64,000 nt of DNA from Rhodanobacter humi (GTDB lineage: Bacteria > Pseudomonadota > Gammaproteobacteria > Xanthomonadales > Rhodanobacteraceae). A program made the position numbers and the translations under genes. The first letter of the stretch is position 1, and each line of letters opens with the position of its first letter. The DNA lies in contig NZ_JBGBPY010000001.1 in the NCBI RefSeq assembly GCF_041107455.1, positions 3,906,001 to 3,970,000 of the forward strand, given 5' to 3'. Positions 1 to 64,000 of this stretch are shown here, in pieces. Below the pieces are notes generated by a model. The model was not told the DNA's origin. It did not search any database and saw only the letters and a program-made list of their open reading frames with translations.

Positions 1-14
1 GCCAAGCTTGTCGT

Positions 15-30
15 TCAAACGATCGTTTGA
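15..30. promoter_or_regulatory. 16-bp perfect palindrome, candidate TetR-type operator
   Basis: TCAAACGATCGTTTGA is its own reverse complement over all 16 bases. Palindromes of this length with a CAAAC/GTTTG arm are typical binding sites of TetR-family repressors. It lies about 180 bp before ndk, at the left edge of the window, so it may serve a gene to the left that is not visible. Its function is inferred from form only. Confidence 0.4.
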
Positions 31-208
31 GCATACGCGGGCGGCTTCGCTGCCGTCAAACCGACGCGCCGGCCGGCCCGTCGACGACTTGCGAATGAGG
101 TAGAATCTGTCAAACTTCGCGGGCTAAACCCGCATTCCGAGTCGGTTTTGACCGATTCGCGGCACGATGCCGACCTTTCTTCATATCGACTTTTCCCGGA
201 GCACACCC

Positions 209-634
209 ATGGCGCTGGAGCGCACCCTTTCCATCATCAAGCCCGATGCCGTCGCCAAGAACGTGATCGGCGAGATCTACGCCCGTTTCGAGAAGGCCGG
301 CCTCAAGGTGATCGCCGCGAGGCAGAAGCAGCTGTCGCGCGCCGAGGCCGAGGGTTTCTACGCCGTGCACAAGGAGCGTCCGTTCTTCAAGGCGCTGGTG
401 GAGTTCATGATCTCTGGCCCGGTGATGATCCAGGTGCTGGAAGGCGAGGGCGCGATCCTCAAGAACCGCGACCTGATGGGCGCCACCAATCCGAAGGACG
501 CCGCGCCGGGCACGATCCGCGCCGACTTCGCCGACTCGATCGACGCGAATGCCGTGCACGGTTCCGATGCCGCGGAGACCGCGAAGGTCGAGATCGCCTA
601 TTTCTTTGCTTCCACTGAAGTACATAGCCGGTAA
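209..634 (+). CDS. ndk: nucleoside diphosphate kinase
   Basis: Ndk transfers the gamma phosphate of ATP to nucleoside diphosphates through a phosphohistidine and so balances the NTP and dNTP pools in the cytoplasm. The 141-aa product has the usual family length, starts with [12 protein letters not shown] and carries the catalytic histidine in NAVHGSD (His117). The frame is open upstream to an ATG at 167, but that would add 14 residues unlike the family, so the ATG at 209 was chosen. A -10-like TAGAAT lies at 101-106. It is the first gene of the ndk-rlmN-pilF-rodZ run that is typical of Xanthomonadales; rlmN starts 6 bp after its stop. Confidence 0.97.
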
Positions 635-640
635 ATAGTT

Positions 641-1792
641 GTGACCGAGGTACCTGCCACTTCATCCGACCAGCCCGGCACCGCCGGCAGGGTCAACCTG
701 CTCGACTTCGATCGCCAGGGGCTGCGCGATTTCTTCGCGCAGCTCGGCGAGAAGCCGTATCGCGCCGAGCAGGTGATGAAGTGGATCTACCACCACCTCG
801 AGTCCGACTTCGCGAACATGACCGACGTGGGCAAGGCGCTGCGCGCCAAGCTCGAAGCGAGCTGCCACGTCGGGCCGCCGAAGACCTTGGTGGACAAGGC
901 CGCCGCCGACGGCACGCACAAGTGGCTGCTGGGCATGGATGGCCGCAACGCGGTGGAGGCGGTGTACATCCCCGAGCCCACCCGCGGCACGCTGTGCGTG
1001 TCCTCGCAGATCGGCTGCGCGCTGAACTGCCAGTTCTGTTCCACCGGCGCGCAGGGCTTCAACCGCAACCTCGCCACCGCCGAGATCATCGGCCAGATGT
1101 GGGTGGCGGCGAAGCACCTCGGCAACGTCACCCACCAGAACCGCCGCATCACCAACGTGGTGATGATGGGCATGGGCGAACCGCTGGCGAACTTCGACAA
1201 CGTGGTCAAGGCGATGAGCCTGATGCGCGACGACCTGGGCTTCGGCCTCGCCTCCAAGCGCGTCACGCTGTCCACCGCCGGCATGGTGCCGATGATCGAC
1301 AAGCTGTCGGACGTGATCGACGTGTCGCTGGCGGTGTCGCTGCACGCGGCTAACGACGAGCTGCGCACCGAACTGGTGCCGCTCAACAAGCGCTATCCGC
1401 TGGCCGAGCTCACCGCCGCCTGCCAGCGCTGGATCGCGCGCAAGCCGCGCACCTCGATCACCTTCGAATACACCTTGATGAAGGGCGTGAACGACCAGCC
1501 CGAGCATGCGAAGCAGCTGATCCGCTTCATGCGCAGGCTGCCGACCTGCAAGGTCAACCTGATTCCGTTCAATCCCTTCCCCGGCACGCGCTTCGAGCGT
1601 TCGGACGCCGAAACCATCCGCGCGTTCCAGACCCAATTGCTCAATGCCGGCATCCTCACCATGCTGCGCCGTACCCGCGGCGACGACATCGACGCGGCCT
1701 GCGGCCAGTTGGCCGGGCAGGTGAACGACCGCACCCGGCGCAGCGCCGGGATACGCCAACGTGTGGAGCAAGGGGTGACGCATGCGTCGTAA
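641..1792 (+). CDS. rlmN: 23S rRNA (A2503-C2)/tRNA (A37-C2) methyltransferase RlmN
   Basis: This radical SAM methyltransferase modifies C2 of A2503 in 23S rRNA and of A37 in some tRNAs. The 383-aa protein contains the 4Fe-4S ligand motif CALNCQFC, the following [10 protein letters not shown] segment and a C-terminal cysteine in AACGQ, which fits the second catalytic cysteine of the family. Translation begins at GTG (641), 6 bp after the ndk stop. No better ATG exists before the conserved N-terminal helix ([15 protein letters not shown]). Its last 11 bp overlap the start of pilF, so the two are probably translationally coupled. Confidence 0.97.
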
Positions 1793-2594
1793 GCCGCTGC
1801 TGGGGGTTGGTCTGCTGTCGCTGGCGCTGGCCGGCTGCGTCACGGTGAATGGCGGCGGCGACAACAACGGCAGCGGGCAGTCGGGCACCGCCAATATCCC
1901 GGCGACCAGCAAGGTCGACCAACGCCAGGATGCGGCCCGCATCCACACCGAGCTGGCCCAGCACTACATGGCCGACGGCGACCTGCAGGACGCACTGGCC
2001 AAGTTGCAGCTGGCGCTGAAGTTCGATCCGAACTACGCGCCGGCCCACACCGTGATCGCGGTGGTCTACGAGAAGATCAACAACCTGCCCGAGGCCGAGG
2101 CCCATTACCGCAAGGCGGTGGCGCTGGAGCCGACCAAAGGCGCCCCGAACAACAATCTCGGCCAGTTCCTGTGCCGTACCGGCAAGGTGCAGGAATCGAT
2201 CGGCTACTTCCGCAAGGCGGTGGCCGACCCGTTCTACGCCACCCCCGACGTGGCGTACACCAACGCCGGCATCTGCCAGCTGCGGGCGAACGACACGACG
2301 GGCGCGGAAGCGAGTTTTCGTGACGCAATCGCGCGAAATCCCGGCAACGGCGATGCACTTTTCCATCTCGCCGAAGTACTCTACCGGCAGGGGGATGCGT
2401 TTCGTGCTCGGGCTTTCATCCAGCGTTTCGATGCGCTGGGCCAACCCAATGCGGCCGCTCTCAAGCTTGGTTACGATATCGAGTCGCGCTTGGGCAATAC
2501 GGACGCAGCCCAGACCTATCTCAGGCGTTTGCAGAGCCAGTTCCCGGACTCGGAGCAGGCTCGCGCCCTGAAAACCACCGCCAGCAGTCAATGA
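1782..2594 (+). CDS. pilF: type IV pilus biogenesis/stability lipoprotein PilF (PilW)
   Basis: PilF is the outer-membrane pilotin that helps the PilQ secretin assemble for type IV pili. The 270-aa product starts with a lipoprotein signal whose lipobox is LALAGC (Cys19), followed by a low-complexity Gly/Asn linker. It then carries consecutive TPR repeats from about residue 45 to 250 (for example [18 protein letters not shown] and [20 protein letters not shown]). The start overlaps rlmN by 11 bp and the end overlaps rodZ by 4 bp (ATGA). The order rlmN-pilF-rodZ is conserved in many gammaproteobacteria and supports the assignment. Confidence 0.93.
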
Positions 2595-3616
2595 CCACGA
2601 AGCAGCCTTTCCAGCCCGGCCAGGATCCGGCCGCGCACGATCTGTTCGCCGATCGGCCGGACGTCATGGAAGCCCCCGCCGCCAGCCATGCGCTCGATCA
2701 CCACGATGCCGTGTTCGGCAGCCGCCTGCGCGCGGCGCGCGAGGCGCGCGGCGCTGATCTGGAAACCTGCGCGCATGCGCTGAAGCTGCCGCTGCGCATC
2801 CTGCGCAAGCTGGAGCAGGGCGAGCACCAGGGCATCGATTCCAAGGTCTACCTGGCCAGCTACATCGGCAAGTACGGGCAGTACCTGGGCATCGACGCGG
2901 CCGAGATCGAGGCCGAACAGGCGCGCATCCGTCAGGTCGAGCCGCCACTGGTGGCCACCGGCGGCATTTCGCATTCGCGCTTCCTGCTCGACCGCTACGC
3001 CACCGCCGCCACCTACGTGGTGCTGACCCTGGTGATCGCGGTGCCGACGATCTGGTTCGGCGTGCGCAGCACGCTGGATCGCGACCTCAGCCATCTCACT
3101 CCGCTGGATGCCTCGCCGGTGGCGCAGCAGGACGCATCGACGCCGGCCGTGAGCGCGGCCAGGACGGTCGCGTCCACCGCGCCGGCCTCCGCCACGCCGG
3201 CACAGCCGCAGGCTTCGGCGCCGGCTGCGTCGGATCAGCCGCTGATGGCCTCCATGGCGCCGTTCCCGAATCTCGGCGGCGGCAACGACACCTTGCCGAC
3301 GCCACCCACGATCAGCACGGCCGCGACCGTCAATGCCGGCAGCGGCGCCCACAGCCTCAGCCTGAGCCTGTCGGCTGCCAGTTGGGTCGAGGTGACCGGG
3401 CAGGACGGCACGCGCATGGAATACGGACTGCTGCCCGCCGGCACCAGCAAGACCTGGCACAGCGACCAGCCGCTGGACGTGCGCATCGGCAACGTCAGCG
3501 GCGCGCAGGTGAGCATCGATGGCCAGCCGGTGACGCTCGACGGTTTCCGCCGCGCCAACGTGGCGCATTTCCGCGTGCAGATCGCGGACGGCAAGGCCGC
3601 TGCGGCCGCCCTCTGA
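2591..3616 (+). CDS. rodZ: cytoskeletal membrane protein RodZ
   Basis: RodZ links the MreB cytoskeleton to the cell-wall elongation machinery. The 341-aa protein has the family architecture: an N-terminal helix-turn-helix (residues about 35-100, FGSRLRAAREARGADLETCA), a single membrane span near residues 135-155 (TAATYVVLTLVIAVPTIWFG), a long Ala/Pro/Thr-rich periplasmic linker and a C-terminal domain (about 255-335, with SLSLSAASWVEVTGQDG). The ATG overlaps the pilF stop. A gap of about 160 bp with a hairpin follows, which suggests the end of the first operon. Confidence 0.93.
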   Translation: MTTKQPFQPGQDPAAHDLFADRPDVMEAPAASHALDHHDAVFGSRLRAAREARGADLETCAHALKLPLRILRKLEQGEHQGIDSKVYLASYIGKYGQYLGIDAAEIEAEQARIRQVEPPLVATGGISHSRFLLDRYATAATYVVLTLVIAVPTIWFGVRSTLDRDLSHLTPLDASPVAQQDASTPAVSAARTVASTAPASATPAQPQASAPAASDQPLMASMAPFPNLGGGNDTLPTPPTISTAATVNAGSGAHSLSLSLSAASWVEVTGQDGTRMEYGLLPAGTSKTWHSDQPLDVRIGNVSGAQVSIDGQPVTLDGFRRANVAHFRVQIADGKAAAAAL

Positions 3617-3678
3617 TCGCGACATCGCAGGCGCTCGCCGCGCCTGCGTGCGATCCATTTCGGTTATGCTTGCCCATT

Positions 3679-3699
3679 CTTCGCCCGGCACGGGCGAAG
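3679..3699 (+). terminator. hairpin after rodZ, possible terminator
   Basis: A perfect 9-bp stem (CTTCGCCCG / CGGGCGAAG) with a 3-base loop lies 63 bp after rodZ. A run of seven T residues follows 15 bases later at 3715-3721 rather than directly after the stem, so this is not a classical Rho-independent terminator. The rest of the 3617-3775 gap has a GC-rich inverted repeat near 3629-3652 and a TTATGCT box near 3664 that could be a -10 for yfgM-bamB. Confidence 0.35.
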
Positions 3700-3775
3700 G
3701 GTGATGGCGAGTCGTTTTTTTCTCGCCTCCGGCCTGCCGGCGCGCGCCGCGCGCGGTACCCACGAACGGTGAAGC

Positions 3776-4426
3776 ATGGCATTTGACGCATACGACGATT
3801 ACGAACAAAGCGAACGTGTCCAGAAATGGCTGCGCGAGAACGGCCTCTCCATCGCCGTCGGCATCGCGATCGGCCTGGTCGGCATCTTCGGCCTGCAGCA
3901 GTGGCGCAAGCACCAGGCGAACAACGAGGCCGCGGCGGCCACCTTGTACCAGCAGGCGCAGGTGGCGCTGGCCAGCGGCAAGCCGACGGCGGCGACCGCC
4001 TTCGTCGACGAGCTGATGAAGGACTACGCGAAGTCGCCGTACGCGCTGTTCGCGGTCAGCGACCGCGCGAAGCAGCAGGTGCAGGACAAGCAGCTGGACA
4101 AGGCGATCGCCTCGCTGCAGTGGGCCGAGGCGCATGCCGCCGACCCGGCGCTGAAGGCGCTGATGGAACTGCGCATGGCGCGCGTGCAGCTGGCCAAGGG
4201 CGACGGCCAGGCCGCGCTGGCCACGCTCGAAGCCATGCCGGCGGGCCAGTACGCGGGCCTGAACCAGGAACTCCGTGGCGATGCGCTGGTCAAGCTGGGA
4301 CGCGCCGACGACGCACGCAAGGCTTACCAGGCGGCGATGACGGCATTGGGTGAGGACGCGCCGCAGCATGCCGTCCTGCAGATGAAAATCGACGATCTGG
4401 CCGTGGCCGGAAAGCAGGGTGCATGA
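3776..4426 (+). CDS. yfgM: YfgM-type SecYEG-associated TPR protein
   Basis: YfgM is an inner-membrane ancillary protein that associates with the SecYEG translocon and periplasmic chaperones. The 216-aa product begins with a short acidic cytoplasmic segment (DAYDDYEQSERVQKWLREN), one transmembrane helix near residues 23-42 (GLSIAVGIAIGLVGIFGLQQ) and a periplasmic helical TPR-like domain to the end. Length and layout match the E. coli protein (206 aa). Its stop overlaps the bamB start by 4 bp. The yfgM-bamB-der order is conserved across gammaproteobacteria, which strengthens the call. Confidence 0.9.
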   Translation: MAFDAYDDYEQSERVQKWLRENGLSIAVGIAIGLVGIFGLQQWRKHQANNEAAAATLYQQAQVALASGKPTAATAFVDELMKDYAKSPYALFAVSDRAKQQVQDKQLDKAIASLQWAEAHAADPALKALMELRMARVQLAKGDGQAALATLEAMPAGQYAGLNQELRGDALVKLGRADDARKAYQAAMTALGEDAPQHAVLQMKIDDLAVAGKQGA

Positions 4427-5637
4427 AAGTCGTGGTGAAGAAGAGCGTTTGGCTGGTCGCCCTGGGTTCGCTGGTCCTGCTGGCCGGCTGCAACTCGTTC
4501 AAGAAGAAGAACCTCGAACCGCCGACTCCGCTGGAAAAGCATTTCACCCCCACGGTGCAAGTCAGCAAGGTGTGGACCGCGCGCATCGGTGACGGCGCCG
4601 GCATCAGCGGCGTGCGCCTGCGCCCGACCGTGGTGGACGGCGTGCTGTATGCCGACAGTACCGACGGCAAGATCGCCGCGTTCGACGCCGCCAGCGGCAA
4701 GAAGCTGTGGGAAAAGACCACCCGCAGCAGCAAGGGCTGGTTCGGCCTGGGCCACGCGAAGGGCGTCGATGCCGCGTATGCCGGCGGCCCGGCCGTGGCC
4801 GGCGATCTGCTTGCGGTGGGCACGCTCGACGGCCACGTCTACGCCATGGGCGCGAAGGACGGCAGCCCGCGCTGGGAGGCCGACCTGGTTTCCGAAGTGG
4901 TCGCCGCGCCGGCGATCAGCGGCGACCTGGTGATCGTGCGCACCCAGGACGGTCGCGTGTACGGCCTCGACGCCGCCACCGGCAAGCGCCGCTGGGCCTA
5001 CGACCAGGGCAATGTGCCGTCGCTCAGCCTGCGCGGCAACGGCGTGCCGCTGGCCGCCAACGGCGTGGTGTTCATCGGCACCGACGACGGCAAGCTGGTC
5101 GCGCTGCGCCAGGACAACGGCGAGAAGCTGTGGGAGCAGAAGCTCGCCAACGGCGAGGGCCGCACCGACATCGAGCGTCTCGACGACGCCGACGGCGCGA
5201 TCCTGCTCGATGGCAGCACGCTGTACGGTGCCGCCTACCACGGCAACCTCAGCGCGATCGACGGTCCCAGCGGCCGCCCGCTGTGGTCGCATCCGTTCTC
5301 CACCTACACCGCGCTCGCCGTGGGCGGCAACGCCGTCTACGGCGTGGACGACCAGGGCGTGGCGTGGGCGTTCGACCGCAGCGGCGGCGCCGACATGTGG
5401 AAGAACGACAAGCTGAAGTACCGCTGGCTCACCGGTCCCGCCGTGCAGGGCAACTACGTGGTGGTGGCCGACGCCTACGGCTACGTGCACTGGCTGCAGG
5501 CTGGCGACGGCGCGCTGGCCGCGCGCGTGCGCCTGTCGAAGAAGGCGATCCAGGCCCAACCGCTGGTGGTGGGCGACACCGTGTACGTCGAGGACGTGAA
5601 GGGCCATATCGGCGCCTACCGTCTCGCCGCGCACTGA
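4423..5637 (+). CDS. bamB: outer-membrane assembly lipoprotein BamB
   Basis: BamB is the beta-propeller lipoprotein of the BAM complex that inserts beta-barrel proteins into the outer membrane. The 404-aa protein has a lipobox (LVLLAGC, Cys21) and then repeated PQQ-type blades with the recurring pattern of a hydrophobic strand, DG.VYA.DA.TGK and W (for example LDGHVYAMGAKDGSPRW and RVYGLDAATGKRRW). ATGA overlap with yfgM suggests coupled translation; der follows 21 bp after the stop. It acts on the periplasmic face of the outer membrane. Confidence 0.95.
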   Translation: MKVVVKKSVWLVALGSLVLLAGCNSFKKKNLEPPTPLEKHFTPTVQVSKVWTARIGDGAGISGVRLRPTVVDGVLYADSTDGKIAAFDAASGKKLWEKTTRSSKGWFGLGHAKGVDAAYAGGPAVAGDLLAVGTLDGHVYAMGAKDGSPRWEADLVSEVVAAPAISGDLVIVRTQDGRVYGLDAATGKRRWAYDQGNVPSLSLRGNGVPLAANGVVFIGTDDGKLVALRQDNGEKLWEQKLANGEGRTDIERLDDADGAILLDGSTLYGAAYHGNLSAIDGPSGRPLWSHPFSTYTALAVGGNAVYGVDDQGVAWAFDRSGGADMWKNDKLKYRWLTGPAVQGNYVVVADAYGYVHWLQAGDGALAARVRLSKKAIQAQPLVVGDTVYVEDVKGHIGAYRLAAH

Positions 5638-5658
5638 CGCCGGGAACCATGACCCTTC

Positions 5659-7059
5659 ATGCTGCCCGTCGTCGCCCTGGTCGGTCGCCCCAACGTCGGT
5701 AAATCGACCCTGTTCAACGCGCTGACGCGCAGCCGCGACGCCCTGGTGGCCGACCTGCCGGGCGTCACCCGCGATCGCCATTACGGCGTGTGCCGCACCG
5801 TCGCGCGCCCGTTCGTGGTGGTCGACACCGGCGGCCTCTCCGGCGTGGACGAAGGCCTCGAAGGCCTCACCGCGCAGCAGGTGCGCCTGGCCATCGAGGA
5901 AGCGCAGGCGCTGGTGTTCGTGGTGGATGCGCGCGACGGCCTGCTGCCGCAGGATCGCAACATCCTCGACGAGCTGCGCCGCAGCGGCAAGCCGCTGCTG
6001 CTGGCGGTGAACAAGACCGATGGCCTGGACCTGCACGACGCGCTGGCGGAATTCGCCCGCTTCGGCATTGCGACCACGCTGCCGCTGTCCGCCGCGCACA
6101 ACCGCGGCACCGAGGAACTGATCGCCGCGCTGCTGCCGGTGCTGCCGGAAGACGCGCACGAGGAACTGGCCGAGGGCGAGGACGGTTCCATCCGCGTCGC
6201 CATCGTGGGCCGGCCGAACGCGGGCAAGTCCACCCTGATCAACCGCCTGCTCGGCGAGGACCGGCTCATCGTCTCCGACGTGGCCGGCACCACCCGCGAC
6301 CCGATCCGCGTGCCGCTGGAACGCGACGGCCGCCGCTACACCCTGATCGACACCGCCGGCGTGCGGCGCAAGGCGCGGGTCGAGGAGGCGCTGGAGAAGT
6401 TCAGCGTCATCAAGACCCTGCAGTCGATCGCCGCCGCCCAGGTGGTGGTGATCATGATCGACGCGCGCGAGAACCTCGCCGACCAGGACCTCACCCTGAT
6501 CGGCCACGCGATGGACGAGGGCAGGGCGCTGGTGATCGCGGTGAACAAGTGGGACGGCCTGGACGCCTACCAGCGCGAGCAGTGCGAACGTGCGCTGGAT
6601 CGCCGCCTGCAGTTCGTCGACTGGGCGAAGACCGTGTTCATCTCCGCGCTGCACGGTTCCGGCCTGCGCGAGCTGATGCGCGCGGTGGTGCGTGCACATG
6701 CCGCAGCGACGAAGGAACTGAGTTCCTCCGACCTGACCAAGACGCTGGAAAAAGCCTACGAGAGCTACCAGCCGCCGTTGGTGCGCGGGCATGCGCCGAA
6801 GCTGCGCTTCGCGCATCCCGGCGGCAACAATCCGCCCACCATCGTGATCCACGGCAGCCGCACCAAGCACATCGCGCCGGCCTATCAGCGTTACCTGGAA
6901 AACTTCTTCCGCAAGCGCTACAAGCTGGAAGGCACGCCGGTCCGCATCGTTTTCCGCGAAGGCGAGAACCCGTACGCCGGCAAGAAGAACGTGCTCACCG
7001 AAGGCCAGCTGCGCAAGCGCCAGCGCATGATCCGCGAGATGAAGAAGCGCGGGAAGTAG
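5659..7059 (+). CDS. der: ribosome assembly GTPase Der (EngA)
   Basis: Der is an essential GTPase with two tandem G domains that matures the 50S subunit. Domain 1 shows GRPNVGKST (P-loop), DLPGVTRD, DTGG and NKTD. Domain 2 shows GRPNAGKST, AGTTRD, DTAG and NKWD. A KH-like C-terminal domain follows from about residue 350 (KLRFAHPGGNNPPTIVIHG), with a basic tail ending MKKRGK. At 466 aa the protein has the family length. It closes the yfgM-bamB-der operon and is followed by a paired REP-like hairpin. Confidence 0.97.
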   Translation: MLPVVALVGRPNVGKSTLFNALTRSRDALVADLPGVTRDRHYGVCRTVARPFVVVDTGGLSGVDEGLEGLTAQQVRLAIEEAQALVFVVDARDGLLPQDRNILDELRRSGKPLLLAVNKTDGLDLHDALAEFARFGIATTLPLSAAHNRGTEELIAALLPVLPEDAHEELAEGEDGSIRVAIVGRPNAGKSTLINRLLGEDRLIVSDVAGTTRDPIRVPLERDGRRYTLIDTAGVRRKARVEEALEKFSVIKTLQSIAAAQVVVIMIDARENLADQDLTLIGHAMDEGRALVIAVNKWDGLDAYQREQCERALDRRLQFVDWAKTVFISALHGSGLRELMRAVVRAHAAATKELSSSDLTKTLEKAYESYQPPLVRGHAPKLRFAHPGGNNPPTIVIHGSRTKHIAPAYQRYLENFFRKRYKLEGTPVRIVFREGENPYAGKKNVLTEGQLRKRQRMIREMKKRGK

Positions 7060-7069
7060 GTTGGGGCAG

Positions 7070-7118
7070 GTCGGGCTTCAGCCCGACAACACCACGCACC
7101 GTCGGGCCGAAGCCCGAC
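7070..7118. repeat. paired REP-like hairpins after der
   Basis: Two 18-bp inverted repeats stand in tandem: GTCGGGCTTCAGCCCGAC at 7070-7087 and GTCGGGCCGAAGCCCGAC at 7101-7118, 13 bases apart. A second pair of the same design is at 17057-17102. Repetition at two unrelated loci, always between genes, marks them as dispersed REP-type elements that may also end transcription after der. Confidence 0.75.
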
Positions 7119-7147
7119 CCATGAAGGCATCGCGCTAGACTTGCGCC

Positions 7148-8317
7148 ATGTCCACGCCCACCAACCGCGACACTTGGCTCGCCGAGCTGCGCAGCCGCAT
7201 TCCCGAAATCGCTCCCGCCGAGGCGCTGGGCCGCCAGGCGCAGGGCGCACTGCTGATCGACGTGCGCGAGGACGGCGAACGCGCCAGCGGCATGCCGGCC
7301 GGTGCGCTGGGCTTGTCGCGCGGTTTCCTGGAATTGCGCATCGAGCAGGCGGAACCGGATCGTGCGCGACCGATTCTTGCCTTGTGCGGCAGCGGCATGC
7401 GTTCGCTGCTGGCGGCCGAGGCTTTGCAGCGGCTGGGTTATCGCGACGTGCGTTCCGTGGCCGGCGGTTTCGAGCGCTGGAAGAGCGAAGGCCTGCCGAT
7501 CGTCGCGGGTGCGCTGGATGCGGACGCCGCCGAACGCTATGCGCGCCAGCTGCGCCTGCCGCAGGTGGGCGAGGCGGGGCAGGCGAGGCTGGGGGCTACG
7601 AAGATCGTGTTGCTCGGCGCCGGCGGCCTCGGTGCGCCGGCGGCGCTGTATCTGGCCGCGGCCGGCGTCGGCCAGCTCACCCTGATCGACGACGACCGCG
7701 TGGAACGCTCCAACCTGCACCGCCAGGTGATCCACGCGGATGCGCGCGTGGGCATGGCCAAGACCGAGTCGGCGCGTATCGCGCTGAATGCGCTGAACCC
7801 GCGCGTGCACATCGAGCTGCGCAACGAGCGCCTGCGCGCCGACAACGTGGAGCGCCTGCTCGACGGCCACGACCTGGTGATCGACGGTGCCGACAATTTT
7901 CCCGCGCGGTACCTGCTGGCCGCTGCCACGCAGCGGCTGAAGCTGCCGATGGTCTACGGCGCGGTGGAGCGCTTCACCGGGCAGCTGAGCGTGTTCGACC
8001 CGCGCCGCGACGACTCGCCGTGCTACCGCTGCCTGTTCCCCGAACCGCCCTCGGCCGCCGAGGCGCCGAACTGCAGCGAGGCCGGCGTGCTCGGCGTGCT
8101 GCCCGGCATCGTGGGCCTGCTGCAGGCCACCGAAGCACTGAAGCTGATCCTCGGACTGGGCGAGCCGCTGGTCGGCCGGCTGCTGTCCTTCGACGCGCTG
8201 GGCATGCGTTTCCGCGAGACGCGCCTGCCGCGCGACCCGGCCTGCCCGGGCTGCGGCGCGACCGCGCACTTCAGCGGTTACGAGGACGTCGCCGCGTTCT
8301 GTGCCGCCGCCGGCTGA
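7148..8317 (+). CDS. moeB: MoeB/ThiF-type sulfur-carrier adenylyltransferase with N-terminal rhodanese domain
   Basis: MoeB/ThiF enzymes adenylate the C-terminal glycine of a sulfur-carrier protein (MoaD or ThiS) for molybdopterin or thiazole synthesis. Residues about 20-115 form a rhodanese domain (LLIDVREDGE, active-site Cys80 in LALCGSGMRS). Residues about 125-385 form the E1-like domain (LGAGGLGAPAALYLA nucleotide loop, LIDDDRVERSNLHRQ) with two zinc-binding CxxC pairs (CYRC and CPGC). The rhodanese at the N terminus is unlike MOCS3/MoeBR, where it is C-terminal. Whether the carrier is MoaD, ThiS or another protein cannot be decided here. The 3' end overlaps the opposing acetyltransferase gene by 40 bp. 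Confidence 0.85.
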   Translation: MSTPTNRDTWLAELRSRIPEIAPAEALGRQAQGALLIDVREDGERASGMPAGALGLSRGFLELRIEQAEPDRARPILALCGSGMRSLLAAEALQRLGYRDVRSVAGGFERWKSEGLPIVAGALDADAAERYARQLRLPQVGEAGQARLGATKIVLLGAGGLGAPAALYLAAAGVGQLTLIDDDRVERSNLHRQVIHADARVGMAKTESARIALNALNPRVHIELRNERLRADNVERLLDGHDLVIDGADNFPARYLLAAATQRLKLPMVYGAVERFTGQLSVFDPRRDDSPCYRCLFPEPPSAAEAPNCSEAGVLGVLPGIVGLLQATEALKLILGLGEPLVGRLLSFDALGMRFRETRLPRDPACPGCGATAHFSGYEDVAAFCAAAG

Positions 8318-8880
8318 GCGAGGTCGGCGGGAATCAGCGCATATACCGCGGCGTCGTGGGCGCGATCCCAGGCCCACAACCGCTGCCGTGCCATCGCCTC
8401 GAACACGGCGCCCGACTTCTCCGCCACGCGCCGGCTGGCATGGTTGTCGGGCAGGGTGACGATCTCGATCCGGATCAGGCCCAGCTCGGCGAAACCGAAA
8501 CGCGCCACCAGCCGCGTGGCCGCGGCGGCAAGGCCCTGGCCGTGGCGCGAGGCACGTATCCAGTAGCCGAGGTTGGCACTGCGATGCAGCGGATTGATCT
8601 GGTTGAGCCCGCAGCCGCCCAGCAGTTCGTCGCTGGCAACGTCGCGCACGGCGAACGCGAATTGCGTGCCGGTCCGCCAGGTTTCGTGGCAATGCCGCGT
8701 CCACGCCCGGGCCCGGTCCAGGTCGTAGTCGGCGCGACACCACGGCAGCCAGCGGCCCACGCTGGCGACCGATTCCTGCACGGCGGCATGCAATTCGGCG
8801 ACATCCGTGTCGCGCCATGGCCGCAGCACCAGGCGACCGTCGGCGAGTGAAGGCGTAACGTGGGTCATTGCTTCGGCCAT
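8278..8880 (-). CDS. GNAT-family N-acetyltransferase (RimJ/RimL-like)
   Basis: This 200-aa protein belongs to the GNAT acetyltransferases that move acetyl from acetyl-CoA to amino groups. It begins after a short leader with DGRLVLRPWRDTDVAELHAA, has the family core LGYWIRASRHGQGLAAAA (the acetyl-CoA-binding region R-x-x-G-x-G/A is RHGQGLA) and the later FAELGLIRIEI and NHASRRVAEKSGA segments typical of RimJ/RimL-like members. The substrate is unknown. A second ATG at 8868 would remove four residues. It runs convergent to moeB, overlapping 40 bp, and divergent from folD. Confidence 0.85.
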   Translation of the reverse strand: MAEAMTHVTPSLADGRLVLRPWRDTDVAELHAAVQESVASVGRWLPWCRADYDLDRARAWTRHCHETWRTGTQFAFAVRDVASDELLGGCGLNQINPLHRSANLGYWIRASRHGQGLAAAATRLVARFGFAELGLIRIEIVTLPDNHASRRVAEKSGAVFEAMARQRLWAWDRAHDAAVYALIPADLAQPAAAQNAATSS

Positions 8881-8890
8881 GGCTTGGCGT

Positions 8891-8919
8891 TTGTGCGTTG
8901 CGGTTGGAGCTTGGATAAT
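8891..8919 (+). promoter_or_regulatory. candidate sigma-70 promoter of folD
   Basis: TTGTGC (8891-8896) and GATAAT (8914-8919) are separated by exactly 17 bases, 26 bp before the folD start. Spacing and position fit a housekeeping promoter. Confidence 0.55.
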
Positions 8920-8945
8920 GTCGCGTCCTTCGCCCCGGTATCAAC

Positions 8946-11349
<2,404 letters not shown>

Positions 11350-11400
11350 AACGAGGCGAGGCCGGGAACCTGCCGGTCCGTCAGCGAGGGTCTTCATGGC

Positions 11401-11477
11401 GTCATTCCCGCGAAAGCGGGAATCCATGCTGGCTTTGCGGCAAAAGCAAGACGGATTCCCGCTTTCGCGGGAATGAC
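11401..11477. repeat. 25-bp perfect inverted repeat between guaB and guaA
   Basis: The arms 11401-11425 (starting GTCATTCCCGCGAAAGCGGG) and 11453-11477 are exact reverse complements, with a 27-base loop. Each arm is itself nearly self-complementary around CCCGCGAAAGCGGG. This is the widely dispersed GTCATTCC...GGAATGAC class of bacterial intergenic repeat; a diverged relative lies at 51021-51105. It sits in the guaB-guaA leader and could form a long hairpin in the transcript. Confidence 0.8.
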
Positions 11478-11517
11478 GGCCGGGTGGTTTCCGGATGCCC
11501 CTGAGAGTTTCGATCCG

Positions 11518-13098
11518 ATGCACAACATCCACAGCGACAAGATCCTCATCCTCGACTTCGGCGCGCAGTACACGCAGCTGATCGCGCGGCGCGTGCGCGA
11601 GCTGGGCGTGTATTGCGAGATCTGGGCCTGGGACCACGAGCCGGCCGAGATCGCGGCGTTCGGCGCCAAGGGCATCATCCTGTCCGGCGGCCCGGAGTCG
11701 ACCACGCTGCCGGGTGCACCGAAGGCGCCGCAGGAAGTCTTTGATTCGGGCCTGCCGATCCTCGGCATCTGCTACGGCATGCAGACGCTGGCCGCGCAAC
11801 TGGGTGGTGCAACGGAAGCCGCCGACCAGCGCGAGTTCGGCCATGCCGAAGTCGACATCGTGGCGAAGAGCCGGCTGTTCGACGGCCTCAGCGACCACGC
11901 TGGTGCGCACAAGCTCGACGTGTGGATGAGTCATGGCGACCACGTCAGCAAGGCGCCGCCGGGCTTCGTCGTCACCGGTGCCACCGACCGCATCCCCGTC
12001 GCCGTGATGGAGAACGTGGACAAGCGCTGGTACGGCGTGCAGTTCCATCCCGAGGTCACGCACACGAAGCAGGGCAGTGCGCTGCTCAAGCGCTTCGTCA
12101 CCGAGATCTGCGGCTGCGCCACCCTGTGGACGGCGGCGAACATCATCGAGGACCAGATCGCCCGCGTGCGCACGCAGGTCGGCAGCGACCACGTGCTGCT
12201 CGGCCTCTCCGGCGGCGTGGATTCCTCGGTGGTCGCCGCGCTGCTGCACAAGGCCATCGGCGACCAGCTCACCTGCGTGTTCGTCGACACCGGCCTGCTG
12301 CGCTGGCAGGAAGGCGACCAGGTCATGGCCACCATGGCCGAGCACATGGGCGTGAAGGTCATTCGCGTCAACGCCGCCGAGCGCTACTTCAGCGCGCTGG
12401 AAGGCGTGGCCGACCCGGAGGCCAAGCGCAAGATCATCGGCCGCCTGTTCGTGGAGATCTTCGACGAAGAGTCCGCCAAGGTCACCGCCGCCGGCCACGG
12501 CCAGGTGAAGTGGCTGGCGCAGGGCACGATCTATCCCGACGTAATCGAGTCGGCTGGCAGCAAGACCGGCAAGGCCCACGTCATCAAGAGCCACCACAAC
12601 GTGGGCGGCCTGCCCGAGCACATGAAGCTCAAGCTGGTCGAGCCGCTGCGCGAGCTGTTCAAGGACGAGGTGCGCCGCATCGGCGTGGAGCTCGGCCTGC
12701 CGCGCGCCATGGTCTACCGCCATCCGTTCCCCGGCCCCGGCCTGGGCGTGCGCATCCTGGGCGAGGTGAAGCCGGAGTACGCCGAACTGCTGGCCCGCGC
12801 CGACGCGATCTTCATCGAGGAGCTGCGCAAGGCGGATCTCTACGACCAGACCAGCCAGGCCTTCGCCGTGTTCCTGCCGGTGAAGTCGGTGGGCGTGGTG
12901 GGCGATGCGCGCGCCTACGAGTGGGTGATCGCGCTGCGCGCGGTGGAGACCATCGACTTCATGACCGCGCATTGGGCGCACCTGCCTTACGATTTTTTGG
13001 GCAAGGTGTCCAACCGCATCATCAACGAGCTGCGCGGCGTCTCCCGCGTGGTCTACGACATCAGCGGCAAACCGCCGGCCACCATCGAATGGGAATAA
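11518..13098 (+). CDS. guaA: GMP synthase (glutamine-hydrolysing)
   Basis: GuaA converts XMP to GMP using ATP and glutamine. The 526-aa protein has an N-terminal glutamine amidotransferase domain (nucleophile Cys85 in GICYGM; His-Glu of the triad in QFHPEV), an ATP pyrophosphatase domain (PP-loop [10 protein letters not shown]) and the C-terminal dimerisation domain ending TIEWE. The frame is open back to 11473 inside the repeat, but homology begins at [15 protein letters not shown], so ATG 11518 was chosen. The last codons form one end of an integrated island: the sequence at 13083-13094 is duplicated at 17040-17051. Confidence 0.98.
13083..13094 (+). repeat. guaA: attL-like core in the guaA 3' end
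   Basis: CATCGAATGGGA, encoding the last residues of GuaA (IEWE), occurs again at 17040-17051. The following bases (ATAA here, GTAG there) still encode a stop codon in both copies. The duplication is what site-specific integration into the gene end leaves behind. Confidence 0.8.
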
Positions 13099-13214
13099 TT
13101 CTAAGGTCGGTCCGCACCGTTCAACGACGAGCAACGAACCGGCCTTTTCCCTTGTTGGACATCGAGTTATCGTCCCTTGACGATCCGCATCGTTCAACCA
13201 AGAACAGTGGGCAA

Positions 13215-13304
13215 TGACGGTATTTCTGGCGGTAGTTTTTCGGTGCCTTAAAAATCCGTCCGCGATACCGTCAGGGTGGGCCTGACAGTACGGGCGACGG
13301 TATC
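13215..13304. other. left cluster of ATACCGTC repeats (candidate integrase arm sites)
   Basis: Three copies of the octamer-decamer ATACCGTC(A/G) occur here: 13215-13223 (- strand), 13265-13274 (+) and 13296-13303 (-). Two further copies flank the other end at 16805-16814 and 16838-16847. The 12-mer GATACCGTCAGG is identical at 13264-13275 and 16804-16815. Repeats of this kind next to both attachment sites are expected of integrase arm-type sites. Confidence 0.55.
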
Positions 13305-13318
13305 AAGGACACCGCGCC

Positions 13319-13696
13319 ATGACCTTCGAAAGCCCCGCCGCACCTAGCTTTGCCGCCGTTCCTGACGATCCCGCCGTCGCCGGCATGCCGCCTGCGCAAG
13401 CCCCGCGCTCCCGCCAGAAAGCTGCGCCGCTCACCGATACCGCCCTCAAGGCGCTCAAGCCGCGGGACAAGGCCTACAAGGTCACCGACGCCGCCGGCCT
13501 GTACGTGGTCGTCTCGCCTACGGGCGCCAAGTCCTTCCGCTACGACTACCGGCACGGCGTGGCGGACAGCGATCCGTCGAAGCCCGGGCGCTGGACACTG
13601 ACCATCGGCCGGTACGAGCCGGGCACGCCGAACCGCAGCGACGCCGACCTGCAGGCGCTGGAGTACGGCGCGACGCTGTCACTCACCGCGTCGTGA
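13319..13696 (+). pseudogene. P4-type tyrosine integrase, N-terminal fragment
   Basis: The 125-aa reading frame contains only the N-terminal arm-binding domain (DUF4102/Arm-DNA-bind_3 type) of a P4-like integrase: LTDTALKALKPRDKAYKVTD, LYVVVSPTGAKSFRYDYR and WTLTIGRYEPG. Intact enzymes are about 400 aa with a core-binding and a catalytic R-H-R-Y domain; all of that is missing, and the frame ends ...GATLSLTAS where unrelated phage sequence begins. A deletion that fused the 5' end of the integrase to other phage DNA explains this. The orientation, directly after the attachment site, is normal for such integrases. Confidence 0.75.
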
Positions 13697-14001
13697 ACGT
13701 CATCGAGTTCACGCCGACAGGTCGGCCAGCGCAGCCGGGAATCGAAGTTCCCCGTGATCTGGTTGTGCAGTTCGGGAAGCGCAAAGGCCTTTCTGTCTCC
13801 TGGATCGCCAAGAACGACCTTTCCTATGCGCTGTGGTTGATGTCCCAGGGCTTCATGCGCAGAACGCAACCGCAGCTCTGGCTGTGCCTGCGCAGGCACG
13901 TCGTCCGCGTGCTCAGCGACCAGGAAGCCGACCACGACGCGAGGCGGTTCTGCTGGCGGACCTGTGCGCGTTCACCTGGCGGCTGCAGGGCAATGGCCTG
14001 A
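13693..14001 (+). CDS. short protein with ExoX-C-like fold, probable remnant
   Basis: The 102-aa frame overlaps the integrase stub by 4 bp. Residues about 22-70 (LVVQFGKRKGLSVSWIAKND, then LSYALWLMSQGF) resemble the small FGK.KG...WI....YL.WL domain found at the C terminus of ExoX-like proteins and in stand-alone phage proteins. The C-terminal third is unlike the family and overlaps a terminase fragment in another frame. It may therefore be a truncated gene whose last part is junction sequence. Function is unknown. Confidence 0.4.
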   Translation: MNVIEFTPTGRPAQPGIEVPRDLVVQFGKRKGLSVSWIAKNDLSYALWLMSQGFMRRTQPQLWLCLRRHVVRVLSDQEADHDARRFCWRTCARSPGGCRAMA

Positions 14002-14192
14002 TCCGGGTCGAGAGCCGCGACGAGGTCATCAAGCGCATTGGCAGGTCGCCGGACTACGCCAGCGCGGCGCTACTCGCGCTGATCGACACGCCGAAGTCCG
14101 GCACGCTGCTGGGCCTGGGCGACAAGAAGCGCGGGGGCGACTATGACCCGCTGGAGCAGATGGACCGGGAGATGGGGCAGGGGCGCCTTTGA
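13947..14192 (+). pseudogene. phage terminase large subunit, C-terminal fragment
   Basis: In the third frame about 80 residues can be read that match the end of large terminase subunits: LADLCAFTWRLQGNGLIRVE followed by SRDEVIKRIGRSPDYASAAL. The motif (V/I)ES+..I.KR.GRSPD..DA is characteristic of that position. No start codon or upstream ATPase domain is present, so this is a remnant. It shows that part of a tailed phage genome was once between the attachment sites. Confidence 0.55.
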
Positions 14193-14229
14193 TACATAAT
14201 ATTTTTGGAGGTATTAGATTAGTGGTGCG

Positions 14230-14625
14230 CTACTTCACCAAAGCTATTATGCAGGCAGAAATTAGCCAAATTGCGCTAGCGCCAGCAAGTATCTGCTTTG
14301 CGTAGAAGAAAATGTCACGAAGCCAATCATCAGGGTATTTCATCTCGTTCAAGTCGGCTTTTATGGCAGCGTTCCGCCTTCTCATAATTCGAAAATATGC
14401 AATGCAATATTGGATCATGTCTAGGAGTAGCGCGGAAAGCGCAAACTCTGCGATTGCTAATAACTCTCCCTTAGGAATTTTTCCTAGTAGCGCTGGTGAG
14501 TCCTTGCCGCCAGATAAGAACAGCCACGTCACCGCGAGGACGCCAAGGGAGTTGATCCTCACTTGCGCCGAAATTTGAGCGCTGAGGATGTCGAGTCGCT
14601 GTCCTGCTTCCTTTAGAGTCGCCAT
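14230..14625 (-). CDS. small membrane protein of the guaA island, function unknown
   Basis: A 131-aa protein not recognised from any family. It begins with an amphipathic helix (MATLKEAGQRLDILSAQISA) and has three hydrophobic stretches: near residues 25-38 (NSLGVLAVTWLFLS), 52-76 (LLAIAEFALSALLLDMIQYC) and 108-129 (ILAGASAIWLISACIIALV). ATG 14625 is preceded by GAG ten bases upstream; a TTG at 14649 would add eight residues. Base composition is markedly AT-richer than the chromosome, which fits a horizontal origin. It is the most distal gene of the - strand cargo run behind the H1-like, SieB-like and Mrr-like genes. Confidence 0.6.
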   Translation of the reverse strand: MATLKEAGQRLDILSAQISAQVRINSLGVLAVTWLFLSGGKDSPALLGKIPKGELLAIAEFALSALLLDMIQYCIAYFRIMRRRNAAIKADLNEMKYPDDWLRDIFFYAKQILAGASAIWLISACIIALVK

Positions 14626-14749
14626 AATCAGTTTTCTCGCTTCTCCCAATAGGCAATTCTACGTGTATTCCTCGATGCTTGTTTCCGTAGGACTGCGCTG
14701 CGGCAGTGCGCAGCGCAGTCCCATTTGCTCTTGATCATTCCGCTACTCG

Positions 14750-15097
14750 TTACACTGATTTCTTGGCTGCTGGCTTTTTAGCCACAGCCTTCTTGGCTAC
14801 CCGTTTCTTCGCTGCAGCCTTCTTGGCCGCCGCCTTCTTGGCTGCGGGTTTCCTCGCCACAACCTTCTTCGCTGCAGGCTTCTTGGCTACCCGTTTCTTC
14901 GCTGCAGCCTTCTTGGCCGCCGCCTTCTTGGCTGCTGCCGGCTTCCTCGCCGCTGTCCGCTTCGCCGCCTTCTTCGGTCTCGTACCAGCGGTGACCGTCT
15001 GCGAGCGTTTTACCTTACGAGGTTTTGCGGGGTCGGTGGCTTCATCAGCGACGAGCGGGCCACCCCAATCATCGTCACCGGTATCAATTGAACTCAT
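14750..15097 (-). CDS. histone H1-like lysine/alanine-rich DNA-binding protein
   Basis: The 115-aa protein has an acidic N terminus ([20 protein letters not shown]) followed from about residue 40 by near-perfect repeats of AAKK, KPAAKK and KKRVAKK, like the C-terminal tail of eukaryotic histone H1 and bacterial H1-like proteins (AlgP, HctB type). Such tails bind DNA non-specifically. At the DNA level it contains a 57-bp direct repeat. It lies between a membrane-protein gene and the SieB-like gene within the island. Role in the island is unknown; chromatin-like silencing or protection of DNA are possibilities only. Confidence 0.7.
14789..14935. repeat. 57-bp direct repeat inside the H1-like gene
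   Basis: Positions 14789-14845 and 14879-14935 are identical, at a 90-bp period, in frame (30 codons). The repeat encodes AAAKK/KRVAKK units and allows expansion or contraction of the tail by slippage. Confidence 0.8.
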
Positions 15098-15204
15098 TCT
15101 GCCCCTCCGTTCCCTTGTGATTGAGCCAAGAAATCGAACTTGATGCTTTATGTCATCGACAGCGAGCTTGGAAACTTCCGCTCGGTTGTGAGCCAGTGCT
15201 TAGG

Positions 15205-15750
15205 TTAGATGCCGTCGAAATGGCTTCGGTCTGTCCGATAGGTGTTGGTTGACCCTTGGAGCACTTCTGGATGAGCGCTGATGAACATCAGAGCCTCGTC
15301 CGTGATGTTATGGTCGAATCCCGAAAGGAGGCTCCCCTGATTTGCAGCGCGATAAATAACGCCACTCATTACTAAGCCGTTTACGGTGCCGTCGTCGATC
15401 TTTAAGCGATTGGATCGGGTGTTCTTGGCGAGGTAGTACCGGAGTATTTGCTTTTCGCCCTCGGTGAGGTCGTATAGGCGATCGTGCAGGCGCGCCCGTC
15501 GCTTTCTCTCCTGCCTCGCTTGCTGAAACGCGTTGATGGGGATCAGAGCAATCCAGACACTCAGCGTGCTTAGGCTTGCGATGAGGGTGACGCCGAACCA
15601 TCCGCGATATGAATGGATAACGCCATCTAAGCCGAGAGTGCGCTGCGTACTTTCCGGTAGGAAAACAAGCAGCCCGGCTCCGAGCGCGATCGCTACTAGG
15701 TATCGCGGCGCCAGTTTGAGGAATTCGATCAACCCCTTCCAAACGTCCAT
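15205..15750 (-). CDS. superinfection exclusion B (SieB) family protein
   Basis: SieB proteins, first known from phages lambda and P22, sit in the inner membrane and abort infection by other phages. The 181-aa product shows the family layout: LKLAPRYLVAIALGAGLLVF (first span, residues about 10-32) followed by LPES, a second span near residues 52-72 (WFGVTLIASLSTLSVWIALI), a basic stretch (ARQERKRRARLHDR) and the conserved C-terminal domain LTEGEKQILRYYLAKN with DDGTVNGLVMSGVIYRAANQ. Start ATG 15750 has AGGGGG nine bases upstream; ATGs at 15774 and 15816 are less likely. In the island it probably works as phage defence. Confidence 0.75.
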   Translation of the reverse strand: MDVWKGLIEFLKLAPRYLVAIALGAGLLVFLPESTQRTLGLDGVIHSYRGWFGVTLIASLSTLSVWIALIPINAFQQARQERKRRARLHDRLYDLTEGEKQILRYYLAKNTRSNRLKIDDGTVNGLVMSGVIYRAANQGSLLSGFDHNITDEALMFISAHPEVLQGSTNTYRTDRSHFDGI

Positions 15751-15822
15751 GCTTAGCACCCCCTGAGGTTCCATTGTTGCACTTCTTTTTGCGCGCGCAA
15801 TCCTATGCGCGCCCATCGTCGG

Positions 15823-16743
15823 TCAGGTGCTGCCTAGGCCAAGATCGCGGCAGGAAACGAAGGCTTTGTTGGTCTCACCTGCACGGCGCAGCTTCTCCTC
15901 AAGCACTCGCACCAGGGAGAGCCGATTGTGCACGATCTCGTAGAGGTCCAGGCCGTCCATGCAGATGATGTTGGTTCGCCGGCCCGACCCGAACGCATCT
16001 AGCCCTTCCTGTGTGAACCCGGATTCGGAGATAAAGAGGCCACGGGCCCACTCCGCCTTGCCGCCTACCTTGCCCGAAAACGTCAGTAGATCAGCGACAC
16101 CAATGCGACCGCTGATCCATTTCGCCTCCACCAGATACACGTCGTTGTGCAATTTGAAGCTGCCGTCGATCTGCTCGCCTCGAAGCAGGAAAGCTCCGCG
16201 CGGCGCGAGATTGTAGGCGGCAAACAGCCCGGTCAAGAACTTTTCAAAATCAAGTCCGCGCTCCTGAGCCGGCAGTTTGGACGTTGTCATGAGCCGATCT
16301 TCTAGCTCCTTGCTGGCGGCCTCGGACAGGGTATGCGAGCCGGCAGGGTGCGCCGCCTGTGTGGCAGCTTCGGGAGCGCCTGTCAGTGAGGCCAGGAAAC
16401 CAGCGTCGAGCAGCTCTGGGATCTTGAACGATAGGCGAGGGAGGGTGGCGTTGAGCCGGTCAATCTCGGCGCGGGTAAGCGGCTCCTGTTTGTTCCGTCG
16501 CCAAGTCGTTGACTGGCGCACGATCACGAGAATCAGGGGGCAGAACTGGGAGCGCCGCTGGCCCAGGGTTCGCGTCAGCAGTTGCACGATGGCGGGACGC
16601 TTGCTGCCACCCGTCCAGAAAGCCGCAACATCGGCTTGCTGGGCTGCGAGAGGAAATGCTGTGTGGTTGTTGCCGCTGCCGGGCAGGAAGTTGTAGAGGA
16701 TGTCGGCCAGGTCCTCGACCGCCTGCGCCTCTCGGAAATCCAT
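15823..16743 (-). CDS. Mrr-like restriction endonuclease (PD-(D/E)xK)
   Basis: The 306-aa protein has a C-terminal nuclease domain of the Mrr_cat type: [20 protein letters not shown] (161-180), then [19 protein letters not shown], giving the catalytic Asp193, Glu206 and Lys208 of a D-xn-ExK centre, followed by [17 protein letters not shown]. The N-terminal half (1-150) is not recognised; it might detect the target. Mrr-type enzymes cut modified DNA or act as stand-alone defence nucleases; no methyltransferase is adjacent, in line with a type IV-like mode. ATG 16743 has GGAG nine bases upstream. It is the first gene of the - strand cargo run and leads into the SieB-like gene after 72 bp. Confidence 0.75.
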
Positions 16744-16803
16744 GGCGTCCGCTCCCCCAGCGATAGACGACTTGGCTGCTCTCGGTACCGTTAACTCCCC
16801 GCG

Positions 16804-16847
16804 GATACCGTCAGGCGAGCAGGGAGGCTACGGAAAAATACCGTCAG
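16804..16847. other. right cluster of ATACCGTC repeats (candidate integrase arm sites)
   Basis: GATACCGTCAGG at 16804-16815 and ATACCGTCAG at 16838-16847 match the repeats beside the left attachment site. The region 16744-17039 has no convincing gene; besides these repeats it holds an imperfect hairpin at 16985-17016. Confidence 0.55.
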
Positions 16848-16984
16848 ACTTCCCCCGATGTCACGGTTTCGGTTGAATCGTCTTCGAGGGGTCTCGTTTC
16901 ACCATCAACGATTCGGCCAGCCAGTCCCGAAAATTGCCGGTATCGGGTACAGTAGGCGGATGACAAAAGCTCACGCCCAGGCAG

Positions 16985-17602
<618 letters not shown>

Positions 17603-17691
17603 CGGTGGAGGATCAGCTGAGCTTTGTCGCTAATCAGGTTGGCTGTTGAAAAGCGCCTCGCTGGGATGACGAGCAAAACGGCTTCACACCT

Positions 17692-20600
17692 TCACACCTG
17701 CAGGCGATCACCCTCGCGCGCCACCAGGCCGTAGAGCACGGGCATCAGGAGCACGCCGATCACCAGTCGCGAAATCATGCCTGCGACGATCACCAGCGCG
17801 AACGGTCGCTGCGAATCGGTGCCCACGCCGGTGGCCAGCGCCGCGGGCAGCAGGCCGATCGCGGCGACCAGCGCGGTCATCGTGATCGGCCGCAGGCGCA
17901 GGATCGCCGCCTCGTGGATGGCCTTCTCCAGCGCCATGCCGCCAAGCCGCAACTCGTTGACGCAGGAGATGTAGACCACCGAGGTCAGCACCGAGACGCC
18001 GAACAGCACGATGAAGCCGATGCCGGAGGACACCGAAAACGGCGTGTCGGTGAGCCACAGCGCGAGGATGGCGCCGACCGGCGAGGTGAGCAGCACGCCC
18101 AGCACGGTGATGAACGGAAACTTGAAGTTGCCGTACAGCACGAACAACAGGCCGAAGATCACCAGCACGGTGAGCGGCAGGATCACGCCCATCTGCGCGC
18201 GCGAGGCGGTGTATTCCTTGTACTCGCCGCCCCAGTCCAGCCGGTAGCCCTGCGGCAGCTTCACCTTCTGCGCCACCTGCCGGATCGCCTCGCCCACGGT
18301 GCTGGCCAGGTCGCGTCCGGACACCGAGAACTGCACGCCGATGTAGCGCGAGTTGTCCTCGCGGTAGATGAAGGAGGCGCCGTTCTCGACCTTGATCCCG
18401 GCCAGTTCCTTCAGCGGCACCTGCTGGCCGCCCGGCGTCAGCACCGGGATGTCGCCGATCGCCTGCGGGTTGTCGCGGTACTGCTGCTGCAGCCGCACCA
18501 CCAGGTCGAACTGTTTCTCGCCCTGCACGACCTGGGTCGCCACGTCGCCGCCGACCGCCGCCTCGATCACGTTGTTGACGTCGGCCACGTTGAGTCCGTA
18601 GCGCGCGATGGCGGCGCGGTCGATGGTGATCGCGAGGTTGGGCTGGCCCAGCTCGTGCACCAGGGTGACATCGGCGATGCCGGGCACCTGCTGCATGGCT
18701 TCCTTGATCGCCTTGCCCTTGTCCTGCAGCGTCTTGAGGTCGGAGCCGTAGACCTTCACCGCCAGCGAACTCTTGAGGCCCGTCTCGGCCTCGTCCACCG
18801 CATCCTCGGCCGGCTGGGTGTAGTTGAAGTCGATGCCGGGGAAGACCTGCAGCTTCTTGTTGATCGCGGCGATCAGCGCCTGCTTGTCCTTGTACTGGCC
18901 GCCCCATTCGGCATAAGGCTTGAGGCCCACGAAGAACTCCACGTTGAAGAAGCCGGTGGAGTCGGTGCCGTCGTCGGGTCGGCCCAGCTCCGAGGTCACC
19001 GTGGTCACCACCGGGAAGGAGCGCAGGATGGCGCGGATCTTCGGGGTGATCTCGGCCGACTCCTTGAACGAGATGGTGTAGGGCATGGTGGCGCGCACCC
19101 ACAGCGCGCCCTCGTCCAGGTGCGGCATGAACTCGGCGCCGATGCGCGGCACCAGCAGCATCGAAAGCAGGAGCAGCACCGCCGGCACGGCCGCGGTGCG
19201 CCAGCGGTTCGCCATGCAGCGCGCCAGCGCTCGCGTGTAGAACGCCTGCAGCTTCTCGAAGATCGCGTTGCGCCGTTCGCGCACGCCCTTGCGCATGAAC
19301 AGCGCACACAGCACCGGCAGCAAAGTGAGCGTGACCAGCAGCGAGCCCACCAGGGCGAAGATCATGGTGTCGGCCATCGGCTTGAACAGCGTGCCGGACG
19401 GCCCGGTCAGCACGTAGATCGGCAGGAAGCTCGCCACGATCACCGCCATCGCATACACCAGCGGACGATCCACCTCCGATGCCGCGGTGCGGATCACTTC
19501 GCGGATGTCGTACCCGGTGCCCTGGCGCCTGGCCAGTTCGCGGAAGATGTTCTCCACCATGAAGATCGCGCCGTCCACCAGGATGCCGAAATCCACCGCG
19601 CCGATGGAGAGCAGGTTGGCCGAAGCGCCCTGCAGCTGGATGCAGACGAAGGCGAACAGCAGCGCCAGCGGTATCGTCACCGCCACGATCAGGCCGGCGC
19701 GGATGTCGTAGAGGAAGAAGATCAGCACCGCCACCACCAGCAGCATGCCGAGCAGCAGGTTGCGCTGCACGACGTGGGTGGTCTCGGCGATCAGGTCGCT
19801 GAGGTCGTAGAACGGGTGGATCTTCACGTCCGGCGGCAGCACGTGCTCGTTCAACTCGCGGGTCTTCGCCTCCACGCGCTGCAGCACGTCCTGGGTCTTC
19901 TGCCCGGTGAGCATCAGGATCACGCCTTCCACCGCGTCGTCCTGGCCCATGTAGCCGAATTCGCCGAGGCGCGGTGCGATGCCGGTGTCGACCTTGCCCA
20001 CATCCTTCACCAGCACCGGCGTGCCGTTGTGCACGGCCAGCACGATGTTGCCGATGTCCTCCAGCGTCTGGATGCGGCCCAGCCCGCGCACGTAGAAGAA
20101 CTGGCCGCCCTGGGTGTAGAAGCCGCCGCCGGCATTGCCGTTGTTCGCCGCGATCGCCGCTTCCACCTGGCTTACCGACAGGCCTTGCGCGGCGATCTTC
20201 GCGGGGTCGAGCTGCACCTGATACTGCATGTTGCCGCCGCCGAACGCGGAGTCGTCGGCCACGCCGGGCACCGAGCGGTACTGCGGCGCGATCACCCAGT
20301 CCTCCAGCGTCTTCAGCTCCATCGGCGAGCGATCGGTGCTCTCGAGCACGTAGCGGTAGATCAGCCCCGACGGCGAAGACAGCGGCGACATCGAGGGCGC
20401 GACGCCAGTGGGCAGGGTGATGCCGCCCAGCCGGTTGAACACGCGCTGGCGCGCCCAGTAGTTGTCGGTGCCGTCGTTGAAGGTGAGGGTGACGTCGGAG
20501 AGGCCGTACAGCGAGATCGAGCGCTTCACCGAAAGTTTCGGGATGCCGTTCATGCCCAGCTCGACCGGCACCGTGATCAGCCGCTCCACTTCCTCGGCGG

Positions 20601-20826
20601 AATGCCCCGGCCACTGCGTGATGATCTCCACCATCGGCGGCGAGAGATCGGGGTAGGCATCCATCGGCAGGCGCTTCAGCGCCCAGATGCCGGCACCGAC
20701 CACGAGCGCGGTGAGCAGCACGATCAGCAGGCGCTGCTCCAGCGCGAACGCCACGATGCGGTTGATGAGGGAGGCCGGACGCGCGCCGGGTGGCGGCGTC
20801 GACTCGTTCAATGGGGTCTGGTTCAT
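17692..20826 (-). CDS. heavy-metal efflux RND transporter, inner-membrane pump (CzcA/CusA family)
   Basis: This is the proton-driven pump of a tripartite efflux system for metal cations. The 1044-aa protein has the RND layout of 12 spans and two large periplasmic loops. The TM4 signature is DFGILVDGAIFMVEN, i.e. DFGxxxDGAxxMVEN, the form found in pumps for divalent cations (Zn/Co/Cd type) rather than the Cu/Ag type; this is an inference on specificity. The N terminus reads INRIVAFALEQRLLIVLLTA and periplasmic motifs such as QWPGHSAEEVERLITVPVE are present. Start ATG 20826 overlaps the stop of the fusion-protein gene (ATGA). Last gene of the operon; no terminator seen. Confidence 0.93.
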   Translation of the reverse strand: MNQTPLNESTPPPGARPASLINRIVAFALEQRLLIVLLTALVVGAGIWALKRLPMDAYPDLSPPMVEIITQWPGHSAEEVERLITVPVELGMNGIPKLSVKRSISLYGLSDVTLTFNDGTDNYWARQRVFNRLGGITLPTGVAPSMSPLSSPSGLIYRYVLESTDRSPMELKTLEDWVIAPQYRSVPGVADDSAFGGGNMQYQVQLDPAKIAAQGLSVSQVEAAIAANNGNAGGGFYTQGGQFFYVRGLGRIQTLEDIGNIVLAVHNGTPVLVKDVGKVDTGIAPRLGEFGYMGQDDAVEGVILMLTGQKTQDVLQRVEAKTRELNEHVLPPDVKIHPFYDLSDLIAETTHVVQRNLLLGMLLVVAVLIFFLYDIRAGLIVAVTIPLALLFAFVCIQLQGASANLLSIGAVDFGILVDGAIFMVENIFRELARRQGTGYDIREVIRTAASEVDRPLVYAMAVIVASFLPIYVLTGPSGTLFKPMADTMIFALVGSLLVTLTLLPVLCALFMRKGVRERRNAIFEKLQAFYTRALARCMANRWRTAAVPAVLLLLSMLLVPRIGAEFMPHLDEGALWVRATMPYTISFKESAEITPKIRAILRSFPVVTTVTSELGRPDDGTDSTGFFNVEFFVGLKPYAEWGGQYKDKQALIAAINKKLQVFPGIDFNYTQPAEDAVDEAETGLKSSLAVKVYGSDLKTLQDKGKAIKEAMQQVPGIADVTLVHELGQPNLAITIDRAAIARYGLNVADVNNVIEAAVGGDVATQVVQGEKQFDLVVRLQQQYRDNPQAIGDIPVLTPGGQQVPLKELAGIKVENGASFIYREDNSRYIGVQFSVSGRDLASTVGEAIRQVAQKVKLPQGYRLDWGGEYKEYTASRAQMGVILPLTVLVIFGLLFVLYGNFKFPFITVLGVLLTSPVGAILALWLTDTPFSVSSGIGFIVLFGVSVLTSVVYISCVNELRLGGMALEKAIHEAAILRLRPITMTALVAAIGLLPAALATGVGTDSQRPFALVIVAGMISRLVIGVLLMPVLYGLVAREGDRLQV

Positions 20827-21989
20827 TGGGTCTGGATGAAACGCACGAAGATGCCGCCCGCGGTCACCACCTTGTCGCCAGCCTTGAGGCCGTCCGCGAC
20901 CAGGCTGCGATCGCCCGTGCGTGCGCCCAGCGTCACCGGGCGGCGCGCGTAGCTGCCGTCCGCCTCCTGCACGTAGACGAAGGGCAGGTTCTCGTCGTCG
21001 CGCAGGATCGCCGCCACCGGCACCAGCAGGCCGTTGGCTTGCGCAGCCGACTGGATGCGCACGCGCACGTACATCTGTTTCTTCAGCAGGTCGCCGGGGT
21101 TGTCCACCACCACGCGCGCGGCCACCGAGCGCGTGTCGGGATCGACTTCCGGCGAGACGTTGGCGACCTTGCCGGGCAGGATCTTGTCGGTGCCGGCAAT
21201 CGTCACCTCGGCGGCGTCGCCGGGTTTCACCGTGGCGAGATCGCTGTCGAACACCTGCGCCATCACCCACACCTGTGAGAGATCCGCCACGGTGAAGCAG
21301 GCCGTGCTGCCCGCTTGCAGCAACTGGCCGGGCGCGATCGTACGCTGCACCACGGTGCCCGCCACCGGCGCACGGATCACCGCCTGCACGTTCGCCACCG
21401 GACGGCCCTGTTCGATGGCCTTCACCAGCTGCGGATCGACGTGCAGCGCCAGCAGCGCCTGTCGTGCGGCATCGCTGTCGGACTGCGTGCCGACCGCGTC
21501 GGACTGCGCCTGCGCGTTCTCGCGTTGCGAGATTGCGTGATGGGCGTAGAGGTCGCTGTCGGTGGCGGCCACCTTGGCGGCAGCACGCGCGGCGGCCAGC
21601 GCCTTGCGGTAACCGTCCAGCGCGGTGGCGAAATCGGGCGAGGCCACCGTGGCCAGCGGCTGGCCCTGCTTCACCGACTCGCCCAGGCTCACCAGCACCT
21701 TGGTCACCGGGCCGGAGAACGGCGCCAGCACCGCGGTGGAACGGTTCTGGTCGTAGTCCACGGTGCCGGTGGTGTCGACCACGCGATGGAACGTGGACGG
21801 CTCGACCGTATAGAGCCGGATGCTCTGCTGCTGCTCCTTCGTCAGCGTCACGTTGTGCGGTGTGGTGGCCGCGGCTTCCGACGCGCCCGTGCCGGACGAG
21901 CAGGCGGCGAGCGCGAGCGTGGCGAGCAGGACCGCGAGCGCAGCGCCGCGGCGAAGGGAAACGGGGAAGGGTGGGGCCGGCTTGTTCAT
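20823..21989 (-). CDS. RND efflux periplasmic adaptor (CzcB/CusB-like membrane fusion lipoprotein)
   Basis: The adaptor joins the inner-membrane pump to the outer-membrane channel. The 388-aa product has a lipobox (LATLALAAC) and the alpha-hairpin/lipoyl/beta-barrel order of membrane fusion proteins: PFSGPVTKVLVSLGESVKQG (lipoyl half), a helical hairpin around residues 120-180, VIRAPVAGTVVQRTIAPGQL (second lipoyl half), VWVMAQVFDSDLATVKPGD (beta barrel) and GLKAGDKVVTAGG at the C terminus. The long frame continues upstream without homology, so ATG 21989 was chosen, 2 bp after the stop of the upstream channel gene. It is the middle gene of the operon. Confidence 0.92.
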   Translation of the reverse strand: MNKPAPPFPVSLRRGAALAVLLATLALAACSSGTGASEAAATTPHNVTLTKEQQQSIRLYTVEPSTFHRVVDTTGTVDYDQNRSTAVLAPFSGPVTKVLVSLGESVKQGQPLATVASPDFATALDGYRKALAAARAAAKVAATDSDLYAHHAISQRENAQAQSDAVGTQSDSDAARQALLALHVDPQLVKAIEQGRPVANVQAVIRAPVAGTVVQRTIAPGQLLQAGSTACFTVADLSQVWVMAQVFDSDLATVKPGDAAEVTIAGTDKILPGKVANVSPEVDPDTRSVAARVVVDNPGDLLKKQMYVRVRIQSAAQANGLLVPVAAILRDDENLPFVYVQEADGSYARRPVTLGARTGDRSLVADGLKAGDKVVTAGGIFVRFIQTQ

Positions 21990-21991
21990 CG

Positions 21992-23506
21992 TCACTGCTT
22001 GCTCAGTTCGGAGTGGTGCCACCAGCCGCCGCCCAGCGCCTGGTACAGCGCGGCGGTGTCGGCGAATCGGTTGGCCTGGGCCTGCACGAGGGTGATCCGC
22101 GCCTGTTGCCAGGTCTGTTCGGCGGTCAGCCATTGCAGCTGGCTGGCATAGCCGTCCTTGAGCTGGCGTTCGGTGAGATCCAGCGTCAGCTGCGCGGCCT
22201 GCTCCGCGTTCGCCGCGGCCTGCAGCGCCTTGGCATCCTGGTCCAGCGCAACCAGCGTGTCGGCGACGTTCTGGAACGCGGTCAGCACGGTGCTGCGATA
22301 TTGTTCGGACGCCTCGACATAGGCCGCCTTCGCCGCACGCTGCTGGTGGAGCAGGGTGCCGCCCTCGAAGATCGGCGCGGTGATGCCGGCCGCCACGTCC
22401 CAGAAACCGGTGCCGCCGGTGAACAGCTTCGAGAACTCCAGCGCCGTGCTGCCGGTGTCGGCGGTGAGCGTGAGGTTCGGCAGCCGCGCGGCGGTGGCGA
22501 CACCGATCTCCGCACTGGCCGCGTGCAGGTTCGCTTGCGCCTGGCGCACGTCCGGCCGCTGCTCCACCAGTCTGGAGGGCAGGCTGAGCGGCAACTCCCC
22601 GGGCAGCTGCAGGCTGTCCAGCGTGAAATGCTCGTCCGGCGCCTGCGACGGGAAGCGCCCGGTCAGCACCGCCAGCAGGTCGCGCTGCTGTGCCAACTGC
22701 TTTTCCAGCGGCGGCAGCGTGGCGCGGGTCTGCGCCAGTTGTGACTCCTGCGCGGCGAGATCGACCCGGCTCGCGTAGCCCTTCGCATATTGGTAGCGCA
22801 GGATGCCCAGCATCTTCTCGCCCGCGGCAATCGACTGCCGCGTGGTGTCGACCTGCGCTTGCAGTGCGGCCAACTGGATCGCCGCCACCGCCACGTTGGA
22901 CGCCAGCGTGTTCCAGGTCGCGATCATCTGGAAGCGCGCGGCCTGCTCCTGCGCCTTGAGCGACTCCGACGCGCGCCGGTTCGCGCCGAACACGTCCGGC
23001 GTGTAGGAAATCGAGAGCTGCGGCGTGTACAGGTTGTACTGGAACTCGCTCGGCACCACCGGATAGTTCGGCACCGGCGCGAGCAAGGTCGACTGGCGCT
23101 GGTGGCTGGCCGAGAAGTTCGCCGACACGCTGGGCAGGAACGCGCCGCGCTGCGCCAGCATGTCCTCGTGCGCCACGCGCAACGCCGCCTGCGCCGCCTT
23201 CAGATCGTGGTTGTGCGCCAGCGCCTGCTCGATCAACGCATTCAACGGTGCGGAATGGAACAGCGTCCACCAGTCGCCGGGGATGTCCGCGCCCGATGCG
23301 AGGTGCTGGGCCGCGCCACCCGCCACCGCCGGCGTGGCGACCGTCGTCACCACGGGCTGGGGCGTGTAGCTGTTGACGGCCGGCGGCGCCGGCGCCTTGA
23401 AGTTCGGTCCCACTGCGCAGGCCGCGAGCAGCATCGCTGCGGCCATGGGCATGGCCCATCGCAAGGCGCGCGACGCGGATGTCTGGACAGACGGAATGGA
23501 AACCAT
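21992..23506 (-). CDS. RND efflux outer-membrane channel lipoprotein (NodT/CusC/OprM family)
   Basis: The TolC-like outer-membrane factor of the metal efflux system. The 504-aa protein has a lipobox MLLAACAVGP, the family start VGPNFKAPAPP and two copies of the outer-membrane efflux repeat: residues about 95-290 (SVSANFSASHQ, LSISYTPDVFGANRRASESL) and 305-495 (RPDVRQAQANLHAASAEIGV, LPNLTLTADTGS, TAPIFEGGTL). It is the first gene of the - strand operon, so the order is channel-adaptor-pump. Its promoter must lie in 23507-23610. Confidence 0.92.
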   Translation of the reverse strand: MVSIPSVQTSASRALRWAMPMAAAMLLAACAVGPNFKAPAPPAVNSYTPQPVVTTVATPAVAGGAAQHLASGADIPGDWWTLFHSAPLNALIEQALAHNHDLKAAQAALRVAHEDMLAQRGAFLPSVSANFSASHQRQSTLLAPVPNYPVVPSEFQYNLYTPQLSISYTPDVFGANRRASESLKAQEQAARFQMIATWNTLASNVAVAAIQLAALQAQVDTTRQSIAAGEKMLGILRYQYAKGYASRVDLAAQESQLAQTRATLPPLEKQLAQQRDLLAVLTGRFPSQAPDEHFTLDSLQLPGELPLSLPSRLVEQRPDVRQAQANLHAASAEIGVATAARLPNLTLTADTGSTALEFSKLFTGGTGFWDVAAGITAPIFEGGTLLHQQRAAKAAYVEASEQYRSTVLTAFQNVADTLVALDQDAKALQAAANAEQAAQLTLDLTERQLKDGYASQLQWLTAEQTWQQARITLVQAQANRFADTAALYQALGGGWWHHSELSKQ

Positions 23507-23578
23507 GCGGAGCCCGTACTCGTTGCTGCGCGCTGTCCCGACAGCGGGTATTCCGCGCTACATGACGGGTGAAAGTAC

Positions 23579-23600
23579 GTTATAACATTGCCATCGGCAA
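23579..23600 (-). promoter_or_regulatory. candidate promoter/operator region of the efflux operon
   Basis: The 388-bp gap 23507-23894 has no convincing gene. About 75 bp upstream of the channel gene it holds the palindrome GTTATAAC (23579-23586, a possible -10 on the - strand) followed by TTGCCATCGGCAA (23588-23600), whose TTGCC/GGCAA arms form a small inverted repeat. A metal-sensing repressor or activator could bind here. No regulator gene is adjacent. Confidence 0.3.
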
Positions 23601-23894
23601 CGCTGTATTTTCTTGCGGCAACGGCCGGTACGCAGCGCTCTCCACGATCGCGGCCGCATCAGGAGACTCTCCGCTCCCCGACGCCGATCCAGCCAGCGAA
23701 GGCGCCAACCAGTCAATGCGGGTGGGCAATTGCAGCAGCGCGTCGTGGCTTGCGAGCGGTGATTCGAGCCGGTCAGCGCGCGGCGCTGGTCCGCCGTGGT
23801 GAATCTCCCATGCGGCGTCTGGCTTGCGCTGCAAGACGCTCGCGCGCCATGCGCCTGACCACGGCCGCATCAGCGTGCAGGGTTCGCTGCCTGC

Positions 23895-24917
23895 TCAAAC
23901 ATGGTCGGCCAACTCGATGGCGGAGCGCCGGTCACGCCGGGCTTTCCCGGGCATCGATTTGCTTGCCTGCGCCACGGCGTCGTGCGGATGCAGGCTTTCC
24001 CGATGCTCGAGACGGACGTGGAAGTCCGCAATGGTGTCGTCGTCATCCAGCGCGTGCTGGATGCGGCGCGCAGCATCCTCGCAGAACATCGGATTGGCGC
24101 CGTTGGCGCGCGCGAAGGCCTGCTCGTCCTCGCGTTTCACCGCCGTCTGCACCGGCGTGCCCAGCGCCTGTTCGACGCGGTCGATCAGGGCGATCAGCTT
24201 CAGTGGCGCGCCATCGACGAAGCGCACGGCGAGCCGCGCCACGCTGCGCTGCGCGTGCGGGGTGGCGACGATGCCGCGCTCGCTGCCCAGCCACGCCAGC
24301 ACGGCCGCATGCTCCAGCGGTGCGGCCGCGTCGAAATCGCGCGCGAACTGCTGCTGTATCAGCTGGCGCGACAGTGCCGCCGAAGCGGGGCAGGTGGAGG
24401 AGTACGTCACTTCCGTGCCCAGCTCCAGGCGGAAGCCGTCGCTGTCCAGACGGGCGTCGATGAACACCGGGTAGGCGCGCCAGCCCGCATGGCCGCTGCG
24501 CAGTGCGGCGCGGCGCACGAGCAGGTCGAAGCGCAGGCTCACGCGGGCACGCCGGGCCAGGCCTTGCTGCGAGACGAGGAAGGCGCGCAGCAGGGATTCG
24601 AGCAGCGGCGCATCCAGCGGTCGTGCGGCCAGGTATTCGTCCGCCAGCAGGTACAGGCGCGACATGTGGATGCCGCGCCGATCGGGCTGCCCGAGATCGA
24701 CGAAGGCGCCGACCTTGGCGCTGGCGCGCTGCACGTCGCCGTTGCCGGCGTCGAAGTGCACCGGCATCTCGATGCCGTCCATGCCCACCCAGTCCAGGAC
24801 GCCACCCGGATGCAAATGGGCATGGGTGGCGACGTCGGGCAGCGGGCTCGCGCGCTCGCCCGTGGCCGCGGAGTCGTGCCGGCTGTCGGCCTCAGGGTGT
24901 GTTTCGCCGCGTGCCAC
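23895..24917 (-). CDS. folE2: GTP cyclohydrolase I, FolE2 type (GCYH-IB)
   Basis: FolE2 converts GTP to 7,8-dihydroneopterin triphosphate for folate and queuosine-type pathways without needing zinc. The 340-aa protein carries the family segments LPDVAT, LDWVGMDGIEMPVHF, GDVQRASAKVGAFVDLG and GIHMSRLY, and the conserved metal-ligand cysteine in TYSSTCPASAALSRQ (Cys176). Translation must begin at GTG 24917, because no ATG precedes the conserved start; this overlaps the protease gene by 26 bp. It is the fourth gene of the sigma-factor operon, an unusual place for it. FolE2 is commonly induced when zinc is scarce; no Zur box was recognised. Confidence 0.88.
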   Translation of the reverse strand: MARGETHPEADSRHDSAATGERASPLPDVATHAHLHPGGVLDWVGMDGIEMPVHFDAGNGDVQRASAKVGAFVDLGQPDRRGIHMSRLYLLADEYLAARPLDAPLLESLLRAFLVSQQGLARRARVSLRFDLLVRRAALRSGHAGWRAYPVFIDARLDSDGFRLELGTEVTYSSTCPASAALSRQLIQQQFARDFDAAAPLEHAAVLAWLGSERGIVATPHAQRSVARLAVRFVDGAPLKLIALIDRVEQALGTPVQTAVKREDEQAFARANGANPMFCEDAARRIQHALDDDDTIADFHVRLEHRESLHPHDAVAQASKSMPGKARRDRRSAIELADHV

Positions 24918-26190
24918 GCAACTGCTCCACCGCCGCAGCGGCGTTCACCTGCAGCAAACCGTCGGACACCTTGCTGCTGTCCAGCAGCAGGGCACGGACC
25001 CTGTGCGCGTCGAGTTCCGGGGCGAGCGCGAGCAGCAAGGCGACGATGCCGCTCACGTGCGCGGCGGCCATGGACGAGCCGGTGGTGAAGTCATAGCCGT
25101 CGCCGGGCTGGGTGGTGAGGATGTCCGTCCCCGGTGCGCTCAGTACGCCGGGCGGAGCCATCGCGGCGTCGGCGACGCGCACCACGATGACGCCCGGCAC
25201 GTCGTTGGGGAAGCCGTCGGGTTTGCCGTCCGGTGGCATGGCCGCCACCACGATGCGACCCTGGTCGAGCAGCTGCGCCAGCAACATGCGCAGCAACGGA
25301 TCGGCCGGGCCGCCGAGGCTCAGATTGACGATGCGCACCCGGGTATCGAGGATCGCCGCCAGCGCCTTGGCCAGGGTGAAGGAGTTGCAGCGCGCGCCAG
25401 CGCCCGCCGCCGGCGGATACCAGCAGGCCTTGTAGATGCTGAGCGTTGCCTCGGGGGCGATGCCGACGATGCCCTGGCGGTTGTTGCCGTCGGCGGCGAC
25501 GATGCCGGCCACTTCGGTGCCGTGAGGGTCGGCGTCGAATGCGTGGCTGTCGTCGTCCACCAGGTTGTGCACGTCGCGGATGCGTCCCTGCAGTTCGGGA
25601 TGGCGCTGGTCCACGCCGGTGTCGACGATCGCGATGTCCACCCCCTTGCCCTGGCTGAGCGCGTGGGCGCGGGCGGCAGCGGTTTCGACGAAGCCGCGCT
25701 GGAGATCCACGTAGGGGTCGTTGTAGCGGGGCGCGGGCGCGTCCTGCTGCGCGTAAACGGTGAAATCCTGCAGCGGCTGCGCGAGCCGCACGCGCGCATC
25801 CGCGGCAAGCGTCTTGAGCAGGTCGTCCCGGGTCGTGCCGGGCGGAGGCTCGAACACGGCGCAATACAGGCCCAGTGGTTTGATCGGCCAGCCCGCGATC
25901 TCGCGCAGGCCATAGTGCCGTTTCAGCGTATCCATGACGGACAGCGCGCGCTGCCCGGCACCGTAGCGCGCCGGCGGGGTGTAGCCCAGTAGGCTGGAGC
26001 CCGCGCGCGTCGAGGGCGGCTCCTGCTCGTTGGCGACTGCCAGCACGATGTCGCGGTGCGCATCCATCGACACTGCCGTCGTGGTCGCAGCGCTTCCGCT
26101 GCCGGAGTGTCCATCGCTGGCCACCGCCCGCTGCGCCGGCAAGCCCAGGGCGATGGCCAGCGCGAAGAGGACGAGCGCACGGCCGCTCAT
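24892..26190 (-). CDS. exported subtilisin-like serine protease (S8) with propeptide
   Basis: The 432-aa product has a signal peptide (ALVLFALAIALGLPAQRAVA), a propeptide-like region (about 85-145, with GLYCAVFEPPPGTTRDDLLK and VRLAQPL) and an S8 catalytic domain with Asp190 (IAIVDTGVD), His223 (HGTEVAGIVAADG) and Ser373 (TTGSSMAAAHVSG). The oxyanion-hole asparagine normally found in an AAGN motif is absent; the site reads VVAAMPPDG (about 314-322), so activity may be low or special. It acts in the periplasm or outside. The start overlaps the anti-sigma stop (ATGA), so both are co-translated; this suggests a role in the same signalling route. Confidence 0.88.
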   Translation of the reverse strand: MSGRALVLFALAIALGLPAQRAVASDGHSGSGSAATTTAVSMDAHRDIVLAVANEQEPPSTRAGSSLLGYTPPARYGAGQRALSVMDTLKRHYGLREIAGWPIKPLGLYCAVFEPPPGTTRDDLLKTLAADARVRLAQPLQDFTVYAQQDAPAPRYNDPYVDLQRGFVETAAARAHALSQGKGVDIAIVDTGVDQRHPELQGRIRDVHNLVDDDSHAFDADPHGTEVAGIVAADGNNRQGIVGIAPEATLSIYKACWYPPAAGAGARCNSFTLAKALAAILDTRVRIVNLSLGGPADPLLRMLLAQLLDQGRIVVAAMPPDGKPDGFPNDVPGVIVVRVADAAMAPPGVLSAPGTDILTTQPGDGYDFTTGSSMAAAHVSGIVALLLALAPELDAHRVRALLLDSSKVSDGLLQVNAAAAVEQLRGTRRNTP

Positions 26191-26819
26191 GGCGTGGCGC
26201 TGATGGGTTCGGCCAGGCGGATGCCGCGGGCGGTGCGGAGCTTCGGCAGGATCTGCACGGCCGTCGCCGCGGCGTCCGTCGGCACCACGGTGTAGGCCCC
26301 GACACTGTTGGGGCCGTGCACCACCTGCAGGTGCAGGGCATGCAACAAGGCGTTCCAGTCCGCCAGCGTCATGCCCGCGTCGGGCACCACGCGGATCGCG
26401 TCGGGCGGCACCGGCGATGGCGTCTCGCTGAGCGTGCGGTACGCCGGATTCTCGACGGCGGCCAGCTTGACGCCCAGCACGCCGAGGCCGACCGCCTGGG
26501 CGACCACGGCGGCGGCCAGCGCCCGCACCAGCCAGACGCGCGATCGTGGCTGGCGGGGAGCTTGCCGGGGATTGGAGGTATCGAGCCGGGCCAGCAGGCG
26601 CTGCAACCCGACCTCCGCGTCGAGCGGTCGCTCCGGCGGCAGCGACAGCGCGAGCCGCAGGCGGCTCTGCTGCGCAAACTCGGCGCGACACGATGCGCAG
26701 CCCGCCAGGTGATTCTCCAGCCAGGCCGCCTGTTCCTTCGCGGCGCTGTCCTGCAGCACCCAGGGCATCAATTCCCAGGCGTGCGGGCAATCCATGCCGG
26801 GGTTCTCCGTGGGCCTCAT
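26187..26819 (-). CDS. membrane-bound anti-sigma factor with zinc finger and propeptide-like periplasmic domain
   Basis: The 210-aa protein starts with a zf-HC2 anti-sigma domain (H37-x3-C41-x2-C44 in HLAGCASC), a linker rich in Pro/Arg, one transmembrane helix (about 96-120) and a periplasmic C-terminal domain. That domain (about 150-207: LLHALHLQVVHGP, GAYTVVP, LPKLRTARGIRLAEPI) resembles the propeptide of the neighbouring S8 protease (LKRHYGLREIAG, GLYCAVFEP, LLKTLAADARVRLAQPL). In the family such proteins hold the partner ECF sigma factor at the membrane until a signal arrives. ATGA overlaps on both sides tie it to the sigma and protease genes. Confidence 0.85.
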   Translation of the reverse strand: MRPTENPGMDCPHAWELMPWVLQDSAAKEQAAWLENHLAGCASCRAEFAQQSRLRLALSLPPERPLDAEVGLQRLLARLDTSNPRQAPRQPRSRVWLVRALAAAVVAQAVGLGVLGVKLAAVENPAYRTLSETPSPVPPDAIRVVPDAGMTLADWNALLHALHLQVVHGPNSVGAYTVVPTDAAATAVQILPKLRTARGIRLAEPISATP

Positions 26820-27400
26820 GACGCACCCTCCTTGCGGGCGGCCGGGTTGCCGGCCAGGCCGGGCAGCACGTTGCGCAGCTTGACCCGGGCATAGAACAGC
26901 CGCGCCTTCACCGTGCCCAGGGGGCACTGCATGATGGCCGCGACATCGTCCAGCGAATGCCCCACGCCGTAGACCAGCTCGATCACCACGCGCTGATCCG
27001 CCGACAGGTGTTCGAGTCCCTTGCCCAGCCAGTCGCGCAATTCGCGGTCTTCGTCCGGATCGCTGGACATGAGGCGCTCGTCCGTCGACATCTCGTATTC
27101 GACGGGTTCGTCGCCGTGCTGCCGCAATGCCTTGAGGCCGCAGCGGTAGGCGATGCCCATGATCCAGGTGGAAACGCGCGAGTCGCCGCGGAACTCGCCC
27201 GCCTTCTGCCAGGCGATCCAGAAGCAATCATTGACGACCTCTTCGATGACGTCGCTGCGTCGGGTGAGGCGGGACAGGAAGCGGCACAGCCGGCCGTGGT
27301 AACTGCGATACAACGTCGCCAGCGCGGCGCGGTCGCCCGTCGCCATGCGCTGGAGCAGCAGGCGGTCGATGACCTCGGCGTCGGTGTCGGCTTCGTTCAT
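26816..27400 (-). CDS. ECF-type RNA polymerase sigma factor
   Basis: The 194-aa protein contains sigma region 2 (about 28-90: LYRSYHGRLCRFLSRLTRRS, VVNDCFWIAWQKAGEFRGDS, WIMGIAYR) and region 4 (about 132-180: LSADQRVVIELVYGVGHSLD, MQCPLGTVKARLFYAR), with no regions 1 or 3, as in ECF factors. It heads the operon sigma/anti-sigma/protease/folE2. A 25-bp promoter-like site at 27415-27439 ends only 14 bp before its ATG and recurs before eight other operons here; autoregulation is inferred. No Shine-Dalgarno sequence precedes the ATG, so the mRNA may be nearly leaderless. Confidence 0.92.
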   Translation of the reverse strand: MNEADTDAEVIDRLLLQRMATGDRAALATLYRSYHGRLCRFLSRLTRRSDVIEEVVNDCFWIAWQKAGEFRGDSRVSTWIMGIAYRCGLKALRQHGDEPVEYEMSTDERLMSSDPDEDRELRDWLGKGLEHLSADQRVVIELVYGVGHSLDDVAAIMQCPLGTVKARLFYARVKLRNVLPGLAGNPAARKEGAS

Positions 27401-27414
27401 GGGTTGTCAGTTTG

Positions 27415-27439
27415 GTGCCGTTCGGACGCGAAAAGGTTG
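27415..27439 (-). promoter_or_regulatory. ECF-type promoter site 1, before the sigma operon
   Basis: On the - strand: CAACCTTT, 6 bases (TCGCGT), 5 bases (CCGAA), CGGCAC, then CAA. It fits the pattern CAACYTTT-N11-CGGCAC seen before nine operons. The site ends 14 bp before the sigma ATG. Confidence 0.7.
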
Positions 27440-27447
27440 CCCCCGGA

Positions 27448-28206
27448 TCAAAAAGACCAGGAAACCGTCGCAACCCACGGCGCGGCGCCCGGGGCGCCCC
27501 GCTGCCGGCGCATGCGCGGGGCGGTCACGATGCGCTCGAGTTCCATGCGCCAGTTCCCCATGGCCCAGATCAGGCCCGCGTGCCCGTAGCGGTAGGAGCT
27601 CGGGAGGGCCTGCCCGTATTCGTGCCCGTACACGCGCCAAGGGCCTGCGTACTCGTAGCTGCGGTAGGTCGCGGCGGGGGGCTGGGCGATGCCCACCCCG
27701 GCGGAAAGATAGGAATGCCATGGCAGCGGCCAGTGGAAATCGAGATCGGCCGCGCCCCGCACCCGGTGGTCACTTGCGCCCAGCGCGCGCACGGCCGACA
27801 GGCCGAAGGTCAGGACGTCGCGGTACATCCAGTGGACGCCTGCCTCGGCCCGGTCGAAGGTGCGCATGCGGGTCGAACCGGAGTAGCGGTAATACAGCAG
27901 GTCTGCCTGCATCTGCCAGGCATCGGACAGCGACCAGGAACGTGAGGCCTGGGCGGAGGTTTCGGCAAGATGGTGCGGCGCGCGCAACTCGGTGCCGGCC
28001 GACAGGCCCAGCGACCAGCCGGTCGGCGAGGTCCAGGAGGCGGCTCCCTGCAGGATCGGCGTAGCGGCGGTGATCGCCTGGCCGCGGTCGACCAGTTGCG
28101 AACTGAGCGCCACGGCGCCGTGGAAGCCTGCCGACTGGGCATGCAATCCCCACGGAAGGCAGGCGCCCAGCGCCAGCGATGCCAAGCCGAATGCGGATCG
28201 ATTCAT
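27448..28206 (-). CDS. putative outer-membrane beta-barrel protein of the electron-conduit operon
   Basis: A 252-aa exported protein with a signal peptide (LASLALGACLPWGLHAQS) followed by alternating hydrophobic/polar strands and a C-terminal phenylalanine (WVATVSWSF), as in outer-membrane barrels. The N-terminal part (ALSSQLVDRGQAITAATPIL) recalls the TorF/Gcw_chp family of putative porins, but the match is by eye only. It is the last gene of the mtrA-mtrB-cytochrome run, 130 bp after the diheme cytochrome, and is followed by the sigma operon with its own promoter. Function unknown. Confidence 0.65.
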   Translation of the reverse strand: MNRSAFGLASLALGACLPWGLHAQSAGFHGAVALSSQLVDRGQAITAATPILQGAASWTSPTGWSLGLSAGTELRAPHHLAETSAQASRSWSLSDAWQMQADLLYYRYSGSTRMRTFDRAEAGVHWMYRDVLTFGLSAVRALGASDHRVRGAADLDFHWPLPWHSYLSAGVGIAQPPAATYRSYEYAGPWRVYGHEYGQALPSSYRYGHAGLIWAMGNWRMELERIVTAPRMRRQRGAPGAAPWVATVSWSF

Positions 28207-28336
28207 GGGCCGCCTGGATGGTTCCCAAGTGTGCGGAGCCTAGCGCGAATCCGGGGCGGTGGCGTCGCTGCGGGCGACGCCTGTTGTCCCTCGGGAAAGC
28301 GCCAGCCCGACCGTGTGCTGGAGGACAGGCGTCGGG

Positions 28337-29044
28337 TCATTGCGTCGCGATGTAGCTCGACAGCGCCTGGATGTCCGCATCGTCGAGTGTCTGTGCCACG
28401 CCGTGCATGATCTGCGCGTTGCTGGTGCCGCGGCGCGCACCGCTCCTGAAATCGTGCAGTGCCTTGGTCACGTAGATCGCGGACAGGCCGTGCAGGCGCG
28501 GGAAGGTCGCCCACGGCGGTTGTGGCGCATCGCCGGGATACACCCGTGGCCCGCGCCCGGAGGGGCCGTGGCAAGCCTGGCAGGGAGGTACGCCGCGGGC
28601 CGGATCGCCGTCGAGAAAGAGCCGCCCACCGCGGGAGGCGGCATCGGCGCGGCCGGCCGGCCTGGCCGGGAGCGAGGCGTAATGGACGGCCAGGTTGCGC
28701 ATGTCCGCGTCGCTCAGCGTGGCGGCCTGGCCGCTCATGACCGGGTCGCTGCGCTGGCCGTGCTTGAAGGTTTTCAGTTGCACGTAGAGATAGGTCGCCG
28801 ACTGCCCGGCCAGGTCCGGAAAGTTCGGCGCGATGGCCAGGCCCTGCGGCCCGTGGCAGGCCGCGCAGACAGTCGATCGTGCCTGGCCGGCCCGGGCATC
28901 GCCGGTGATCGGCGGCTGCCGGCGCAGGTCGACCCACGTCGCAGGCTTGCGCGCCGCCGCGCCATCGGCCGCGACCGTCGAAAACGCGGGCGCCCACAGG
29001 ATGGCGAGCGCCACCAGATGAAGCAGACGAGGCATGGAAGGCAT
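28337..29044 (-). CDS. exported diheme cytochrome c (c4-like)
   Basis: The 235-aa protein has a signal peptide (LLHLVALAILWAPAFSTVAA) and two cytochrome c domains with heme motifs CAACH (Cys60-His64) and CQACH (Cys155-His159), each followed by GP.G and a distal Met candidate (DPVMSGQ, AQIMHGV). Such two-domain proteins of the c4/c553 type shuttle electrons in the periplasm. Only 12 bp separate it from mtrB, so it is part of the conduit operon and is the likely soluble electron carrier between the inner-membrane chain and the decaheme protein. Confidence 0.9.
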   Translation of the reverse strand: MPSMPRLLHLVALAILWAPAFSTVAADGAAARKPATWVDLRRQPPITGDARAGQARSTVCAACHGPQGLAIAPNFPDLAGQSATYLYVQLKTFKHGQRSDPVMSGQAATLSDADMRNLAVHYASLPARPAGRADAASRGGRLFLDGDPARGVPPCQACHGPSGRGPRVYPGDAPQPPWATFPRLHGLSAIYVTKALHDFRSGARRGTSNAQIMHGVAQTLDDADIQALSSYIATQ

Positions 29045-29056
29045 CGCGGCGTTCCC

Positions 29057-31687
29057 TCAGAGCTTCACGGTCACGAAGGCGCCCACCAGCAGGACATGCC
29101 AATGCGGCTGCGGCCCCAGCTCGGTGAAGACGCGGTTGCCGACGATCAGCTCGGCAGGCGTGCCGAAACCGGCGTAGTGCCAGTCGGCGTAGTTGCCGAA
29201 TTCGTATTTCCCGTACAGGACCAGACCCAGTTTCCGGTTCAGCGCCAGGTTCAGGCGGCCCGTGAGCGTCTGCATGCGGTAGACGTTGGCAGGGAAGCGG
29301 TCGCCGACATCCGCCGCGGTCAGGATGGATCGGTATACCGTGGAGATCGCCGCCAGACTGGCATAGCTGTAGCTGTCGAGACCGCGCGACCAGGTGTAGT
29401 CGTAGGCTAGGTCGAGCCTGACGCGCGGCGAGAAGGCGTGCCTGAAATGCGCGCCGGCGTCGACGTTGCGCTCGTTGTCCGTCGCCGTCCAGAAATTGGC
29501 ATACGGGTAGAACGGGCCGCCGAATTGCATGTCGGCCTGTTGCGGCGAGGAAAAGGTCAGCGCCTCGTTGTCGTTGACGTTGCCCTGCTTGAGCCGGCTC
29601 GATGCCATGCCCGCATAGGCGCTCATCGAGGTCGCCGCGCTCGGCTCCCAATCCCAGGACAGATCGGCGCCGGTCGTGCCGACGGATTGCCGCCCGATGT
29701 CCGCGCCGTAGTGATGCCGGTTGCCATACAGCGTGGCGCTGAGGGTGGCGGTGGTGCCCAGCGGCATGGCCAGGATCGCCTTGAGCTTGCTCGCCGCGAG
29801 GTTGCTCATGTCGTATTTGTACATCTGCGCGACGGTGAACGCGGTGTAGCTCACCGCAGGCAGCACATAGCCGGGCATGGACGGCGAGTACGCGGCGAGG
29901 TACGGATCGGGGTTGTAGCGGCCGCCCGTGCGCTTCTCGTATTCGTAGCTGAAACGCAGGGTCGCGTTGCCGAGGGCCCTGGTATCCCAGCCCAGCTTGA
30001 GGTGCTGGTCGTCGATGTAGCTGCGTTCGCGCGGGCGCGGCGTCTGGTGGTCGAGCAGGTAGCTCGCGCTCAGCGTGTTGTCCCGGTCGATCCGGTAGCT
30101 GCCACCCAGTTCCGCCTTGCGGTCGTTGGTGCTGAAGGGGATGTTGGCGATCTGTGCGAAGTTGGACTGGTACAGCGGGCTGCCGGGCTGGAACAGTTCG
30201 GTCCCGCCGGTGACGAGCGGCTCGGCGCCGTTCTCGGGAACGTAGCCGTACTGTCCGGTCAACGGGTTGACCATGGTGTAGCGCGTCATGTTGTTTTCGC
30301 TGCGCTGGCGCAGGTCGAGGTGCCAGCTGAGCTTTGCGGTGGGCCGAAAATCCACGCGCAGGTCGAGCAGGCCGGTATCGATGCGCGCATCGCCGTTCTG
30401 GCGCGACAGCGCGGCCGTGGTGTTCCAGTCCGCGCAGGCGATGCCGGTGGTGCCGAGGTACTGCCCGCTCGGGCAATACAGCGGGTTGAGCGGGGCCTGC
30501 AGTGCATCGTTCTGCCGCATGCTGCCGTAGGAAGCCGAGACGGAGAACTCGCCGCGCCAGAGCTTCAGCGGATGCGTAGCTTCCAGGCGCACGTGGTAGT
30601 AATCGTTGTTCGGCTCCAGCGACCAGGTGCCGCCGGTGATCACCGAGGCGTAGCCCGGCGCCACGGCAAACGGCACGGCATAGTCCAGCGTGCGCTTGTG
30701 GTCGCGGAAGAACGAGCCGGTCATGCCGAGGTTGAACAACCAGCCCGAGGCGCCGCCCTGGTTGCGCAGGCCCAGGTTGACGTCGGTGGTGGTGAAGTCG
30801 ACCGGGCGCACCGTTTCGTATTGCCCGCCGAACGTGCCCGGCACACTCGGCGTGCCCGCACCGCCCGGCCCCGGGGCCACGAAGAAGTAGGTGAGGTACA
30901 TCGGGCCGCCCCAGTCGCGGTCGCCCGTGCGGTTCTCGTTGGTCACGCCGGCGTAGCCGATCCAGTGGCGGGTCAGCGTGCCCTCCCAGCTGACACCCGT
31001 GCTCTGGCGCGTCACCGACAAGGTCCGGCGTGGCCGGTTCGCCTCCACGGCCTGCACCTGGGCCGGCGTGCTGCCGGTGGCGAGGCCGTCGGGCAGGGTC
31101 AGATCGGTGGAGCCCGCGCCGTTCCACAGCGGATACGCCGTCGTGCTCAGGGTGTGCGGGATGTCCCGGTAGAACGCCTCGACGCGATAGTCGCCGTAGC
31201 GGCCGCCGCGCAGGCGGTAGTACTGGTCCTGGCTGCTGATCCGGCTGCCGCGGAACTCGACGTACTGGCCGGTCCGGTGGTTCAGCGCGGAGAACGCGAG
31301 CATGCCCAGCGCGGCACCGTTCTTCCAGCCGGAATACATCCGGAAGAACTCGTCGTTGCGATCGCCGCTGACATGGAGGTAGCCGAGTTCGGCCAGCAAC
31401 TCGTACGTCCAGTCGCCACTGCCCAGCCTGGTCTCGTCGGGTATCTGGCGGGGCCAGGGGTAGAGCACGCCGGTCGGCGTGCGCAGCTGGCCGGCATGCA
31501 GCCAGGACATGCCGGCCGGGTCCGGCGCGTCGAACATCGCCCAGCCGGTGGGATCGAGGCTGTTGCCGAACTGGGTGTTGCCCACGCGCTGGCTGTCGCT
31601 GGTGTCGCTCTGCGCCAGCACCGGCGCGGGGCCTGCGACGCCGAGTGCCAGTCCGAGCAGCGCAGTCAGGGGTTTGTGCTTCAGCAT
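29057..31687 (-). CDS. MtrB/PioB-family decaheme-associated outer-membrane beta-barrel
   Basis: MtrB/PioB proteins are large porins that sheath a decaheme cytochrome so that electrons can cross the outer membrane. The 876-aa product has a signal peptide (LTALLGLALGVAGPAPVLAQ), then many amphipathic beta strands with aromatic girdles (for example LGMLAFSALNHRTGQYVEFR, GGRYGDYRVEAFYRDIPHTL) and ends WHVLLVGAFVTVKL. It is longer than Shewanella MtrB (about 700) and closer to PioB (about 800). It sits between the decaheme cytochrome (27 bp upstream) and the diheme cytochrome (12 bp downstream). The cysteine pair near the N terminus of MtrB is not seen. Confidence 0.88.
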   Translation of the reverse strand: MLKHKPLTALLGLALGVAGPAPVLAQSDTSDSQRVGNTQFGNSLDPTGWAMFDAPDPAGMSWLHAGQLRTPTGVLYPWPRQIPDETRLGSGDWTYELLAELGYLHVSGDRNDEFFRMYSGWKNGAALGMLAFSALNHRTGQYVEFRGSRISSQDQYYRLRGGRYGDYRVEAFYRDIPHTLSTTAYPLWNGAGSTDLTLPDGLATGSTPAQVQAVEANRPRRTLSVTRQSTGVSWEGTLTRHWIGYAGVTNENRTGDRDWGGPMYLTYFFVAPGPGGAGTPSVPGTFGGQYETVRPVDFTTTDVNLGLRNQGGASGWLFNLGMTGSFFRDHKRTLDYAVPFAVAPGYASVITGGTWSLEPNNDYYHVRLEATHPLKLWRGEFSVSASYGSMRQNDALQAPLNPLYCPSGQYLGTTGIACADWNTTAALSRQNGDARIDTGLLDLRVDFRPTAKLSWHLDLRQRSENNMTRYTMVNPLTGQYGYVPENGAEPLVTGGTELFQPGSPLYQSNFAQIANIPFSTNDRKAELGGSYRIDRDNTLSASYLLDHQTPRPRERSYIDDQHLKLGWDTRALGNATLRFSYEYEKRTGGRYNPDPYLAAYSPSMPGYVLPAVSYTAFTVAQMYKYDMSNLAASKLKAILAMPLGTTATLSATLYGNRHHYGADIGRQSVGTTGADLSWDWEPSAATSMSAYAGMASSRLKQGNVNDNEALTFSSPQQADMQFGGPFYPYANFWTATDNERNVDAGAHFRHAFSPRVRLDLAYDYTWSRGLDSYSYASLAAISTVYRSILTAADVGDRFPANVYRMQTLTGRLNLALNRKLGLVLYGKYEFGNYADWHYAGFGTPAELIVGNRVFTELGPQPHWHVLLVGAFVTVKL

Positions 31688-31714
31688 CGCTCTCCGCCTT
31701 CGCCGGATGGCGGG

Positions 31715-32902
31715 TCACTGGTGGAACTTGGCACCGTTGGGGTTGTTCGAACCGTGGATGTTGCTGTGGCAGCTCAGGCAGGCGCGCTCCATCACGCGCT
31801 CGTCCGGCACCAGCCCGCTGCGCAGGCTCTGGCGCGTCAGCAGATCGTTGACGTGGTCGTCGTTCGTGTGGCACTGCTGGCACAGCATCGGCACCGGCAG
31901 GGCCAGCAGGTTTTCCTGGTTCGAGCCGTGCGGGGTGTGGCAGTTGAGGCAGTTCTCGGCCACCGGCGCGTGCTCGAACAGGAACGGCCCGCGCTTCTCG
32001 GCGTGGCAGGTCGTGCAGGTCTCGTTGACGGTATCGGTCTTCAGCAGCGGCTGGGTGATGCTGCCGTGCGGGTTGTGGCAGTCCACGCAGGACATCTGCC
32101 CCTCCGGCAGCGGCATGTGCGAGCGGCGGTTGAACTGGGCGCGGATGTCCTGGTGGCAGGTTGCGCACACCTGGTTGATCGACTCGTTCGCCAGCACGCC
32201 TTCGGCGGACAGCCGCGTCATCGGGTTGTGGCAGTCGGTGCACGACAGTCCGCGTTCCTGGTGCACCGAGCCGATCCAGTGCTGGCGCGCGCCGCCGACG
32301 TGGCAGCTCAGGCAGGTGCGCGTCTGCACGTCGACCGGGGTTTTCGCGTCGCGCGTGTAGGCGATGATCAGGCCCGGCGCCGCGGGGTTCTTCGCATGCT
32401 CCGAGCCGGGGCCGTGGCAGGCTTCGCACGCGGCCTGCGGTCCGCTGCTGGCGCCGCCGGCGCGGAACGAGGCCACGTGCAGGCTGTGCGCGGCCTGCAT
32501 GCTCTCCAGCGCATGGCAGGCGGCGCAGCTCTTCGCGCCGATCGCGTCCGCGTCGGGCGCCAGCGGATTCCGCGGGATCGACGCCGCATCGAACGGCGTG
32601 GCGGGGCCGTCGTCGGACGCGTCCACGCGAGCGCCGTGGCGCATCGCCGCGCCGGCGCCCATGTCGGTGGCCGGCAGCATGCGCGCGATGTCGCTCTCGG
32701 TCAGGCGGCTGGATGGCTGGTGCGTGGCGGACTGGCCGGTGTTCGTGTCGTCGCGCTGCTGCGCCTGCGCGACGGACGACCACAGCAGCGCGTTGCCGAG
32801 GCCGACGGTCGCGGCCAGCAACGCCCACAGCGACAGCGCCGTCAGGCGCATGGCTCGTCGTCCCCGCGCTAGGCCCGGGATGTCTTTGCGCGTTGTCGTC
32901 AT
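31715..32902 (-). CDS. decaheme c-type cytochrome, MtrA/PioA/DmsE family
   Basis: The 395-aa protein contains exactly ten CxxCH heme motifs (CAACH, CEACH, CLSCH, CTDCH, CATCH, CVDCH, CTTCH, CLNCH, CQQCH, CLSCH) at regular spacing, with the family phrases CHNPHGS and NCHTPHGS. It is the periplasmic wire plugged into MtrB. The N terminus has a long basic segment, then the hydrophobic stretch TALSLWALLAATVGLGNALL as signal. ATG 32902 (GGGA eight bases upstream) was chosen; ATGs at 32851, 32941 and 32986 are possible. It heads the operon mtrA-mtrB-cytochrome-porin behind an ECF-type site. No MtrC-like surface cytochrome is in the window. Confidence 0.9.
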   Translation of the reverse strand: MTTTRKDIPGLARGRRAMRLTALSLWALLAATVGLGNALLWSSVAQAQQRDDTNTGQSATHQPSSRLTESDIARMLPATDMGAGAAMRHGARVDASDDGPATPFDAASIPRNPLAPDADAIGAKSCAACHALESMQAAHSLHVASFRAGGASSGPQAACEACHGPGSEHAKNPAAPGLIIAYTRDAKTPVDVQTRTCLSCHVGGARQHWIGSVHQERGLSCTDCHNPMTRLSAEGVLANESINQVCATCHQDIRAQFNRRSHMPLPEGQMSCVDCHNPHGSITQPLLKTDTVNETCTTCHAEKRGPFLFEHAPVAENCLNCHTPHGSNQENLLALPVPMLCQQCHTNDDHVNDLLTRQSLRSGLVPDERVMERACLSCHSNIHGSNNPNGAKFHQ

Positions 32903-33007
32903 CCAGTCGATCCCATGCATGTCCCCAAAGACTTGCTTCATGCCGAAGCGAGGCTCATGCGCGTGATGCATCTGCGCGTGATGCATCAGTGAGCCCTGTG
33001 AGACGGA

Positions 33008-33032
33008 GTGCCGGCTGGGCGATGAAAGGTTG
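33008..33032 (-). promoter_or_regulatory. ECF-type promoter site 2, before the decaheme operon
   Basis: On the - strand: CAACCTTT, CATCGC, CCAGC, CGGCAC, then TCC. It lies 105 bp before the chosen mtrA start and back to back with site 3. The stretch 32903-33201 has no gene; these two sites explain it as a divergent promoter region. Confidence 0.7.
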
Positions 33033-33129
33033 CATCCGGCATCCGGCAACCGGCAAGCCCGGAAATCCCGGGTGACTCGGTGCATCGTTTGGTTGCGAGG
33101 CACGCGCCTGGCACCTCCCGATCGCAGCA

Positions 33130-33154
33130 CAACCTTTCGCCAGCCGGACGACAC
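33130..33154 (+). promoter_or_regulatory. ECF-type promoter site 3, before the polysaccharide operon
   Basis: On the + strand: CAACCTTT, CGCCAG, CCGGA, CGACAC, then TCA. The following gene starts 47 bp after the site. Confidence 0.7.
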
Positions 33155-33201
33155 TCAGGTGTCGTGGGTCACATCCATGAACTCAGGGGCTGGTCCGGTA
33201 C

Positions 33202-33639
33202 ATGGAAATCGAACGCATCCGGTTGCAGGAACATGGCGACGATCGCGGCATGCTGATCGCCCTGGAGCAGGATCGGAACGTGCCCTTCGTGATCCGGCGC
33301 GTGTATTACCTGTACGCCACCCATGGCGGCGTGCACCGCGGCATGCATGCGCATCGCCATCTCAATCAACTGGCGGTGGCGGTACGCGGCTCGGTCACCT
33401 TCCTGCTGGACGACGGCAGCGGACCGGTGCGGGTGGTGCTTGACGATCCCTCGTACGGCCTGCACCTCGGCAGCATGGTGTGGCGCGAGCTGTACGACTT
33501 CAGCGAGGACTGCGTGCTGATGGTGCTGGCCGACCATGTATACGACCCGGCCGACTACATCACCGACTACGCCACCTTCCTGCGCGAGGTGCGCGGCCCC
33601 GTGTACCAGGAGGGCATGGCGGCATGCCAAGGCCTCTAG
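33202..33639 (+). CDS. dTDP-4-oxo-6-deoxyhexose 3,4-ketoisomerase (FdtA/QdtA-type cupin)
   Basis: These small cupins move the keto group of dTDP-4-oxo-6-deoxyglucose from C4 to C3, preparing it for amination. The 145-aa product has the typical segments HGDDRGMLIALEQDRNVPFV, RRVYYLY, VHRGMHAHRHLNQLAVAV (His pair of the active site) and RGSVTFLLDDG. FdtA and QdtA differ only in the stereochemistry at C4, which I cannot decide by eye. Its partner aminotransferase is encoded at 36169. First gene of the operon; overlaps the next gene by 16 bp. The dTDP-glucose enzymes RmlA/RmlB are not in this window. Confidence 0.88.
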   Translation: MEIERIRLQEHGDDRGMLIALEQDRNVPFVIRRVYYLYATHGGVHRGMHAHRHLNQLAVAVRGSVTFLLDDGSGPVRVVLDDPSYGLHLGSMVWRELYDFSEDCVLMVLADHVYDPADYITDYATFLREVRGPVYQEGMAACQGL

Positions 33640-34289
33640 TCCTCGTCGGCGCAGGCGAGTTCGCGCAGATCGCCTGTGAATACTTCGAACACGACAGCGA
33701 CCGCGACGTGGCCGCCTTCAGCGTCGAGCGCGAGTACCTCGCGCAGACCCGGCTGGCCGGCCGTCCGGTAGTGGCGTACGAGACCCTGGAGGCGAGCCAT
33801 CCGCCGGCGGAGTTCGACGTGTTCGTCGCGGTGCCGGCCAGCCAGCTCAACCGTCTGCGCACGCGCCTCTACCGCGACGCGAAGCGCCGCGGCTACCGGC
33901 TCGCCAGCTACGTCAGCTCGCGTGCCTTCGTGTGGCGCAACGCCGAGGTGGGCGAGAACAGCTTCATCTTCGAAGCCAACGTCATCCAGCCGTTCGTGCG
34001 CATCGGCAACAACTGCGTGCTGTGGAGCGGCAACCACGTGGGGCATCGCACGGTGGTGCACGACCACGTGTTCGTCGCCTCGCATGCGGTCATCTCCGGT
34101 TACTGCGAGATCGGCGAGAGCAGCTTCGTCGGCGTGAACACCACTTTCAACGATCACGTGAAAGTCGCCCCCGACAACGTGATCGGCGCCGGCGCGCTGG
34201 TCACCCGCGACACGGAACCGGGGCGGGTCTACGTCGGCTCGCCGGCGCATGCGGTGCCCGACCGCACGAGTTTCGACGTGAGGCTTTGA
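33624..34289 (+). CDS. left-handed beta-helix acetyltransferase (NeuD/PglD type)
   Basis: The 221-aa protein starts with a Rossmann-like nucleotide-sugar-binding part (LVLVGAGEFAQIACEYFEHD) and then shows hexapeptide repeats from about residue 95 (NAEVGENSFIFEANVIQPFV, RIGNNCVLWSGNHVGHRTVV, VFVASHAVISGYCEIGESSF), ending with the usual VYVGSPAHAVPDR. Such enzymes acetylate amino groups of nucleotide-activated sugars; here the 3-amino sugar made by the FdtA-like/DegT pair is the likely substrate, by context. ATG 33624 lies inside the end of the cupin gene. Confidence 0.85.
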   Translation: MPRPLVLVGAGEFAQIACEYFEHDSDRDVAAFSVEREYLAQTRLAGRPVVAYETLEASHPPAEFDVFVAVPASQLNRLRTRLYRDAKRRGYRLASYVSSRAFVWRNAEVGENSFIFEANVIQPFVRIGNNCVLWSGNHVGHRTVVHDHVFVASHAVISGYCEIGESSFVGVNTTFNDHVKVAPDNVIGAGALVTRDTEPGRVYVGSPAHAVPDRTSFDVRL

Positions 34290-34296
34290 CGAGCGC

Positions 34297-35250
34297 ATGT
34301 GCGCATGGACCAAGCAAGGGCTGGTCTTCGACACCGCGCGGCAAGGCGTGGGCGGCTGGATGCGCCACTCGGCGCTCACGCCGACGCCGTATCGCCTCGA
34401 CGACGAGCTCATCCGCGTCTACGCGGGATTCCGCGACGCCGACGGTGTCAGTCGCATCGGCTACGTCGACGTGCGGGCGGACGATCCCGCGACAGTCGTG
34501 CGGGTCAGCGCCGAACCGGTGCTCGACATTGGCCGGGCCGGCTGTTTCGACGACAACGGCATGATCCTGGGTGACGTGGTGGACGCGCCGGGCGGCCTGC
34601 ACCTGTTCTATGTCGGCTTCCAGCGCGTAGCCAGGGCCAAGTTCCTGGCCTTCAGCGGCCTGGCCGTTTCCCGCGACGGCGGCAACAGCTTCCGGCGCGT
34701 GCAGGAAACCCCGATCCTGGATCGCGCGCCCGGCCGCAGCACCATAGCCGCGGTGCATTCGGCCATGTACGAAGACGGCCGCTGGCGGCTGTGGTACGCG
34801 GTAGGCGACGACTGGGAGACGATCGGCGGCCGGTCGTTTCCGCGCTACCACATCCGTCATGCCGCAACGGGCGATCTCGCGGCGATCCCGCGCGAGGACC
34901 AGATCTGCCTGCGTCCGCAGGGCAGCGAATACCGCATCGGCCGGCCGCGCGTATACCGCTTCGGCGGCCGCTACGTCATGCTCTTCACGCGGGGCAATGT
35001 CACCGGCGAATACTTCCCCGGTGTCGCCACGAGCGACGACGGTATCGCCTGGGAACGCCACGACGAGATGCTGGGCATCGCGCTGTCCGCCGACGGCTGG
35101 GATTCGCGCACGCTGTGCTATCCCGCGCTGATCCGCCAGCGCGACAAGCTGCTGATGTTCTACAACGGCAACGACATGGGCGTGGACGGCTTCGGCGTGG
35201 CCGAGGCCGACGCGATCCATTTCGACGGTGGCGCGCATGTTCGCGGTTAG
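34297..35250 (+). CDS. glycoside hydrolase-like five-bladed beta-propeller protein
   Basis: The 317-aa cytoplasmic protein shows the repeated strands and D-G-x-x-W/F patterns of five-bladed propellers of the GH43/GH32/GH130 superfamily: RVYAGFRDADGVSRIGYVDV, GLHLFYVGFQ, SAMYEDGRWRLWYAVGDDWE and LLMFYNGNDMGVDGFGVAEA. Proteins of this kind often lie in O-antigen and exopolysaccharide loci. Acidic residues that could be catalytic are present, but no assignment is safe. There is no signal peptide. It overlaps the next gene by 14 bp. A role in trimming or transferring a sugar is inferred only from location. Confidence 0.6.
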   Translation: MCAWTKQGLVFDTARQGVGGWMRHSALTPTPYRLDDELIRVYAGFRDADGVSRIGYVDVRADDPATVVRVSAEPVLDIGRAGCFDDNGMILGDVVDAPGGLHLFYVGFQRVARAKFLAFSGLAVSRDGGNSFRRVQETPILDRAPGRSTIAAVHSAMYEDGRWRLWYAVGDDWETIGGRSFPRYHIRHAATGDLAAIPREDQICLRPQGSEYRIGRPRVYRFGGRYVMLFTRGNVTGEYFPGVATSDDGIAWERHDEMLGIALSADGWDSRTLCYPALIRQRDKLLMFYNGNDMGVDGFGVAEADAIHFDGGAHVRG

Positions 35251-36169
35251 GCCCTATGCCGCGACCGACGCAAACACTTGGGATGCGCTGGTCGAGCGCT
35301 CCCGCAACGGCAACCTGCTGCACCGGCGCGGCTACATGGATTACCACGCCGACCGCTTCGTCGACCAATCGCTGATCGTCGAGAAGCACGGCGAGGCGGT
35401 GGCGGTGTTTCCCGCGAACATCCAGGACAAGCTGGTGACCAGCCACGGCGGTCTCACCTACGCCGGGCTGATCAGCACGCACGCCCTGCGTGCCGAGTCG
35501 ACGCTGGCCGTGTTCGGGCAGATCGCCGACCACTACCGCGCGCTGGGCGTGGAGCGGGTGATCTACAAGGCGGTGCCGCACATCTTCCACGCCTGCCCGG
35601 CCGAAGAGGATCTGTATGCGCTGCATCGGCTGGGTGCGCGGCTGCGGCGTCGCGATCTCTCCTCGGTCATCGCGCTGCGCGAGACGTTCCACTTCACGCA
35701 GGAGCGCCAGCGTGAAGTGAACAAGGCGCGCAGGTCCGGCATCGACCTCCGGACCGGCACCGATCCGGCGGACTTTCACGCGCTGCTGACCACGGTGCTG
35801 CACAAGCACGACACCCGGCCGACCCACAGCCTCGCCGAACTGCGCCTGCTGCAGGCGCGCTTCCCGCGGCACATCGTGCTGCACGAGGCGCGCCGCGAGG
35901 GCGCCTTGCTGGCAGGGGCGCTCGTCTACGACTTCGGCCGGACCGTGCACACCCAGTACCTGGCCGCTTCGGAGGAGGGGCGACGCCTGAACGCGCTCAG
36001 CCTGCTGCTGGCGGAGTTGATCGGCGGCGTCTACGCGAACCGCAGCTACTTCAGCTTCGGCGTCTCGACCGAAGACGAGGGCAGGGTGCTCAACGGCGGC
36101 CTGGTGGCACAGAAGGAACGCTTCGGCGCGCGCGCCATCGTGCACGACTTCTACGAGTGGACGCTGTGA
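35237..36169 (+). CDS. GNAT/FemAB-like acyltransferase of the polysaccharide locus
   Basis: The 310-aa protein resembles the double-GNAT FemAB-type acyltransferases: [20 protein letters not shown] at the N terminus, then [19 protein letters not shown] (N-myristoyl/FemAB-like basic helix), [20 protein letters not shown] and a final [15 protein letters not shown]. Such proteins add acyl or aminoacyl groups to amino sugars. GTG 35228 would add three residues; ATG 35237 was taken. It overlaps the propeller gene and is joined to the aminotransferase gene by a TGATG overlap, so it probably modifies the amino sugar made by that enzyme (inference). Confidence 0.75.
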
Positions 36170-37296
36170 TGGACACCCGGCTGCTGGAAGTGCCGTTCCT
36201 CGACCTCAGGGACGTCCATGCACGCTACGCCGACGAGTTGAAGGCGGCGGCCGCGCGCGTGATCGATTCGGGGCACTACGTGCTCGGCGAGGAACTGGCT
36301 GCGTTCGAGCGCGAGTTCGCGACCTGGTGCGGCGTGCGCCATGCGCTGGGCGTGGGCAGCGGGCTCGATGCGCTGGCGCTGATCCTGCGCGGCTACCTGG
36401 GGCTGGGTGCGCTGGCCGAGGGCGACGAGGTGATCGTGCCCGGCAACACCTTCATCGCCAGCTTCCTCGCCGTCAGCGCGAACCGGCTGGTGCCGGTGCC
36501 GGTGGAGCCCGACCCGGTGAGCTTCAACCTCGACCCGGCCTGCGTGGCGGCGGCGATCGGACCGCGCACGCGCGCGATCATGGCCGTGCACCTGTACGGC
36601 CAGCTGGCCGACATGCCGGCGCTGGTCGCGCTGGCCAGGCGGCACGGCTTGCTGCTGATCGAGGACGCCGCGCAGGCGCACGGCGCGACGCGCGACGGGC
36701 GCAAGGCTGGCGCGTTCGGCGACGCGGCCGCCTTCAGCTTCTACCCGGCCAAGAACCTCGGCGCCTTGGGCGACGGCGGCGCCGTCGTGACCGGCGACGC
36801 GCGGCTGGCGGAGCGTGTCGCGGCGCTGCGCAACTACGGCTCCGACACGAAGTACCACCACCTGTTCCAGGGCGTCAATTCGCGACTGGACGAGATCCAG
36901 GCCGCGCTGCTGCGGGTGAAGCTGCGCCATCTCGACGAGGACGTCGCGCTTCGTCGCCGCGTGGCGCGCCGTTATCGCGACGGCATCCGCCAGCCGCAAA
37001 TCGCGTTGCCGGACGTGGCGCATGAAGAGCAGCACGCCTGGCACCTGTTCGTGGTGCGCTGTCATCGCCGCGACGCACTGCAGCGGCACCTGCAGGCGCA
37101 GGGCGTGCAGAGCCAGGTGCATTACCCGGTGCCGCCACATCGCCAGCCGGCGTATGCCGAGCTGCGCGAGGCATGGCTGCCGCTCACCGAACGTCTGCAC
37201 GAGGAGGTGCTGAGCCTGCCGCTGGGGCCAAGCCTCGGCGAGGACGCGGTGGCGCGCGTGATCGCGGCCTGCAACGCGTTCGAGTGTCCGCCATGA
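36169..37296 (+). CDS. DegT/DnrJ/EryC1 family sugar aminotransferase (FdtB/QdtB-like)
   Basis: A PLP-dependent aminotransferase that puts an amino group on a keto-sugar nucleotide. The 375-aa protein has the family motifs [43 protein letters not shown], the PLP lysine in [17 protein letters not shown] (Lys195) and [16 protein letters not shown]. Together with the ketoisomerase at 33202 it would make a dTDP-3-amino-3,6-dideoxyhexose (Fuc3N or Qui3N type). Overlaps of 1 bp upstream and 4 bp downstream show tight coupling in the operon. Confidence 0.9.
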
Positions 37297-38546
37297 ACAT
37301 CGTGCGCGCCGGCTTCTACTCCTCGATCGCCACCGCGGCGCGGCTGCTGGCGGCGCTGGTGGTGATCAAGCTGGTGGCGTGGCTGGCCGGGCCCGCGGGC
37401 GTGGGCAAGCTGGGCCAGTTCATGAGCCTGATGTCGTTGCTGGCCGTGCTGGCCGGCGGCGGCATCAGCGCCGGCATCGTGAAGTACGTCGCCGAGTACC
37501 GGGACGACCCGCAGCGCCTGGCGCGCCTGCTGGCTGCCGCGCTCTGGTATGCGTTGTGCGCCTCGATTCTGATGGGTTGCGTGGCCTTGCTGTTCAGCCG
37601 GCAACTGGCGCTGTGGCTGCTGGACGATGTCGCCTACGCGGGCCTGATCCGCCTGCTCGCCGTGGCCCAGCTCGGCATCGCGCTGGTCAACTACATCCTG
37701 GCCGTGATCAACGGCTTCATGGACGTGCGCCGGCTGGCGCTGATCCAGGTGCTGGGCTCGATGCTCGGCACCGTGGTGGCAGTCTGGCTGGCGCGCTGGC
37801 TGCACCTGTACGGCGCGCTGCTGGCCCTGGTGCTGGGCCAGCTGCTGTGGCTGGTGGTCGGCCTGCCGGCGTGGTGGCGCAGCCCGTACTTCCGGCGCAG
37901 CATGCTGCGGCTGCGCTTCGACCGCGAGATGACGCTGCGGCTGGCCGCCTTCTCGGTGATGACGCTCACCTCCGCGCTGGTTTCGCCGCTGGTGAACATC
38001 GCGGTGCGCGACCATCTCGCGCAGCAGCTCGGCTGGGAGCAGGTCGGCTACTGGCAGGCGGTGAGCAAGGTGTCGGACGCCTATCTGCTGTTCCTCACCA
38101 CGGCCATCAACATCTACTACCTGCCGAAGCTGGCCTCGATCAGCGAACACGGCGCGCTGGTGCACGAGTTGCGCCAGGCGTATCGCCATCTCCTGCCCGC
38201 GGTGGTGGTGCTGGCGGCGGCGGTGTACCTGCTGCGCGGCTGGGTGACGCGCCTGCTGTTCAGTGCGGACTTCGCGCCCGCCAACGCGCTGTACGGACCG
38301 CAGCTGCTGGGCGACGTGGTCAAGATCGCCGCCTTCGTGCTGTCCTACGTGATGCTGGCCAAGGCGATGACGCGGCTGTTCGTGCTCTCCGAGTGCGCGT
38401 TCGCGGTCAGCTACCTGGCGCTGGTCTACCTGTTCACCGCGCGCTTCGGCCTGGTCGGCGCGATGTACGCCTTCGCGGTCAACTACCTCGGCTACCTTGC
38501 CTTCAACGTGCTGGTCGTGCGGCGCTACCTGGAGAGGGTGCAATGA
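37293..38546 (+). CDS. Wzx-type lipid-linked oligosaccharide flippase
   Basis: The 417-aa integral membrane protein has about 12 hydrophobic spans (for example [59 protein letters not shown]). It resembles WzxE/O-antigen translocases of the MOP superfamily ([28 protein letters not shown]). It would flip undecaprenyl-linked repeat units to the periplasm for polymerisation by the Wzy candidate encoded downstream. ATG 37293 overlaps the aminotransferase stop. No wzx symbol is assigned because members are too diverged. Confidence 0.85.
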
Positions 38547-39484
38547 CGGCCCACGACGCAGTGCAGGACATGGCGACGCCGCTGGTCTCGGTGCTGATCC
38601 CCGCGTTCAACCACGAGCGTTACGTGCTGCGCTGCCTGGACAGCGTGCTGGAAGATCCCTATCCGGCGAAGGAACTCATCGTCATCGACGACGGCTCGAC
38701 CGATCGCACCGGCGCGCGCATCGCCGACTGGGTGGCCACGCATTGCATGGACATTCCCATCGAGTACGTGCAGCGCGAGCATCGCGGCATTGCCGCGACC
38801 TTGAACGAGCTGGCGGCGCGCGCGAACGGCGAGTTCCTGCGGCCGGGCGCCAGCGACGACTACCTGCTGCCCGGCGGTCTCGCCGCGCAGGTCGACTACC
38901 TGCTGGCGCATCCGCGCAAGGTGGTGGTGATCGGCGACTCGGTGGTCGTGGACCGCGACGGGCACAAGCTGCACGACAGCGGCATGTGCGACCTGCACGG
39001 CGCCGACAAGAGCCTTTACCGCACCGACGACGGCATCCGTCGCGCGGTGATCCGGCAGTGGGCCATCGGCGGGCCGGTCGCCCTGATCCGCAGGTGCGCA
39101 CTGGACACCGCCGACCGCTGGAGCGAGGGCCTGCGCATCGAGGACTGGGACCTGTTCCTGCGCCTGGCGGCCCGTGGCGTGCTCGGTTTCATCGACGTCC
39201 ACGTCTGCGCCTACCGCCTGCACGACGCGAACGCGAGCCGGACGCGGCACACCGGGGCCCGCATCGCGAACCTGGCCGAGTCGCGGCACGTGGCGATGCT
39301 CCGGACCGGCCTGTTCGAGGAACCATACCGGACCCTGCTGCGGGCGCAGTCGCATTACATCGACGCCAAGATCTCGTTCCTGGAACGGCGGCCGTGGCCG
39401 CTGCTGCGTCACCTCGCGGCGTATCTCGCGCTGGCCGCCAGGGCCAGGCTGCCGCCCGCGGGACCGCATGCGGAGGGGACATGA
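38543..39484 (+). CDS. family 2 glycosyltransferase
   Basis: The 313-aa protein has a GT-A fold start PLVSVLIPAFNHERYVLRCL, the nucleotide-sugar binding ELIVIDDGSTDRT, a DXD-like SDDYLLPGG and the acceptor-side motif IEDWDLFLRLA (ED/W of GT2). It would add one sugar of the repeat unit on the cytoplasmic side. It overlaps both neighbours by 4 bp. The sugar and linkage are unknown. Confidence 0.88.
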   Translation: MTAHDAVQDMATPLVSVLIPAFNHERYVLRCLDSVLEDPYPAKELIVIDDGSTDRTGARIADWVATHCMDIPIEYVQREHRGIAATLNELAARANGEFLRPGASDDYLLPGGLAAQVDYLLAHPRKVVVIGDSVVVDRDGHKLHDSGMCDLHGADKSLYRTDDGIRRAVIRQWAIGGPVALIRRCALDTADRWSEGLRIEDWDLFLRLAARGVLGFIDVHVCAYRLHDANASRTRHTGARIANLAESRHVAMLRTGLFEEPYRTLLRAQSHYIDAKISFLERRPWPLLRHLAAYLALAARARLPPAGPHAEGT

Positions 39485-40668
39485 AGCGGCTGCTGCGACT
39501 GCCCTCCACCTGGCTGGGGCTGCCGATCCTGCTCGCCTGCGGGCTGACCTGGTTCACCTACGAGCTGCCGCCCGACTACCTCGAAGGCCTGCTCCTGCTG
39601 GTGGTGACCGCGGCGGCGATCGTGCTGCTCGACGTGCAGGTGGGCGTGCGGATCCCGGACACCGCGCACTTCCGCGCACGCGACTACACCGGCACCCGCG
39701 ATGCGTTCGTCGCACTGGCCTTCGCCGGCCTGATCCTGCTGTTCTGCCTGCTCGATCTCACGCTGTTCCCGATCCCGCTGTTCGACAAGCCGTCGGCCTA
39801 TGCCGTGATGACGGGCGGCCGGGAGCACATCCGGCACGTCTCCGACATGTGCTGGGTGCTGCCGCCGATCGGGCTGCTCTGCGCTCGGCGCCGCTGGTTG
39901 CGCTACCTGCTGATCGTCGTCGGCTTCGTGTTCCCGGTGCTGGTGATCGACCGCAACCGGCTGTTCGCCGCGGTGTTCTCGTTCGCGCTGCTGATCCTGC
40001 TGCGGCGGGACGAGGCACGGCCGCTGCCATGGAAGGCCGTCGGCGCGCTCGCGCTGGCGGGCGTCAGCGTGTTCGCTATCCTCGGCATCGTGCGCTCCGG
40101 CACGCTGCAGTACGTCACGCTGCCGTTCGGCGCGATGTACCGCGCCGCGCCGCAAGGCATCAAGTGGCTGCTGCTGTACGGCAGCGCGGGCCCCTACAAC
40201 TTCAGCGCGATGCTGGCCAAGCACTACGTCAACGCGGACTTCCTGATCAACCAGATCGTGCCCCTGCACGGCTCCATCGCGACGGCCGGCACGGGCATCC
40301 CGCTGGATGCGCCGAACATCAACGTGGGCACGGAGTTCTTTCCGTTCCTGCTGGCGCTGGGCCCCTGGGGCGCGGTGGCTTCGGTGTTCGCGCTGTACGC
40401 GATGCTGCTGTGGAGCGTGCAGCGGCTGCGCCCCACGGTGCCGCTGTTCTCGCTGCTGATTTTCCTGCGCATGTCCTATGTGTGCGCGATGTCGCCGTTC
40501 GCGCCGCAGGCCTTCACGTGGACGAACGCCGGCTTCATCGGCGTCTGTCTTTTCCTGCAGCTGTTCGCGGCCTGGCTGCCGAACCGAAGGGCAGGGGGCG
40601 CCGCGATGGCCGCGCAGGCCGTGTCTTCACTTTCTCTCCAGCGGGTACGGAACCATGGAACACGATGA
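39481..40668 (+). CDS. putative polysaccharide repeat-unit polymerase (Wzy-like)
   Basis: A 395-aa membrane protein with about ten hydrophobic spans (WLGLPILLACGLTWFTYE, GLLLLVVTAAAIVLLDVQVG, FVALAFAGLILLFCLLDLTL and others). A long periplasmic loop near residues 225-285 contains INVGTEFFPFLLALGPWG, a pattern seen in Wzy-type and oligosaccharide repeat-unit polymerases (E.FP.......G..G). Sequence conservation in this family is low, so location between Wzx, a GT2 and Wzz is the strongest evidence. No WaaL ligase signature is clear. Confidence 0.7.
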   Translation: MKRLLRLPSTWLGLPILLACGLTWFTYELPPDYLEGLLLLVVTAAAIVLLDVQVGVRIPDTAHFRARDYTGTRDAFVALAFAGLILLFCLLDLTLFPIPLFDKPSAYAVMTGGREHIRHVSDMCWVLPPIGLLCARRRWLRYLLIVVGFVFPVLVIDRNRLFAAVFSFALLILLRRDEARPLPWKAVGALALAGVSVFAILGIVRSGTLQYVTLPFGAMYRAAPQGIKWLLLYGSAGPYNFSAMLAKHYVNADFLINQIVPLHGSIATAGTGIPLDAPNINVGTEFFPFLLALGPWGAVASVFALYAMLLWSVQRLRPTVPLFSLLIFLRMSYVCAMSPFAPQAFTWTNAGFIGVCLFLQLFAAWLPNRRAGGAAMAAQAVSSLSLQRVRNHGTR

Positions 40669-41491
40669 AATCTATCTGGTCGACCTGTGGCGGGTCTTTG
40701 TGCGCGAGTGGAAGTGGTTCGTGCTCGTGCTGGCGCTGACCCTGGCCTGCACTTACGCGTTCGCGCATCTGGCGAAGCGCCAGTGGGAGGCGACGGCCTG
40801 GATCCAGATCGCGCAGGTCGGGCAGGTGCCGGCCGGCCAGGATCCGAAGGTCGAACCCTTGCAGCGCGTGACCGAGCGCTTGCAGCTGGTGCCATTCCAG
40901 AACGAGGTCTTGCAGAGCGCCGGCTATGCGCCGACTTCGTCCGTGGCCGGGCTTTACCGCAAGAGCCTGAAGCTGGAACCGATGCTCTACGCGGGCTCGC
41001 TGGTCAAGTTGACCGTGCGGGCGTATTCACGGCAGCAGGCCAGCGAGCTGGCCGCGGCGACGGTCGCCCAGTTGCGTCTGGTCCACCAAGGTCTCGAGGA
41101 GGCGCCGCTGGCGGCGGCACGCGCGCGCCTCGCCCAGATCGATGCCGAGCTGCAGACCGCGCTGGCCGACCAGGCCCGGTATCGCCAGGCGGCCGCGTCG
41201 GGAAACAAGGGCGAGGCGGGCGGCAAGGACGTCGCCAATCCGATGCTCGCGAGTCTGCTGCTGGCCAACAAGGAAGACGAGATCCGTGGCCTGCGGCAGG
41301 CGAAGAACGATCTCGTCGAACGCCTCGGACCCACCTACACCTACGAAACCTCGACGGTGTGGCCGATCTATGTACCGGAGGGACAAGCCTTTCCGAATCC
41401 CATGCTGACCTGGGGCATCGGCCTGCTGCTGGGGATCTTCCTGGGTGTGTCAGCAAGCGTTGCGCGCAGCACCGCACGGCGATCTGCGTAG
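40655..41491 (+). CDS. Wzz-type polysaccharide chain-length regulator
   Basis: The 278-aa protein has the Wzz layout: a short cytoplasmic start with EIYLVDLWRVFVREWKWFV, a first membrane span (about 21-41), a periplasmic helical/coiled-coil domain with HQGLEEAPLAAARARLAQID and EDEIRGLRQAKNDLVERLG, and a second span (about 255-272: LTWGIGLLLGIFLGVSASVA) preceded by the proline-rich VPEGQAFPNP. It sets the modal length of the polymer. No tyrosine kinase domain is fused. Its 5' end overlaps the polymerase gene by 14 bp. It ends the first + strand operon of the locus. Confidence 0.85.
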   Translation: MEHDEIYLVDLWRVFVREWKWFVLVLALTLACTYAFAHLAKRQWEATAWIQIAQVGQVPAGQDPKVEPLQRVTERLQLVPFQNEVLQSAGYAPTSSVAGLYRKSLKLEPMLYAGSLVKLTVRAYSRQQASELAAATVAQLRLVHQGLEEAPLAAARARLAQIDAELQTALADQARYRQAAASGNKGEAGGKDVANPMLASLLLANKEDEIRGLRQAKNDLVERLGPTYTYETSTVWPIYVPEGQAFPNPMLTWGIGLLLGIFLGVSASVARSTARRSA

Positions 41492-41598
41492 AGGTGGCAC
41501 GGCTGCGCCGAGAGAGCAGGGCGGAATCACCCGATCACGGGAGAGCCGATGGCCTGCCGTGCCGAACATCACATGGTGCGAGCGAGCCCGGGCAATAC

Positions 41599-42123
41599 TC
41601 AGCTCCGGTCGACGTAGAAGATGACTTGCTCGCCCTTGATCTTGCCCTGTCCATCGAGCAGATAGAGGCGCGCCATCGGAAGCGTCTTCGGTGTGCCGAG
41701 ACCGAGAAACGCCTTGACCGTCACCATGACGAGTGCGTTGCGCTCATCGCCGATGCTCGCGATCACCCGGGCACTGGCCGGTACGACGGCCTGCGCGAAC
41801 CGGACCAGGCCTGTCATGTAGTTGTCGATGCCGACGAGATCGGTTGGCGTCACGGCGGGTTGCATGCTTGTTGCGGTGAAGTGGATGTCGGCCGCAAGGC
41901 TTTTCCGCGCTGATGCAAAGTCGTGGTTGCTCCAAGCCTCGATATGGGCATGGGCAATGGCAATGGCCTGGGAATCCGGCTTGGCCGATGCCGGGTCTTG
42001 CTGCTCCGGCACGAAGCCGGCGTTGGGCGGCCTGCGCTGCGTCATGGCCATTCCGGCGAATGGCGCCAGCGCGAGGCTGGCCCCGAGCCTTTGCAGGAAC
42101 CCTCGTCGATCCAGCTGGCTCAT
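41599..42123 (-). CDS. Tat-exported NTF2/SnoaL-like protein
   Basis: The 174-aa protein begins with a twin-arginine signal (DRRGFLQRLGASLALAPFAG, residues 4-23). The mature part (about 45-170) has the cone-shaped NTF2-like pattern: AIAIAHAHIEAWSNHDFASA, ADIHFTATSMQPAVTPTDLV, GIDNYMTGLVRFAQAV and a final strand KIKGEQVIFYVDRS. This is close to SnoaL-like ketosteroid-isomerase-type domains with unknown substrate. It is the only gene on the - strand inside the polysaccharide locus and has its own ECF-type site 34 bp upstream. The frame extends further upstream without homology; ATG 42123 was chosen at the Tat signal. Confidence 0.75.
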   Translation of the reverse strand: MSQLDRRGFLQRLGASLALAPFAGMAMTQRRPPNAGFVPEQQDPASAKPDSQAIAIAHAHIEAWSNHDFASARKSLAADIHFTATSMQPAVTPTDLVGIDNYMTGLVRFAQAVVPASARVIASIGDERNALVMVTVKAFLGLGTPKTLPMARLYLLDGQGKIKGEQVIFYVDRS

Positions 42124-42157
42124 CGATCCGACTCCCGTCGCCGCGCGCAAGACGTGC

Positions 42158-42182
42158 GTGCCATCCCGTCGATCAATGGTTG
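42158..42182 (-). promoter_or_regulatory. ECF-type promoter site 4, before the Tat-exported NTF2-like gene
   Basis: On the - strand: CAACCATT, GATCGA, CGGGA, TGGCAC, then GCA. One base of the first block differs from CAACCTTT. It forms a divergent pair with site 5; 42183-42290 and 42316-42429 hold nothing else I can name. Confidence 0.5.
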
Positions 42183-42290
42183 CGCCGGCATGAAGGGTGG
42201 TGAGGCAGCCGATTCCGTTTCGATGACCCTCGGCCGGGCGCAGCCTTCCGCTGCAGGACGGGCACATGCCCCGAAATTTCCGCAGCCACT

Positions 42291-42315
42291 CAACCAAATC
42301 CGCTCATGGCAGCAC
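42291..42315 (+). promoter_or_regulatory. ECF-type promoter site 5, before the second polysaccharide operon
   Basis: On the + strand: CAACCAAA, TCCGCT, CATGG, CAGCAC, then CTA. The first block keeps only CAACC of the consensus, so this is one of the weaker sites; spacing is exact. The gene starts 114 bp after the site. Confidence 0.45.
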
Positions 42316-42429
42316 CTATCGAGCGGGTCGAGACACATTGACTGCGACGGGCACCGCCGGTCGGCGACTGTCCTGGACCGTGGTGGCGATCAACGAGCTG
42401 TGCTTGGGTGCAACAGGGACCGACTCGAC

Positions 42430-43314
42430 ATGAGTGGACAACACGGGCTTGAAACAGGGTGCCCGGTCGAACCCGGCCACGACGTTCGCCGGTCTCGATC
42501 GGCTGCGTCCTTGAGCGAGGCGCAACTGCTCGACACGCAGCGCGCCTTCGACAGCGTGGCAGCCGACTACGACGGCCCCCGCGGCAACAACGAGCTGATC
42601 CAGCGCATGCGCGCGACCCTGTGGGACACCGTGTGCCGCGAACTTCCCGGTGGCGGACGCCTGCTCGACCTGGGCTGCGGCACCGGCCTCGACGCGATCG
42701 AATTCGCGCAGCGCGGCTACCAGGTCGTCGCCACCGACTGGTCGCCGCAGATGGTCGCGCGCACCCAGGTGCGTGCCGCCGCCGCGGGCATGGAGGCCCG
42801 TGTCGACACCGCGCACCTCGGCATCCAGCAGCTCGACCGGCTCGACGACGCGTTCGACGGCATCTACTCGAACTTCGGCCCGCTGAACTGCGCACCGGAC
42901 CTGCACGCGGTCGCGGCCGAATGCGCGCGCCTGCTGCGGCCCGGCGGCCGGCTGGTGTTCTCGGTGATCGGCCGGATCTGCCCGTGGGAGCTGGTGCATT
43001 ACGTGCTGCGCGGCCGCTTCCGGCGGGCCGGCGTGCGCGCCGCGCGTGGCGTCACCGCGGTGGGCATGAACCGCCACACGATCTGGACCAGCTACTACCT
43101 GCCGCGCGAGTTCCATCGCGCCTTCGCCGGAGAGTTCGCACTGGCGGGCTACCGCGCGCTCGGCCTGTTCCTGCCGCCGCCCTACCTGGTGGACTACTAC
43201 CGCCGCCATCGTCGCCGCAACGCATGCCTGGGCTGGCTCGACGATCGCCTCGGCGCGCTGCCGCTGCTGCGCGACATGGGCGATCACTTCCTGATCGTGA
43301 TGCGCAGGCGCTGA
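42430..43314 (+). CDS. class I SAM-dependent methyltransferase
   Basis: The 294-aa protein has the methyltransferase core: AFDSVAADYDGPRGNNELIQ, motif I LLDLGCGTGLDAIEFAQRG, YQVVATDWS (acidic residue of strand 2), FDGIYSNFGPLNC and LRPGGRLVFSVIG. The C-terminal part (MNRHTIWTSYYLPREFHRAF) is shared with methyltransferases from lipid- and polysaccharide-related clusters. The substrate is unknown. It opens the second + strand operon, 5 bp before the amidohydrolase gene. ATG 42430 fits the beginning of the homologous part with about 30 extra residues. Confidence 0.8.
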   Translation: MSGQHGLETGCPVEPGHDVRRSRSAASLSEAQLLDTQRAFDSVAADYDGPRGNNELIQRMRATLWDTVCRELPGGGRLLDLGCGTGLDAIEFAQRGYQVVATDWSPQMVARTQVRAAAAGMEARVDTAHLGIQQLDRLDDAFDGIYSNFGPLNCAPDLHAVAAECARLLRPGGRLVFSVIGRICPWELVHYVLRGRFRRAGVRAARGVTAVGMNRHTIWTSYYLPREFHRAFAGEFALAGYRALGLFLPPPYLVDYYRRHRRRNACLGWLDDRLGALPLLRDMGDHFLIVMRRR

Positions 43315-43318
43315 CACG

Positions 43319-44542
43319 ATGAGCTTCCTGCAAGCCGCGCTGGACATCAGTCTGTGCCGTGCGATCACGGTCGCGCCGGCTGGCATCTCGCACGCGCCGC
43401 TGCCGATCCGGGCTGCGCGTATCGGCGCCTCGCTGGCCGCGCGGGCATGGCGCATCGACCTGCGCGATCACCTGATCTTCCCCGGCCTGATCAACGCGCA
43501 CGAGCACCTGCACGTCAACGCGGTGCCGCCGCTGCCAGCGGACGCGCCGTTCGCGAACAGCTACGCGTGGATCGCGGCGTTCCAGGCGCACTTCGCCGAG
43601 CCCGCCGTGGCCGCCGCGCTGCGCCTGCCGAAGGCGCTGCGGCTGCGTCACGGTGCGCTGAAGAACCTGCTCGCCGGCGTCACCTGCGTGGCGCACCACG
43701 ACCCCTGGCACCCGGCGCTAGACGCGCTGGATTTCCCGGTGGCGCTGCTGCGCGACTACGGCTGGAGCTACGCGCTGGGCTGGCCCGGCTACGGGCCGCC
43801 GGTGCCGGCGAGCTTCGCCGCCACGCCCATGGGGCGGCCTTGGATGATCCATCTGGCCGAGGGCACGGATGCGGTCGCGCAGGCGGAGCTGGCGCAGCTG
43901 GACCGGCTCGGCTGCCTGGCGGCGAACAGCGTGCTGGTGCATGGCGTGGGTCTGCGCGAGCGCGACATCGACCGCGTGCTCGCCAGCGGCGCCGCGATGG
44001 TGTGGTGCCCGACCAGCAACCGCAGGCTGCTCGGGCGCACGCTCGATCCGCGGCGGCTGTGCGCGGCCGGGCGGCTGGCGCTGGGCAGCGACTCGCGGCT
44101 CAGCGGCGCGCGCGACCTGCTCGAAGAAATGCACGACATCGCTGCCCGCGGCGAGCTCGCGCCCGCGCAGATCCTGGCGTTGGCCACGACCGCGGCGGCG
44201 CGCATCCTGCGCCTGCCGGGGCGCGGCAACCTCGCGCCGGGCGCACGGGCGGACCTGGTGATCGTCGAGGACCGCGGCGGCGCGGCGCGCAGCCTGGTCG
44301 ACCTCGATCGCAGCGACATCCGCGCGGTGGTGCGCGACGGCGTGCCGTGCATCGCCGATCCCGATTTCGCCGAATGGTTCGCGGTCGCCGGCGTGGACAC
44401 CGTGCCCGCGATGCTGGACGGCCGGCCGAAGTTGCTGGCCGCGCCGCTGGCCGAGCCGGACCTGCTTGCGCTCGAGCCTGGGCTCGAACTCGTCGCCGCA
44501 CGCAACGCGCCCGAGCGCGAGCGTGCCGTGGAAGCGCGATGA
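43319..44542 (+). CDS. metal-dependent amidohydrolase-superfamily protein
   Basis: The 407-aa protein is a TIM-barrel amidohydrolase of the chlorohydrolase/guanine-deaminase-like group. It shows the metal-binding NAHEHLH (His61, His63), CVAHHDPWHPA, MIHLAEG (His ligand), SVLVHGVGL and the aspartate in LGSDSRLSGARD, followed by the composite-domain end ARADLVIVEDRGG. Typical substrates are deaminated purines or cyclic amides; inside a polysaccharide locus its substrate is unclear. It overlaps the next methyltransferase by 4 bp. The standard HxH reads HEH here, as in the family. Confidence 0.8.
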   Translation: MSFLQAALDISLCRAITVAPAGISHAPLPIRAARIGASLAARAWRIDLRDHLIFPGLINAHEHLHVNAVPPLPADAPFANSYAWIAAFQAHFAEPAVAAALRLPKALRLRHGALKNLLAGVTCVAHHDPWHPALDALDFPVALLRDYGWSYALGWPGYGPPVPASFAATPMGRPWMIHLAEGTDAVAQAELAQLDRLGCLAANSVLVHGVGLRERDIDRVLASGAAMVWCPTSNRRLLGRTLDPRRLCAAGRLALGSDSRLSGARDLLEEMHDIAARGELAPAQILALATTAAARILRLPGRGNLAPGARADLVIVEDRGGAARSLVDLDRSDIRAVVRDGVPCIADPDFAEWFAVAGVDTVPAMLDGRPKLLAAPLAEPDLLALEPGLELVAARNAPERERAVEAR

Positions 44543-45279
44543 CGATGATGACGCACCCGCCGCTGCTCGAACCGGCCGAGGCCTACGCGCTGTGGGCAGC
44601 GGAGTATCCGGCGCACGCCCACAATCCGGTGATGTGCGCCGAGGAGCGCGCGATGCTCGCGTTGATGCCGGCTTCGCTGCGCGGACAGGCTGTGCTCGAT
44701 GCCGGCTGCGGCAGCGGGCGCTACCTGTTGCACGCGCTGCGGCGCGGCGCGATGCGCGCGACCGGCGTGGACCTGTCGCCGCCCATGCTGGAACGCGCTG
44801 CCGCGGAGCTGGGCAGCTTGCGCGCCGACGCGCCGGTCACGCTGCTGCAAGGTGACTTGGTGGCCTTGCCGGTGCCGGATGCCCAGGCGGACCTGACGAT
44901 CTGCGGTCTGGTCGTCGGACACCTCGATGACTTGGAGCAGGCGCTGGCCGAGCTGCGCCGGGTGACCCGGCCCGGCGGCATCCTGCTGTGCAGCGACGTG
45001 CATCCGATCGGGCATGCGCTGGGCTGGCGGCGCGATTTCAAGTCCGCGGGCAGCCGCTACGCCGTGCGGCACACGCAGCACCTGTACGGCGATTGGCATG
45101 CCGCCTGCGCCGCGCTCGGGCTGCACATCGAACAGGTGCTGGAACCCATGCTTGACCCCGCCGACATCCCCGCCGGCGCGCACTTCGACCCCCGGGCGCT
45201 GGAGGTTCCCGTCGCGCTGGTGTTCCGCTTGCGGCGCGCACCCGGTTCCGATTCCGCTTGCATGCAGGCCTGCCCATGA
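44539..45279 (+). CDS. class I SAM-dependent methyltransferase
   Basis: The 246-aa protein has EAYALWAAEYPAHAHNPVM, motif I VLDAGCGSGRYLLHALRRG, GVDLSPPMLERA, the post-motif LLQGDLVALPVPDAQADLTI and a C-terminal LRRVTRPGGILLCSD, all of the UbiE/Methyltransf_11 type. Overlaps on both sides (4 bp each) place it in the same translational unit as the amidohydrolase and radical SAM genes. The substrate is not known. Confidence 0.82.
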   Translation: MTMMTHPPLLEPAEAYALWAAEYPAHAHNPVMCAEERAMLALMPASLRGQAVLDAGCGSGRYLLHALRRGAMRATGVDLSPPMLERAAAELGSLRADAPVTLLQGDLVALPVPDAQADLTICGLVVGHLDDLEQALAELRRVTRPGGILLCSDVHPIGHALGWRRDFKSAGSRYAVRHTQHLYGDWHAACAALGLHIEQVLEPMLDPADIPAGAHFDPRALEVPVALVFRLRRAPGSDSACMQACP

Positions 45280-46784
45280 CCGCTCCACGCACCTTGCTGA
45301 TCAACCCGACCGTCACCTCGCGGTCCAGCGCGCGCTTCCCGCTCGGCCTGCTGCAGCTGGCGGCGGCGCTGGACCGCAACGGCAGCAGCCGCATCATCGA
45401 CGGCAACGTGGACCGCGACTTCGTCAACGACAGCCTGCGCGCGATGGAGCATGAGCGCTTCGACGCCGTCGGCGTGGGCGTGATGGGCGGCCCGCAGGTA
45501 GCCACGGCGATCGCGGTGTCCAGGGCGATACGTGCGCGTTTTCCGCTGGTGCCGATCATCTGGGGCGGCTATTTTCCGACCCTGCACACGGATGCCACGC
45601 TGGCCGCACCGTATGTGGACTACGCGATCCGCGCGCAAGGCGAGAGGACCCTGCCCGAGCTGGTCGCCGCGATCGTCGATGACGAGCCCGAGCTGGGCCA
45701 TATCGCCGGCCTGTCGTGGAAGCGCGCCGGCACGGTGGTGCACAACCCGGCGCGTCCCATCATGCGTCACGACCCCGCGGGGCTGCTGCCCTACGACAAG
45801 CTCGGCGATCCGCGCCGCTACCTGGCGCGCACCTACCTGGGCCAGCGCACCGTCGCCACCCAGGCGGCCATCGGCTGCCGCTACCACTGCACGTTCTGCG
45901 GCGTGGCCGCGATGTTCGGCGGTGCGACCCAGCTGCCGGCCGCGGCACGGCTGGAACGCGAGCTGGCGTATTTCAAGCACGAGCTGGGCGCCGATGCGGT
46001 GCAGTACTTCGACCACAACTTCTTCGACCGCGAGGCGGACATGCTGCCGCTGCTCGAGGTGATGGCGCGGTTCGAGCTGCCGTGGTGGTGCTTCGCCCGC
46101 TCCGACGCGCTGCTCAAGCTCTCGGAGCACGCGTGGGCGCTGGTGCGCCGCAGCCGGCTGCGCATGGCCTACATCGGCGCGGAGTCGCCCAGCGGCCAGA
46201 TGCTGCACGACATCCGCAAGGGCACGCGGCCGGACCAGACCCTCGAGGTGGTCGAGCTGTGCCGCCGCCATGGCGTGATCCCGGAGCTGTCGTTCATGGT
46301 CGCGCCGCCGGAGAACACCGAGGAGGAGACCGAGCGCACCTTCGAGTTCATCCGCGAGATGAAGCGGATCAACCCGCAGACGGAGATCGTCATCTACATC
46401 TACACGCCGCTGCCGGAGCACAGCCGCCACGAGAAGGATCGCACCAGGCGGCCGGGCGCGCCGCTGCTGGATATCGACGGCGAACCGGTGGTGTTCCCCG
46501 CGACGCCGGACGAATGGGCCCAGCCGCGCTGGGTCGATTACGCCTGCCACATGGATGCGCCCTGGCTCAGCGACCGGCTGCGCCGCCGCATCAACGACTT
46601 CGTCACCGTGCTGCGCTGCCGCTATCCCACGGTGCAGGACTTGCGCGCGCCGCCATGGGCCAAGCGCAATCTCAGCGCGATGGCCGGCTGGCGCTACCGC
46701 TTCCGCCGGTACGACCGGCCGTGGGAGCTGAACCTGGCGAACCGGCTGGTGCGCCTGCGCATGCCGCAGGTGTCGGGCCTGTAG
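45276..46784 (+). CDS. cobalamin-binding-domain radical SAM protein
   Basis: The 502-aa protein has an N-terminal B12-binding-like Rossmann domain (about 1-145: LLINPTVTSRSSARFPLGLL, IIWGGYFPTLHTD, YAIRAQGERTLPELV) and a radical SAM core with the cluster motif CRYHCTFC (Cys201, Cys205, Cys208), followed by FDHNFFDREAD, IGAESPSGQMLHDIRKGT and SFMVAPPENTEEETER. Such enzymes (BchE/HpnP/methylase groups) perform methylations, cyclisations or rearrangements on unreactive carbons. Here an unusual modification of a sugar or lipid carrier is plausible. ATG 45276 overlaps the upstream stop. Confidence 0.85.
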   Translation: MTAPRTLLINPTVTSRSSARFPLGLLQLAAALDRNGSSRIIDGNVDRDFVNDSLRAMEHERFDAVGVGVMGGPQVATAIAVSRAIRARFPLVPIIWGGYFPTLHTDATLAAPYVDYAIRAQGERTLPELVAAIVDDEPELGHIAGLSWKRAGTVVHNPARPIMRHDPAGLLPYDKLGDPRRYLARTYLGQRTVATQAAIGCRYHCTFCGVAAMFGGATQLPAAARLERELAYFKHELGADAVQYFDHNFFDREADMLPLLEVMARFELPWWCFARSDALLKLSEHAWALVRRSRLRMAYIGAESPSGQMLHDIRKGTRPDQTLEVVELCRRHGVIPELSFMVAPPENTEEETERTFEFIREMKRINPQTEIVIYIYTPLPEHSRHEKDRTRRPGAPLLDIDGEPVVFPATPDEWAQPRWVDYACHMDAPWLSDRLRRRINDFVTVLRCRYPTVQDLRAPPWAKRNLSAMAGWRYRFRRYDRPWELNLANRLVRLRMPQVSGL

Positions 46785-46787
46785 GTC

Positions 46788-47924
46788 GTGCCGGTGCACG
46801 TGGCGCAGATCAATTTCCTGCCCGCACCCCGCGGCCTGGGCCTCGCGGACCTGCTCGAACGCTGGCCGTCGCTGGCGGATATCGCGGAGCTGGTGGCGGG
46901 CGCCGGCGTCCGGGTCACCGTGTTGCAGGCGGCCGCGCATGCCGAGCGCCTGACGCGCGCCGGCGTCGACTACCGCCTCGTCGATCTGCGTGGAACGTGG
47001 ACGGCGCAAGGCCGGGGCCGCCGTTTCGCCGATGCCCTGGACGGCAGCGGCGTCGACCTGCTGCATGCGCACAGCCTGGCCTGGGTCGACGATGCGTTCG
47101 CGATCGCCGGCAAGCTCGCACCGGGCATGCCGGTGCTTTTCCAGGACCACGCCGACCGGCTGCCGCGCTGGTGGCGGCGGCCGCGCCATCGTCGTCGCTT
47201 CGCGGCAGCAGCGGGCGTGGCCTTCACGGCAGTCGAGCTTGCGCGACCCTTCGTCACCGCCGGCGTGTTCGCCCCGGCGACACGGCTGCTCGCGATTCCC
47301 GAATCCAGCAGCCGCTTCACGCCGGGCGATCGTGCCCACGCACGTGCGGCGACCGGCGTGCACGGCACACCTTGCGCGCTGTGGGTGGGGCGCCTGAACC
47401 GCGGCAAGGATCCGCTCACGGTGCTCGACGGCGTCGCGCTGGCGGCGGAGCGCTTGCCCGGCCTGCAGCTGTGGTGCGCCTTCGGCGAGGAACCGATGCT
47501 GGCCGAGGTGCGGGCGCACATCGATGCCGACCGGCGACTGGCCGGGCGCGTGCACCTGTTGGGCAAGGTGGCGCATGCGCAGGTCGAGACGCTGATGCGC
47601 GCCGCCGACCTGTTCGTCTCCGGCAGCCGCGCCGAGAGCAGCGGCTACGCGGCGATGGAAGCGCTGGCTTGCGGCCTCGCGCCGGTACTCACGGATATCC
47701 CGGCGTTCCGCGCACTGACCGGCAACGGCCGCATCGGCCGGCTGTGGCCGTGCGGCGATGCGCCGGCGCTGGCCGCGGCGCTGGTCGATGCCGCGGCGAG
47801 CCGGCCTTCGCCGCAACAGGTGCGCACGCATTTCGACGAGACGCTCTCGTTCCAGGCGGTGGGGCGGCTCTGGGCCGAGGCCTATGCACGGGTGCTCGAC
47901 GACCGCCGCGGGAGCGTGCCATGA
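46788..47924 (+). CDS. family 4 glycosyltransferase
   Basis: The 378-aa protein has a GT-B fold with the C-terminal signature ALWVGRLNRGKDPLTVLDGV, GRVHLLGKVAHAQVETLMRA and the E-x7-E motif region FVSGSRAESSGYAAMEALAC. The N-terminal half reads PVHVAQINFLPAPRGLGLAD. The start codon is GTG at 46788, 3 bp after the radical SAM gene; GTGs at 46794 and 46800 are alternatives. It adds a sugar from a nucleotide donor with retention; specificity is unknown. It overlaps the following GT4 gene by 4 bp. Confidence 0.85.
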   Translation: MPVHVAQINFLPAPRGLGLADLLERWPSLADIAELVAGAGVRVTVLQAAAHAERLTRAGVDYRLVDLRGTWTAQGRGRRFADALDGSGVDLLHAHSLAWVDDAFAIAGKLAPGMPVLFQDHADRLPRWWRRPRHRRRFAAAAGVAFTAVELARPFVTAGVFAPATRLLAIPESSSRFTPGDRAHARAATGVHGTPCALWVGRLNRGKDPLTVLDGVALAAERLPGLQLWCAFGEEPMLAEVRAHIDADRRLAGRVHLLGKVAHAQVETLMRAADLFVSGSRAESSGYAAMEALACGLAPVLTDIPAFRALTGNGRIGRLWPCGDAPALAAALVDAAASRPSPQQVRTHFDETLSFQAVGRLWAEAYARVLDDRRGSVP

Positions 47925-49021
47925 AGCTCGCGCTGGTGGTTCCCGGCGGAGTGGATCGCAGCGGCGAGTTCCGCGTGATCCCGGCCCTGCTGGCGCTGAT
48001 AGTGCGGCTGGCACGCACGCACGAGGTGCACGTCTTCGCGCTGCACCAGGAGGCGGCGCCGGCTTGCTGGGAACTCGCCGGCGCACATATCCACAACATC
48101 GGCGAAGGCCGGACGCGGCTGCGCGCGATCGCGGCGATCCGCGCCGAGCACAGGCGCGCACCGTTCGATGCGATCCACGCGATCTTCTCCGGCTCCTGCA
48201 GCCTGGTTGCCGTGGCGGCGGCGAAGCTGTTGCGGCGGCCGAGCCTGGTGCATGTCGCCGGCGGCGAGCTGGTCGCGCTGCCCGCGATAGCCTACGGCGG
48301 CCGGCGCACGTGGAAGGCGCGGCTGCGCGAAGCGGTGGTGCTGCGCGGCGCCGATGCGATCACCGCCGCCAGCGCGCCGATCCTCGAATCGCTGCACGCG
48401 CTCGGGCTAGAGGCCCGGCGCGTACCGCTGGGCGTCGACCTGCTGGCCTGGCCGCCGCGTGCGCCGCGCGGGCGCGACGGGGGGCCGGCCCGGCTGATCC
48501 ACGTGGCCAGCCTCAACCGCGTCAAGGACCAGCCGACCCTGCTGCGCGCGCTGGCGATCCTGGCCGGGACGGGGCCGGACTTCGAAATGGACATCGTCGG
48601 CGTGGACACCTTGCAGGGCGAGATGCAGCGGCTCGCCGGCCGGCTCGGGCTGGATGGACGGGTGCGTTTTCTCGGCTTCAAGACCCAGCGCGAACTGCGC
48701 CTGCTGATGGAGTCGGCCGACCTGCTGGTGATGTCGTCGCTGCACGAGGCCGGGCCGCTGGTGGCGCTCGAGGCCGCTGCCGTGGGCGTGCCCACGGTGG
48801 GCACGGCTGTAGGGCACATCGCGGAGTGGGCGCCGGCGGCGGCGCTGGCCGTGCCGGTCGGCGACGCGTCGGCGCTCGCGGACGCCATCCGCCGCCTGCT
48901 AGCCGACGAGGAACTGCGGCTGCGCCTGGCCGCGGGTGCGCAGCTCCGCGCGCTGTGCGAGGACGCCGACCACACCGCGCGCGCGTTCGAAGCGCTCTAT
49001 CTGCGTCTGCGCGCCGCATGA
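47921..49021 (+). CDS. family 4 glycosyltransferase
   Basis: The 366-aa GT-B enzyme begins KLALVVPGGVDRSGEFRVIP and has the donor-binding half with LIHVASLNRVKDQPTLLRAL, VRFLGFKTQRELRLLMESAD and MSSLHEAGPLVALEAAAVGV (E-x7-E). It is followed by an acyltransferase gene with 4 bp overlap. As the third glycosyltransferase of the locus it suggests a repeat unit of at least four sugars including the priming sugar; no priming transferase (WbaP/WecA type) lies in the window. Confidence 0.85.
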   Translation: MKLALVVPGGVDRSGEFRVIPALLALIVRLARTHEVHVFALHQEAAPACWELAGAHIHNIGEGRTRLRAIAAIRAEHRRAPFDAIHAIFSGSCSLVAVAAAKLLRRPSLVHVAGGELVALPAIAYGGRRTWKARLREAVVLRGADAITAASAPILESLHALGLEARRVPLGVDLLAWPPRAPRGRDGGPARLIHVASLNRVKDQPTLLRALAILAGTGPDFEMDIVGVDTLQGEMQRLAGRLGLDGRVRFLGFKTQRELRLLMESADLLVMSSLHEAGPLVALEAAAVGVPTVGTAVGHIAEWAPAAALAVPVGDASALADAIRRLLADEELRLRLAAGAQLRALCEDADHTARAFEALYLRLRAA

Positions 49022-50136
49022 ACACGCAGGGCGCCCGCATGCCTTCGCTGGACGGGTTCCGGGCGATCTCGATCCTGATGGTGTGCTACGGGCATCTGTG
49101 CGGGACGCGGCGTTTTCCCATTTCCATCGCACAATACGGCCGCTGGTGCGGCGACGTCGCGCATCTCGGCGTGCTGGTGTTCTTCGTGATCTCCGGTTTC
49201 CTCATCACCTCGCTGTTGATGGGCGAGCGCGAGGCGACGGGGGCGATTTCGCTGAAGCGGTTCTACCTGCGCCGAATCCTGCGCATCTTTCCCGCGTTCT
49301 ACGCGTTTGTCCTGGTCATGGCGATCGCGACGGCGGCGGGCGCGGTGCCGCTGAGCGGCCGCGACTTTGCCTACGCGCTGACCTACACGGTCAACTTCGA
49401 GTCGGGCCGCTCCCTGCAGATCGGACACCTCTGGTCGCTGTCGGTCGAGGAGCAGTTCTATCTGCTGTGGCCGCTGACCCTGCTGGCCCTGCGCGAACGT
49501 CGCGCCTTGCTCGTCGCGACCGCGGCGATCTGCATCGGTCCGCTGGTGCGCTGGGGCATCCGTGAATGGATATTCCACGTCGATCCCCGTTTTCCGGGCA
49601 GCATGCTGACGAGCTTCCCCGCGATGTTCGATTACCTGGCCACGGGTTGTGCGCTGGCGCTGCTGCGGCCATGGCTGCTGACCCGCACGTGGTACCTGCG
49701 CCTGACCGGCAGCCGCTGGCTCGTGCTCGCGGTGCCGCTGGTGCTGCTGATCAATCGCATGGGCAGCCATCCCGTGGCAATCCTGCTGGGGTCGCCGCTG
49801 ATGAACCTGTGCCTCGCCGTGCTGATCGAGTCGAGTACGCGGCATGCGAACTCGCTGGCCGGACGCTTGCTGAACTGGAAGCCGGCGGTGTTTATCGGCG
49901 TGCTGAGTTACTCGCTGTATCTGTGGCAGATGCCTTTCCTCGACCATCGCTCCGACGCGTGGATGCATGCATTCCCGCAGAACCTGTTGCTCGTTTTCCT
50001 CGCGGCGCTGTCGTCCTGGTTCCTGATCGAGCGCCCGTTCAATCGTCTGCGCCGGCGGCTGCGGCACGGCAACGAGCTGCCTGCCATCGCGCGGGAGGAG
50101 CACGGATGCCGCACGGCGACGAGCCCGCTGCGATGA
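49018..50136 (+). CDS. acyltransferase 3 family membrane protein
   Basis: The 372-aa protein is a membrane O-acyltransferase with the N-terminal signature MPSLDGFRAISILMVCYGHL (catalytic-type His in YGH), HLGVLVFFVISGFLITSLLM, FYLRRILRIFPAFYAFV and HLWSLSVEEQFYLLWPLTLL, plus about ten membrane spans. Members acetylate or succinylate sugars of O-antigens, Nod factors and exopolysaccharides using a donor from the cytoplasm. Here it probably decorates the repeat unit. It overlaps the GT4 gene and the next methyltransferase gene by 4 bp each. Confidence 0.9.
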   Translation: MNTQGARMPSLDGFRAISILMVCYGHLCGTRRFPISIAQYGRWCGDVAHLGVLVFFVISGFLITSLLMGEREATGAISLKRFYLRRILRIFPAFYAFVLVMAIATAAGAVPLSGRDFAYALTYTVNFESGRSLQIGHLWSLSVEEQFYLLWPLTLLALRERRALLVATAAICIGPLVRWGIREWIFHVDPRFPGSMLTSFPAMFDYLATGCALALLRPWLLTRTWYLRLTGSRWLVLAVPLVLLINRMGSHPVAILLGSPLMNLCLAVLIESSTRHANSLAGRLLNWKPAVFIGVLSYSLYLWQMPFLDHRSDAWMHAFPQNLLLVFLAALSSWFLIERPFNRLRRRLRHGNELPAIAREEHGCRTATSPLR

Positions 50137-50978
50137 ACAGGACGCAGACCGTGGCCGGACTGCTCGGTGACACTCCGCAGCGCGACTACACGGAGAAGCT
50201 CCGGCTGTTCAACGCCTTCGCACGGCCGGAGCTGCGCGAAGCGATCAATGCGTTGTCGCTGCAGGCGGATGCGCGCGTGCTCGACGCCGGCTGCGGCACG
50301 GGCGAGGCGGTCGGCTGGTTCCAGGAATCCGCGGGGGATCGTGCACTGGTGGTGGGAATGGACCTGGCGACCGCGCATGTCCATGCCGCCCGCCACAGTG
50401 CGCCGGCGCCGGCGACTGTCGTGCAGGCCGACATGCTGCAGCCGCCGCTGGCGGACGGCAGCCTCGACCTGGTCTGGGCCGTCAACGCCGTCAATCATCT
50501 GCACGACCCGGTCGCCGGCGTGCAGATCCTGGCCAGGCTGCTGCGTCCGGGCGGCCGCCTCGTGCTGGGCCAGAGCTCGCTGGTGCCGGACATGGTTTTC
50601 GCGTGGGACGCCCGTCTCGAACGATGCGTCAACGACGCGGTGCGCGCGTACTACCGCGAGCGCTACGGCCGCAGCGAGCGCGAATTCACCGCGGTGCGTG
50701 CGCTGGTCGGCTGGCTGCAGGCGGCGGGCCTGCCGCAGGTGGCGGTGCGCACGCGGATGATCGAGCGCGTCCAGCCACTCGCGGATGCGGACGAGCGCTA
50801 CCTGCGCGACGCGATCTTCCGGGACACCTGGGGCGAGCGCCTGCGGCCCTACCTGCACCAGGAGGACTTCGACACGCTGGCACGGCTGTGCGATCCGGAC
50901 GATGCTCACTACGCGCTGCGGCGGCCGGATTTCCATTTCCTGCAAAGCCTGACGATCGCGGTGGCGACGAAGGCGTGA
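50133..50978 (+). CDS. class I SAM-dependent methyltransferase
   Basis: The 281-aa protein has motif I VLDAGCGTGEAVGWFQES, GMDLATAHVHAARH, VVQADMLQPPLADGSLDLVW and LARLLRPGGRLVLGQSS. The C-terminal region (YRERYGRSEREFTAVRALVG) is not shared with the other methyltransferases of the locus. It ends the second + strand operon. A 279-bp stretch with a REP-like inverted repeat separates it from the convergent flavin-reductase-like gene. Confidence 0.82.
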   Translation: MNRTQTVAGLLGDTPQRDYTEKLRLFNAFARPELREAINALSLQADARVLDAGCGTGEAVGWFQESAGDRALVVGMDLATAHVHAARHSAPAPATVVQADMLQPPLADGSLDLVWAVNAVNHLHDPVAGVQILARLLRPGGRLVLGQSSLVPDMVFAWDARLERCVNDAVRAYYRERYGRSEREFTAVRALVGWLQAAGLPQVAVRTRMIERVQPLADADERYLRDAIFRDTWGERLRPYLHQEDFDTLARLCDPDDAHYALRRPDFHFLQSLTIAVATKA

Positions 50979-51020
50979 GCTCGCGTGCTCAGGAGAGTTT
51001 GATCAATCGGCTTCATGCTC

Positions 51021-51105
51021 GTCATTCCGGCGCAGGCCGGAATCCAGTGACGGTGAGGCTCAACTGACCTTGCTGCTACTGGGTCCCGGCCTGCGTCGGG
51101 ATGAC
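51021..51105. repeat. diverged GTCATTCC-type inverted repeat
   Basis: Arms 51021-51047 and 51079-51105 pair at 23 of 27 positions (GTCATTCCGGCGCAGGCCGG at the left). It is related to the perfect repeat at 11401-11477 and lies between two convergent operons. The remaining gap to 51257 holds no gene; a 21-bp piece at 51225-51245 is identical to 17658-17678, another fragment of the same dispersed family. Confidence 0.65.
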
Positions 51106-51257
51106 GGTACGGGTAGCCGGTCGTTGCCGGAGATGGAGTCACTCACTCGTCACATCTCGCGTAGACGGTACCCAGCCTCATATCTCAGCATCATGTCCAA
51201 AGTATTCCGGACAGTAATGAGCCTTCGCTGGGATGACGAGCAAAATCAGCGTTTCCC

Positions 51258-52190
51258 TCAGGCGGATCGCGCCTCCGAGAACGGCATGCCGCGCCGGCGG
51301 CGCCAGGCCTGGTGGAAGCCCGCCGTGTGGTGCAGCTGCGCGTCCTGCGTCAGGGTTTCCTCGGACACGATGCGGCCGACGAACAGCGTGTGCGAGCCGA
51401 CTTCCTCGCTGTGCACGATGTCCAGCTCGCGGATGCGCAGCGCCGCGGCCACCGCGGGTATGCCGAAGGTGCGCGAGCGTCGGACCGGGAAGGGCAGTGC
51501 CGTCCAGTCCGCGAGCGGTTGCTTGTGATGCACGCTGAGTGCGTAGACGGCGTCCTTCATCGCCGCCGGCATGCAGGACAGGGCGATCCGGCGCTGCTCA
51601 CGCATCGTCGGCACGGAAACATTGGTGCTGCGCAGAGCGAGTGTGAACAGCCCGCTGCGCCCCAGCGGGCCGATCAGGTCCATCGGGAAGAGGTTGTGGT
51701 GGCCCGGTGCGTCGACGGAGACGAGCACGACCGGCCGCGGGCACAGGTAGGCGATCATCAGCTGCTGGGTTGCCATCGGCGCCATGAGGGAGTGGGGCGA
51801 CGCGTTGCCGTTGCGCATCAGGCGGTTCTGCAGCCAGGTGTTCCACGGACGCAGCGGCCAGGCCAGGCAGCGATGCCCGCCGGCTGCGACGTGGTAGAGG
51901 GCGAGCGTGCTGCCTTCGGCGCTGACCGTTGCTGTGCGCAGCAGTTGCAATTTCCCGAGCAGCCGGCCGCTGGTGCGGTCGCGGTACTCGAGAACGGGGT
52001 GCGGGCCGGCGTCCAGGCTGGTCGCGATGGTGAGCGGCCGTAGCGATGCCACAGTGTGGTCGGTGGTGACATCCGCGGCGGCCTTGCCCCAGCGCAAGCT
52101 GGCGACAACCGCCCGCTGTGGTGGCGTGACGGCGACCACCGACCATTGCGGCAGCGGACGGACGAATGGCCTGACCCAGTCCTTCCACAT
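51258..52190 (-). CDS. flavin-reductase-like (FMN-binding split-barrel) protein
   Basis: The 310-aa protein has a C-terminal flavin reductase domain: MATQQLMIAYLCPRPVVLVS, FPMDLIGPLGRSGLFTLALR, MKDAVYALSVHHKQ and HTLFVGRIVSEETL, the last with the typical H.L..G.V strand. The N-terminal third (WSVVAVTPPQRAVVASLRWG) is not recognised. Members bind FMN and supply reduced flavin or act directly as reductases. It is the last gene of the - strand operon that begins with the radical SAM gene at 55573, 2 bp after the methyltransferase. Partner oxygenase not visible. Confidence 0.7.
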   Translation of the reverse strand: MWKDWVRPFVRPLPQWSVVAVTPPQRAVVASLRWGKAAADVTTDHTVASLRPLTIATSLDAGPHPVLEYRDRTSGRLLGKLQLLRTATVSAEGSTLALYHVAAGGHRCLAWPLRPWNTWLQNRLMRNGNASPHSLMAPMATQQLMIAYLCPRPVVLVSVDAPGHHNLFPMDLIGPLGRSGLFTLALRSTNVSVPTMREQRRIALSCMPAAMKDAVYALSVHHKQPLADWTALPFPVRRSRTFGIPAVAAALRIRELDIVHSEEVGSHTLFVGRIVSEETLTQDAQLHHTAGFHQAWRRRRGMPFSEARSA

Positions 52191-52192
52191 CG

Positions 52193-52822
52193 TCAGACTC
52201 TCCGGAACAGCAGGAACATGTAAAGCTGGCTTGCGAGAGCAAGGCCGCTGGGCATCCGGCGCTCCAGCCGGAAATGCGGCGCCGCCGCCCGCGCCACGAT
52301 CCGCGGCGCGAAGCGGTGGATGCGGCTTTCGCTGGCGATGGCGTAGTGGCCGCGGCGCACGAGGTTCACCAGGTTCGCCCGCCACCAGCGGTAGCGTGCG
52401 TCGGCGAGGCAATAGGGGTTGAGCAGGCTGGCCAGCACGAAGCCGCCGTGCCGGACCACGTACGACAGTTGCTCGAACAACGCGGCATGATCCGCGAAGT
52501 GATTGAAGACCGCGAAGTTCGCCGTCACCGCCTGCACCTTGCAGGCAAGCGGCGAGGCGACCGCGACGACGGTCTTGCGCTCGATCTCGTCGCGGCAGTG
52601 CCGCAGCAGGCAATCGCGCATCGCCTCCGAAGGCTCGAACACGAAGGTCGGATGTCCGTTGGCGGCATAGGTTTTCGCATCGATGCCGGTGCCGGCGCCG
52701 AAGTCGAGCACGGACGCTCCCGCGGGCAGCAGGCCCAGCGCCAGCTGCTGGAACCTGGCGCGCACGCTCCGGTCCCGCGGCGAGGCCAGCATGAATTCGT
52801 GGTACTGCTCGCCGGTGTGCAT
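52193..52822 (-). CDS. class I SAM-dependent methyltransferase
   Basis: The 209-aa protein has YHEFMLASPRDRSVRARFQQ, motif I VLDFGAGTGIDAKTYAANG, FVFEPSEAMRDCL, VTANFAVFNHFADHAALFEQ and a C-terminal HRFAPRIVARAAAPHFRLER. ATG 52822 is the only good start after the nucleotidyltransferase stop (26 bp intergenic). The substrate is unknown; together with its neighbours it may act on the same metabolite or lipid-linked sugar as the radical SAM enzyme. Confidence 0.8.
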   Translation of the reverse strand: MHTGEQYHEFMLASPRDRSVRARFQQLALGLLPAGASVLDFGAGTGIDAKTYAANGHPTFVFEPSEAMRDCLLRHCRDEIERKTVVAVASPLACKVQAVTANFAVFNHFADHAALFEQLSYVVRHGGFVLASLLNPYCLADARYRWWRANLVNLVRRGHYAIASESRIHRFAPRIVARAAAPHFRLERRMPSGLALASQLYMFLLFRRV

Positions 52823-52848
52823 GTCGTCGATGGCCTTGCGGTCGTCCG

Positions 52849-54078
52849 CTACTCGCTCGCCGATGAGGCGCGCGGCTCCAGCGCCGTGCGCACCACGTAC
52901 AAGGTGTCCATGCGCGGCACCGGCCGCACGAGCCAGGCCAGCGCGCGCCGGCGCCGCGGCGAGGTGACCCAGTCCTGTCCCTGCAGCCAGAGCTGGGTGC
53001 GCGCCATGTCGGCGCGTTCCTTGCGGGCTTCGTCCGTGGGCCGGACATGGCGCGCAAGATGGCGCGCGGCCTCGCCGAAAGAACGCGACCACTCGATGCC
53101 GGCGAGCGCGTGCAACCACAGTTCGGAGCACGACACCCGGGTCAGGGTCTGACGCCGCGAGACCGCGCGCAGCAGGGGCGGGCAATCGCGTTCGAGCCGC
53201 GCGAGCACGGTCTCGGGCACCGCATGCCGGTAGTAGCGCGCGACCAGCCGCAGCGGCGGCAACGCCCACCACGGCGCGTCGTCGCCGTGGGCGCCCCACA
53301 GTTCGTTCCAGTCGCGCGCGACCATGCGCGTGGCCAGCAGCGAGATGTCGTTGAGATGCATCAGGCGCAGGCTGCGGCCGCAGATGTTGCCCGCCGCGTG
53401 CAACAGCAGGTGGCTCATCAGCGCGCCGCACGAGGGGTAGTCGTTCAGCCCCGGATGCGGTTCGCTCGGCTGGATGCGCCCGGTGATGTCGACGGCGGCC
53501 ACCGGCAACCGCTCCCGGATGTGCGTGTGCAGTTCGATGTTCACCGGTGCGTCGCGGTGCTCGCCCAGCCCGGCATAGGGCTGGCCGCCAGCGGGCTTGA
53601 ACACCTGGTGCTTCCACTGCGCGAACGAGGCCACGTAGCCGAGTTCCTGCAGCAGCACGCCCGCAGTCGCGGCGTCGGTTTCGCGCACCAGCAGGTCGAT
53701 GTCGGCCATCGGCCGCTCGCCCGGCGCGTAGATCCCCGCGGCGTGCAGCGCCGAGCCCTTCAGCGCGACGACGGGAAAGCCGGCGGCACGGGCACCGGCG
53801 TCGATGCGCTTGAGCAGGTCGATGATGCGGCGATGGCGCTGCTCGACCTGCGTGCGCTGGTCGGCAAGGAAATGCCGCCACGCCGGCTGGTCCCAGGTCG
53901 AGTACCGGTCGAGCAGCGGCGCCACGCCGTGCGCGACGGCGGCGGCCGCGGCCAGCGCCCACTCCAGTTCGCTCCATGCGGGCGTCTCGCTGCCCGGCTG
54001 CGCCAGTGCCAGCTCGGCGGCGAGCGCCTCGGTGGTGCGGCGCAGGCCGCTTCTGACGATGGCGAGCGGCGGCAGCAT
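52849..54078 (-). CDS. nucleotidyltransferase-like protein (PF14907 type)
   Basis: The 409-aa protein matches the uncharacterised nucleotidyltransferase family: AAGFPVVALKGSALHAAGIY, GERPMADIDLLVRETDAATA (the D-x-D of the nucleotidyltransferase fold in DIDLLV) and VNIELHTHIRERLP. Then follow MSHLLLHAAGNICGRSLRLM and HLNDISLLATRM. Such genes often accompany HPr-kinase-related genes and PqqD-type peptide chaperones, as is partly true here (kinase at 55787). ATG 54078 lies 10 bp after the radical SAM stop. The transferred group and acceptor are unknown. Confidence 0.75.
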   Translation of the reverse strand: MLPPLAIVRSGLRRTTEALAAELALAQPGSETPAWSELEWALAAAAAVAHGVAPLLDRYSTWDQPAWRHFLADQRTQVEQRHRRIIDLLKRIDAGARAAGFPVVALKGSALHAAGIYAPGERPMADIDLLVRETDAATAGVLLQELGYVASFAQWKHQVFKPAGGQPYAGLGEHRDAPVNIELHTHIRERLPVAAVDITGRIQPSEPHPGLNDYPSCGALMSHLLLHAAGNICGRSLRLMHLNDISLLATRMVARDWNELWGAHGDDAPWWALPPLRLVARYYRHAVPETVLARLERDCPPLLRAVSRRQTLTRVSCSELWLHALAGIEWSRSFGEAARHLARHVRPTDEARKERADMARTQLWLQGQDWVTSPRRRRALAWLVRPVPRMDTLYVVRTALEPRASSASE

Positions 54079-54088
54079 CAGGGCATCC

Positions 54089-55573
54089 CTAGCGCAGCTG
54101 CAAGGCGATGCGCTGCGGCACGGGCGGCGGCGTGGCATCGTGGTTGCGGTGCGCGTGTTCGCGCGCGATCAGCGCATCCCAGCGCGCGGCCAGCGCGGCG
54201 CTGGCCGCACGCTGGCGTTTCGGCGGCGTGCCGGCCCTGGCCTGCTGCAGCGCGACCTGTTCGTGCAGCAGGTCGCGCACGCTGCGGTAGAACTCCGAGT
54301 CGTAGGCGCCGCGGAACATCATGGCCAGGTCGCCGCTGTCCCGCCAATGCGTCTTGCGGCCGAGCTGGGCCTTCACCAGTTCGTAGAAGCGCGTCCCCGG
54401 CAAGGGATAGGACACGCTCACGCCGATGTCGTCCGGCGCTGCCTGCGCGACCAGTTCGCGGGTGGCCAGCAGGTCGGCCAGCTCCTCGCCCAGATAGCCG
54501 AGCTGGATGAAGAAGCCCACGCGGATGCTGTGCCGGCCCAGCCGTTCGCGCGCCACGATCAGCTCGGGGACCCTGGTGCCCTTGTTCATCGCGTCGAGCA
54601 CGCGCTGGCTGCCGCTCTCGGCGCCGAGCCACGCCTCGGCACAGCCGGCCTGCGCCAGCGCCGCGGCCATGCGTTCGCTGATCAGGTCGGCGCGGGTCTG
54701 GATGGTGAACGGCACCGCGCCGTCGCTGGCGCGCAGGTGTTCGGCGAACTCCGTCACCCAGTCGACGCGGAAGCCGAAGATGTCGTCCGCCATCCAGATG
54801 TGGTCGGGCTGGAAGGCATGTTTCAGGTGGCTCATTTCCGCCGCGACATCCTGCGGGCTGCGCTGCATGTAGTGGTTGCCCCAGATCGGCTTGGCGCACC
54901 AGTTGCAGCGGAACGGGCAGCCGCGCGACGCGGCCATGTTGAGGCTGAAAAAACCATGCCGTTCGTGCCAGATCGCGCGATAGCGTTCGATGTCGATCAG
55001 ATCCCAGGCCGGGTGGCCCACCAGGCGCGGATCCGGCGGCAGCGCACCGACGCGCGTCGGCTGCTGCTGTCCGCCCACCTGTGTGGCAACGCCCGCGAGG
55101 CTGGCCACCCAGGCCGGGGTGGCGATGTCGGGCGCGCGCTCCAGCCGGCCGATCAGTTCCGCCAGCGCGGCGATGCCTTCGCCGATCAGCACCGCCTCCG
55201 CGCCCGCCGCGAGAAAGGCCTCCGGGTGATCGGAAGCGTCGGAGCCGGCGACGATCACGCGGGCGCCGGCGGCACGCGCCTCGGCGATCATGCGACACGC
55301 CGCCTCGCGCATGCGGCCCAGGCACATCTTGGTCAGGAAGTTGAAGTTGTCCTCGTAGAGCACCACCACGTCCGGGCGCACGCCGTGCAGCGATGCGGCG
55401 AAATCCTCGACGCCCTCGGCCAGCATCGCGTCGAACAGCGCGACCTCGTGTCCCAGCCGCCGCAGCAGGGCGGCCACCTGGATCGTGGCGAGCGGAGGAT
55501 ACGGTTTGCCACGCTCCCACTGCTTCCGGTCGTACTTCAGGTAGTAAGCGTGGCCGACCAGGATCTTCAGCAT
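54089..55573 (-). CDS. cobalamin-binding-domain radical SAM protein
   Basis: The 494-aa protein has an N-terminal B12-binding-like domain (about 1-170: MLKILVGHAYYLKYDRKQWE, PPLATIQVAALLRRLGHEVA, VIVAGSDASDHPEAFLAAGA) and the radical SAM cluster motif CPFRCNWC (Cys219, Cys223, Cys226) after FFSLNMAASRG. Then follow MADDIFGFRVDWVTEFAEHL, AWLGAESGSQRVLDAMNKGT and VGFFIQLGYLGEE. It is a second, only distantly similar relative of the enzyme at 45276. The frame runs on upstream without homology; ATG 55573 was chosen. It heads a four-gene operon behind an ECF-type site. Confidence 0.87.
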   Translation of the reverse strand: MLKILVGHAYYLKYDRKQWERGKPYPPLATIQVAALLRRLGHEVALFDAMLAEGVEDFAASLHGVRPDVVVLYEDNFNFLTKMCLGRMREAACRMIAEARAAGARVIVAGSDASDHPEAFLAAGAEAVLIGEGIAALAELIGRLERAPDIATPAWVASLAGVATQVGGQQQPTRVGALPPDPRLVGHPAWDLIDIERYRAIWHERHGFFSLNMAASRGCPFRCNWCAKPIWGNHYMQRSPQDVAAEMSHLKHAFQPDHIWMADDIFGFRVDWVTEFAEHLRASDGAVPFTIQTRADLISERMAAALAQAGCAEAWLGAESGSQRVLDAMNKGTRVPELIVARERLGRHSIRVGFFIQLGYLGEELADLLATRELVAQAAPDDIGVSVSYPLPGTRFYELVKAQLGRKTHWRDSGDLAMMFRGAYDSEFYRSVRDLLHEQVALQQARAGTPPKRQRAASAALAARWDALIAREHAHRNHDATPPPVPQRIALQLR

Positions 55574-55654
55574 CACTATGGCCTCCGGGGGCCGTGGGGA
55601 CGGGCTGCTGCGGCGGACGACGTTTGCGTTCGGGCCGGCTCTTGCGGGAAGTGA

Positions 55655-55679
55655 GTGCTCGGTGGCGGGGCTTCGGTTG
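55655..55679 (-). promoter_or_regulatory. ECF-type promoter site 6, before the radical SAM operon
   Basis: On the - strand: CAACCGAA, GCCCCG, CCACC, GAGCAC, then TCA. The first block is degenerate after CAACC, but spacing and the CACTCA end agree. It lies 81 bp before the start and forms a divergent pair with site 7. Confidence 0.5.
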
Positions 55680-55725
55680 CCTGCGCGACGACGAGCCGCG
55701 GCAGCGTGGCGCGGTCGTGCGCGCG

Positions 55726-55750
55726 CAACCTTTTTTCGTTGCGGCCGCAC
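55726..55750 (+). promoter_or_regulatory. ECF-type promoter site 7, before the HPr-kinase-related gene
   Basis: On the + strand: CAACCTTT, TTTCGT, TGCGG, CCGCAC, then TCA. The gene starts 36 bp after the site. Confidence 0.65.
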
Positions 55751-55786
55751 TCATTCGGCACTTGCCCGGAGCCGCGCGCGACGAGG

Positions 55787-56818
55787 ATGGCCTTGACGAT
55801 CTCCCACGGCGTGCCGGATGCGGACGCGGACCCTTTCCGCGAGCGCAGTGGCCCCGCGTTCTCCGTGCGCAAGCAGCTCCTGGGCGGCGACTTCCGCTTC
55901 GACAGCGCCAGCGCGGCCTTGCTGCAGGTGGTCGAAGCCGCCTATGCCGGCCTGCCGCCGCATCGTTTGCCAGTGGCCGCGCCGGAGTTCCGCATCGAGC
56001 TGCGGCTGCTGCCGCGCCAGGCGTTGCCACGACGCACCGAGCCGCCGCCGGTGCGGATGCAATCCGGCGCCGGCCTGATCTGCGGCGTGATGGACGCGTC
56101 GAACTACGTGGTACTGGCGCCCGCGCAGCGGCAGGCCTTGGTGGTGGCTTCGGAGGACATGCTCGACCAGCCCTACCATCTGCGCTACGAACTCGTGGAA
56201 TTCGCCGTGTTCACCCTGGCGACGCGCGAGCTGGGCCTGGTTCCGCTGCATGGCGCCTGCATGGGTCGACAAGGGCGCGGCGTGCTGCTGCTGGGCGCAA
56301 GCGGTGCGGGCAAATCGACGCTGGCCTTGCACAGCCTGCTGCACGGCCTGGATTTTCTCGCCGAGGACGCCGTCTTCGTGCAGCCGGAAAGCCTGCTCGC
56401 CACCGGCGTCGCCAACTACCTGCACGTGCAGGCCGACGCGTTGCGCCACGTGGACGACCGTACCGCGCGGGACTGGCTCGAGCGCTCGCCGCGCATCCGT
56501 CGGCGCAGCGGCGTGGAGAAGTTCGAGGCCGACCTGCGCCAGAGTCCCGGCCAGCTCGCGGCCACACCGCTGGCATTGGCCGGCGCGGTGTTCGTCTCCG
56601 CCGAGGCGGCCGACGATGCGGATGCCTTGCTGAGTCCGCTCCGTACCGGCGACGTCGCCGCCCGCCTGCGCACTGACCAACCCTATGCATCCACGCAGCC
56701 CGGTTGGGATCGTTTCGAGCAGCAGCTGATCCGACGCGGCGTGCACGAGTTGCGCCGCGGGCGTCATCCGCGCGACGCCGTCGCCGCGCTGCACGCGCTG
56801 CTGGCCGGGTCGCATTGA
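55787..56818 (+). CDS. HPr-kinase-related protein (HprK-related kinase A type)
   Basis: The 343-aa protein has a C-terminal HprK-like kinase domain: VPLHGACMG (His155), the P-loop LLGASGAGKSTLAL (170-181) and LAEDAVFV (Asp194 region). Unlike true HPr kinases it lacks a recognisable HprK N-terminal domain; its N-terminal half (FRFDSASAALLQVVEAAYAG) is specific to the HprK-related group. That group is known from systems with a PqqD-like chaperone and nucleotidyltransferases; no PqqD gene is adjacent here. The phosphorylated target is unknown. ATG 55787 agrees with the promoter-like site 36 bp upstream. It is a single-gene unit. Confidence 0.78.
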   Translation: MALTISHGVPDADADPFRERSGPAFSVRKQLLGGDFRFDSASAALLQVVEAAYAGLPPHRLPVAAPEFRIELRLLPRQALPRRTEPPPVRMQSGAGLICGVMDASNYVVLAPAQRQALVVASEDMLDQPYHLRYELVEFAVFTLATRELGLVPLHGACMGRQGRGVLLLGASGAGKSTLALHSLLHGLDFLAEDAVFVQPESLLATGVANYLHVQADALRHVDDRTARDWLERSPRIRRRSGVEKFEADLRQSPGQLAATPLALAGAVFVSAEAADDADALLSPLRTGDVAARLRTDQPYASTQPGWDRFEQQLIRRGVHELRRGRHPRDAVAALHALLAGSH

Positions 56819-56837
56819 TCGCCACGGCGGCGGGCGG

Positions 56838-56862
56838 CAACTTTTCCCGACGGCGACGGCAC
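56838..56862 (+). promoter_or_regulatory. ECF-type promoter site 8, before the peroxiredoxin gene
   Basis: On the + strand: CAACTTTT, CCCGAC, GGCGA, CGGCAC, then CCA. It is 135 bp before the start codon, leaving a long 5' leader (56863-56997). Confidence 0.65.
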
Positions 56863-56997
56863 CCACGTTCCTGCCGCCGGCGCAGGCAACGGTTCGGACC
56901 GGGGCCGGTGAATCATCGGAGTGGTTCAACATCAACCGGGCAGGGGCCCGGCGCGGGTTGTTCCGTGCCGGGTCGATGCCCCATGCGAGGGTCGCAA

Positions 56998-57615
56998 ATG
57001 AAAACACGTCTTGCGGGATCGATGGCCACCGCTGCGCTGCTGGCGCTGCTGGTGGCGTTGCCGGCGCTTGCCGCGCTCAAGCCCGGTGCCACGGCGCCGG
57101 ATTTCACGGCCGAAGCCAGTCGCGCCGGCAAGGATTTCAGCTTCTCGCTGAAGGAAGCCCTCAAGCACGGGCCGGTGGTGGTGTACTTCTATCCATCGGC
57201 GTACACCGGCGGTTGCGATCTGGAAGCGCACACCTTCGCCACCGAGAAGGCCAGGTTCGACGCGGCCGGCGCCACCATCATCGGCGTGTCCGCCGACAGC
57301 ATCGAGCGGCTGAATGCCTTCTCGTCCGACCCGAAGTATTGCGCCGGCAAGTTCCCGGTGGCCTCCGATCCCGACGGCAAGGTGGCGGCGTCCTACGACC
57401 TCAAGATGACGGCGGAGCAACCGGGCATCAATGACGTGCGCGGCGTGGCGATCGACCATGGCTTCATCTCGCGCACCACTTTCGTGATCGCCGGCGACGG
57501 CCGGATCGTCGCCACGCTGTCGTCGGAGACCGACCATCTGCGGCCCGACCAGCACGTGGCGCGGTCGCTGGCCATCGTGCAGGGCATGCGGGCGGGCAAG
57601 CTGCCGACGCAGTGA
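56998..57615 (+). CDS. exported peroxiredoxin (AhpC/TSA, BCP-like)
   Basis: The 205-aa protein has a cleavable signal peptide (SMATAALLALLVALPALAAL) and a peroxiredoxin domain: LKPGATAPDFTAEAS, VVVYFYPSAYTGGCDLEAHT with the peroxidatic cysteine in the GGCDLE context, IIGVSADSIERLNAF and a second cysteine in KYCAGKFPVASDPDG. It would remove hydrogen peroxide or organic peroxides in the periplasm. ATG 56998 has GAGGG seven bases upstream. Its position behind an ECF-type site links peroxide defence to the electron-conduit regulon (inference). Confidence 0.88.
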   Translation: MKTRLAGSMATAALLALLVALPALAALKPGATAPDFTAEASRAGKDFSFSLKEALKHGPVVVYFYPSAYTGGCDLEAHTFATEKARFDAAGATIIGVSADSIERLNAFSSDPKYCAGKFPVASDPDGKVAASYDLKMTAEQPGINDVRGVAIDHGFISRTTFVIAGDGRIVATLSSETDHLRPDQHVARSLAIVQGMRAGKLPTQ

Positions 57616-57713
57616 TCCGACCCGATCATTTGAGCGTTCGTCCGGAAGACAGGGCCGCCACTGCGGCGGCCTCGTTCGCTGCGGTGGCCGCGAGGCGTTG
57701 CGCCGGCCACGCA

Positions 57714-57738
57714 CAACTTTTGGTCCGGTGGTTCGCAC
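57714..57738 (+). promoter_or_regulatory. ECF-type promoter site 9, before the ABC exporter gene
   Basis: On the + strand: CAACTTTT, GGTCCG, GTGGT, TCGCAC, then TCA. It ends 8 bp before ATG 57747, which suggests a leaderless mRNA, as for the sigma gene. Confidence 0.6.
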
Positions 57739-57746
57739 TCACCGGC

Positions 57747-59588
57747 ATGCGAAATCCGGCCAGGGAGCCACGCCGCACCGAATCGTCGGGCAGCGCCTGC
57801 GGAACCGCGGCTAACGTCAGGCCGCGTGATCCGGCGGCGGTGCCCGACGAACCTTCGCTGCTGCACGTCCGCTCGCTGGACCTGTTGCGCGCGCTGCTGC
57901 GTACGCTCGCGCGCAAGGATCTGGCGGAAACCGCCGTGTACGTCGCGTTGTCGCTGGGCGCGGCCTTCGCCGGCAGCGTGGCGGCACTGCTGCTGGTGCC
58001 GCTGGTACAGCCCGACCACGCCTTGCCGTTCGGTGGCGCCTTGCTCGGTGCACACCGCAGCGTCGGCGCGCAGGCGGCGGTCTTTGCGGCGGCCAGCGGC
58101 GCGTTCGCATTGCTGCGCTGGCAGGCGGCGCGGATCGGCGCACGGCTGGTCGGCCGTTACGGCGTGAACCTGCGCCGTCGGGTGCATGCGCGGCTGATCG
58201 ACGCGCCACTGGCGTCGCTGGCCGATGCGACGTCCGCGGAAATCGCCAACGTGCTCACCCACAACGTCGAGATCCTCGTGCAGGGCTTCAGCGCGCTGCA
58301 GCAGCTGCTGGTGGCCGGCATCACCGCGGCGGTCAGCCTGGGCTTCGCGTTCTGGGTCTCGCCGCCGCTGCTGCTGGCCGTGCCGGTGCTGGCCGGACTC
58401 GGGCTGGCCGCCTCGCGCGCCTGCGGCCGTGAGCAGGCGCTGGTCGCGCGCCGCTACGTGGCCGACATGACCCAGCTGTTCTGGCACAGCGAGGATTTTC
58501 CGCGACGCCTGCGCCACGTGCGTTCGTTCGAACGCGAAGATGCGGAGAAGGCGAGTTGCAGTGCGATTGCGGCCCGCCTGGGCGAGGGCTATCGCCGTCA
58601 GCTGGAACTGGTGGCCTCCGGCAGACTGGTACTCGAACTGCTGGCGACGCTCGGCATCGCGGTGCTCTTCCTGCTGGCCGATCGCTGGCGCGGCGTGGAC
58701 CGCGCCGCGCTCATCGCCGTGTGCCTGCTGCTCGGGCGCCTGCTGCCTTACCTGGTGGCGACGCGGCAGAGCTTCCAGCAACTGCGTTCGACCGCCCCGG
58801 CCTTCGAGCTGTGGCGGCGCTACATGAGCCTGGACGCGGACCGCACGGCTGCGCCCATGACGTCGCCGCGGCCGGTGATCGGTGATGGCGTGTTGCGCAT
58901 CGAGTGGATGCGGCTGACGCCGCCGCGGGCGGGCCTCGAGGTCGGCGAACTGGTGCTGGCGCCCGGCGAGCTCACGCTGATTTCCGGCGATTCCGGGATC
59001 GGCAAGAGCAGCCTGGTCGACGTGCTGGCCGGCATGGCGACGCCCGAGGTCTTCGTGGCGCGACTCGACTGTCGCCCGATAACCTTCGACGCCTATCGCG
59101 AACGGGTGCGCCACGGCGCCTACGTCAGCCAGAACGTGCGGCCGTGGCAGCGCTCGGTGCGCGAGTGCCTGCGCTGGGCCGCACCGGACGCCACCGATGC
59201 GCTGCTGCGCAGCGCGCTGGCCGACGTCGGCCTCGACCGGCGGCTGGCCGACTCGCCGCACGGACTCGACACTACGCTGCACAGCGCGTCCAGCCGGCTT
59301 TCCGGTGGCGAACTGCAGCGGCTGCTGCTGGCCCAGGTGATCCTGCGACAACCGCGCCTGGCGGTGCTGGACGAGGCCACCAGCGCGCTCGACGCCGCCG
59401 CCGAGCTGGCCGTCCTCGCCGCGCTGAAGCGCCGCCTGCCGCAGACCAGCCTGGTCGTCGTGTCGCACCGGCCCGGCGTGGCGGTGCTGGCGGATCAATG
59501 CCTGACGATAGAAAGCGGCTTCCCGGCGTCAATGGCCGGGAGTGCCGTCTTGCGCTGCACGGCGCGGCGGCAGGCTTGCAGTGCCTGA
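57747..59588 (+). CDS. ABC transporter, fused membrane and ATPase domains
   Basis: A half-size ABC exporter of 613 aa. The membrane domain (about 45-330) has spans such as AVYVALSLGAAFAGSVAALL and VLELLATLGIAVLFLLAD. The ATPase domain shows Walker A GDSGIGKSSLVD, a Q-loop YVSQNVRPWQ, the signature LSGGELQRL, Walker B LAVLDEATSALD and the H-loop VVVSHRPG. A GTG at 57612 would add 45 residues, but the promoter-like site at 57714-57738 lies inside that extension, so ATG 57747 is preferred. Substrate unknown; export of a product of the neighbouring radical SAM/kinase genes is a guess. Confidence 0.8.
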   Translation: MRNPAREPRRTESSGSACGTAANVRPRDPAAVPDEPSLLHVRSLDLLRALLRTLARKDLAETAVYVALSLGAAFAGSVAALLLVPLVQPDHALPFGGALLGAHRSVGAQAAVFAAASGAFALLRWQAARIGARLVGRYGVNLRRRVHARLIDAPLASLADATSAEIANVLTHNVEILVQGFSALQQLLVAGITAAVSLGFAFWVSPPLLLAVPVLAGLGLAASRACGREQALVARRYVADMTQLFWHSEDFPRRLRHVRSFEREDAEKASCSAIAARLGEGYRRQLELVASGRLVLELLATLGIAVLFLLADRWRGVDRAALIAVCLLLGRLLPYLVATRQSFQQLRSTAPAFELWRRYMSLDADRTAAPMTSPRPVIGDGVLRIEWMRLTPPRAGLEVGELVLAPGELTLISGDSGIGKSSLVDVLAGMATPEVFVARLDCRPITFDAYRERVRHGAYVSQNVRPWQRSVRECLRWAAPDATDALLRSALADVGLDRRLADSPHGLDTTLHSASSRLSGGELQRLLLAQVILRQPRLAVLDEATSALDAAAELAVLAALKRRLPQTSLVVVSHRPGVAVLADQCLTIESGFPASMAGSAVLRCTARRQACSA

Positions 59589-59738
59589 GTCGAGAGGCAT
59601 CTGGAGCGTGCCGCGCCGCACCGATCGAGTCGGCGCCGCGTCGACTGCCATTGCACCGACGAGCGCGAACACGAACGTGTCGACCAGGTCGGCGATCAAC
59701 AGCAGCCGTTTCGTCGGTGGCGTGTCGACATCTTCCTG

Positions 59739-61010
59739 CTACTTCGCCGACAGCCATGCGAGTGTGGCGACGATCAGCGTTTCGACGCCGGTGCGCAGGG
59801 TCGGCTCGATGACCGGTGCAAACCTGGGGTTGTGGTTGGTCGGCAGGTCGTTGAGCCGGCCCGCGGCCTGTGCCTTCGCGTAGACATCAGGATCGGTGCC
59901 GCCGATGAACCAGAACACCGAGGGCACCATCCACTGCGCGCCGAAGCAGCCGAAGTCCTCGCTCGCCGAGGTCGGCAGGGTTTTCTCGACGCGTTCTTCA
60001 GGGAAGTACTGGCGGAACGCGTCGCCGACTTTCTGGTTCGCGTCGGCGTCATTGACCACCATTGCGTAATTATCCAGCGGCGTGATTTCCGGTGGCCGGG
60101 GCGCACCCGACGCGGCCGCCTCGGCGTTGACGATGCGCGTGATCGCGGCCAGCACGCGCTGGCGCACGCCCTCGTCGAAGGTGCGCACGTTGAGCTTGAT
60201 GATCGCCTCGTCGGGGATCACGTTTTCCTTGGTGCCGGCCTGCAGCGCGCCGATCGTGACCACGGCGGCTTCGGTCGCGGCCAGTTCGCGCGAGACGATC
60301 GTCTGCAGGCGCAGCACGGTCGCTGCGGCCATCACCACCGGGTCGATGCTCGCCTGCGGCATGGAGCCGTGTGCGCCGCGGCCGAACAGACGGATCTGCA
60401 GGCTGTCGCCGGCCGAGGTGATCACGCCGGCGCGGCCGCTGACCGTGCCGGCCACGCCGACCATCACGTGCTGGCCAAGCACGATATCGGGCTTCGGGAA
60501 GCGCTGGAACAGCCCGTCGTCGATCATCGCCTGCGCGCCGGTGCCGGTTTCCTCGGCGGGTTGGAACACCGCCATCACGGTGCCGCGCCAGTGCTCGCGC
60601 GCTTGCGCGAGCAGGGTGGTTGCGCCGATCAGCCAGGTCACGTGCATGTCGTGGCCGCAGGCATGCATCACCGGCACCGTGTGGCCGTCCTTGTCTTTCG
60701 CGGTGACCTTGCTCGCGTACGGCAGGCCGGTTGCCTCCGCGACCGGCAACGCGTCCATGTCGGCGCGCAGCATCACGGTCGGGCCGTCGCCGTTGCGCAG
60801 CAGGCCGACCACGCCGGTGTGGCCGATGCCGGTGGTCACCTCGAAGCCGGATTGGCGCAGACGGCTGGCCGCGAGGTCGGCCGTGCGCGTCTCCTGCATC
60901 GACAATTCCGGATGGGCATGGATGTCGGTGTACAGCGCTTCAAGGTCGGGCAACAGGCTCGACAGGTTCGCGAACCACTGGTTGGAAACATTCGCGTTTT
61001 TCGTGTTCAT
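59739..61010 (-). CDS. M20 family metallo-amidohydrolase (hippurate/N-acyl amino acid hydrolase type)
   Basis: The 423-aa protein shows the M20D motifs: IHAHPELSMQE, MLRADMDALPV, MHACGHDMHVTWLIGA (metal ligands), FQPAEETGTGAQAMIDDGLF (catalytic Glu), VSGRAGVITSAGDSLQI, GRGAHGSMPQASIDPV and TSASEDFG. Such enzymes cleave N-acyl amino acids or small peptides. ATG 61010 has GAGG six bases upstream and was preferred to 61034. No signal peptide is clear. 42 bp separate it from the FMN reductase gene upstream on the same strand, so they may be co-transcribed. The 150-bp gap 59589-59738 holds nothing recognisable. Confidence 0.9.
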   Translation of the reverse strand: MNTKNANVSNQWFANLSSLLPDLEALYTDIHAHPELSMQETRTADLAASRLRQSGFEVTTGIGHTGVVGLLRNGDGPTVMLRADMDALPVAEATGLPYASKVTAKDKDGHTVPVMHACGHDMHVTWLIGATTLLAQAREHWRGTVMAVFQPAEETGTGAQAMIDDGLFQRFPKPDIVLGQHVMVGVAGTVSGRAGVITSAGDSLQIRLFGRGAHGSMPQASIDPVVMAAATVLRLQTIVSRELAATEAAVVTIGALQAGTKENVIPDEAIIKLNVRTFDEGVRQRVLAAITRIVNAEAAASGAPRPPEITPLDNYAMVVNDADANQKVGDAFRQYFPEERVEKTLPTSASEDFGCFGAQWMVPSVFWFIGGTDPDVYAKAQAAGRLNDLPTNHNPRFAPVIEPTLRTGVETLIVATLAWLSAK

Positions 61011-61052
61011 GGATCGCCTCGATTTCCGCAACACACCCAGCTGCTGCCTGGC

Positions 61053-61631
61053 TCAACTCTCGCGTGGCAGCACGGTCAGTACGCGCTCGACGAACAGGTG
61101 CAGTTCCTTCATGTAGTTGGAAAGGAACTCGGCGGTGGCATTGTTGGTGATCGAGCCGTCCGCACCGATCAGTCCCGGCTTGAACTGGATGTACGCCTCC
61201 AGCGTGTTCATCAGCGGCGAGTTGCAGAAGCACAGCACGCTGCGCAGGTGCTGTTGGGCCACCGCGGTGCCGATCGAGCCGGGCGAGGTGCCGATCACCG
61301 CCGAGGGTTTGCGCGCGAAGGAGTTCTTGCCCCACGGGCGGCTGGCCCAGTCGATCGCGTTCTTCAGCGCGCCGGGGATCGAGCGGTTGTATTCCGGGGT
61401 GACGAACAGCACCGCGTCCACGTCGGCGATCGCCTGCTTGAACGCGCGCGCCACCGGCGGGTAGTCGGCGTCGTAGTCGTAGCAGTACAGCGGCAGGTCG
61501 CGGATCGAAATCTCCGTCAGTTCCAGCCCGGGGGGCGCGAGGCGGGTGAGCGCCTGGGCCAGCTGGCGGTTGATCGAGCCCTTGGCGAGGCTGCCGACGA
61601 AGTAGCCGACTTTGTAGGTCTTCATGCGCAT
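61053..61631 (-). CDS. NADPH-dependent FMN reductase (ChrR/YieF-like)
   Basis: The 192-aa flavodoxin-fold protein has KVGYFVGSLAKGSINRQLAQ (phosphate loop GSL+KGS-N), DVDAVLFVTPEYNRSIPGAL (PEYN-S-PG motif of the family) and KNAIDWASRPWGKNSFARKP. Enzymes of this type reduce quinones, chromate or azo compounds with NAD(P)H and guard against oxidative stress. ATG 61631 is preceded by AGGA; ATG 61625 is possible. It lies between the NmrA-like and the amidohydrolase genes on the - strand. Confidence 0.9.
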   Translation of the reverse strand: MRMKTYKVGYFVGSLAKGSINRQLAQALTRLAPPGLELTEISIRDLPLYCYDYDADYPPVARAFKQAIADVDAVLFVTPEYNRSIPGALKNAIDWASRPWGKNSFARKPSAVIGTSPGSIGTAVAQQHLRSVLCFCNSPLMNTLEAYIQFKPGLIGADGSITNNATAEFLSNYMKELHLFVERVLTVLPRES

Positions 61632-61669
61632 GTCGTCCTGGTGGGTGAGGTGGCTGGCGGCCCGTGCGG

Positions 61670-62281
61670 TCAGTAGCCGACGGTGAAGCGTTGTTGCGAG
61701 TGTCTGGGGGTTTCGAGCTCGTCGACCATGGCGATCGCGTAGTCCTCCATCGAGATCCAGCTGCGACCGTTCGCGTCGGTGAGCAGGTGGTCGCCGCCAA
61801 GGCGGAATGTCCCGGTGCGTTCGCCGGGCACGAATTCGGCCGAAGGCGACAGGAAGGTCCAGTCGAGATCCTTTTCCCCACGCAGCGTGCCGAGGAAGCG
61901 GCGTCCAGCCTCCGCCTCCGGCTTGTATGCCGCCGGAAAGCCCGGTGCATCGAACAGTGCCTGGCCGGGAGCCACCTCCAGGCTGGCCGCGCCGCCGACC
62001 ACCAGCAGCCGCGGCACGCGAGCCTGCTTCACCGCGGCGAGCAGCGCCGCCGCATCGGACGTGGCAAATTTCATGGCGCTGATGGCCGCGTCGTGGCCAG
62101 CCAGCAGCGGCGCGAGTTGCGCCGGCTGGTTGGCGTCGGCGTTCTTCAGCTGCAATTGCGGTCGTGCGGCCACCCCGTGGGTGTCGCGCGCGATGCCTGT
62201 GACGATGTGGCCACGGCTGAGCAGCTCGGTCAGCAGGCGCGAGCCGACACGGCCGCTGATGCCGATCAATGCGACCTTCAT
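61670..62281 (-). CDS. NAD(P)-dependent oxidoreductase, NmrA/atypical SDR (YwnB-like)
   Basis: The 203-aa protein begins with the dinucleotide-binding loop MKVALIGISGRVGSRLLTEL and continues GHIVTGIARDT, HDAAISAMKFA, VPRLLVVGGAASLEVAPG and DLDWTFLSPSAEFVPGERTG, as in YwnB-like NAD(P)H-binding proteins. These are extended-SDR-like proteins without the catalytic Tyr-Lys. ATG 62281 was chosen because the upstream extension has no homology. First gene of a - strand run with the FMN reductase and amidohydrolase genes; divergent from the dioxygenase gene. Confidence 0.88.
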   Translation of the reverse strand: MKVALIGISGRVGSRLLTELLSRGHIVTGIARDTHGVAARPQLQLKNADANQPAQLAPLLAGHDAAISAMKFATSDAAALLAAVKQARVPRLLVVGGAASLEVAPGQALFDAPGFPAAYKPEAEAGRRFLGTLRGEKDLDWTFLSPSAEFVPGERTGTFRLGGDHLLTDANGRSWISMEDYAIAMVDELETPRHSQQRFTVGY

Positions 62282-62481
62282 GTTCGTCTCCGGACGGGTT
62301 GGGTGTGTTCCCACATGGCGGTGCACTTGCTGCCGATCGCTCGCATCACGGTGCCCGCGAGTCGGCATGCCGACTGCAGCGGATCGTTCCGATTCGGCAT
62401 GGCCGGCGATCACGCCAAGCTAACGCGTCGCGTGTCATCACCGTGTGGATGCAGGTGCCCATGGAGGCGCCCGGCGATGTC

Positions 62482-63261
62482 ATGAACGCACGTATGCCGA
62501 CGGTTTTTCTCGGGCACGGCAACCCGATGAATGCGCTGCACGACAATGCCTGGACCCGCGGCTGGGCGGCGCTGGGCCAGCGCCTGTCGCGGCCGCGCGC
62601 GGTGTTGTCGGTGTCGGCGCATTGGTACCTGCCGGGCACCGCGGTCACCGCGATGGCGGCGCCACGCACCATCCATGATTTCGGCGGCTTCCCGCGCGAG
62701 TTGTTCGAGGTGCGATATCCCGCGCCCGGCGACCTCGGCCTGGTGGGCCGGGTGCGCGAATTGCTGCGGCCGCTGGAGGTGCGTTCGGATCTTTCGTGGG
62801 GGCTGGACCACGGCACCTGGTCGGTGCTGCGCCACGTGTTTCCCGCCGCCGACGTGCCGGTGGTGCAGTTGTCCATCGACGAGACGCAGCCGCCGGCGTT
62901 CCACTACGGGCTGGGCCGGCTGCTGAAGCCGCTGCGCGACGAGGGCATCCTGCTGGTCGGCAGCGGCGACGTCGTGCACAACCTGCATGCCTATGCCTGG
63001 GGCCGGCATCCGCAGGAGCCATTCGACTGGGCATCGCGCTTCGAGACACAGGTGCGCGAGCTGATGCTGCGTAGCGATCACGAGTCGCTGGTGAACTACG
63101 AGTCGCTGGGTGCGGACGCGGAGCTGTCGGCGCCCACGCCCGACCATTACCTGCCGCTGCTGTACGTGCTCGGCGCCAGCGGCGAAGGCGATGCGGTGAC
63201 GTTTCCGGTCGAGGGCATGGATGGTGGCTCGATCTCGATGCTGTCGGTGCAGATCGGCTGA
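62482..63261 (+). CDS. extradiol ring-cleavage dioxygenase, LigB/DODA (YgiD) family
   Basis: The 259-aa protein shows the family motifs MPTVFLGHGNPMNAL (metal His), RAVLSVSAHWYLPGT (His), LDHGTWSVLRHVFP (His) and ILLVGSGDVVHNLHAY (His), typical for DOPA 4,5-dioxygenase-like enzymes that open catechol rings; YgiD acts on DOPA. The end reads MDGGSISMLSVQIG. Starts at 62461 and 62494 are also possible. The 200-bp gap to the NmrA-like gene (62282-62481) is a shared divergent promoter region without a clear motif. Confidence 0.88.
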   Translation: MNARMPTVFLGHGNPMNALHDNAWTRGWAALGQRLSRPRAVLSVSAHWYLPGTAVTAMAAPRTIHDFGGFPRELFEVRYPAPGDLGLVGRVRELLRPLEVRSDLSWGLDHGTWSVLRHVFPAADVPVVQLSIDETQPPAFHYGLGRLLKPLRDEGILLVGSGDVVHNLHAYAWGRHPQEPFDWASRFETQVRELMLRSDHESLVNYESLGADAELSAPTPDHYLPLLYVLGASGEGDAVTFPVEGMDGGSISMLSVQIG

Positions 63262-63300
63262 ACGCGCGATGTGCCCGCTGCACGCACGCCGGCTCGTCGC

Positions 63301-64000
63301 TCAGAACGTCACCTGCGTGTACAGGCCGATCACGAAGGCATCGGGGATCTTGCCGGTGCCGCCGGGACGGATGACGTACTGCAGGTTGGGGCGCAGGGTG
63401 AGCCAGGGCGCGATCTTCGCGCCGTAGTCGATTTCGGCGACGCTTTCGTAAGTCTGGATGCCCACGCTGCCGGGCAGCACGCGGTCGCGGTCGCGCTGGT
63501 AGCGGGTCAGGCGCGGATTGGTGCGGCCGCTGGCGACCATGAACGAGACCACGTCGTTGTCGCGGCCGGGAAAAGTGCCTTGGTAGTGGCCGCCGATCAC
63601 CCAGAAGTAGCGGAAGCGCGAGGTGGTCGAGTCACCCACGCCGGCCATCGCGCCGAGGGTGAGTCCGCGATTGGAGTCGGGGCCTTCGCGGTAGACCATG
63701 TGGTCGGCGATGACATAGCCGCCGCTGCGGCCGTTGTGCTGCAGGAAGCCGGCGCCGGTGAGGCCGGCGGGCTGGCCGTTGATGTCGGTGTAGACGTCCG
63801 GCGTGCCGACGGTGTTGTAGTACGCGCCGAGCTTGAGATCGGCGGGCAGTTGCCCGCTGCCGTAGCCGCTGGACCAGCCCACTTCGACCGGCACGAACAC
63901 GCCGCTGTGCTTGAGGCTGAGGTTCCAACCCTGGTCCTTGTTGCCGGCGTTGGGATTGTTGAGGTAGGCGCCGACGGTGGCGTAGAAGTTCGGCGTGACG
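63301..64000 (-). CDS. OprB-family carbohydrate-selective porin (5' end outside the window)
   Basis: The last 232 codons or so of an outer-membrane porin gene that continues past the window edge. Recognisable OprB features are VTPNFYATVGAYLNNPNAGN, WNLSLKHSGVFVPVEVGWSS, LKLGAYYNTV, the segment TYESVAEIDYGAKIAPWLTL and the final barrel strand QYVIRPGGTGKIPDAFVIGL ending in Phe (TQVTF). The family moves glucose and other sugars across the outer membrane. The frame remains open to position 64000. The short gap to the dioxygenase gene (convergent) has no terminator I can see. Confidence 0.85.
   Translation of the reverse strand, partial: VTPNFYATVGAYLNNPNAGNKDQGWNLSLKHSGVFVPVEVGWSSGYGSGQLPADLKLGAYYNTVGTPDVYTDINGQPAGLTGAGFLQHNGRSGGYVIADHMVYREGPDSNRGLTLGAMAGVGDSTTSRFRYFWVIGGHYQGTFPGRDNDVVSFMVASGRTNPRLTRYQRDRDRVLPGSVGIQTYESVAEIDYGAKIAPWLTLRPNLQYVIRPGGTGKIPDAFVIGLYTQVTF

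Follow-up and report, generated by a model that had tools for sequence, protein, structure and literature searches.

Electron-transfer cytochromes and a neighbouring surface-polysaccharide locus of Rhodanobacter humi very probably share one promoter signal and a dedicated ECF sigma factor

The DNA analysed here, called the window at its full length of 64 kb, comes from the soil bacterium Rhodanobacter humi and carries between 24.9 and 59.6 kb the following genes and operons:

24892..26190, minus strand: S8 subtilase (PF00082, E 3.6e-33), 3' of the anti-sigma gene
26187..26819, minus strand: anti-sigma factor with a zf-HC2 cytoplasmic part, one probable membrane helix and a prodomain-like periplasmic domain
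26816..27400, minus strand: ECF sigma factor, the proposed motif reader (sigma-70 regions 2 and 4; TIGR02937)
27448..28206, minus strand: porin-like protein, TorF-like (TIGR02001, E 6.1e-09, under cut-off)
28337..29044, minus strand: dihaem cytochrome c (PF00034, E 2.1e-16; two CXXCH)
29057..31687, minus strand: MtrB/PioB-type outer-membrane barrel (PF11854, E 3.9e-73)
31715..32986, minus strand: decahaem cytochrome, taken as MtrA-type (PF09699, E 2.8e-31; ten CXXCH), adjoining the barrel
33202..41491, plus strand: polysaccharide operon (Pfam; conserved frames)
41599..42123, minus strand: SnoaL-like protein (PF12680, E 2.2e-06 on the longer frame 41599-42297)
42430..50978, plus strand: second synthesis operon (Pfam)
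51258..55573, minus strand: B12/radical SAM operon (Pfam)
55787..56818, plus strand: HPr-kinase-like protein (PF07475, E 5.6e-07, below cut-off, as are HprK-related models)
56998..57615, plus strand: AhpC/PrxQ-like peroxiredoxin (PF00578, E 2.1e-25 on the longer frame 56704-57615)
57747..59588, plus strand: ABC transporter with fused membrane and ATPase parts (PF00005, E 1.3e-18)

The sigma protein has 194 amino acids and matches PF04542, PF08281/PF04545 and TIGR02937 (sigma70-ECF) above cut-off; a length near 190 residues together with sigma-70 regions 2 and 4 identifies it as an ECF sigma factor. The MtrB/PioB barrel and its partner with ten CXXCH motifs have the gene content of an MtrAB/PioAB pair and were taken as a predicted outer-membrane electron conduit; in addition, PF22113, the model of the MtrC/MtrF domain, matches part of the cytochrome (E 5e-12). 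The polysaccharide operon encodes FdtA, a hexapeptide transferase, the frame 34297-35250, a GNAT protein, a DegT aminotransferase, a WzxE-like flippase (WzxE model E 5.4e-84, below cut-off) and Wzz, with a conserved coding region at 38.5-40.6 kb for which no family was assigned. The second synthesis operon runs in the order methyltransferase, amidohydrolase, methyltransferase, B12/radical SAM, two glycosyltransferases, acyltransferase and methyltransferase, and the B12/radical SAM operon also contains an NTP_transf_5 nucleotidyltransferase, an unassigned stretch and a flavin-reductase-like domain. The membrane part of the ABC transporter matches PF00664 just below cut-off (E 2e-05).

A preliminary description of this DNA had placed nine sites of one geometry between these genes. 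All nine were found with the same coordinates and strands, as candidate promoters:

27415..27439, minus strand: promoter site of the sigma gene, CAACCTTT class
33008..33032, minus strand: promoter site of the cytochrome operon, CAACCTTT class, at the same position in many relatives
33130..33154, plus strand: promoter site of the fdtA polysaccharide operon, CAACCTTT class
42158..42182, minus strand: promoter site of the SnoaL-like gene, CAACC-ATT, matrix rank 6
42291..42315, plus strand: promoter site of the methyltransferase operon, CAACC-AAA class, weak by matrix
55655..55679, minus strand: promoter site of the B12/radical SAM gene, CAACC-GAA class
55726..55750, plus strand: promoter site of the HprK-like gene, CAACCTTT class
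56838..56862, plus strand: promoter site of the peroxiredoxin gene, CAACTTTT
57714..57738, plus strand: promoter site of the ABC transporter gene, CAACTTTT

The distance from CAAC to CAC is exactly 25 bases in all nine. CAACYTTT is present in six sites, as had been described, and the remaining three have only CAACC. The second block had been given as CGGCAC, which ends just three of the nine sites, whereas the shorter GCAC ends eight; TCA or CCA, said usually to follow CAC, does so in five of nine, so that "usually" was slightly too strong for this genome. The core motif is CAACC-N17-YACTCA, and its blocks are better written as CAACC and GGYACTCA; the TTT run is outside the core and varies with promoter class. 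ECF promoters usually have the layout AAC-N16-CGTA. On the -10 side of the present sites GGYA begins 16 bases past AAC, and thus matches this layout. Each site was found ahead of the next gene and in its orientation, with CAC lying 8-135 bases 5' of the start codons chosen here, and the three divergent promoter pairs could be confirmed. The housekeeping part of the window, in which no motif had been seen by eye, has no position above 6 bits with a matrix made from relatives' sites.

Spacing and position, rather than abundance, distinguish the motif from chance matches. In the window all six CAACYTTT sequences have CAC at N14; among nine other gaps only N18 was non-zero, with two matches, each owed to a second CAC in one of these six sites. 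The looser pattern CAACY...CAC with 18 bases between CAAC and CAC has 14 matches in the window, 13 of them within 24.9-59.6 kb and five inside genes by coordinates, against 2-9 matches at each of ten other gaps. Over the whole 4.15-Mb genome CAACYTTT-N12..16-CAC has eight matches, all at N14 and six of them in this 31 kb; its reversed control has six, so that the evidence lies in position and spacing and not in the total number. A 17-base consensus with up to three mismatches gave 23 genome matches against 11 for the control, and the window holds seven of the nine best. The matrix mentioned above was trained on 47 sites before the sigma gene, the redox operon and fdtA in 18 relatives, one of which (in G146) is probably a chance match, and on none from the window itself. 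Among about 128,000 window positions it placed seven of the nine sites at ranks 1-7, and sites 55655 and 42291 at ranks 9 and 24. The G+C content of the window is 68%, and pairs of the form CAAC...CAC are common: the genome has 1075 matches to an off-by-one pattern. This composition could suggest that the pattern is an artefact of base composition or repeats, but the sharp spacing peak, the placement before genes and the conservation with diverged spacers contradict such an origin, the probability of which we regard as negligible.

The preliminary description had proposed to look for the same sites before orthologues in relatives, and they are indeed present before the sigma, fdtA, HprK-like, methyltransferase and B12/radical SAM genes. 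CAACC-N17-CACTCA has 72 matches in the clusters of 20 relatives (0-3 at each of 12 other gaps) and 106 in 80 named loci (0-5 at other gaps), the two sets being partly the same genomes; since relatives are not independent, such counts overstate the number of events. CAACC-N17-YACYYA has 123 matches in 21 clusters (816 kb). Of these, 122 lie outside homologues of 27 window genes, the masking being limited to those 27, and the remaining one lies at the end of wzz, just 5' of the methyltransferase gene. The core site before fdtA was found in 19 of the 20 clusters with fdtA and in 69 of 72 named loci, and the HprK-like gene has its site in 18 of 21 clusters. The ABC-transporter site is present in 12 of 20 clusters having that gene, and the peroxiredoxin site in just two of eight.

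The two sites near background by matrix, 55655 and 42291, could be taken to mean that promoters are limited to the six CAACYTTT sites and that the three weaker ones are chance matches. However, both are conserved in relatives: all 21 clusters have the core site ahead of the B12/radical SAM gene, 12 of them with GAA, and 19 of the 21 have it ahead of the methyltransferase gene, 18 of these 19 with AAA. The third, 42158, ranks sixth by matrix; the SnoaL-like gene occurs among the 21 clusters only in this genome and in G198, and this sole close relative in which the site can be checked shares it. Restriction to six promoters is therefore very improbable, and TTT, AAA and GAA after CAACC are conserved, promoter-specific differences in the sequences compared.

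The question of which protein reads the motif was approached through the distribution of the sigma gene. The core site lies 5' of it in 77 of the 80 named relatives, and a homologue of the porin-like gene in all 80. In distant relatives with a sigma identity of 42-53% the core site precedes the sigma gene in 13 of 18, while none of the 18 matches the HprK-like gene at E 1e-30. In three of the five exceptions the spacing between the blocks is one base longer, in one GGAAC replaces GGYAC, and in one nothing similar is present. CAACC-N17-YACYYA has 19 matches in these 18 loci, against none at three other gaps and one at a fourth. The motif tracks the sigma gene even where the HprK-like gene is missing, the strongest indication available that sigma reads it. 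With presence defined as E 1e-80 or better, the sigma gene was found in 93 of the 233 family genomes searched; it also occurs in Xanthomonas. Strict sites average 5.90 per genome in the 93 and 1.67 in the 140 others (p 2e-28), although the reversed control is also commoner in sigma genomes (6.54 versus 4.62, p 2e-4), and 18 of the 140 have at least four strict sites. All 91 genomes with the HprK-like gene have sigma, and 91 of the 93 sigma genomes have the HprK-like gene; as this gene occurs without sigma in none of the 233 genomes, there is no natural knock-out.

The motif might instead be read by a different sigma factor, or bound by a dedicated activator, that happens to be inherited with the cluster, the adjacent ECF sigma gene being one target among others. 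The sigma gene carries a site, as a target would, and the conserved AAA and GAA classes could be readable by a second protein. The retention of the site with sigma in distant relatives argues against such a reader, as does the arrangement of two blocks in one orientation, separated by a spacer of constant length and free sequence and with no palindrome by eye, an architecture that is sigma-like and not activator-like. Between 23.9 and 59.6 kb, where some coding stretches are unassigned, the scanned frames contained no other regulator domain. We consider another reader unlikely. The protein that reads the motif is probably the adjacent sigma factor, and the directional, two-block, fixed-spacing motif supports the one local ECF regulon that had been proposed. 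Literature searches found no described regulon for this sigma factor.

The anti-sigma gene adjoins the sigma gene, and its product matches the zinc-finger model PF13490 (E 3.1e-05; 34 of 35 members) and, by profile, the RsiW chain (E 0.0073), which points to the class I zinc-finger type; H37, C41 and C44 of the H-x3-C-x2-C motif are invariant in the 35 members. Structure prediction gave a helix at 95-120, a candidate membrane helix with confidence mostly about 50, and a periplasmic beta-alpha-beta-beta-alpha-beta fold with block confidence 77-93. The start of the subtilase looks by eye like a signal peptide; the protein carries an N-terminal prodomain of its own, and its predicted structure has PDB fold matches to pro-subtilisin. 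The periplasmic domain appears to resemble such a prodomain, a likeness new here and weak by any single test. With hhalign the full anti-sigma and subtilase profiles gave E 0.0085 (probability 4.7%) and the domains 1.4e-4 and 3.2e-5, with column shuffles as good in 1 of 200 and 0 of 300. Many of the PDB matches found by Foldseek are subtilase and proprotein-convertase prodomains, and separate prodomain chains in the top 50 reached TM by target 0.52-0.72 at E 0.008 or weaker; every E exceeds 0.001, other folds score alike and the top match is EF-1beta. No curated model of inhibitor I9 or fervidolysin type matches the anti-sigma domain above cut-off: the fervidolysin prodomain model PF22148 matches seven of the 35 members below cut-off (best E 0.045; one member in full 13.6 bits, cut-off 21), and within the subtilase alignment it matches none.

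Given that ferredoxin-like folds are common and the Foldseek values weak, the periplasmic domain may be an unrelated ferredoxin-like sensor and the subtilase an output of the regulon, for example in surface-protein maturation, outside the switch. In 48 of 78 orthologues the subtilase is lipoprotein-like by a regular-expression test, so that it and the anti-sigma factor may sit in different membranes. On the other hand, the profile similarity is to the prodomain and not to the catalytic part (scores 28.5 and 17.2), and the subtilase gene lies near sigma in 79 of 80 named and 17 of 18 distant loci, with the remaining distant locus truncated at a contig end. The chance that the subtilase is only an output falls a little short of even. 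A prodomain-like anti-sigma factor with a subtilase as the next gene suggests how the switch may be thrown.

Sites, site conservation, gene content and the linkage of sigma to its site can be read from the DNA, and we consider it highly probable that one ECF sigma factor and nine promoters govern the sigma operon, the cytochrome conduit and the glycan locus as one block. At rest the probably membrane-bound zinc-finger anti-sigma factor would, as in its family, hold sigma. Upon a change in an envelope or redox signal the mature subtilase may bind or cleave the periplasmic domain, and the release of sigma (26816-27400) may amplify itself through the autoregulatory site. Sigma would then drive the nine CAACC-N17-(C/T)ACTCA promoters and switch on together the sigma/anti-sigma/subtilase genes, the decahaem cytochrome/MtrB conduit and the locus for surface-glycan biosynthesis and export, with TTT, AAA and GAA probably setting promoter strength or the use of accessory factors. 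This wiring of sigma and motif has very probably been kept in many related bacteria.

An MtrA homologue is present in only nine of the 80 named loci. In distant relatives MtrA often neighbours sigma, anti-sigma and subtilase genes, and a cupredoxin sometimes does, which suggests that the link to redox genes predates the one to polysaccharide genes. A bolder version, which we offer tentatively and would not expect to hold in full, is an ECF switch of a new type, in which a copy of the subtilase prodomain serves as anti-sigma sensor and the subtilase of the same operon mistakes it for its propeptide and so releases sigma; the regulon would first have been a redox one (decahaem cytochrome/MtrB, cupredoxin) and later have captured the glycan factory, its response graded by the TTT/AAA/GAA code. 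These results yield a promoter code that can be tested, predict the regulon of a sigma factor of 93 of 233 family genomes and of Xanthomonas, link outer-membrane electron transfer and surface glycan production under one predicted switch, and offer in the anti-sigma/subtilase pairing a concrete idea of how it may sense the envelope.

RpoE4 of Xanthomonas (XC_2566, XAC1682) is a possible orthologue of this sigma factor. A table in PMC6085468 gives its conservation among xanthomonads as 93-99%; the available portions of that paper report no RpoE4 regulon and, under the conditions tested, a virulence role among sigma factors only for RpoE1, RpoD and RpoH. Six Xanthomonas sigmas were compared here and are 92-99% alike; that of X. 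albilineans is 76-78% like those six. As in MtrAB/PioAB, the decahaem cytochrome and MtrB/PioB barrel share one operon, but here under a putative ECF-type promoter and with no separate MtrC-type gene seen in the cytochrome operon. The classical systems of an ECF sigma factor with a class I zinc-finger anti-sigma factor include sigmaW-RsiW and sigmaE-RseA. The present one is like them in the ECF sigma adjoining a zf-HC2 anti-sigma factor with a probable membrane helix, in AAC in the putative -35 block and in the site before the sigma gene, and differs in the candidate promoter CAACC-N17-YACTCA, the prodomain-like periplasmic domain, the adjoining subtilase and a compact regulon of cytochromes and glycan synthesis. 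RsiV of Bacillus is an anti-sigma factor that is itself the receptor for the enzyme sensed, lysozyme. The anti-sigma factor described here would likewise have an outer domain shaped for enzyme binding, but the enzyme that it may bind would be one made by the cell itself, the subtilase with which it shares an operon.

The nine promoter sites that the preliminary description had placed before nine operons of the window were all found, exactly as stated there, and they belong to what, from comparison of the sequences, is a conserved regulon of the ECF type with a newly defined promoter. The sigma gene (26816-27400, minus strand) encodes an ECF factor according to domain models. Behind it lie genes for a zinc-finger anti-sigma factor, whose frame appears in the mechanical ORF list only inside a longer one (26187-27227, minus strand), and for an S8 subtilase. 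Upstream of sigma are genes for a TorF-like porin (match below cut-off), a dihaem cytochrome, an MtrB/PioB barrel and a decahaem cytochrome, which was named MtrA-type and in part also matches the MtrC/MtrF domain model. The first plus-strand operon encodes FdtA, a hexapeptide transferase, a DegT aminotransferase, a WzxE-like flippase and Wzz; FdtA, DegT and the hexapeptide acetyltransferase together suggest dTDP-Fuc3NAc synthesis. The next plus-strand operon carries genes for methyltransferases, an amidohydrolase, a B12/radical SAM protein, glycosyltransferases and an acyltransferase, and is followed by a divergent operon for a B12/radical SAM protein and an NTP_transf_5 protein and by genes for an HPr-kinase-like (HprK-like) protein, a peroxiredoxin and an ABC transporter. 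The HprK-like and NTP_transf_5 proteins beside radical SAM proteins (52849-56818) recall lasso-peptide tailoring enzymes.

Throughout the 64-kb window CAC stands 14 bases after CAACYTTT in all six occurrences of the latter. A search of the whole genome for CAACYTTT and CAC at gaps of 12 to 16 gave 8 matches, all with gap 14 and six of them inside 31 kb, while a reversed control pattern at the same five gaps gave 6, so that the strength of the motif lies in its spacing and position and not in the total number. The 17-base consensus with up to three mismatches was found 23 times in the genome (control, 11), the window holding seven of the nine best matches, and CAACC-N15-GGCACTCA with one mismatch allowed 8 times (control, 2), five of these in the window. 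The loosest form, CAACY-N17-CAC, occurs 14 times in the window; five of these matches are within genes by coordinates, and the loose form by itself is thus not specific. The only exact match of CAACC-N15-GGCACTCA in the genome lies outside the cluster (C1:2789011-2789038, minus strand, C1 being a contig of the same genome), 211 bases before a frame named by eye as BirA-like, and may be either a further site of the regulon or a chance match. At a second candidate outside the cluster (C1:1989430-1989457, minus strand) no frame that passed the filter starts on the same strand within 500 bases. The other strict match, at C1:2785855 (plus strand, 10.0 bits), is enclosed by open frames on either strand and seems to be a chance match.

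Of the 233 genomes searched in the family, 127 have a match to sigma at E 1e-25, and 93 of these, listed by hand, have one at 1e-80 or below. A scan of named loci found relatives in 155 stretches, the best 80 of which were used; they come from Rhodanobacter, Frateuria, Dyella, Pinirhizobacter, Luteibacter, Xanthomonas and variously labelled binned genomes, and the closest named relative among these best 80 of 155 is Rhodanobacter sp. C06 (97% sigma identity). The core site, CAACC-N17-YACTCA, lies within 400 bases before sigma in 77 of the 80 loci, in 66 of them in the strict form, and by eye the other three have what seem to be degenerate versions. Homologues of the porin-like protein and the anti-sigma factor are present in 80/80 loci, of the subtilase in 79/80 and of fdtA in 72/80; 69 of the 72 fdtA-bearing loci have the core site. 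In addition, clusters of 36-39 kb each from 20 relatives were compared together with the same part of the window (21 clusters). CAACC-N17-YACYYA has 123 matches in these clusters, and 122 of them fall clear of homologues of the 27 window genes that were masked; the exception lies in the end part of wzz, 38 bases upstream of the methyltransferase gene. The CACTCA form occurs 72 times at N17 in the clusters of the 20 relatives versus 0-3 times at 12 other gaps, and 106 times at N17 versus 0-5 times at other gaps in the 80 named loci, the genomes of which are partly those of the clusters. Sites were also counted gene by gene, within 420 bases upstream; a site also had to have G at position 20 or 21 and to be TCA-like in two or more of the three bases that follow CAC.

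Core sites upstream of individual genes, as clusters with a site / clusters having the gene, window included
Sigma: 21/21
fdtA: 19/20
Methyltransferase: 19/21
B12/radical SAM: 21/21
HprK-like: 18/21
ABC transporter: 12/20
Peroxiredoxin: 2/8
SnoaL-like: 2/2
MtrA: 5/7

The SnoaL-like gene with its own site (41599-42182), between wzz and the methyltransferase operon, is found only in the window and in one relative (G198) among the 21 clusters.

The triplet after CAACC differs from promoter to promoter in the cluster set. It is TTT before sigma (18/21), fdtA (18/19) and the HprK-like gene (16/18), AAA at the methyltransferase site (18/19) and GAA at the B12/radical SAM site in 12 of 21, with mixed triplets in the remaining nine. 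A matrix built from the TTT type only had put the AAA and GAA sites near background, a demotion which the orthologous promoters show to be wrong. Since AAA and GAA are conserved in orthologues, the two near-background sites (42291-42315, plus strand; 55655-55679, minus strand) belong to other classes. The conserved difference may possibly reflect promoter strength or a second factor.

Which factor reads the motif was approached by way of genomes with and without sigma. Strict sites average 5.90 per family genome with sigma versus 1.67 without, the control pattern differs too (6.54 versus 4.62), and at least four strict sites are present in 18 of the 140 genomes without sigma. The HprK-like gene occurs in 91 genomes, all of which have sigma, and only two genomes, both fragmented drafts (G012 and G014), have sigma without it; a natural mutant with the HprK-like gene and no sigma was not found among the 233 genomes. 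A better test of the link than site counts per genome is given by 18 distant relatives, in which sigma is 42-53% identical and which have no HprK-like match at E 1e-30. In 13 of them the core motif is located within 300 bases before sigma. In three of the remaining five the blocks are separated by one more base, a fourth has GGAAC for GGYAC, and the fifth has nothing resembling the motif before sigma. The spacing in the distant loci likewise peaks at N17 (19 matches, versus 0, 0, 0 and 1 at four other gaps). It is very likely that sigma acts as the reader of the motif.

In half of the distant relatives (9/18) an MtrA homologue follows the subtilase, accompanied in six of the nine by MtrB. Six of the 18 (L193, L194, L195, L206, L207 and L208) have a further site that lies roughly 950-1020 bases upstream of sigma and is directed away from it, and the gene next to this site in L195 and L206 encodes a cupredoxin of the plastocyanin/azurin type (PF00127); in L196 a cupredoxin gene is downstream, behind another site. 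Among the named cluster-bearing loci, of which up to 20 kb each was covered, 9 of 80 have an MtrA homologue. In one of the named loci, L049, a cytochrome b561, a protein that has CXXCH but matches no Pfam family, and a cytochrome c are encoded in the interval from fdtA to the porin-like gene, and take the place of the decahaem cytochrome and MtrB of the window behind a promoter site at the same position. Cytochrome b561 was confirmed at that position, again behind a promoter site, in L084, and some loci (L051, L079) have little space there. The recurring theme is sigma together with redox proteins, and the glycan cluster seems to be a later recruit, a direction which we infer. In Dyella solisilvae (L061) the genes homologous to those for the decahaem cytochrome, MtrB and the dihaem cytochrome, again located between fdtA and the porin-like gene, run the opposite way; the conduit has thus undergone rearrangement inside the regulon.

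The last 70 residues of the anti-sigma factor are predicted to form a beta-alpha-beta-beta-alpha-beta domain (block confidence 77-93). The Foldseek top 50 for this domain include the prodomains of furin/PC1/3, subtilisin BPN', subtilisin E and Tk-subtilisin and a PCSK9 chain, taken as its prodomain, the separate prodomain chains having TM scores by target of 0.52-0.72; EF-1beta heads the list, RNA-binding and ACT domains reach similar scores, and no match has an E-value below 0.001. The domain also aligns with the prodomain that the adjacent subtilase carries: full profiles of 35 members gave E 0.0085 (probability 4.7%), and the domains alone E 1.4e-4 (53%), a result matched by 1 of 200 column shuffles. 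Enlarged profiles (all 79 + 78 named sequences and 17 distant ones) gave E 3.2e-5 (73%) with 0 of 300 shuffles as good, and a score of 28.5 versus 17.2 against the catalytic part of the subtilase. The subtilase prodomain family PF22148 matches 7 of the 35 anti-sigma factors, below cut-off, and is with zf-HC2 the only Pfam family matched by more than one of them; it matches none of the 35 subtilases. The fair but not conclusive evidence of profiles and predicted structure suggests that the periplasmic domain of the anti-sigma factor resembles a subtilase prodomain. A narrow literature search did not find a described anti-sigma factor of this kind.

Literature searches also found no paper with CAACCTTT as the promoter of a sigma factor and nothing recognisable as this regulon. 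The finding of the preliminary description is real and better supported than could be seen from one sequence, the regulon being conserved across relatives. New are the promoter, the gene set and a possible sensing based on a prodomain, all of them within the known kind of ECF systems.
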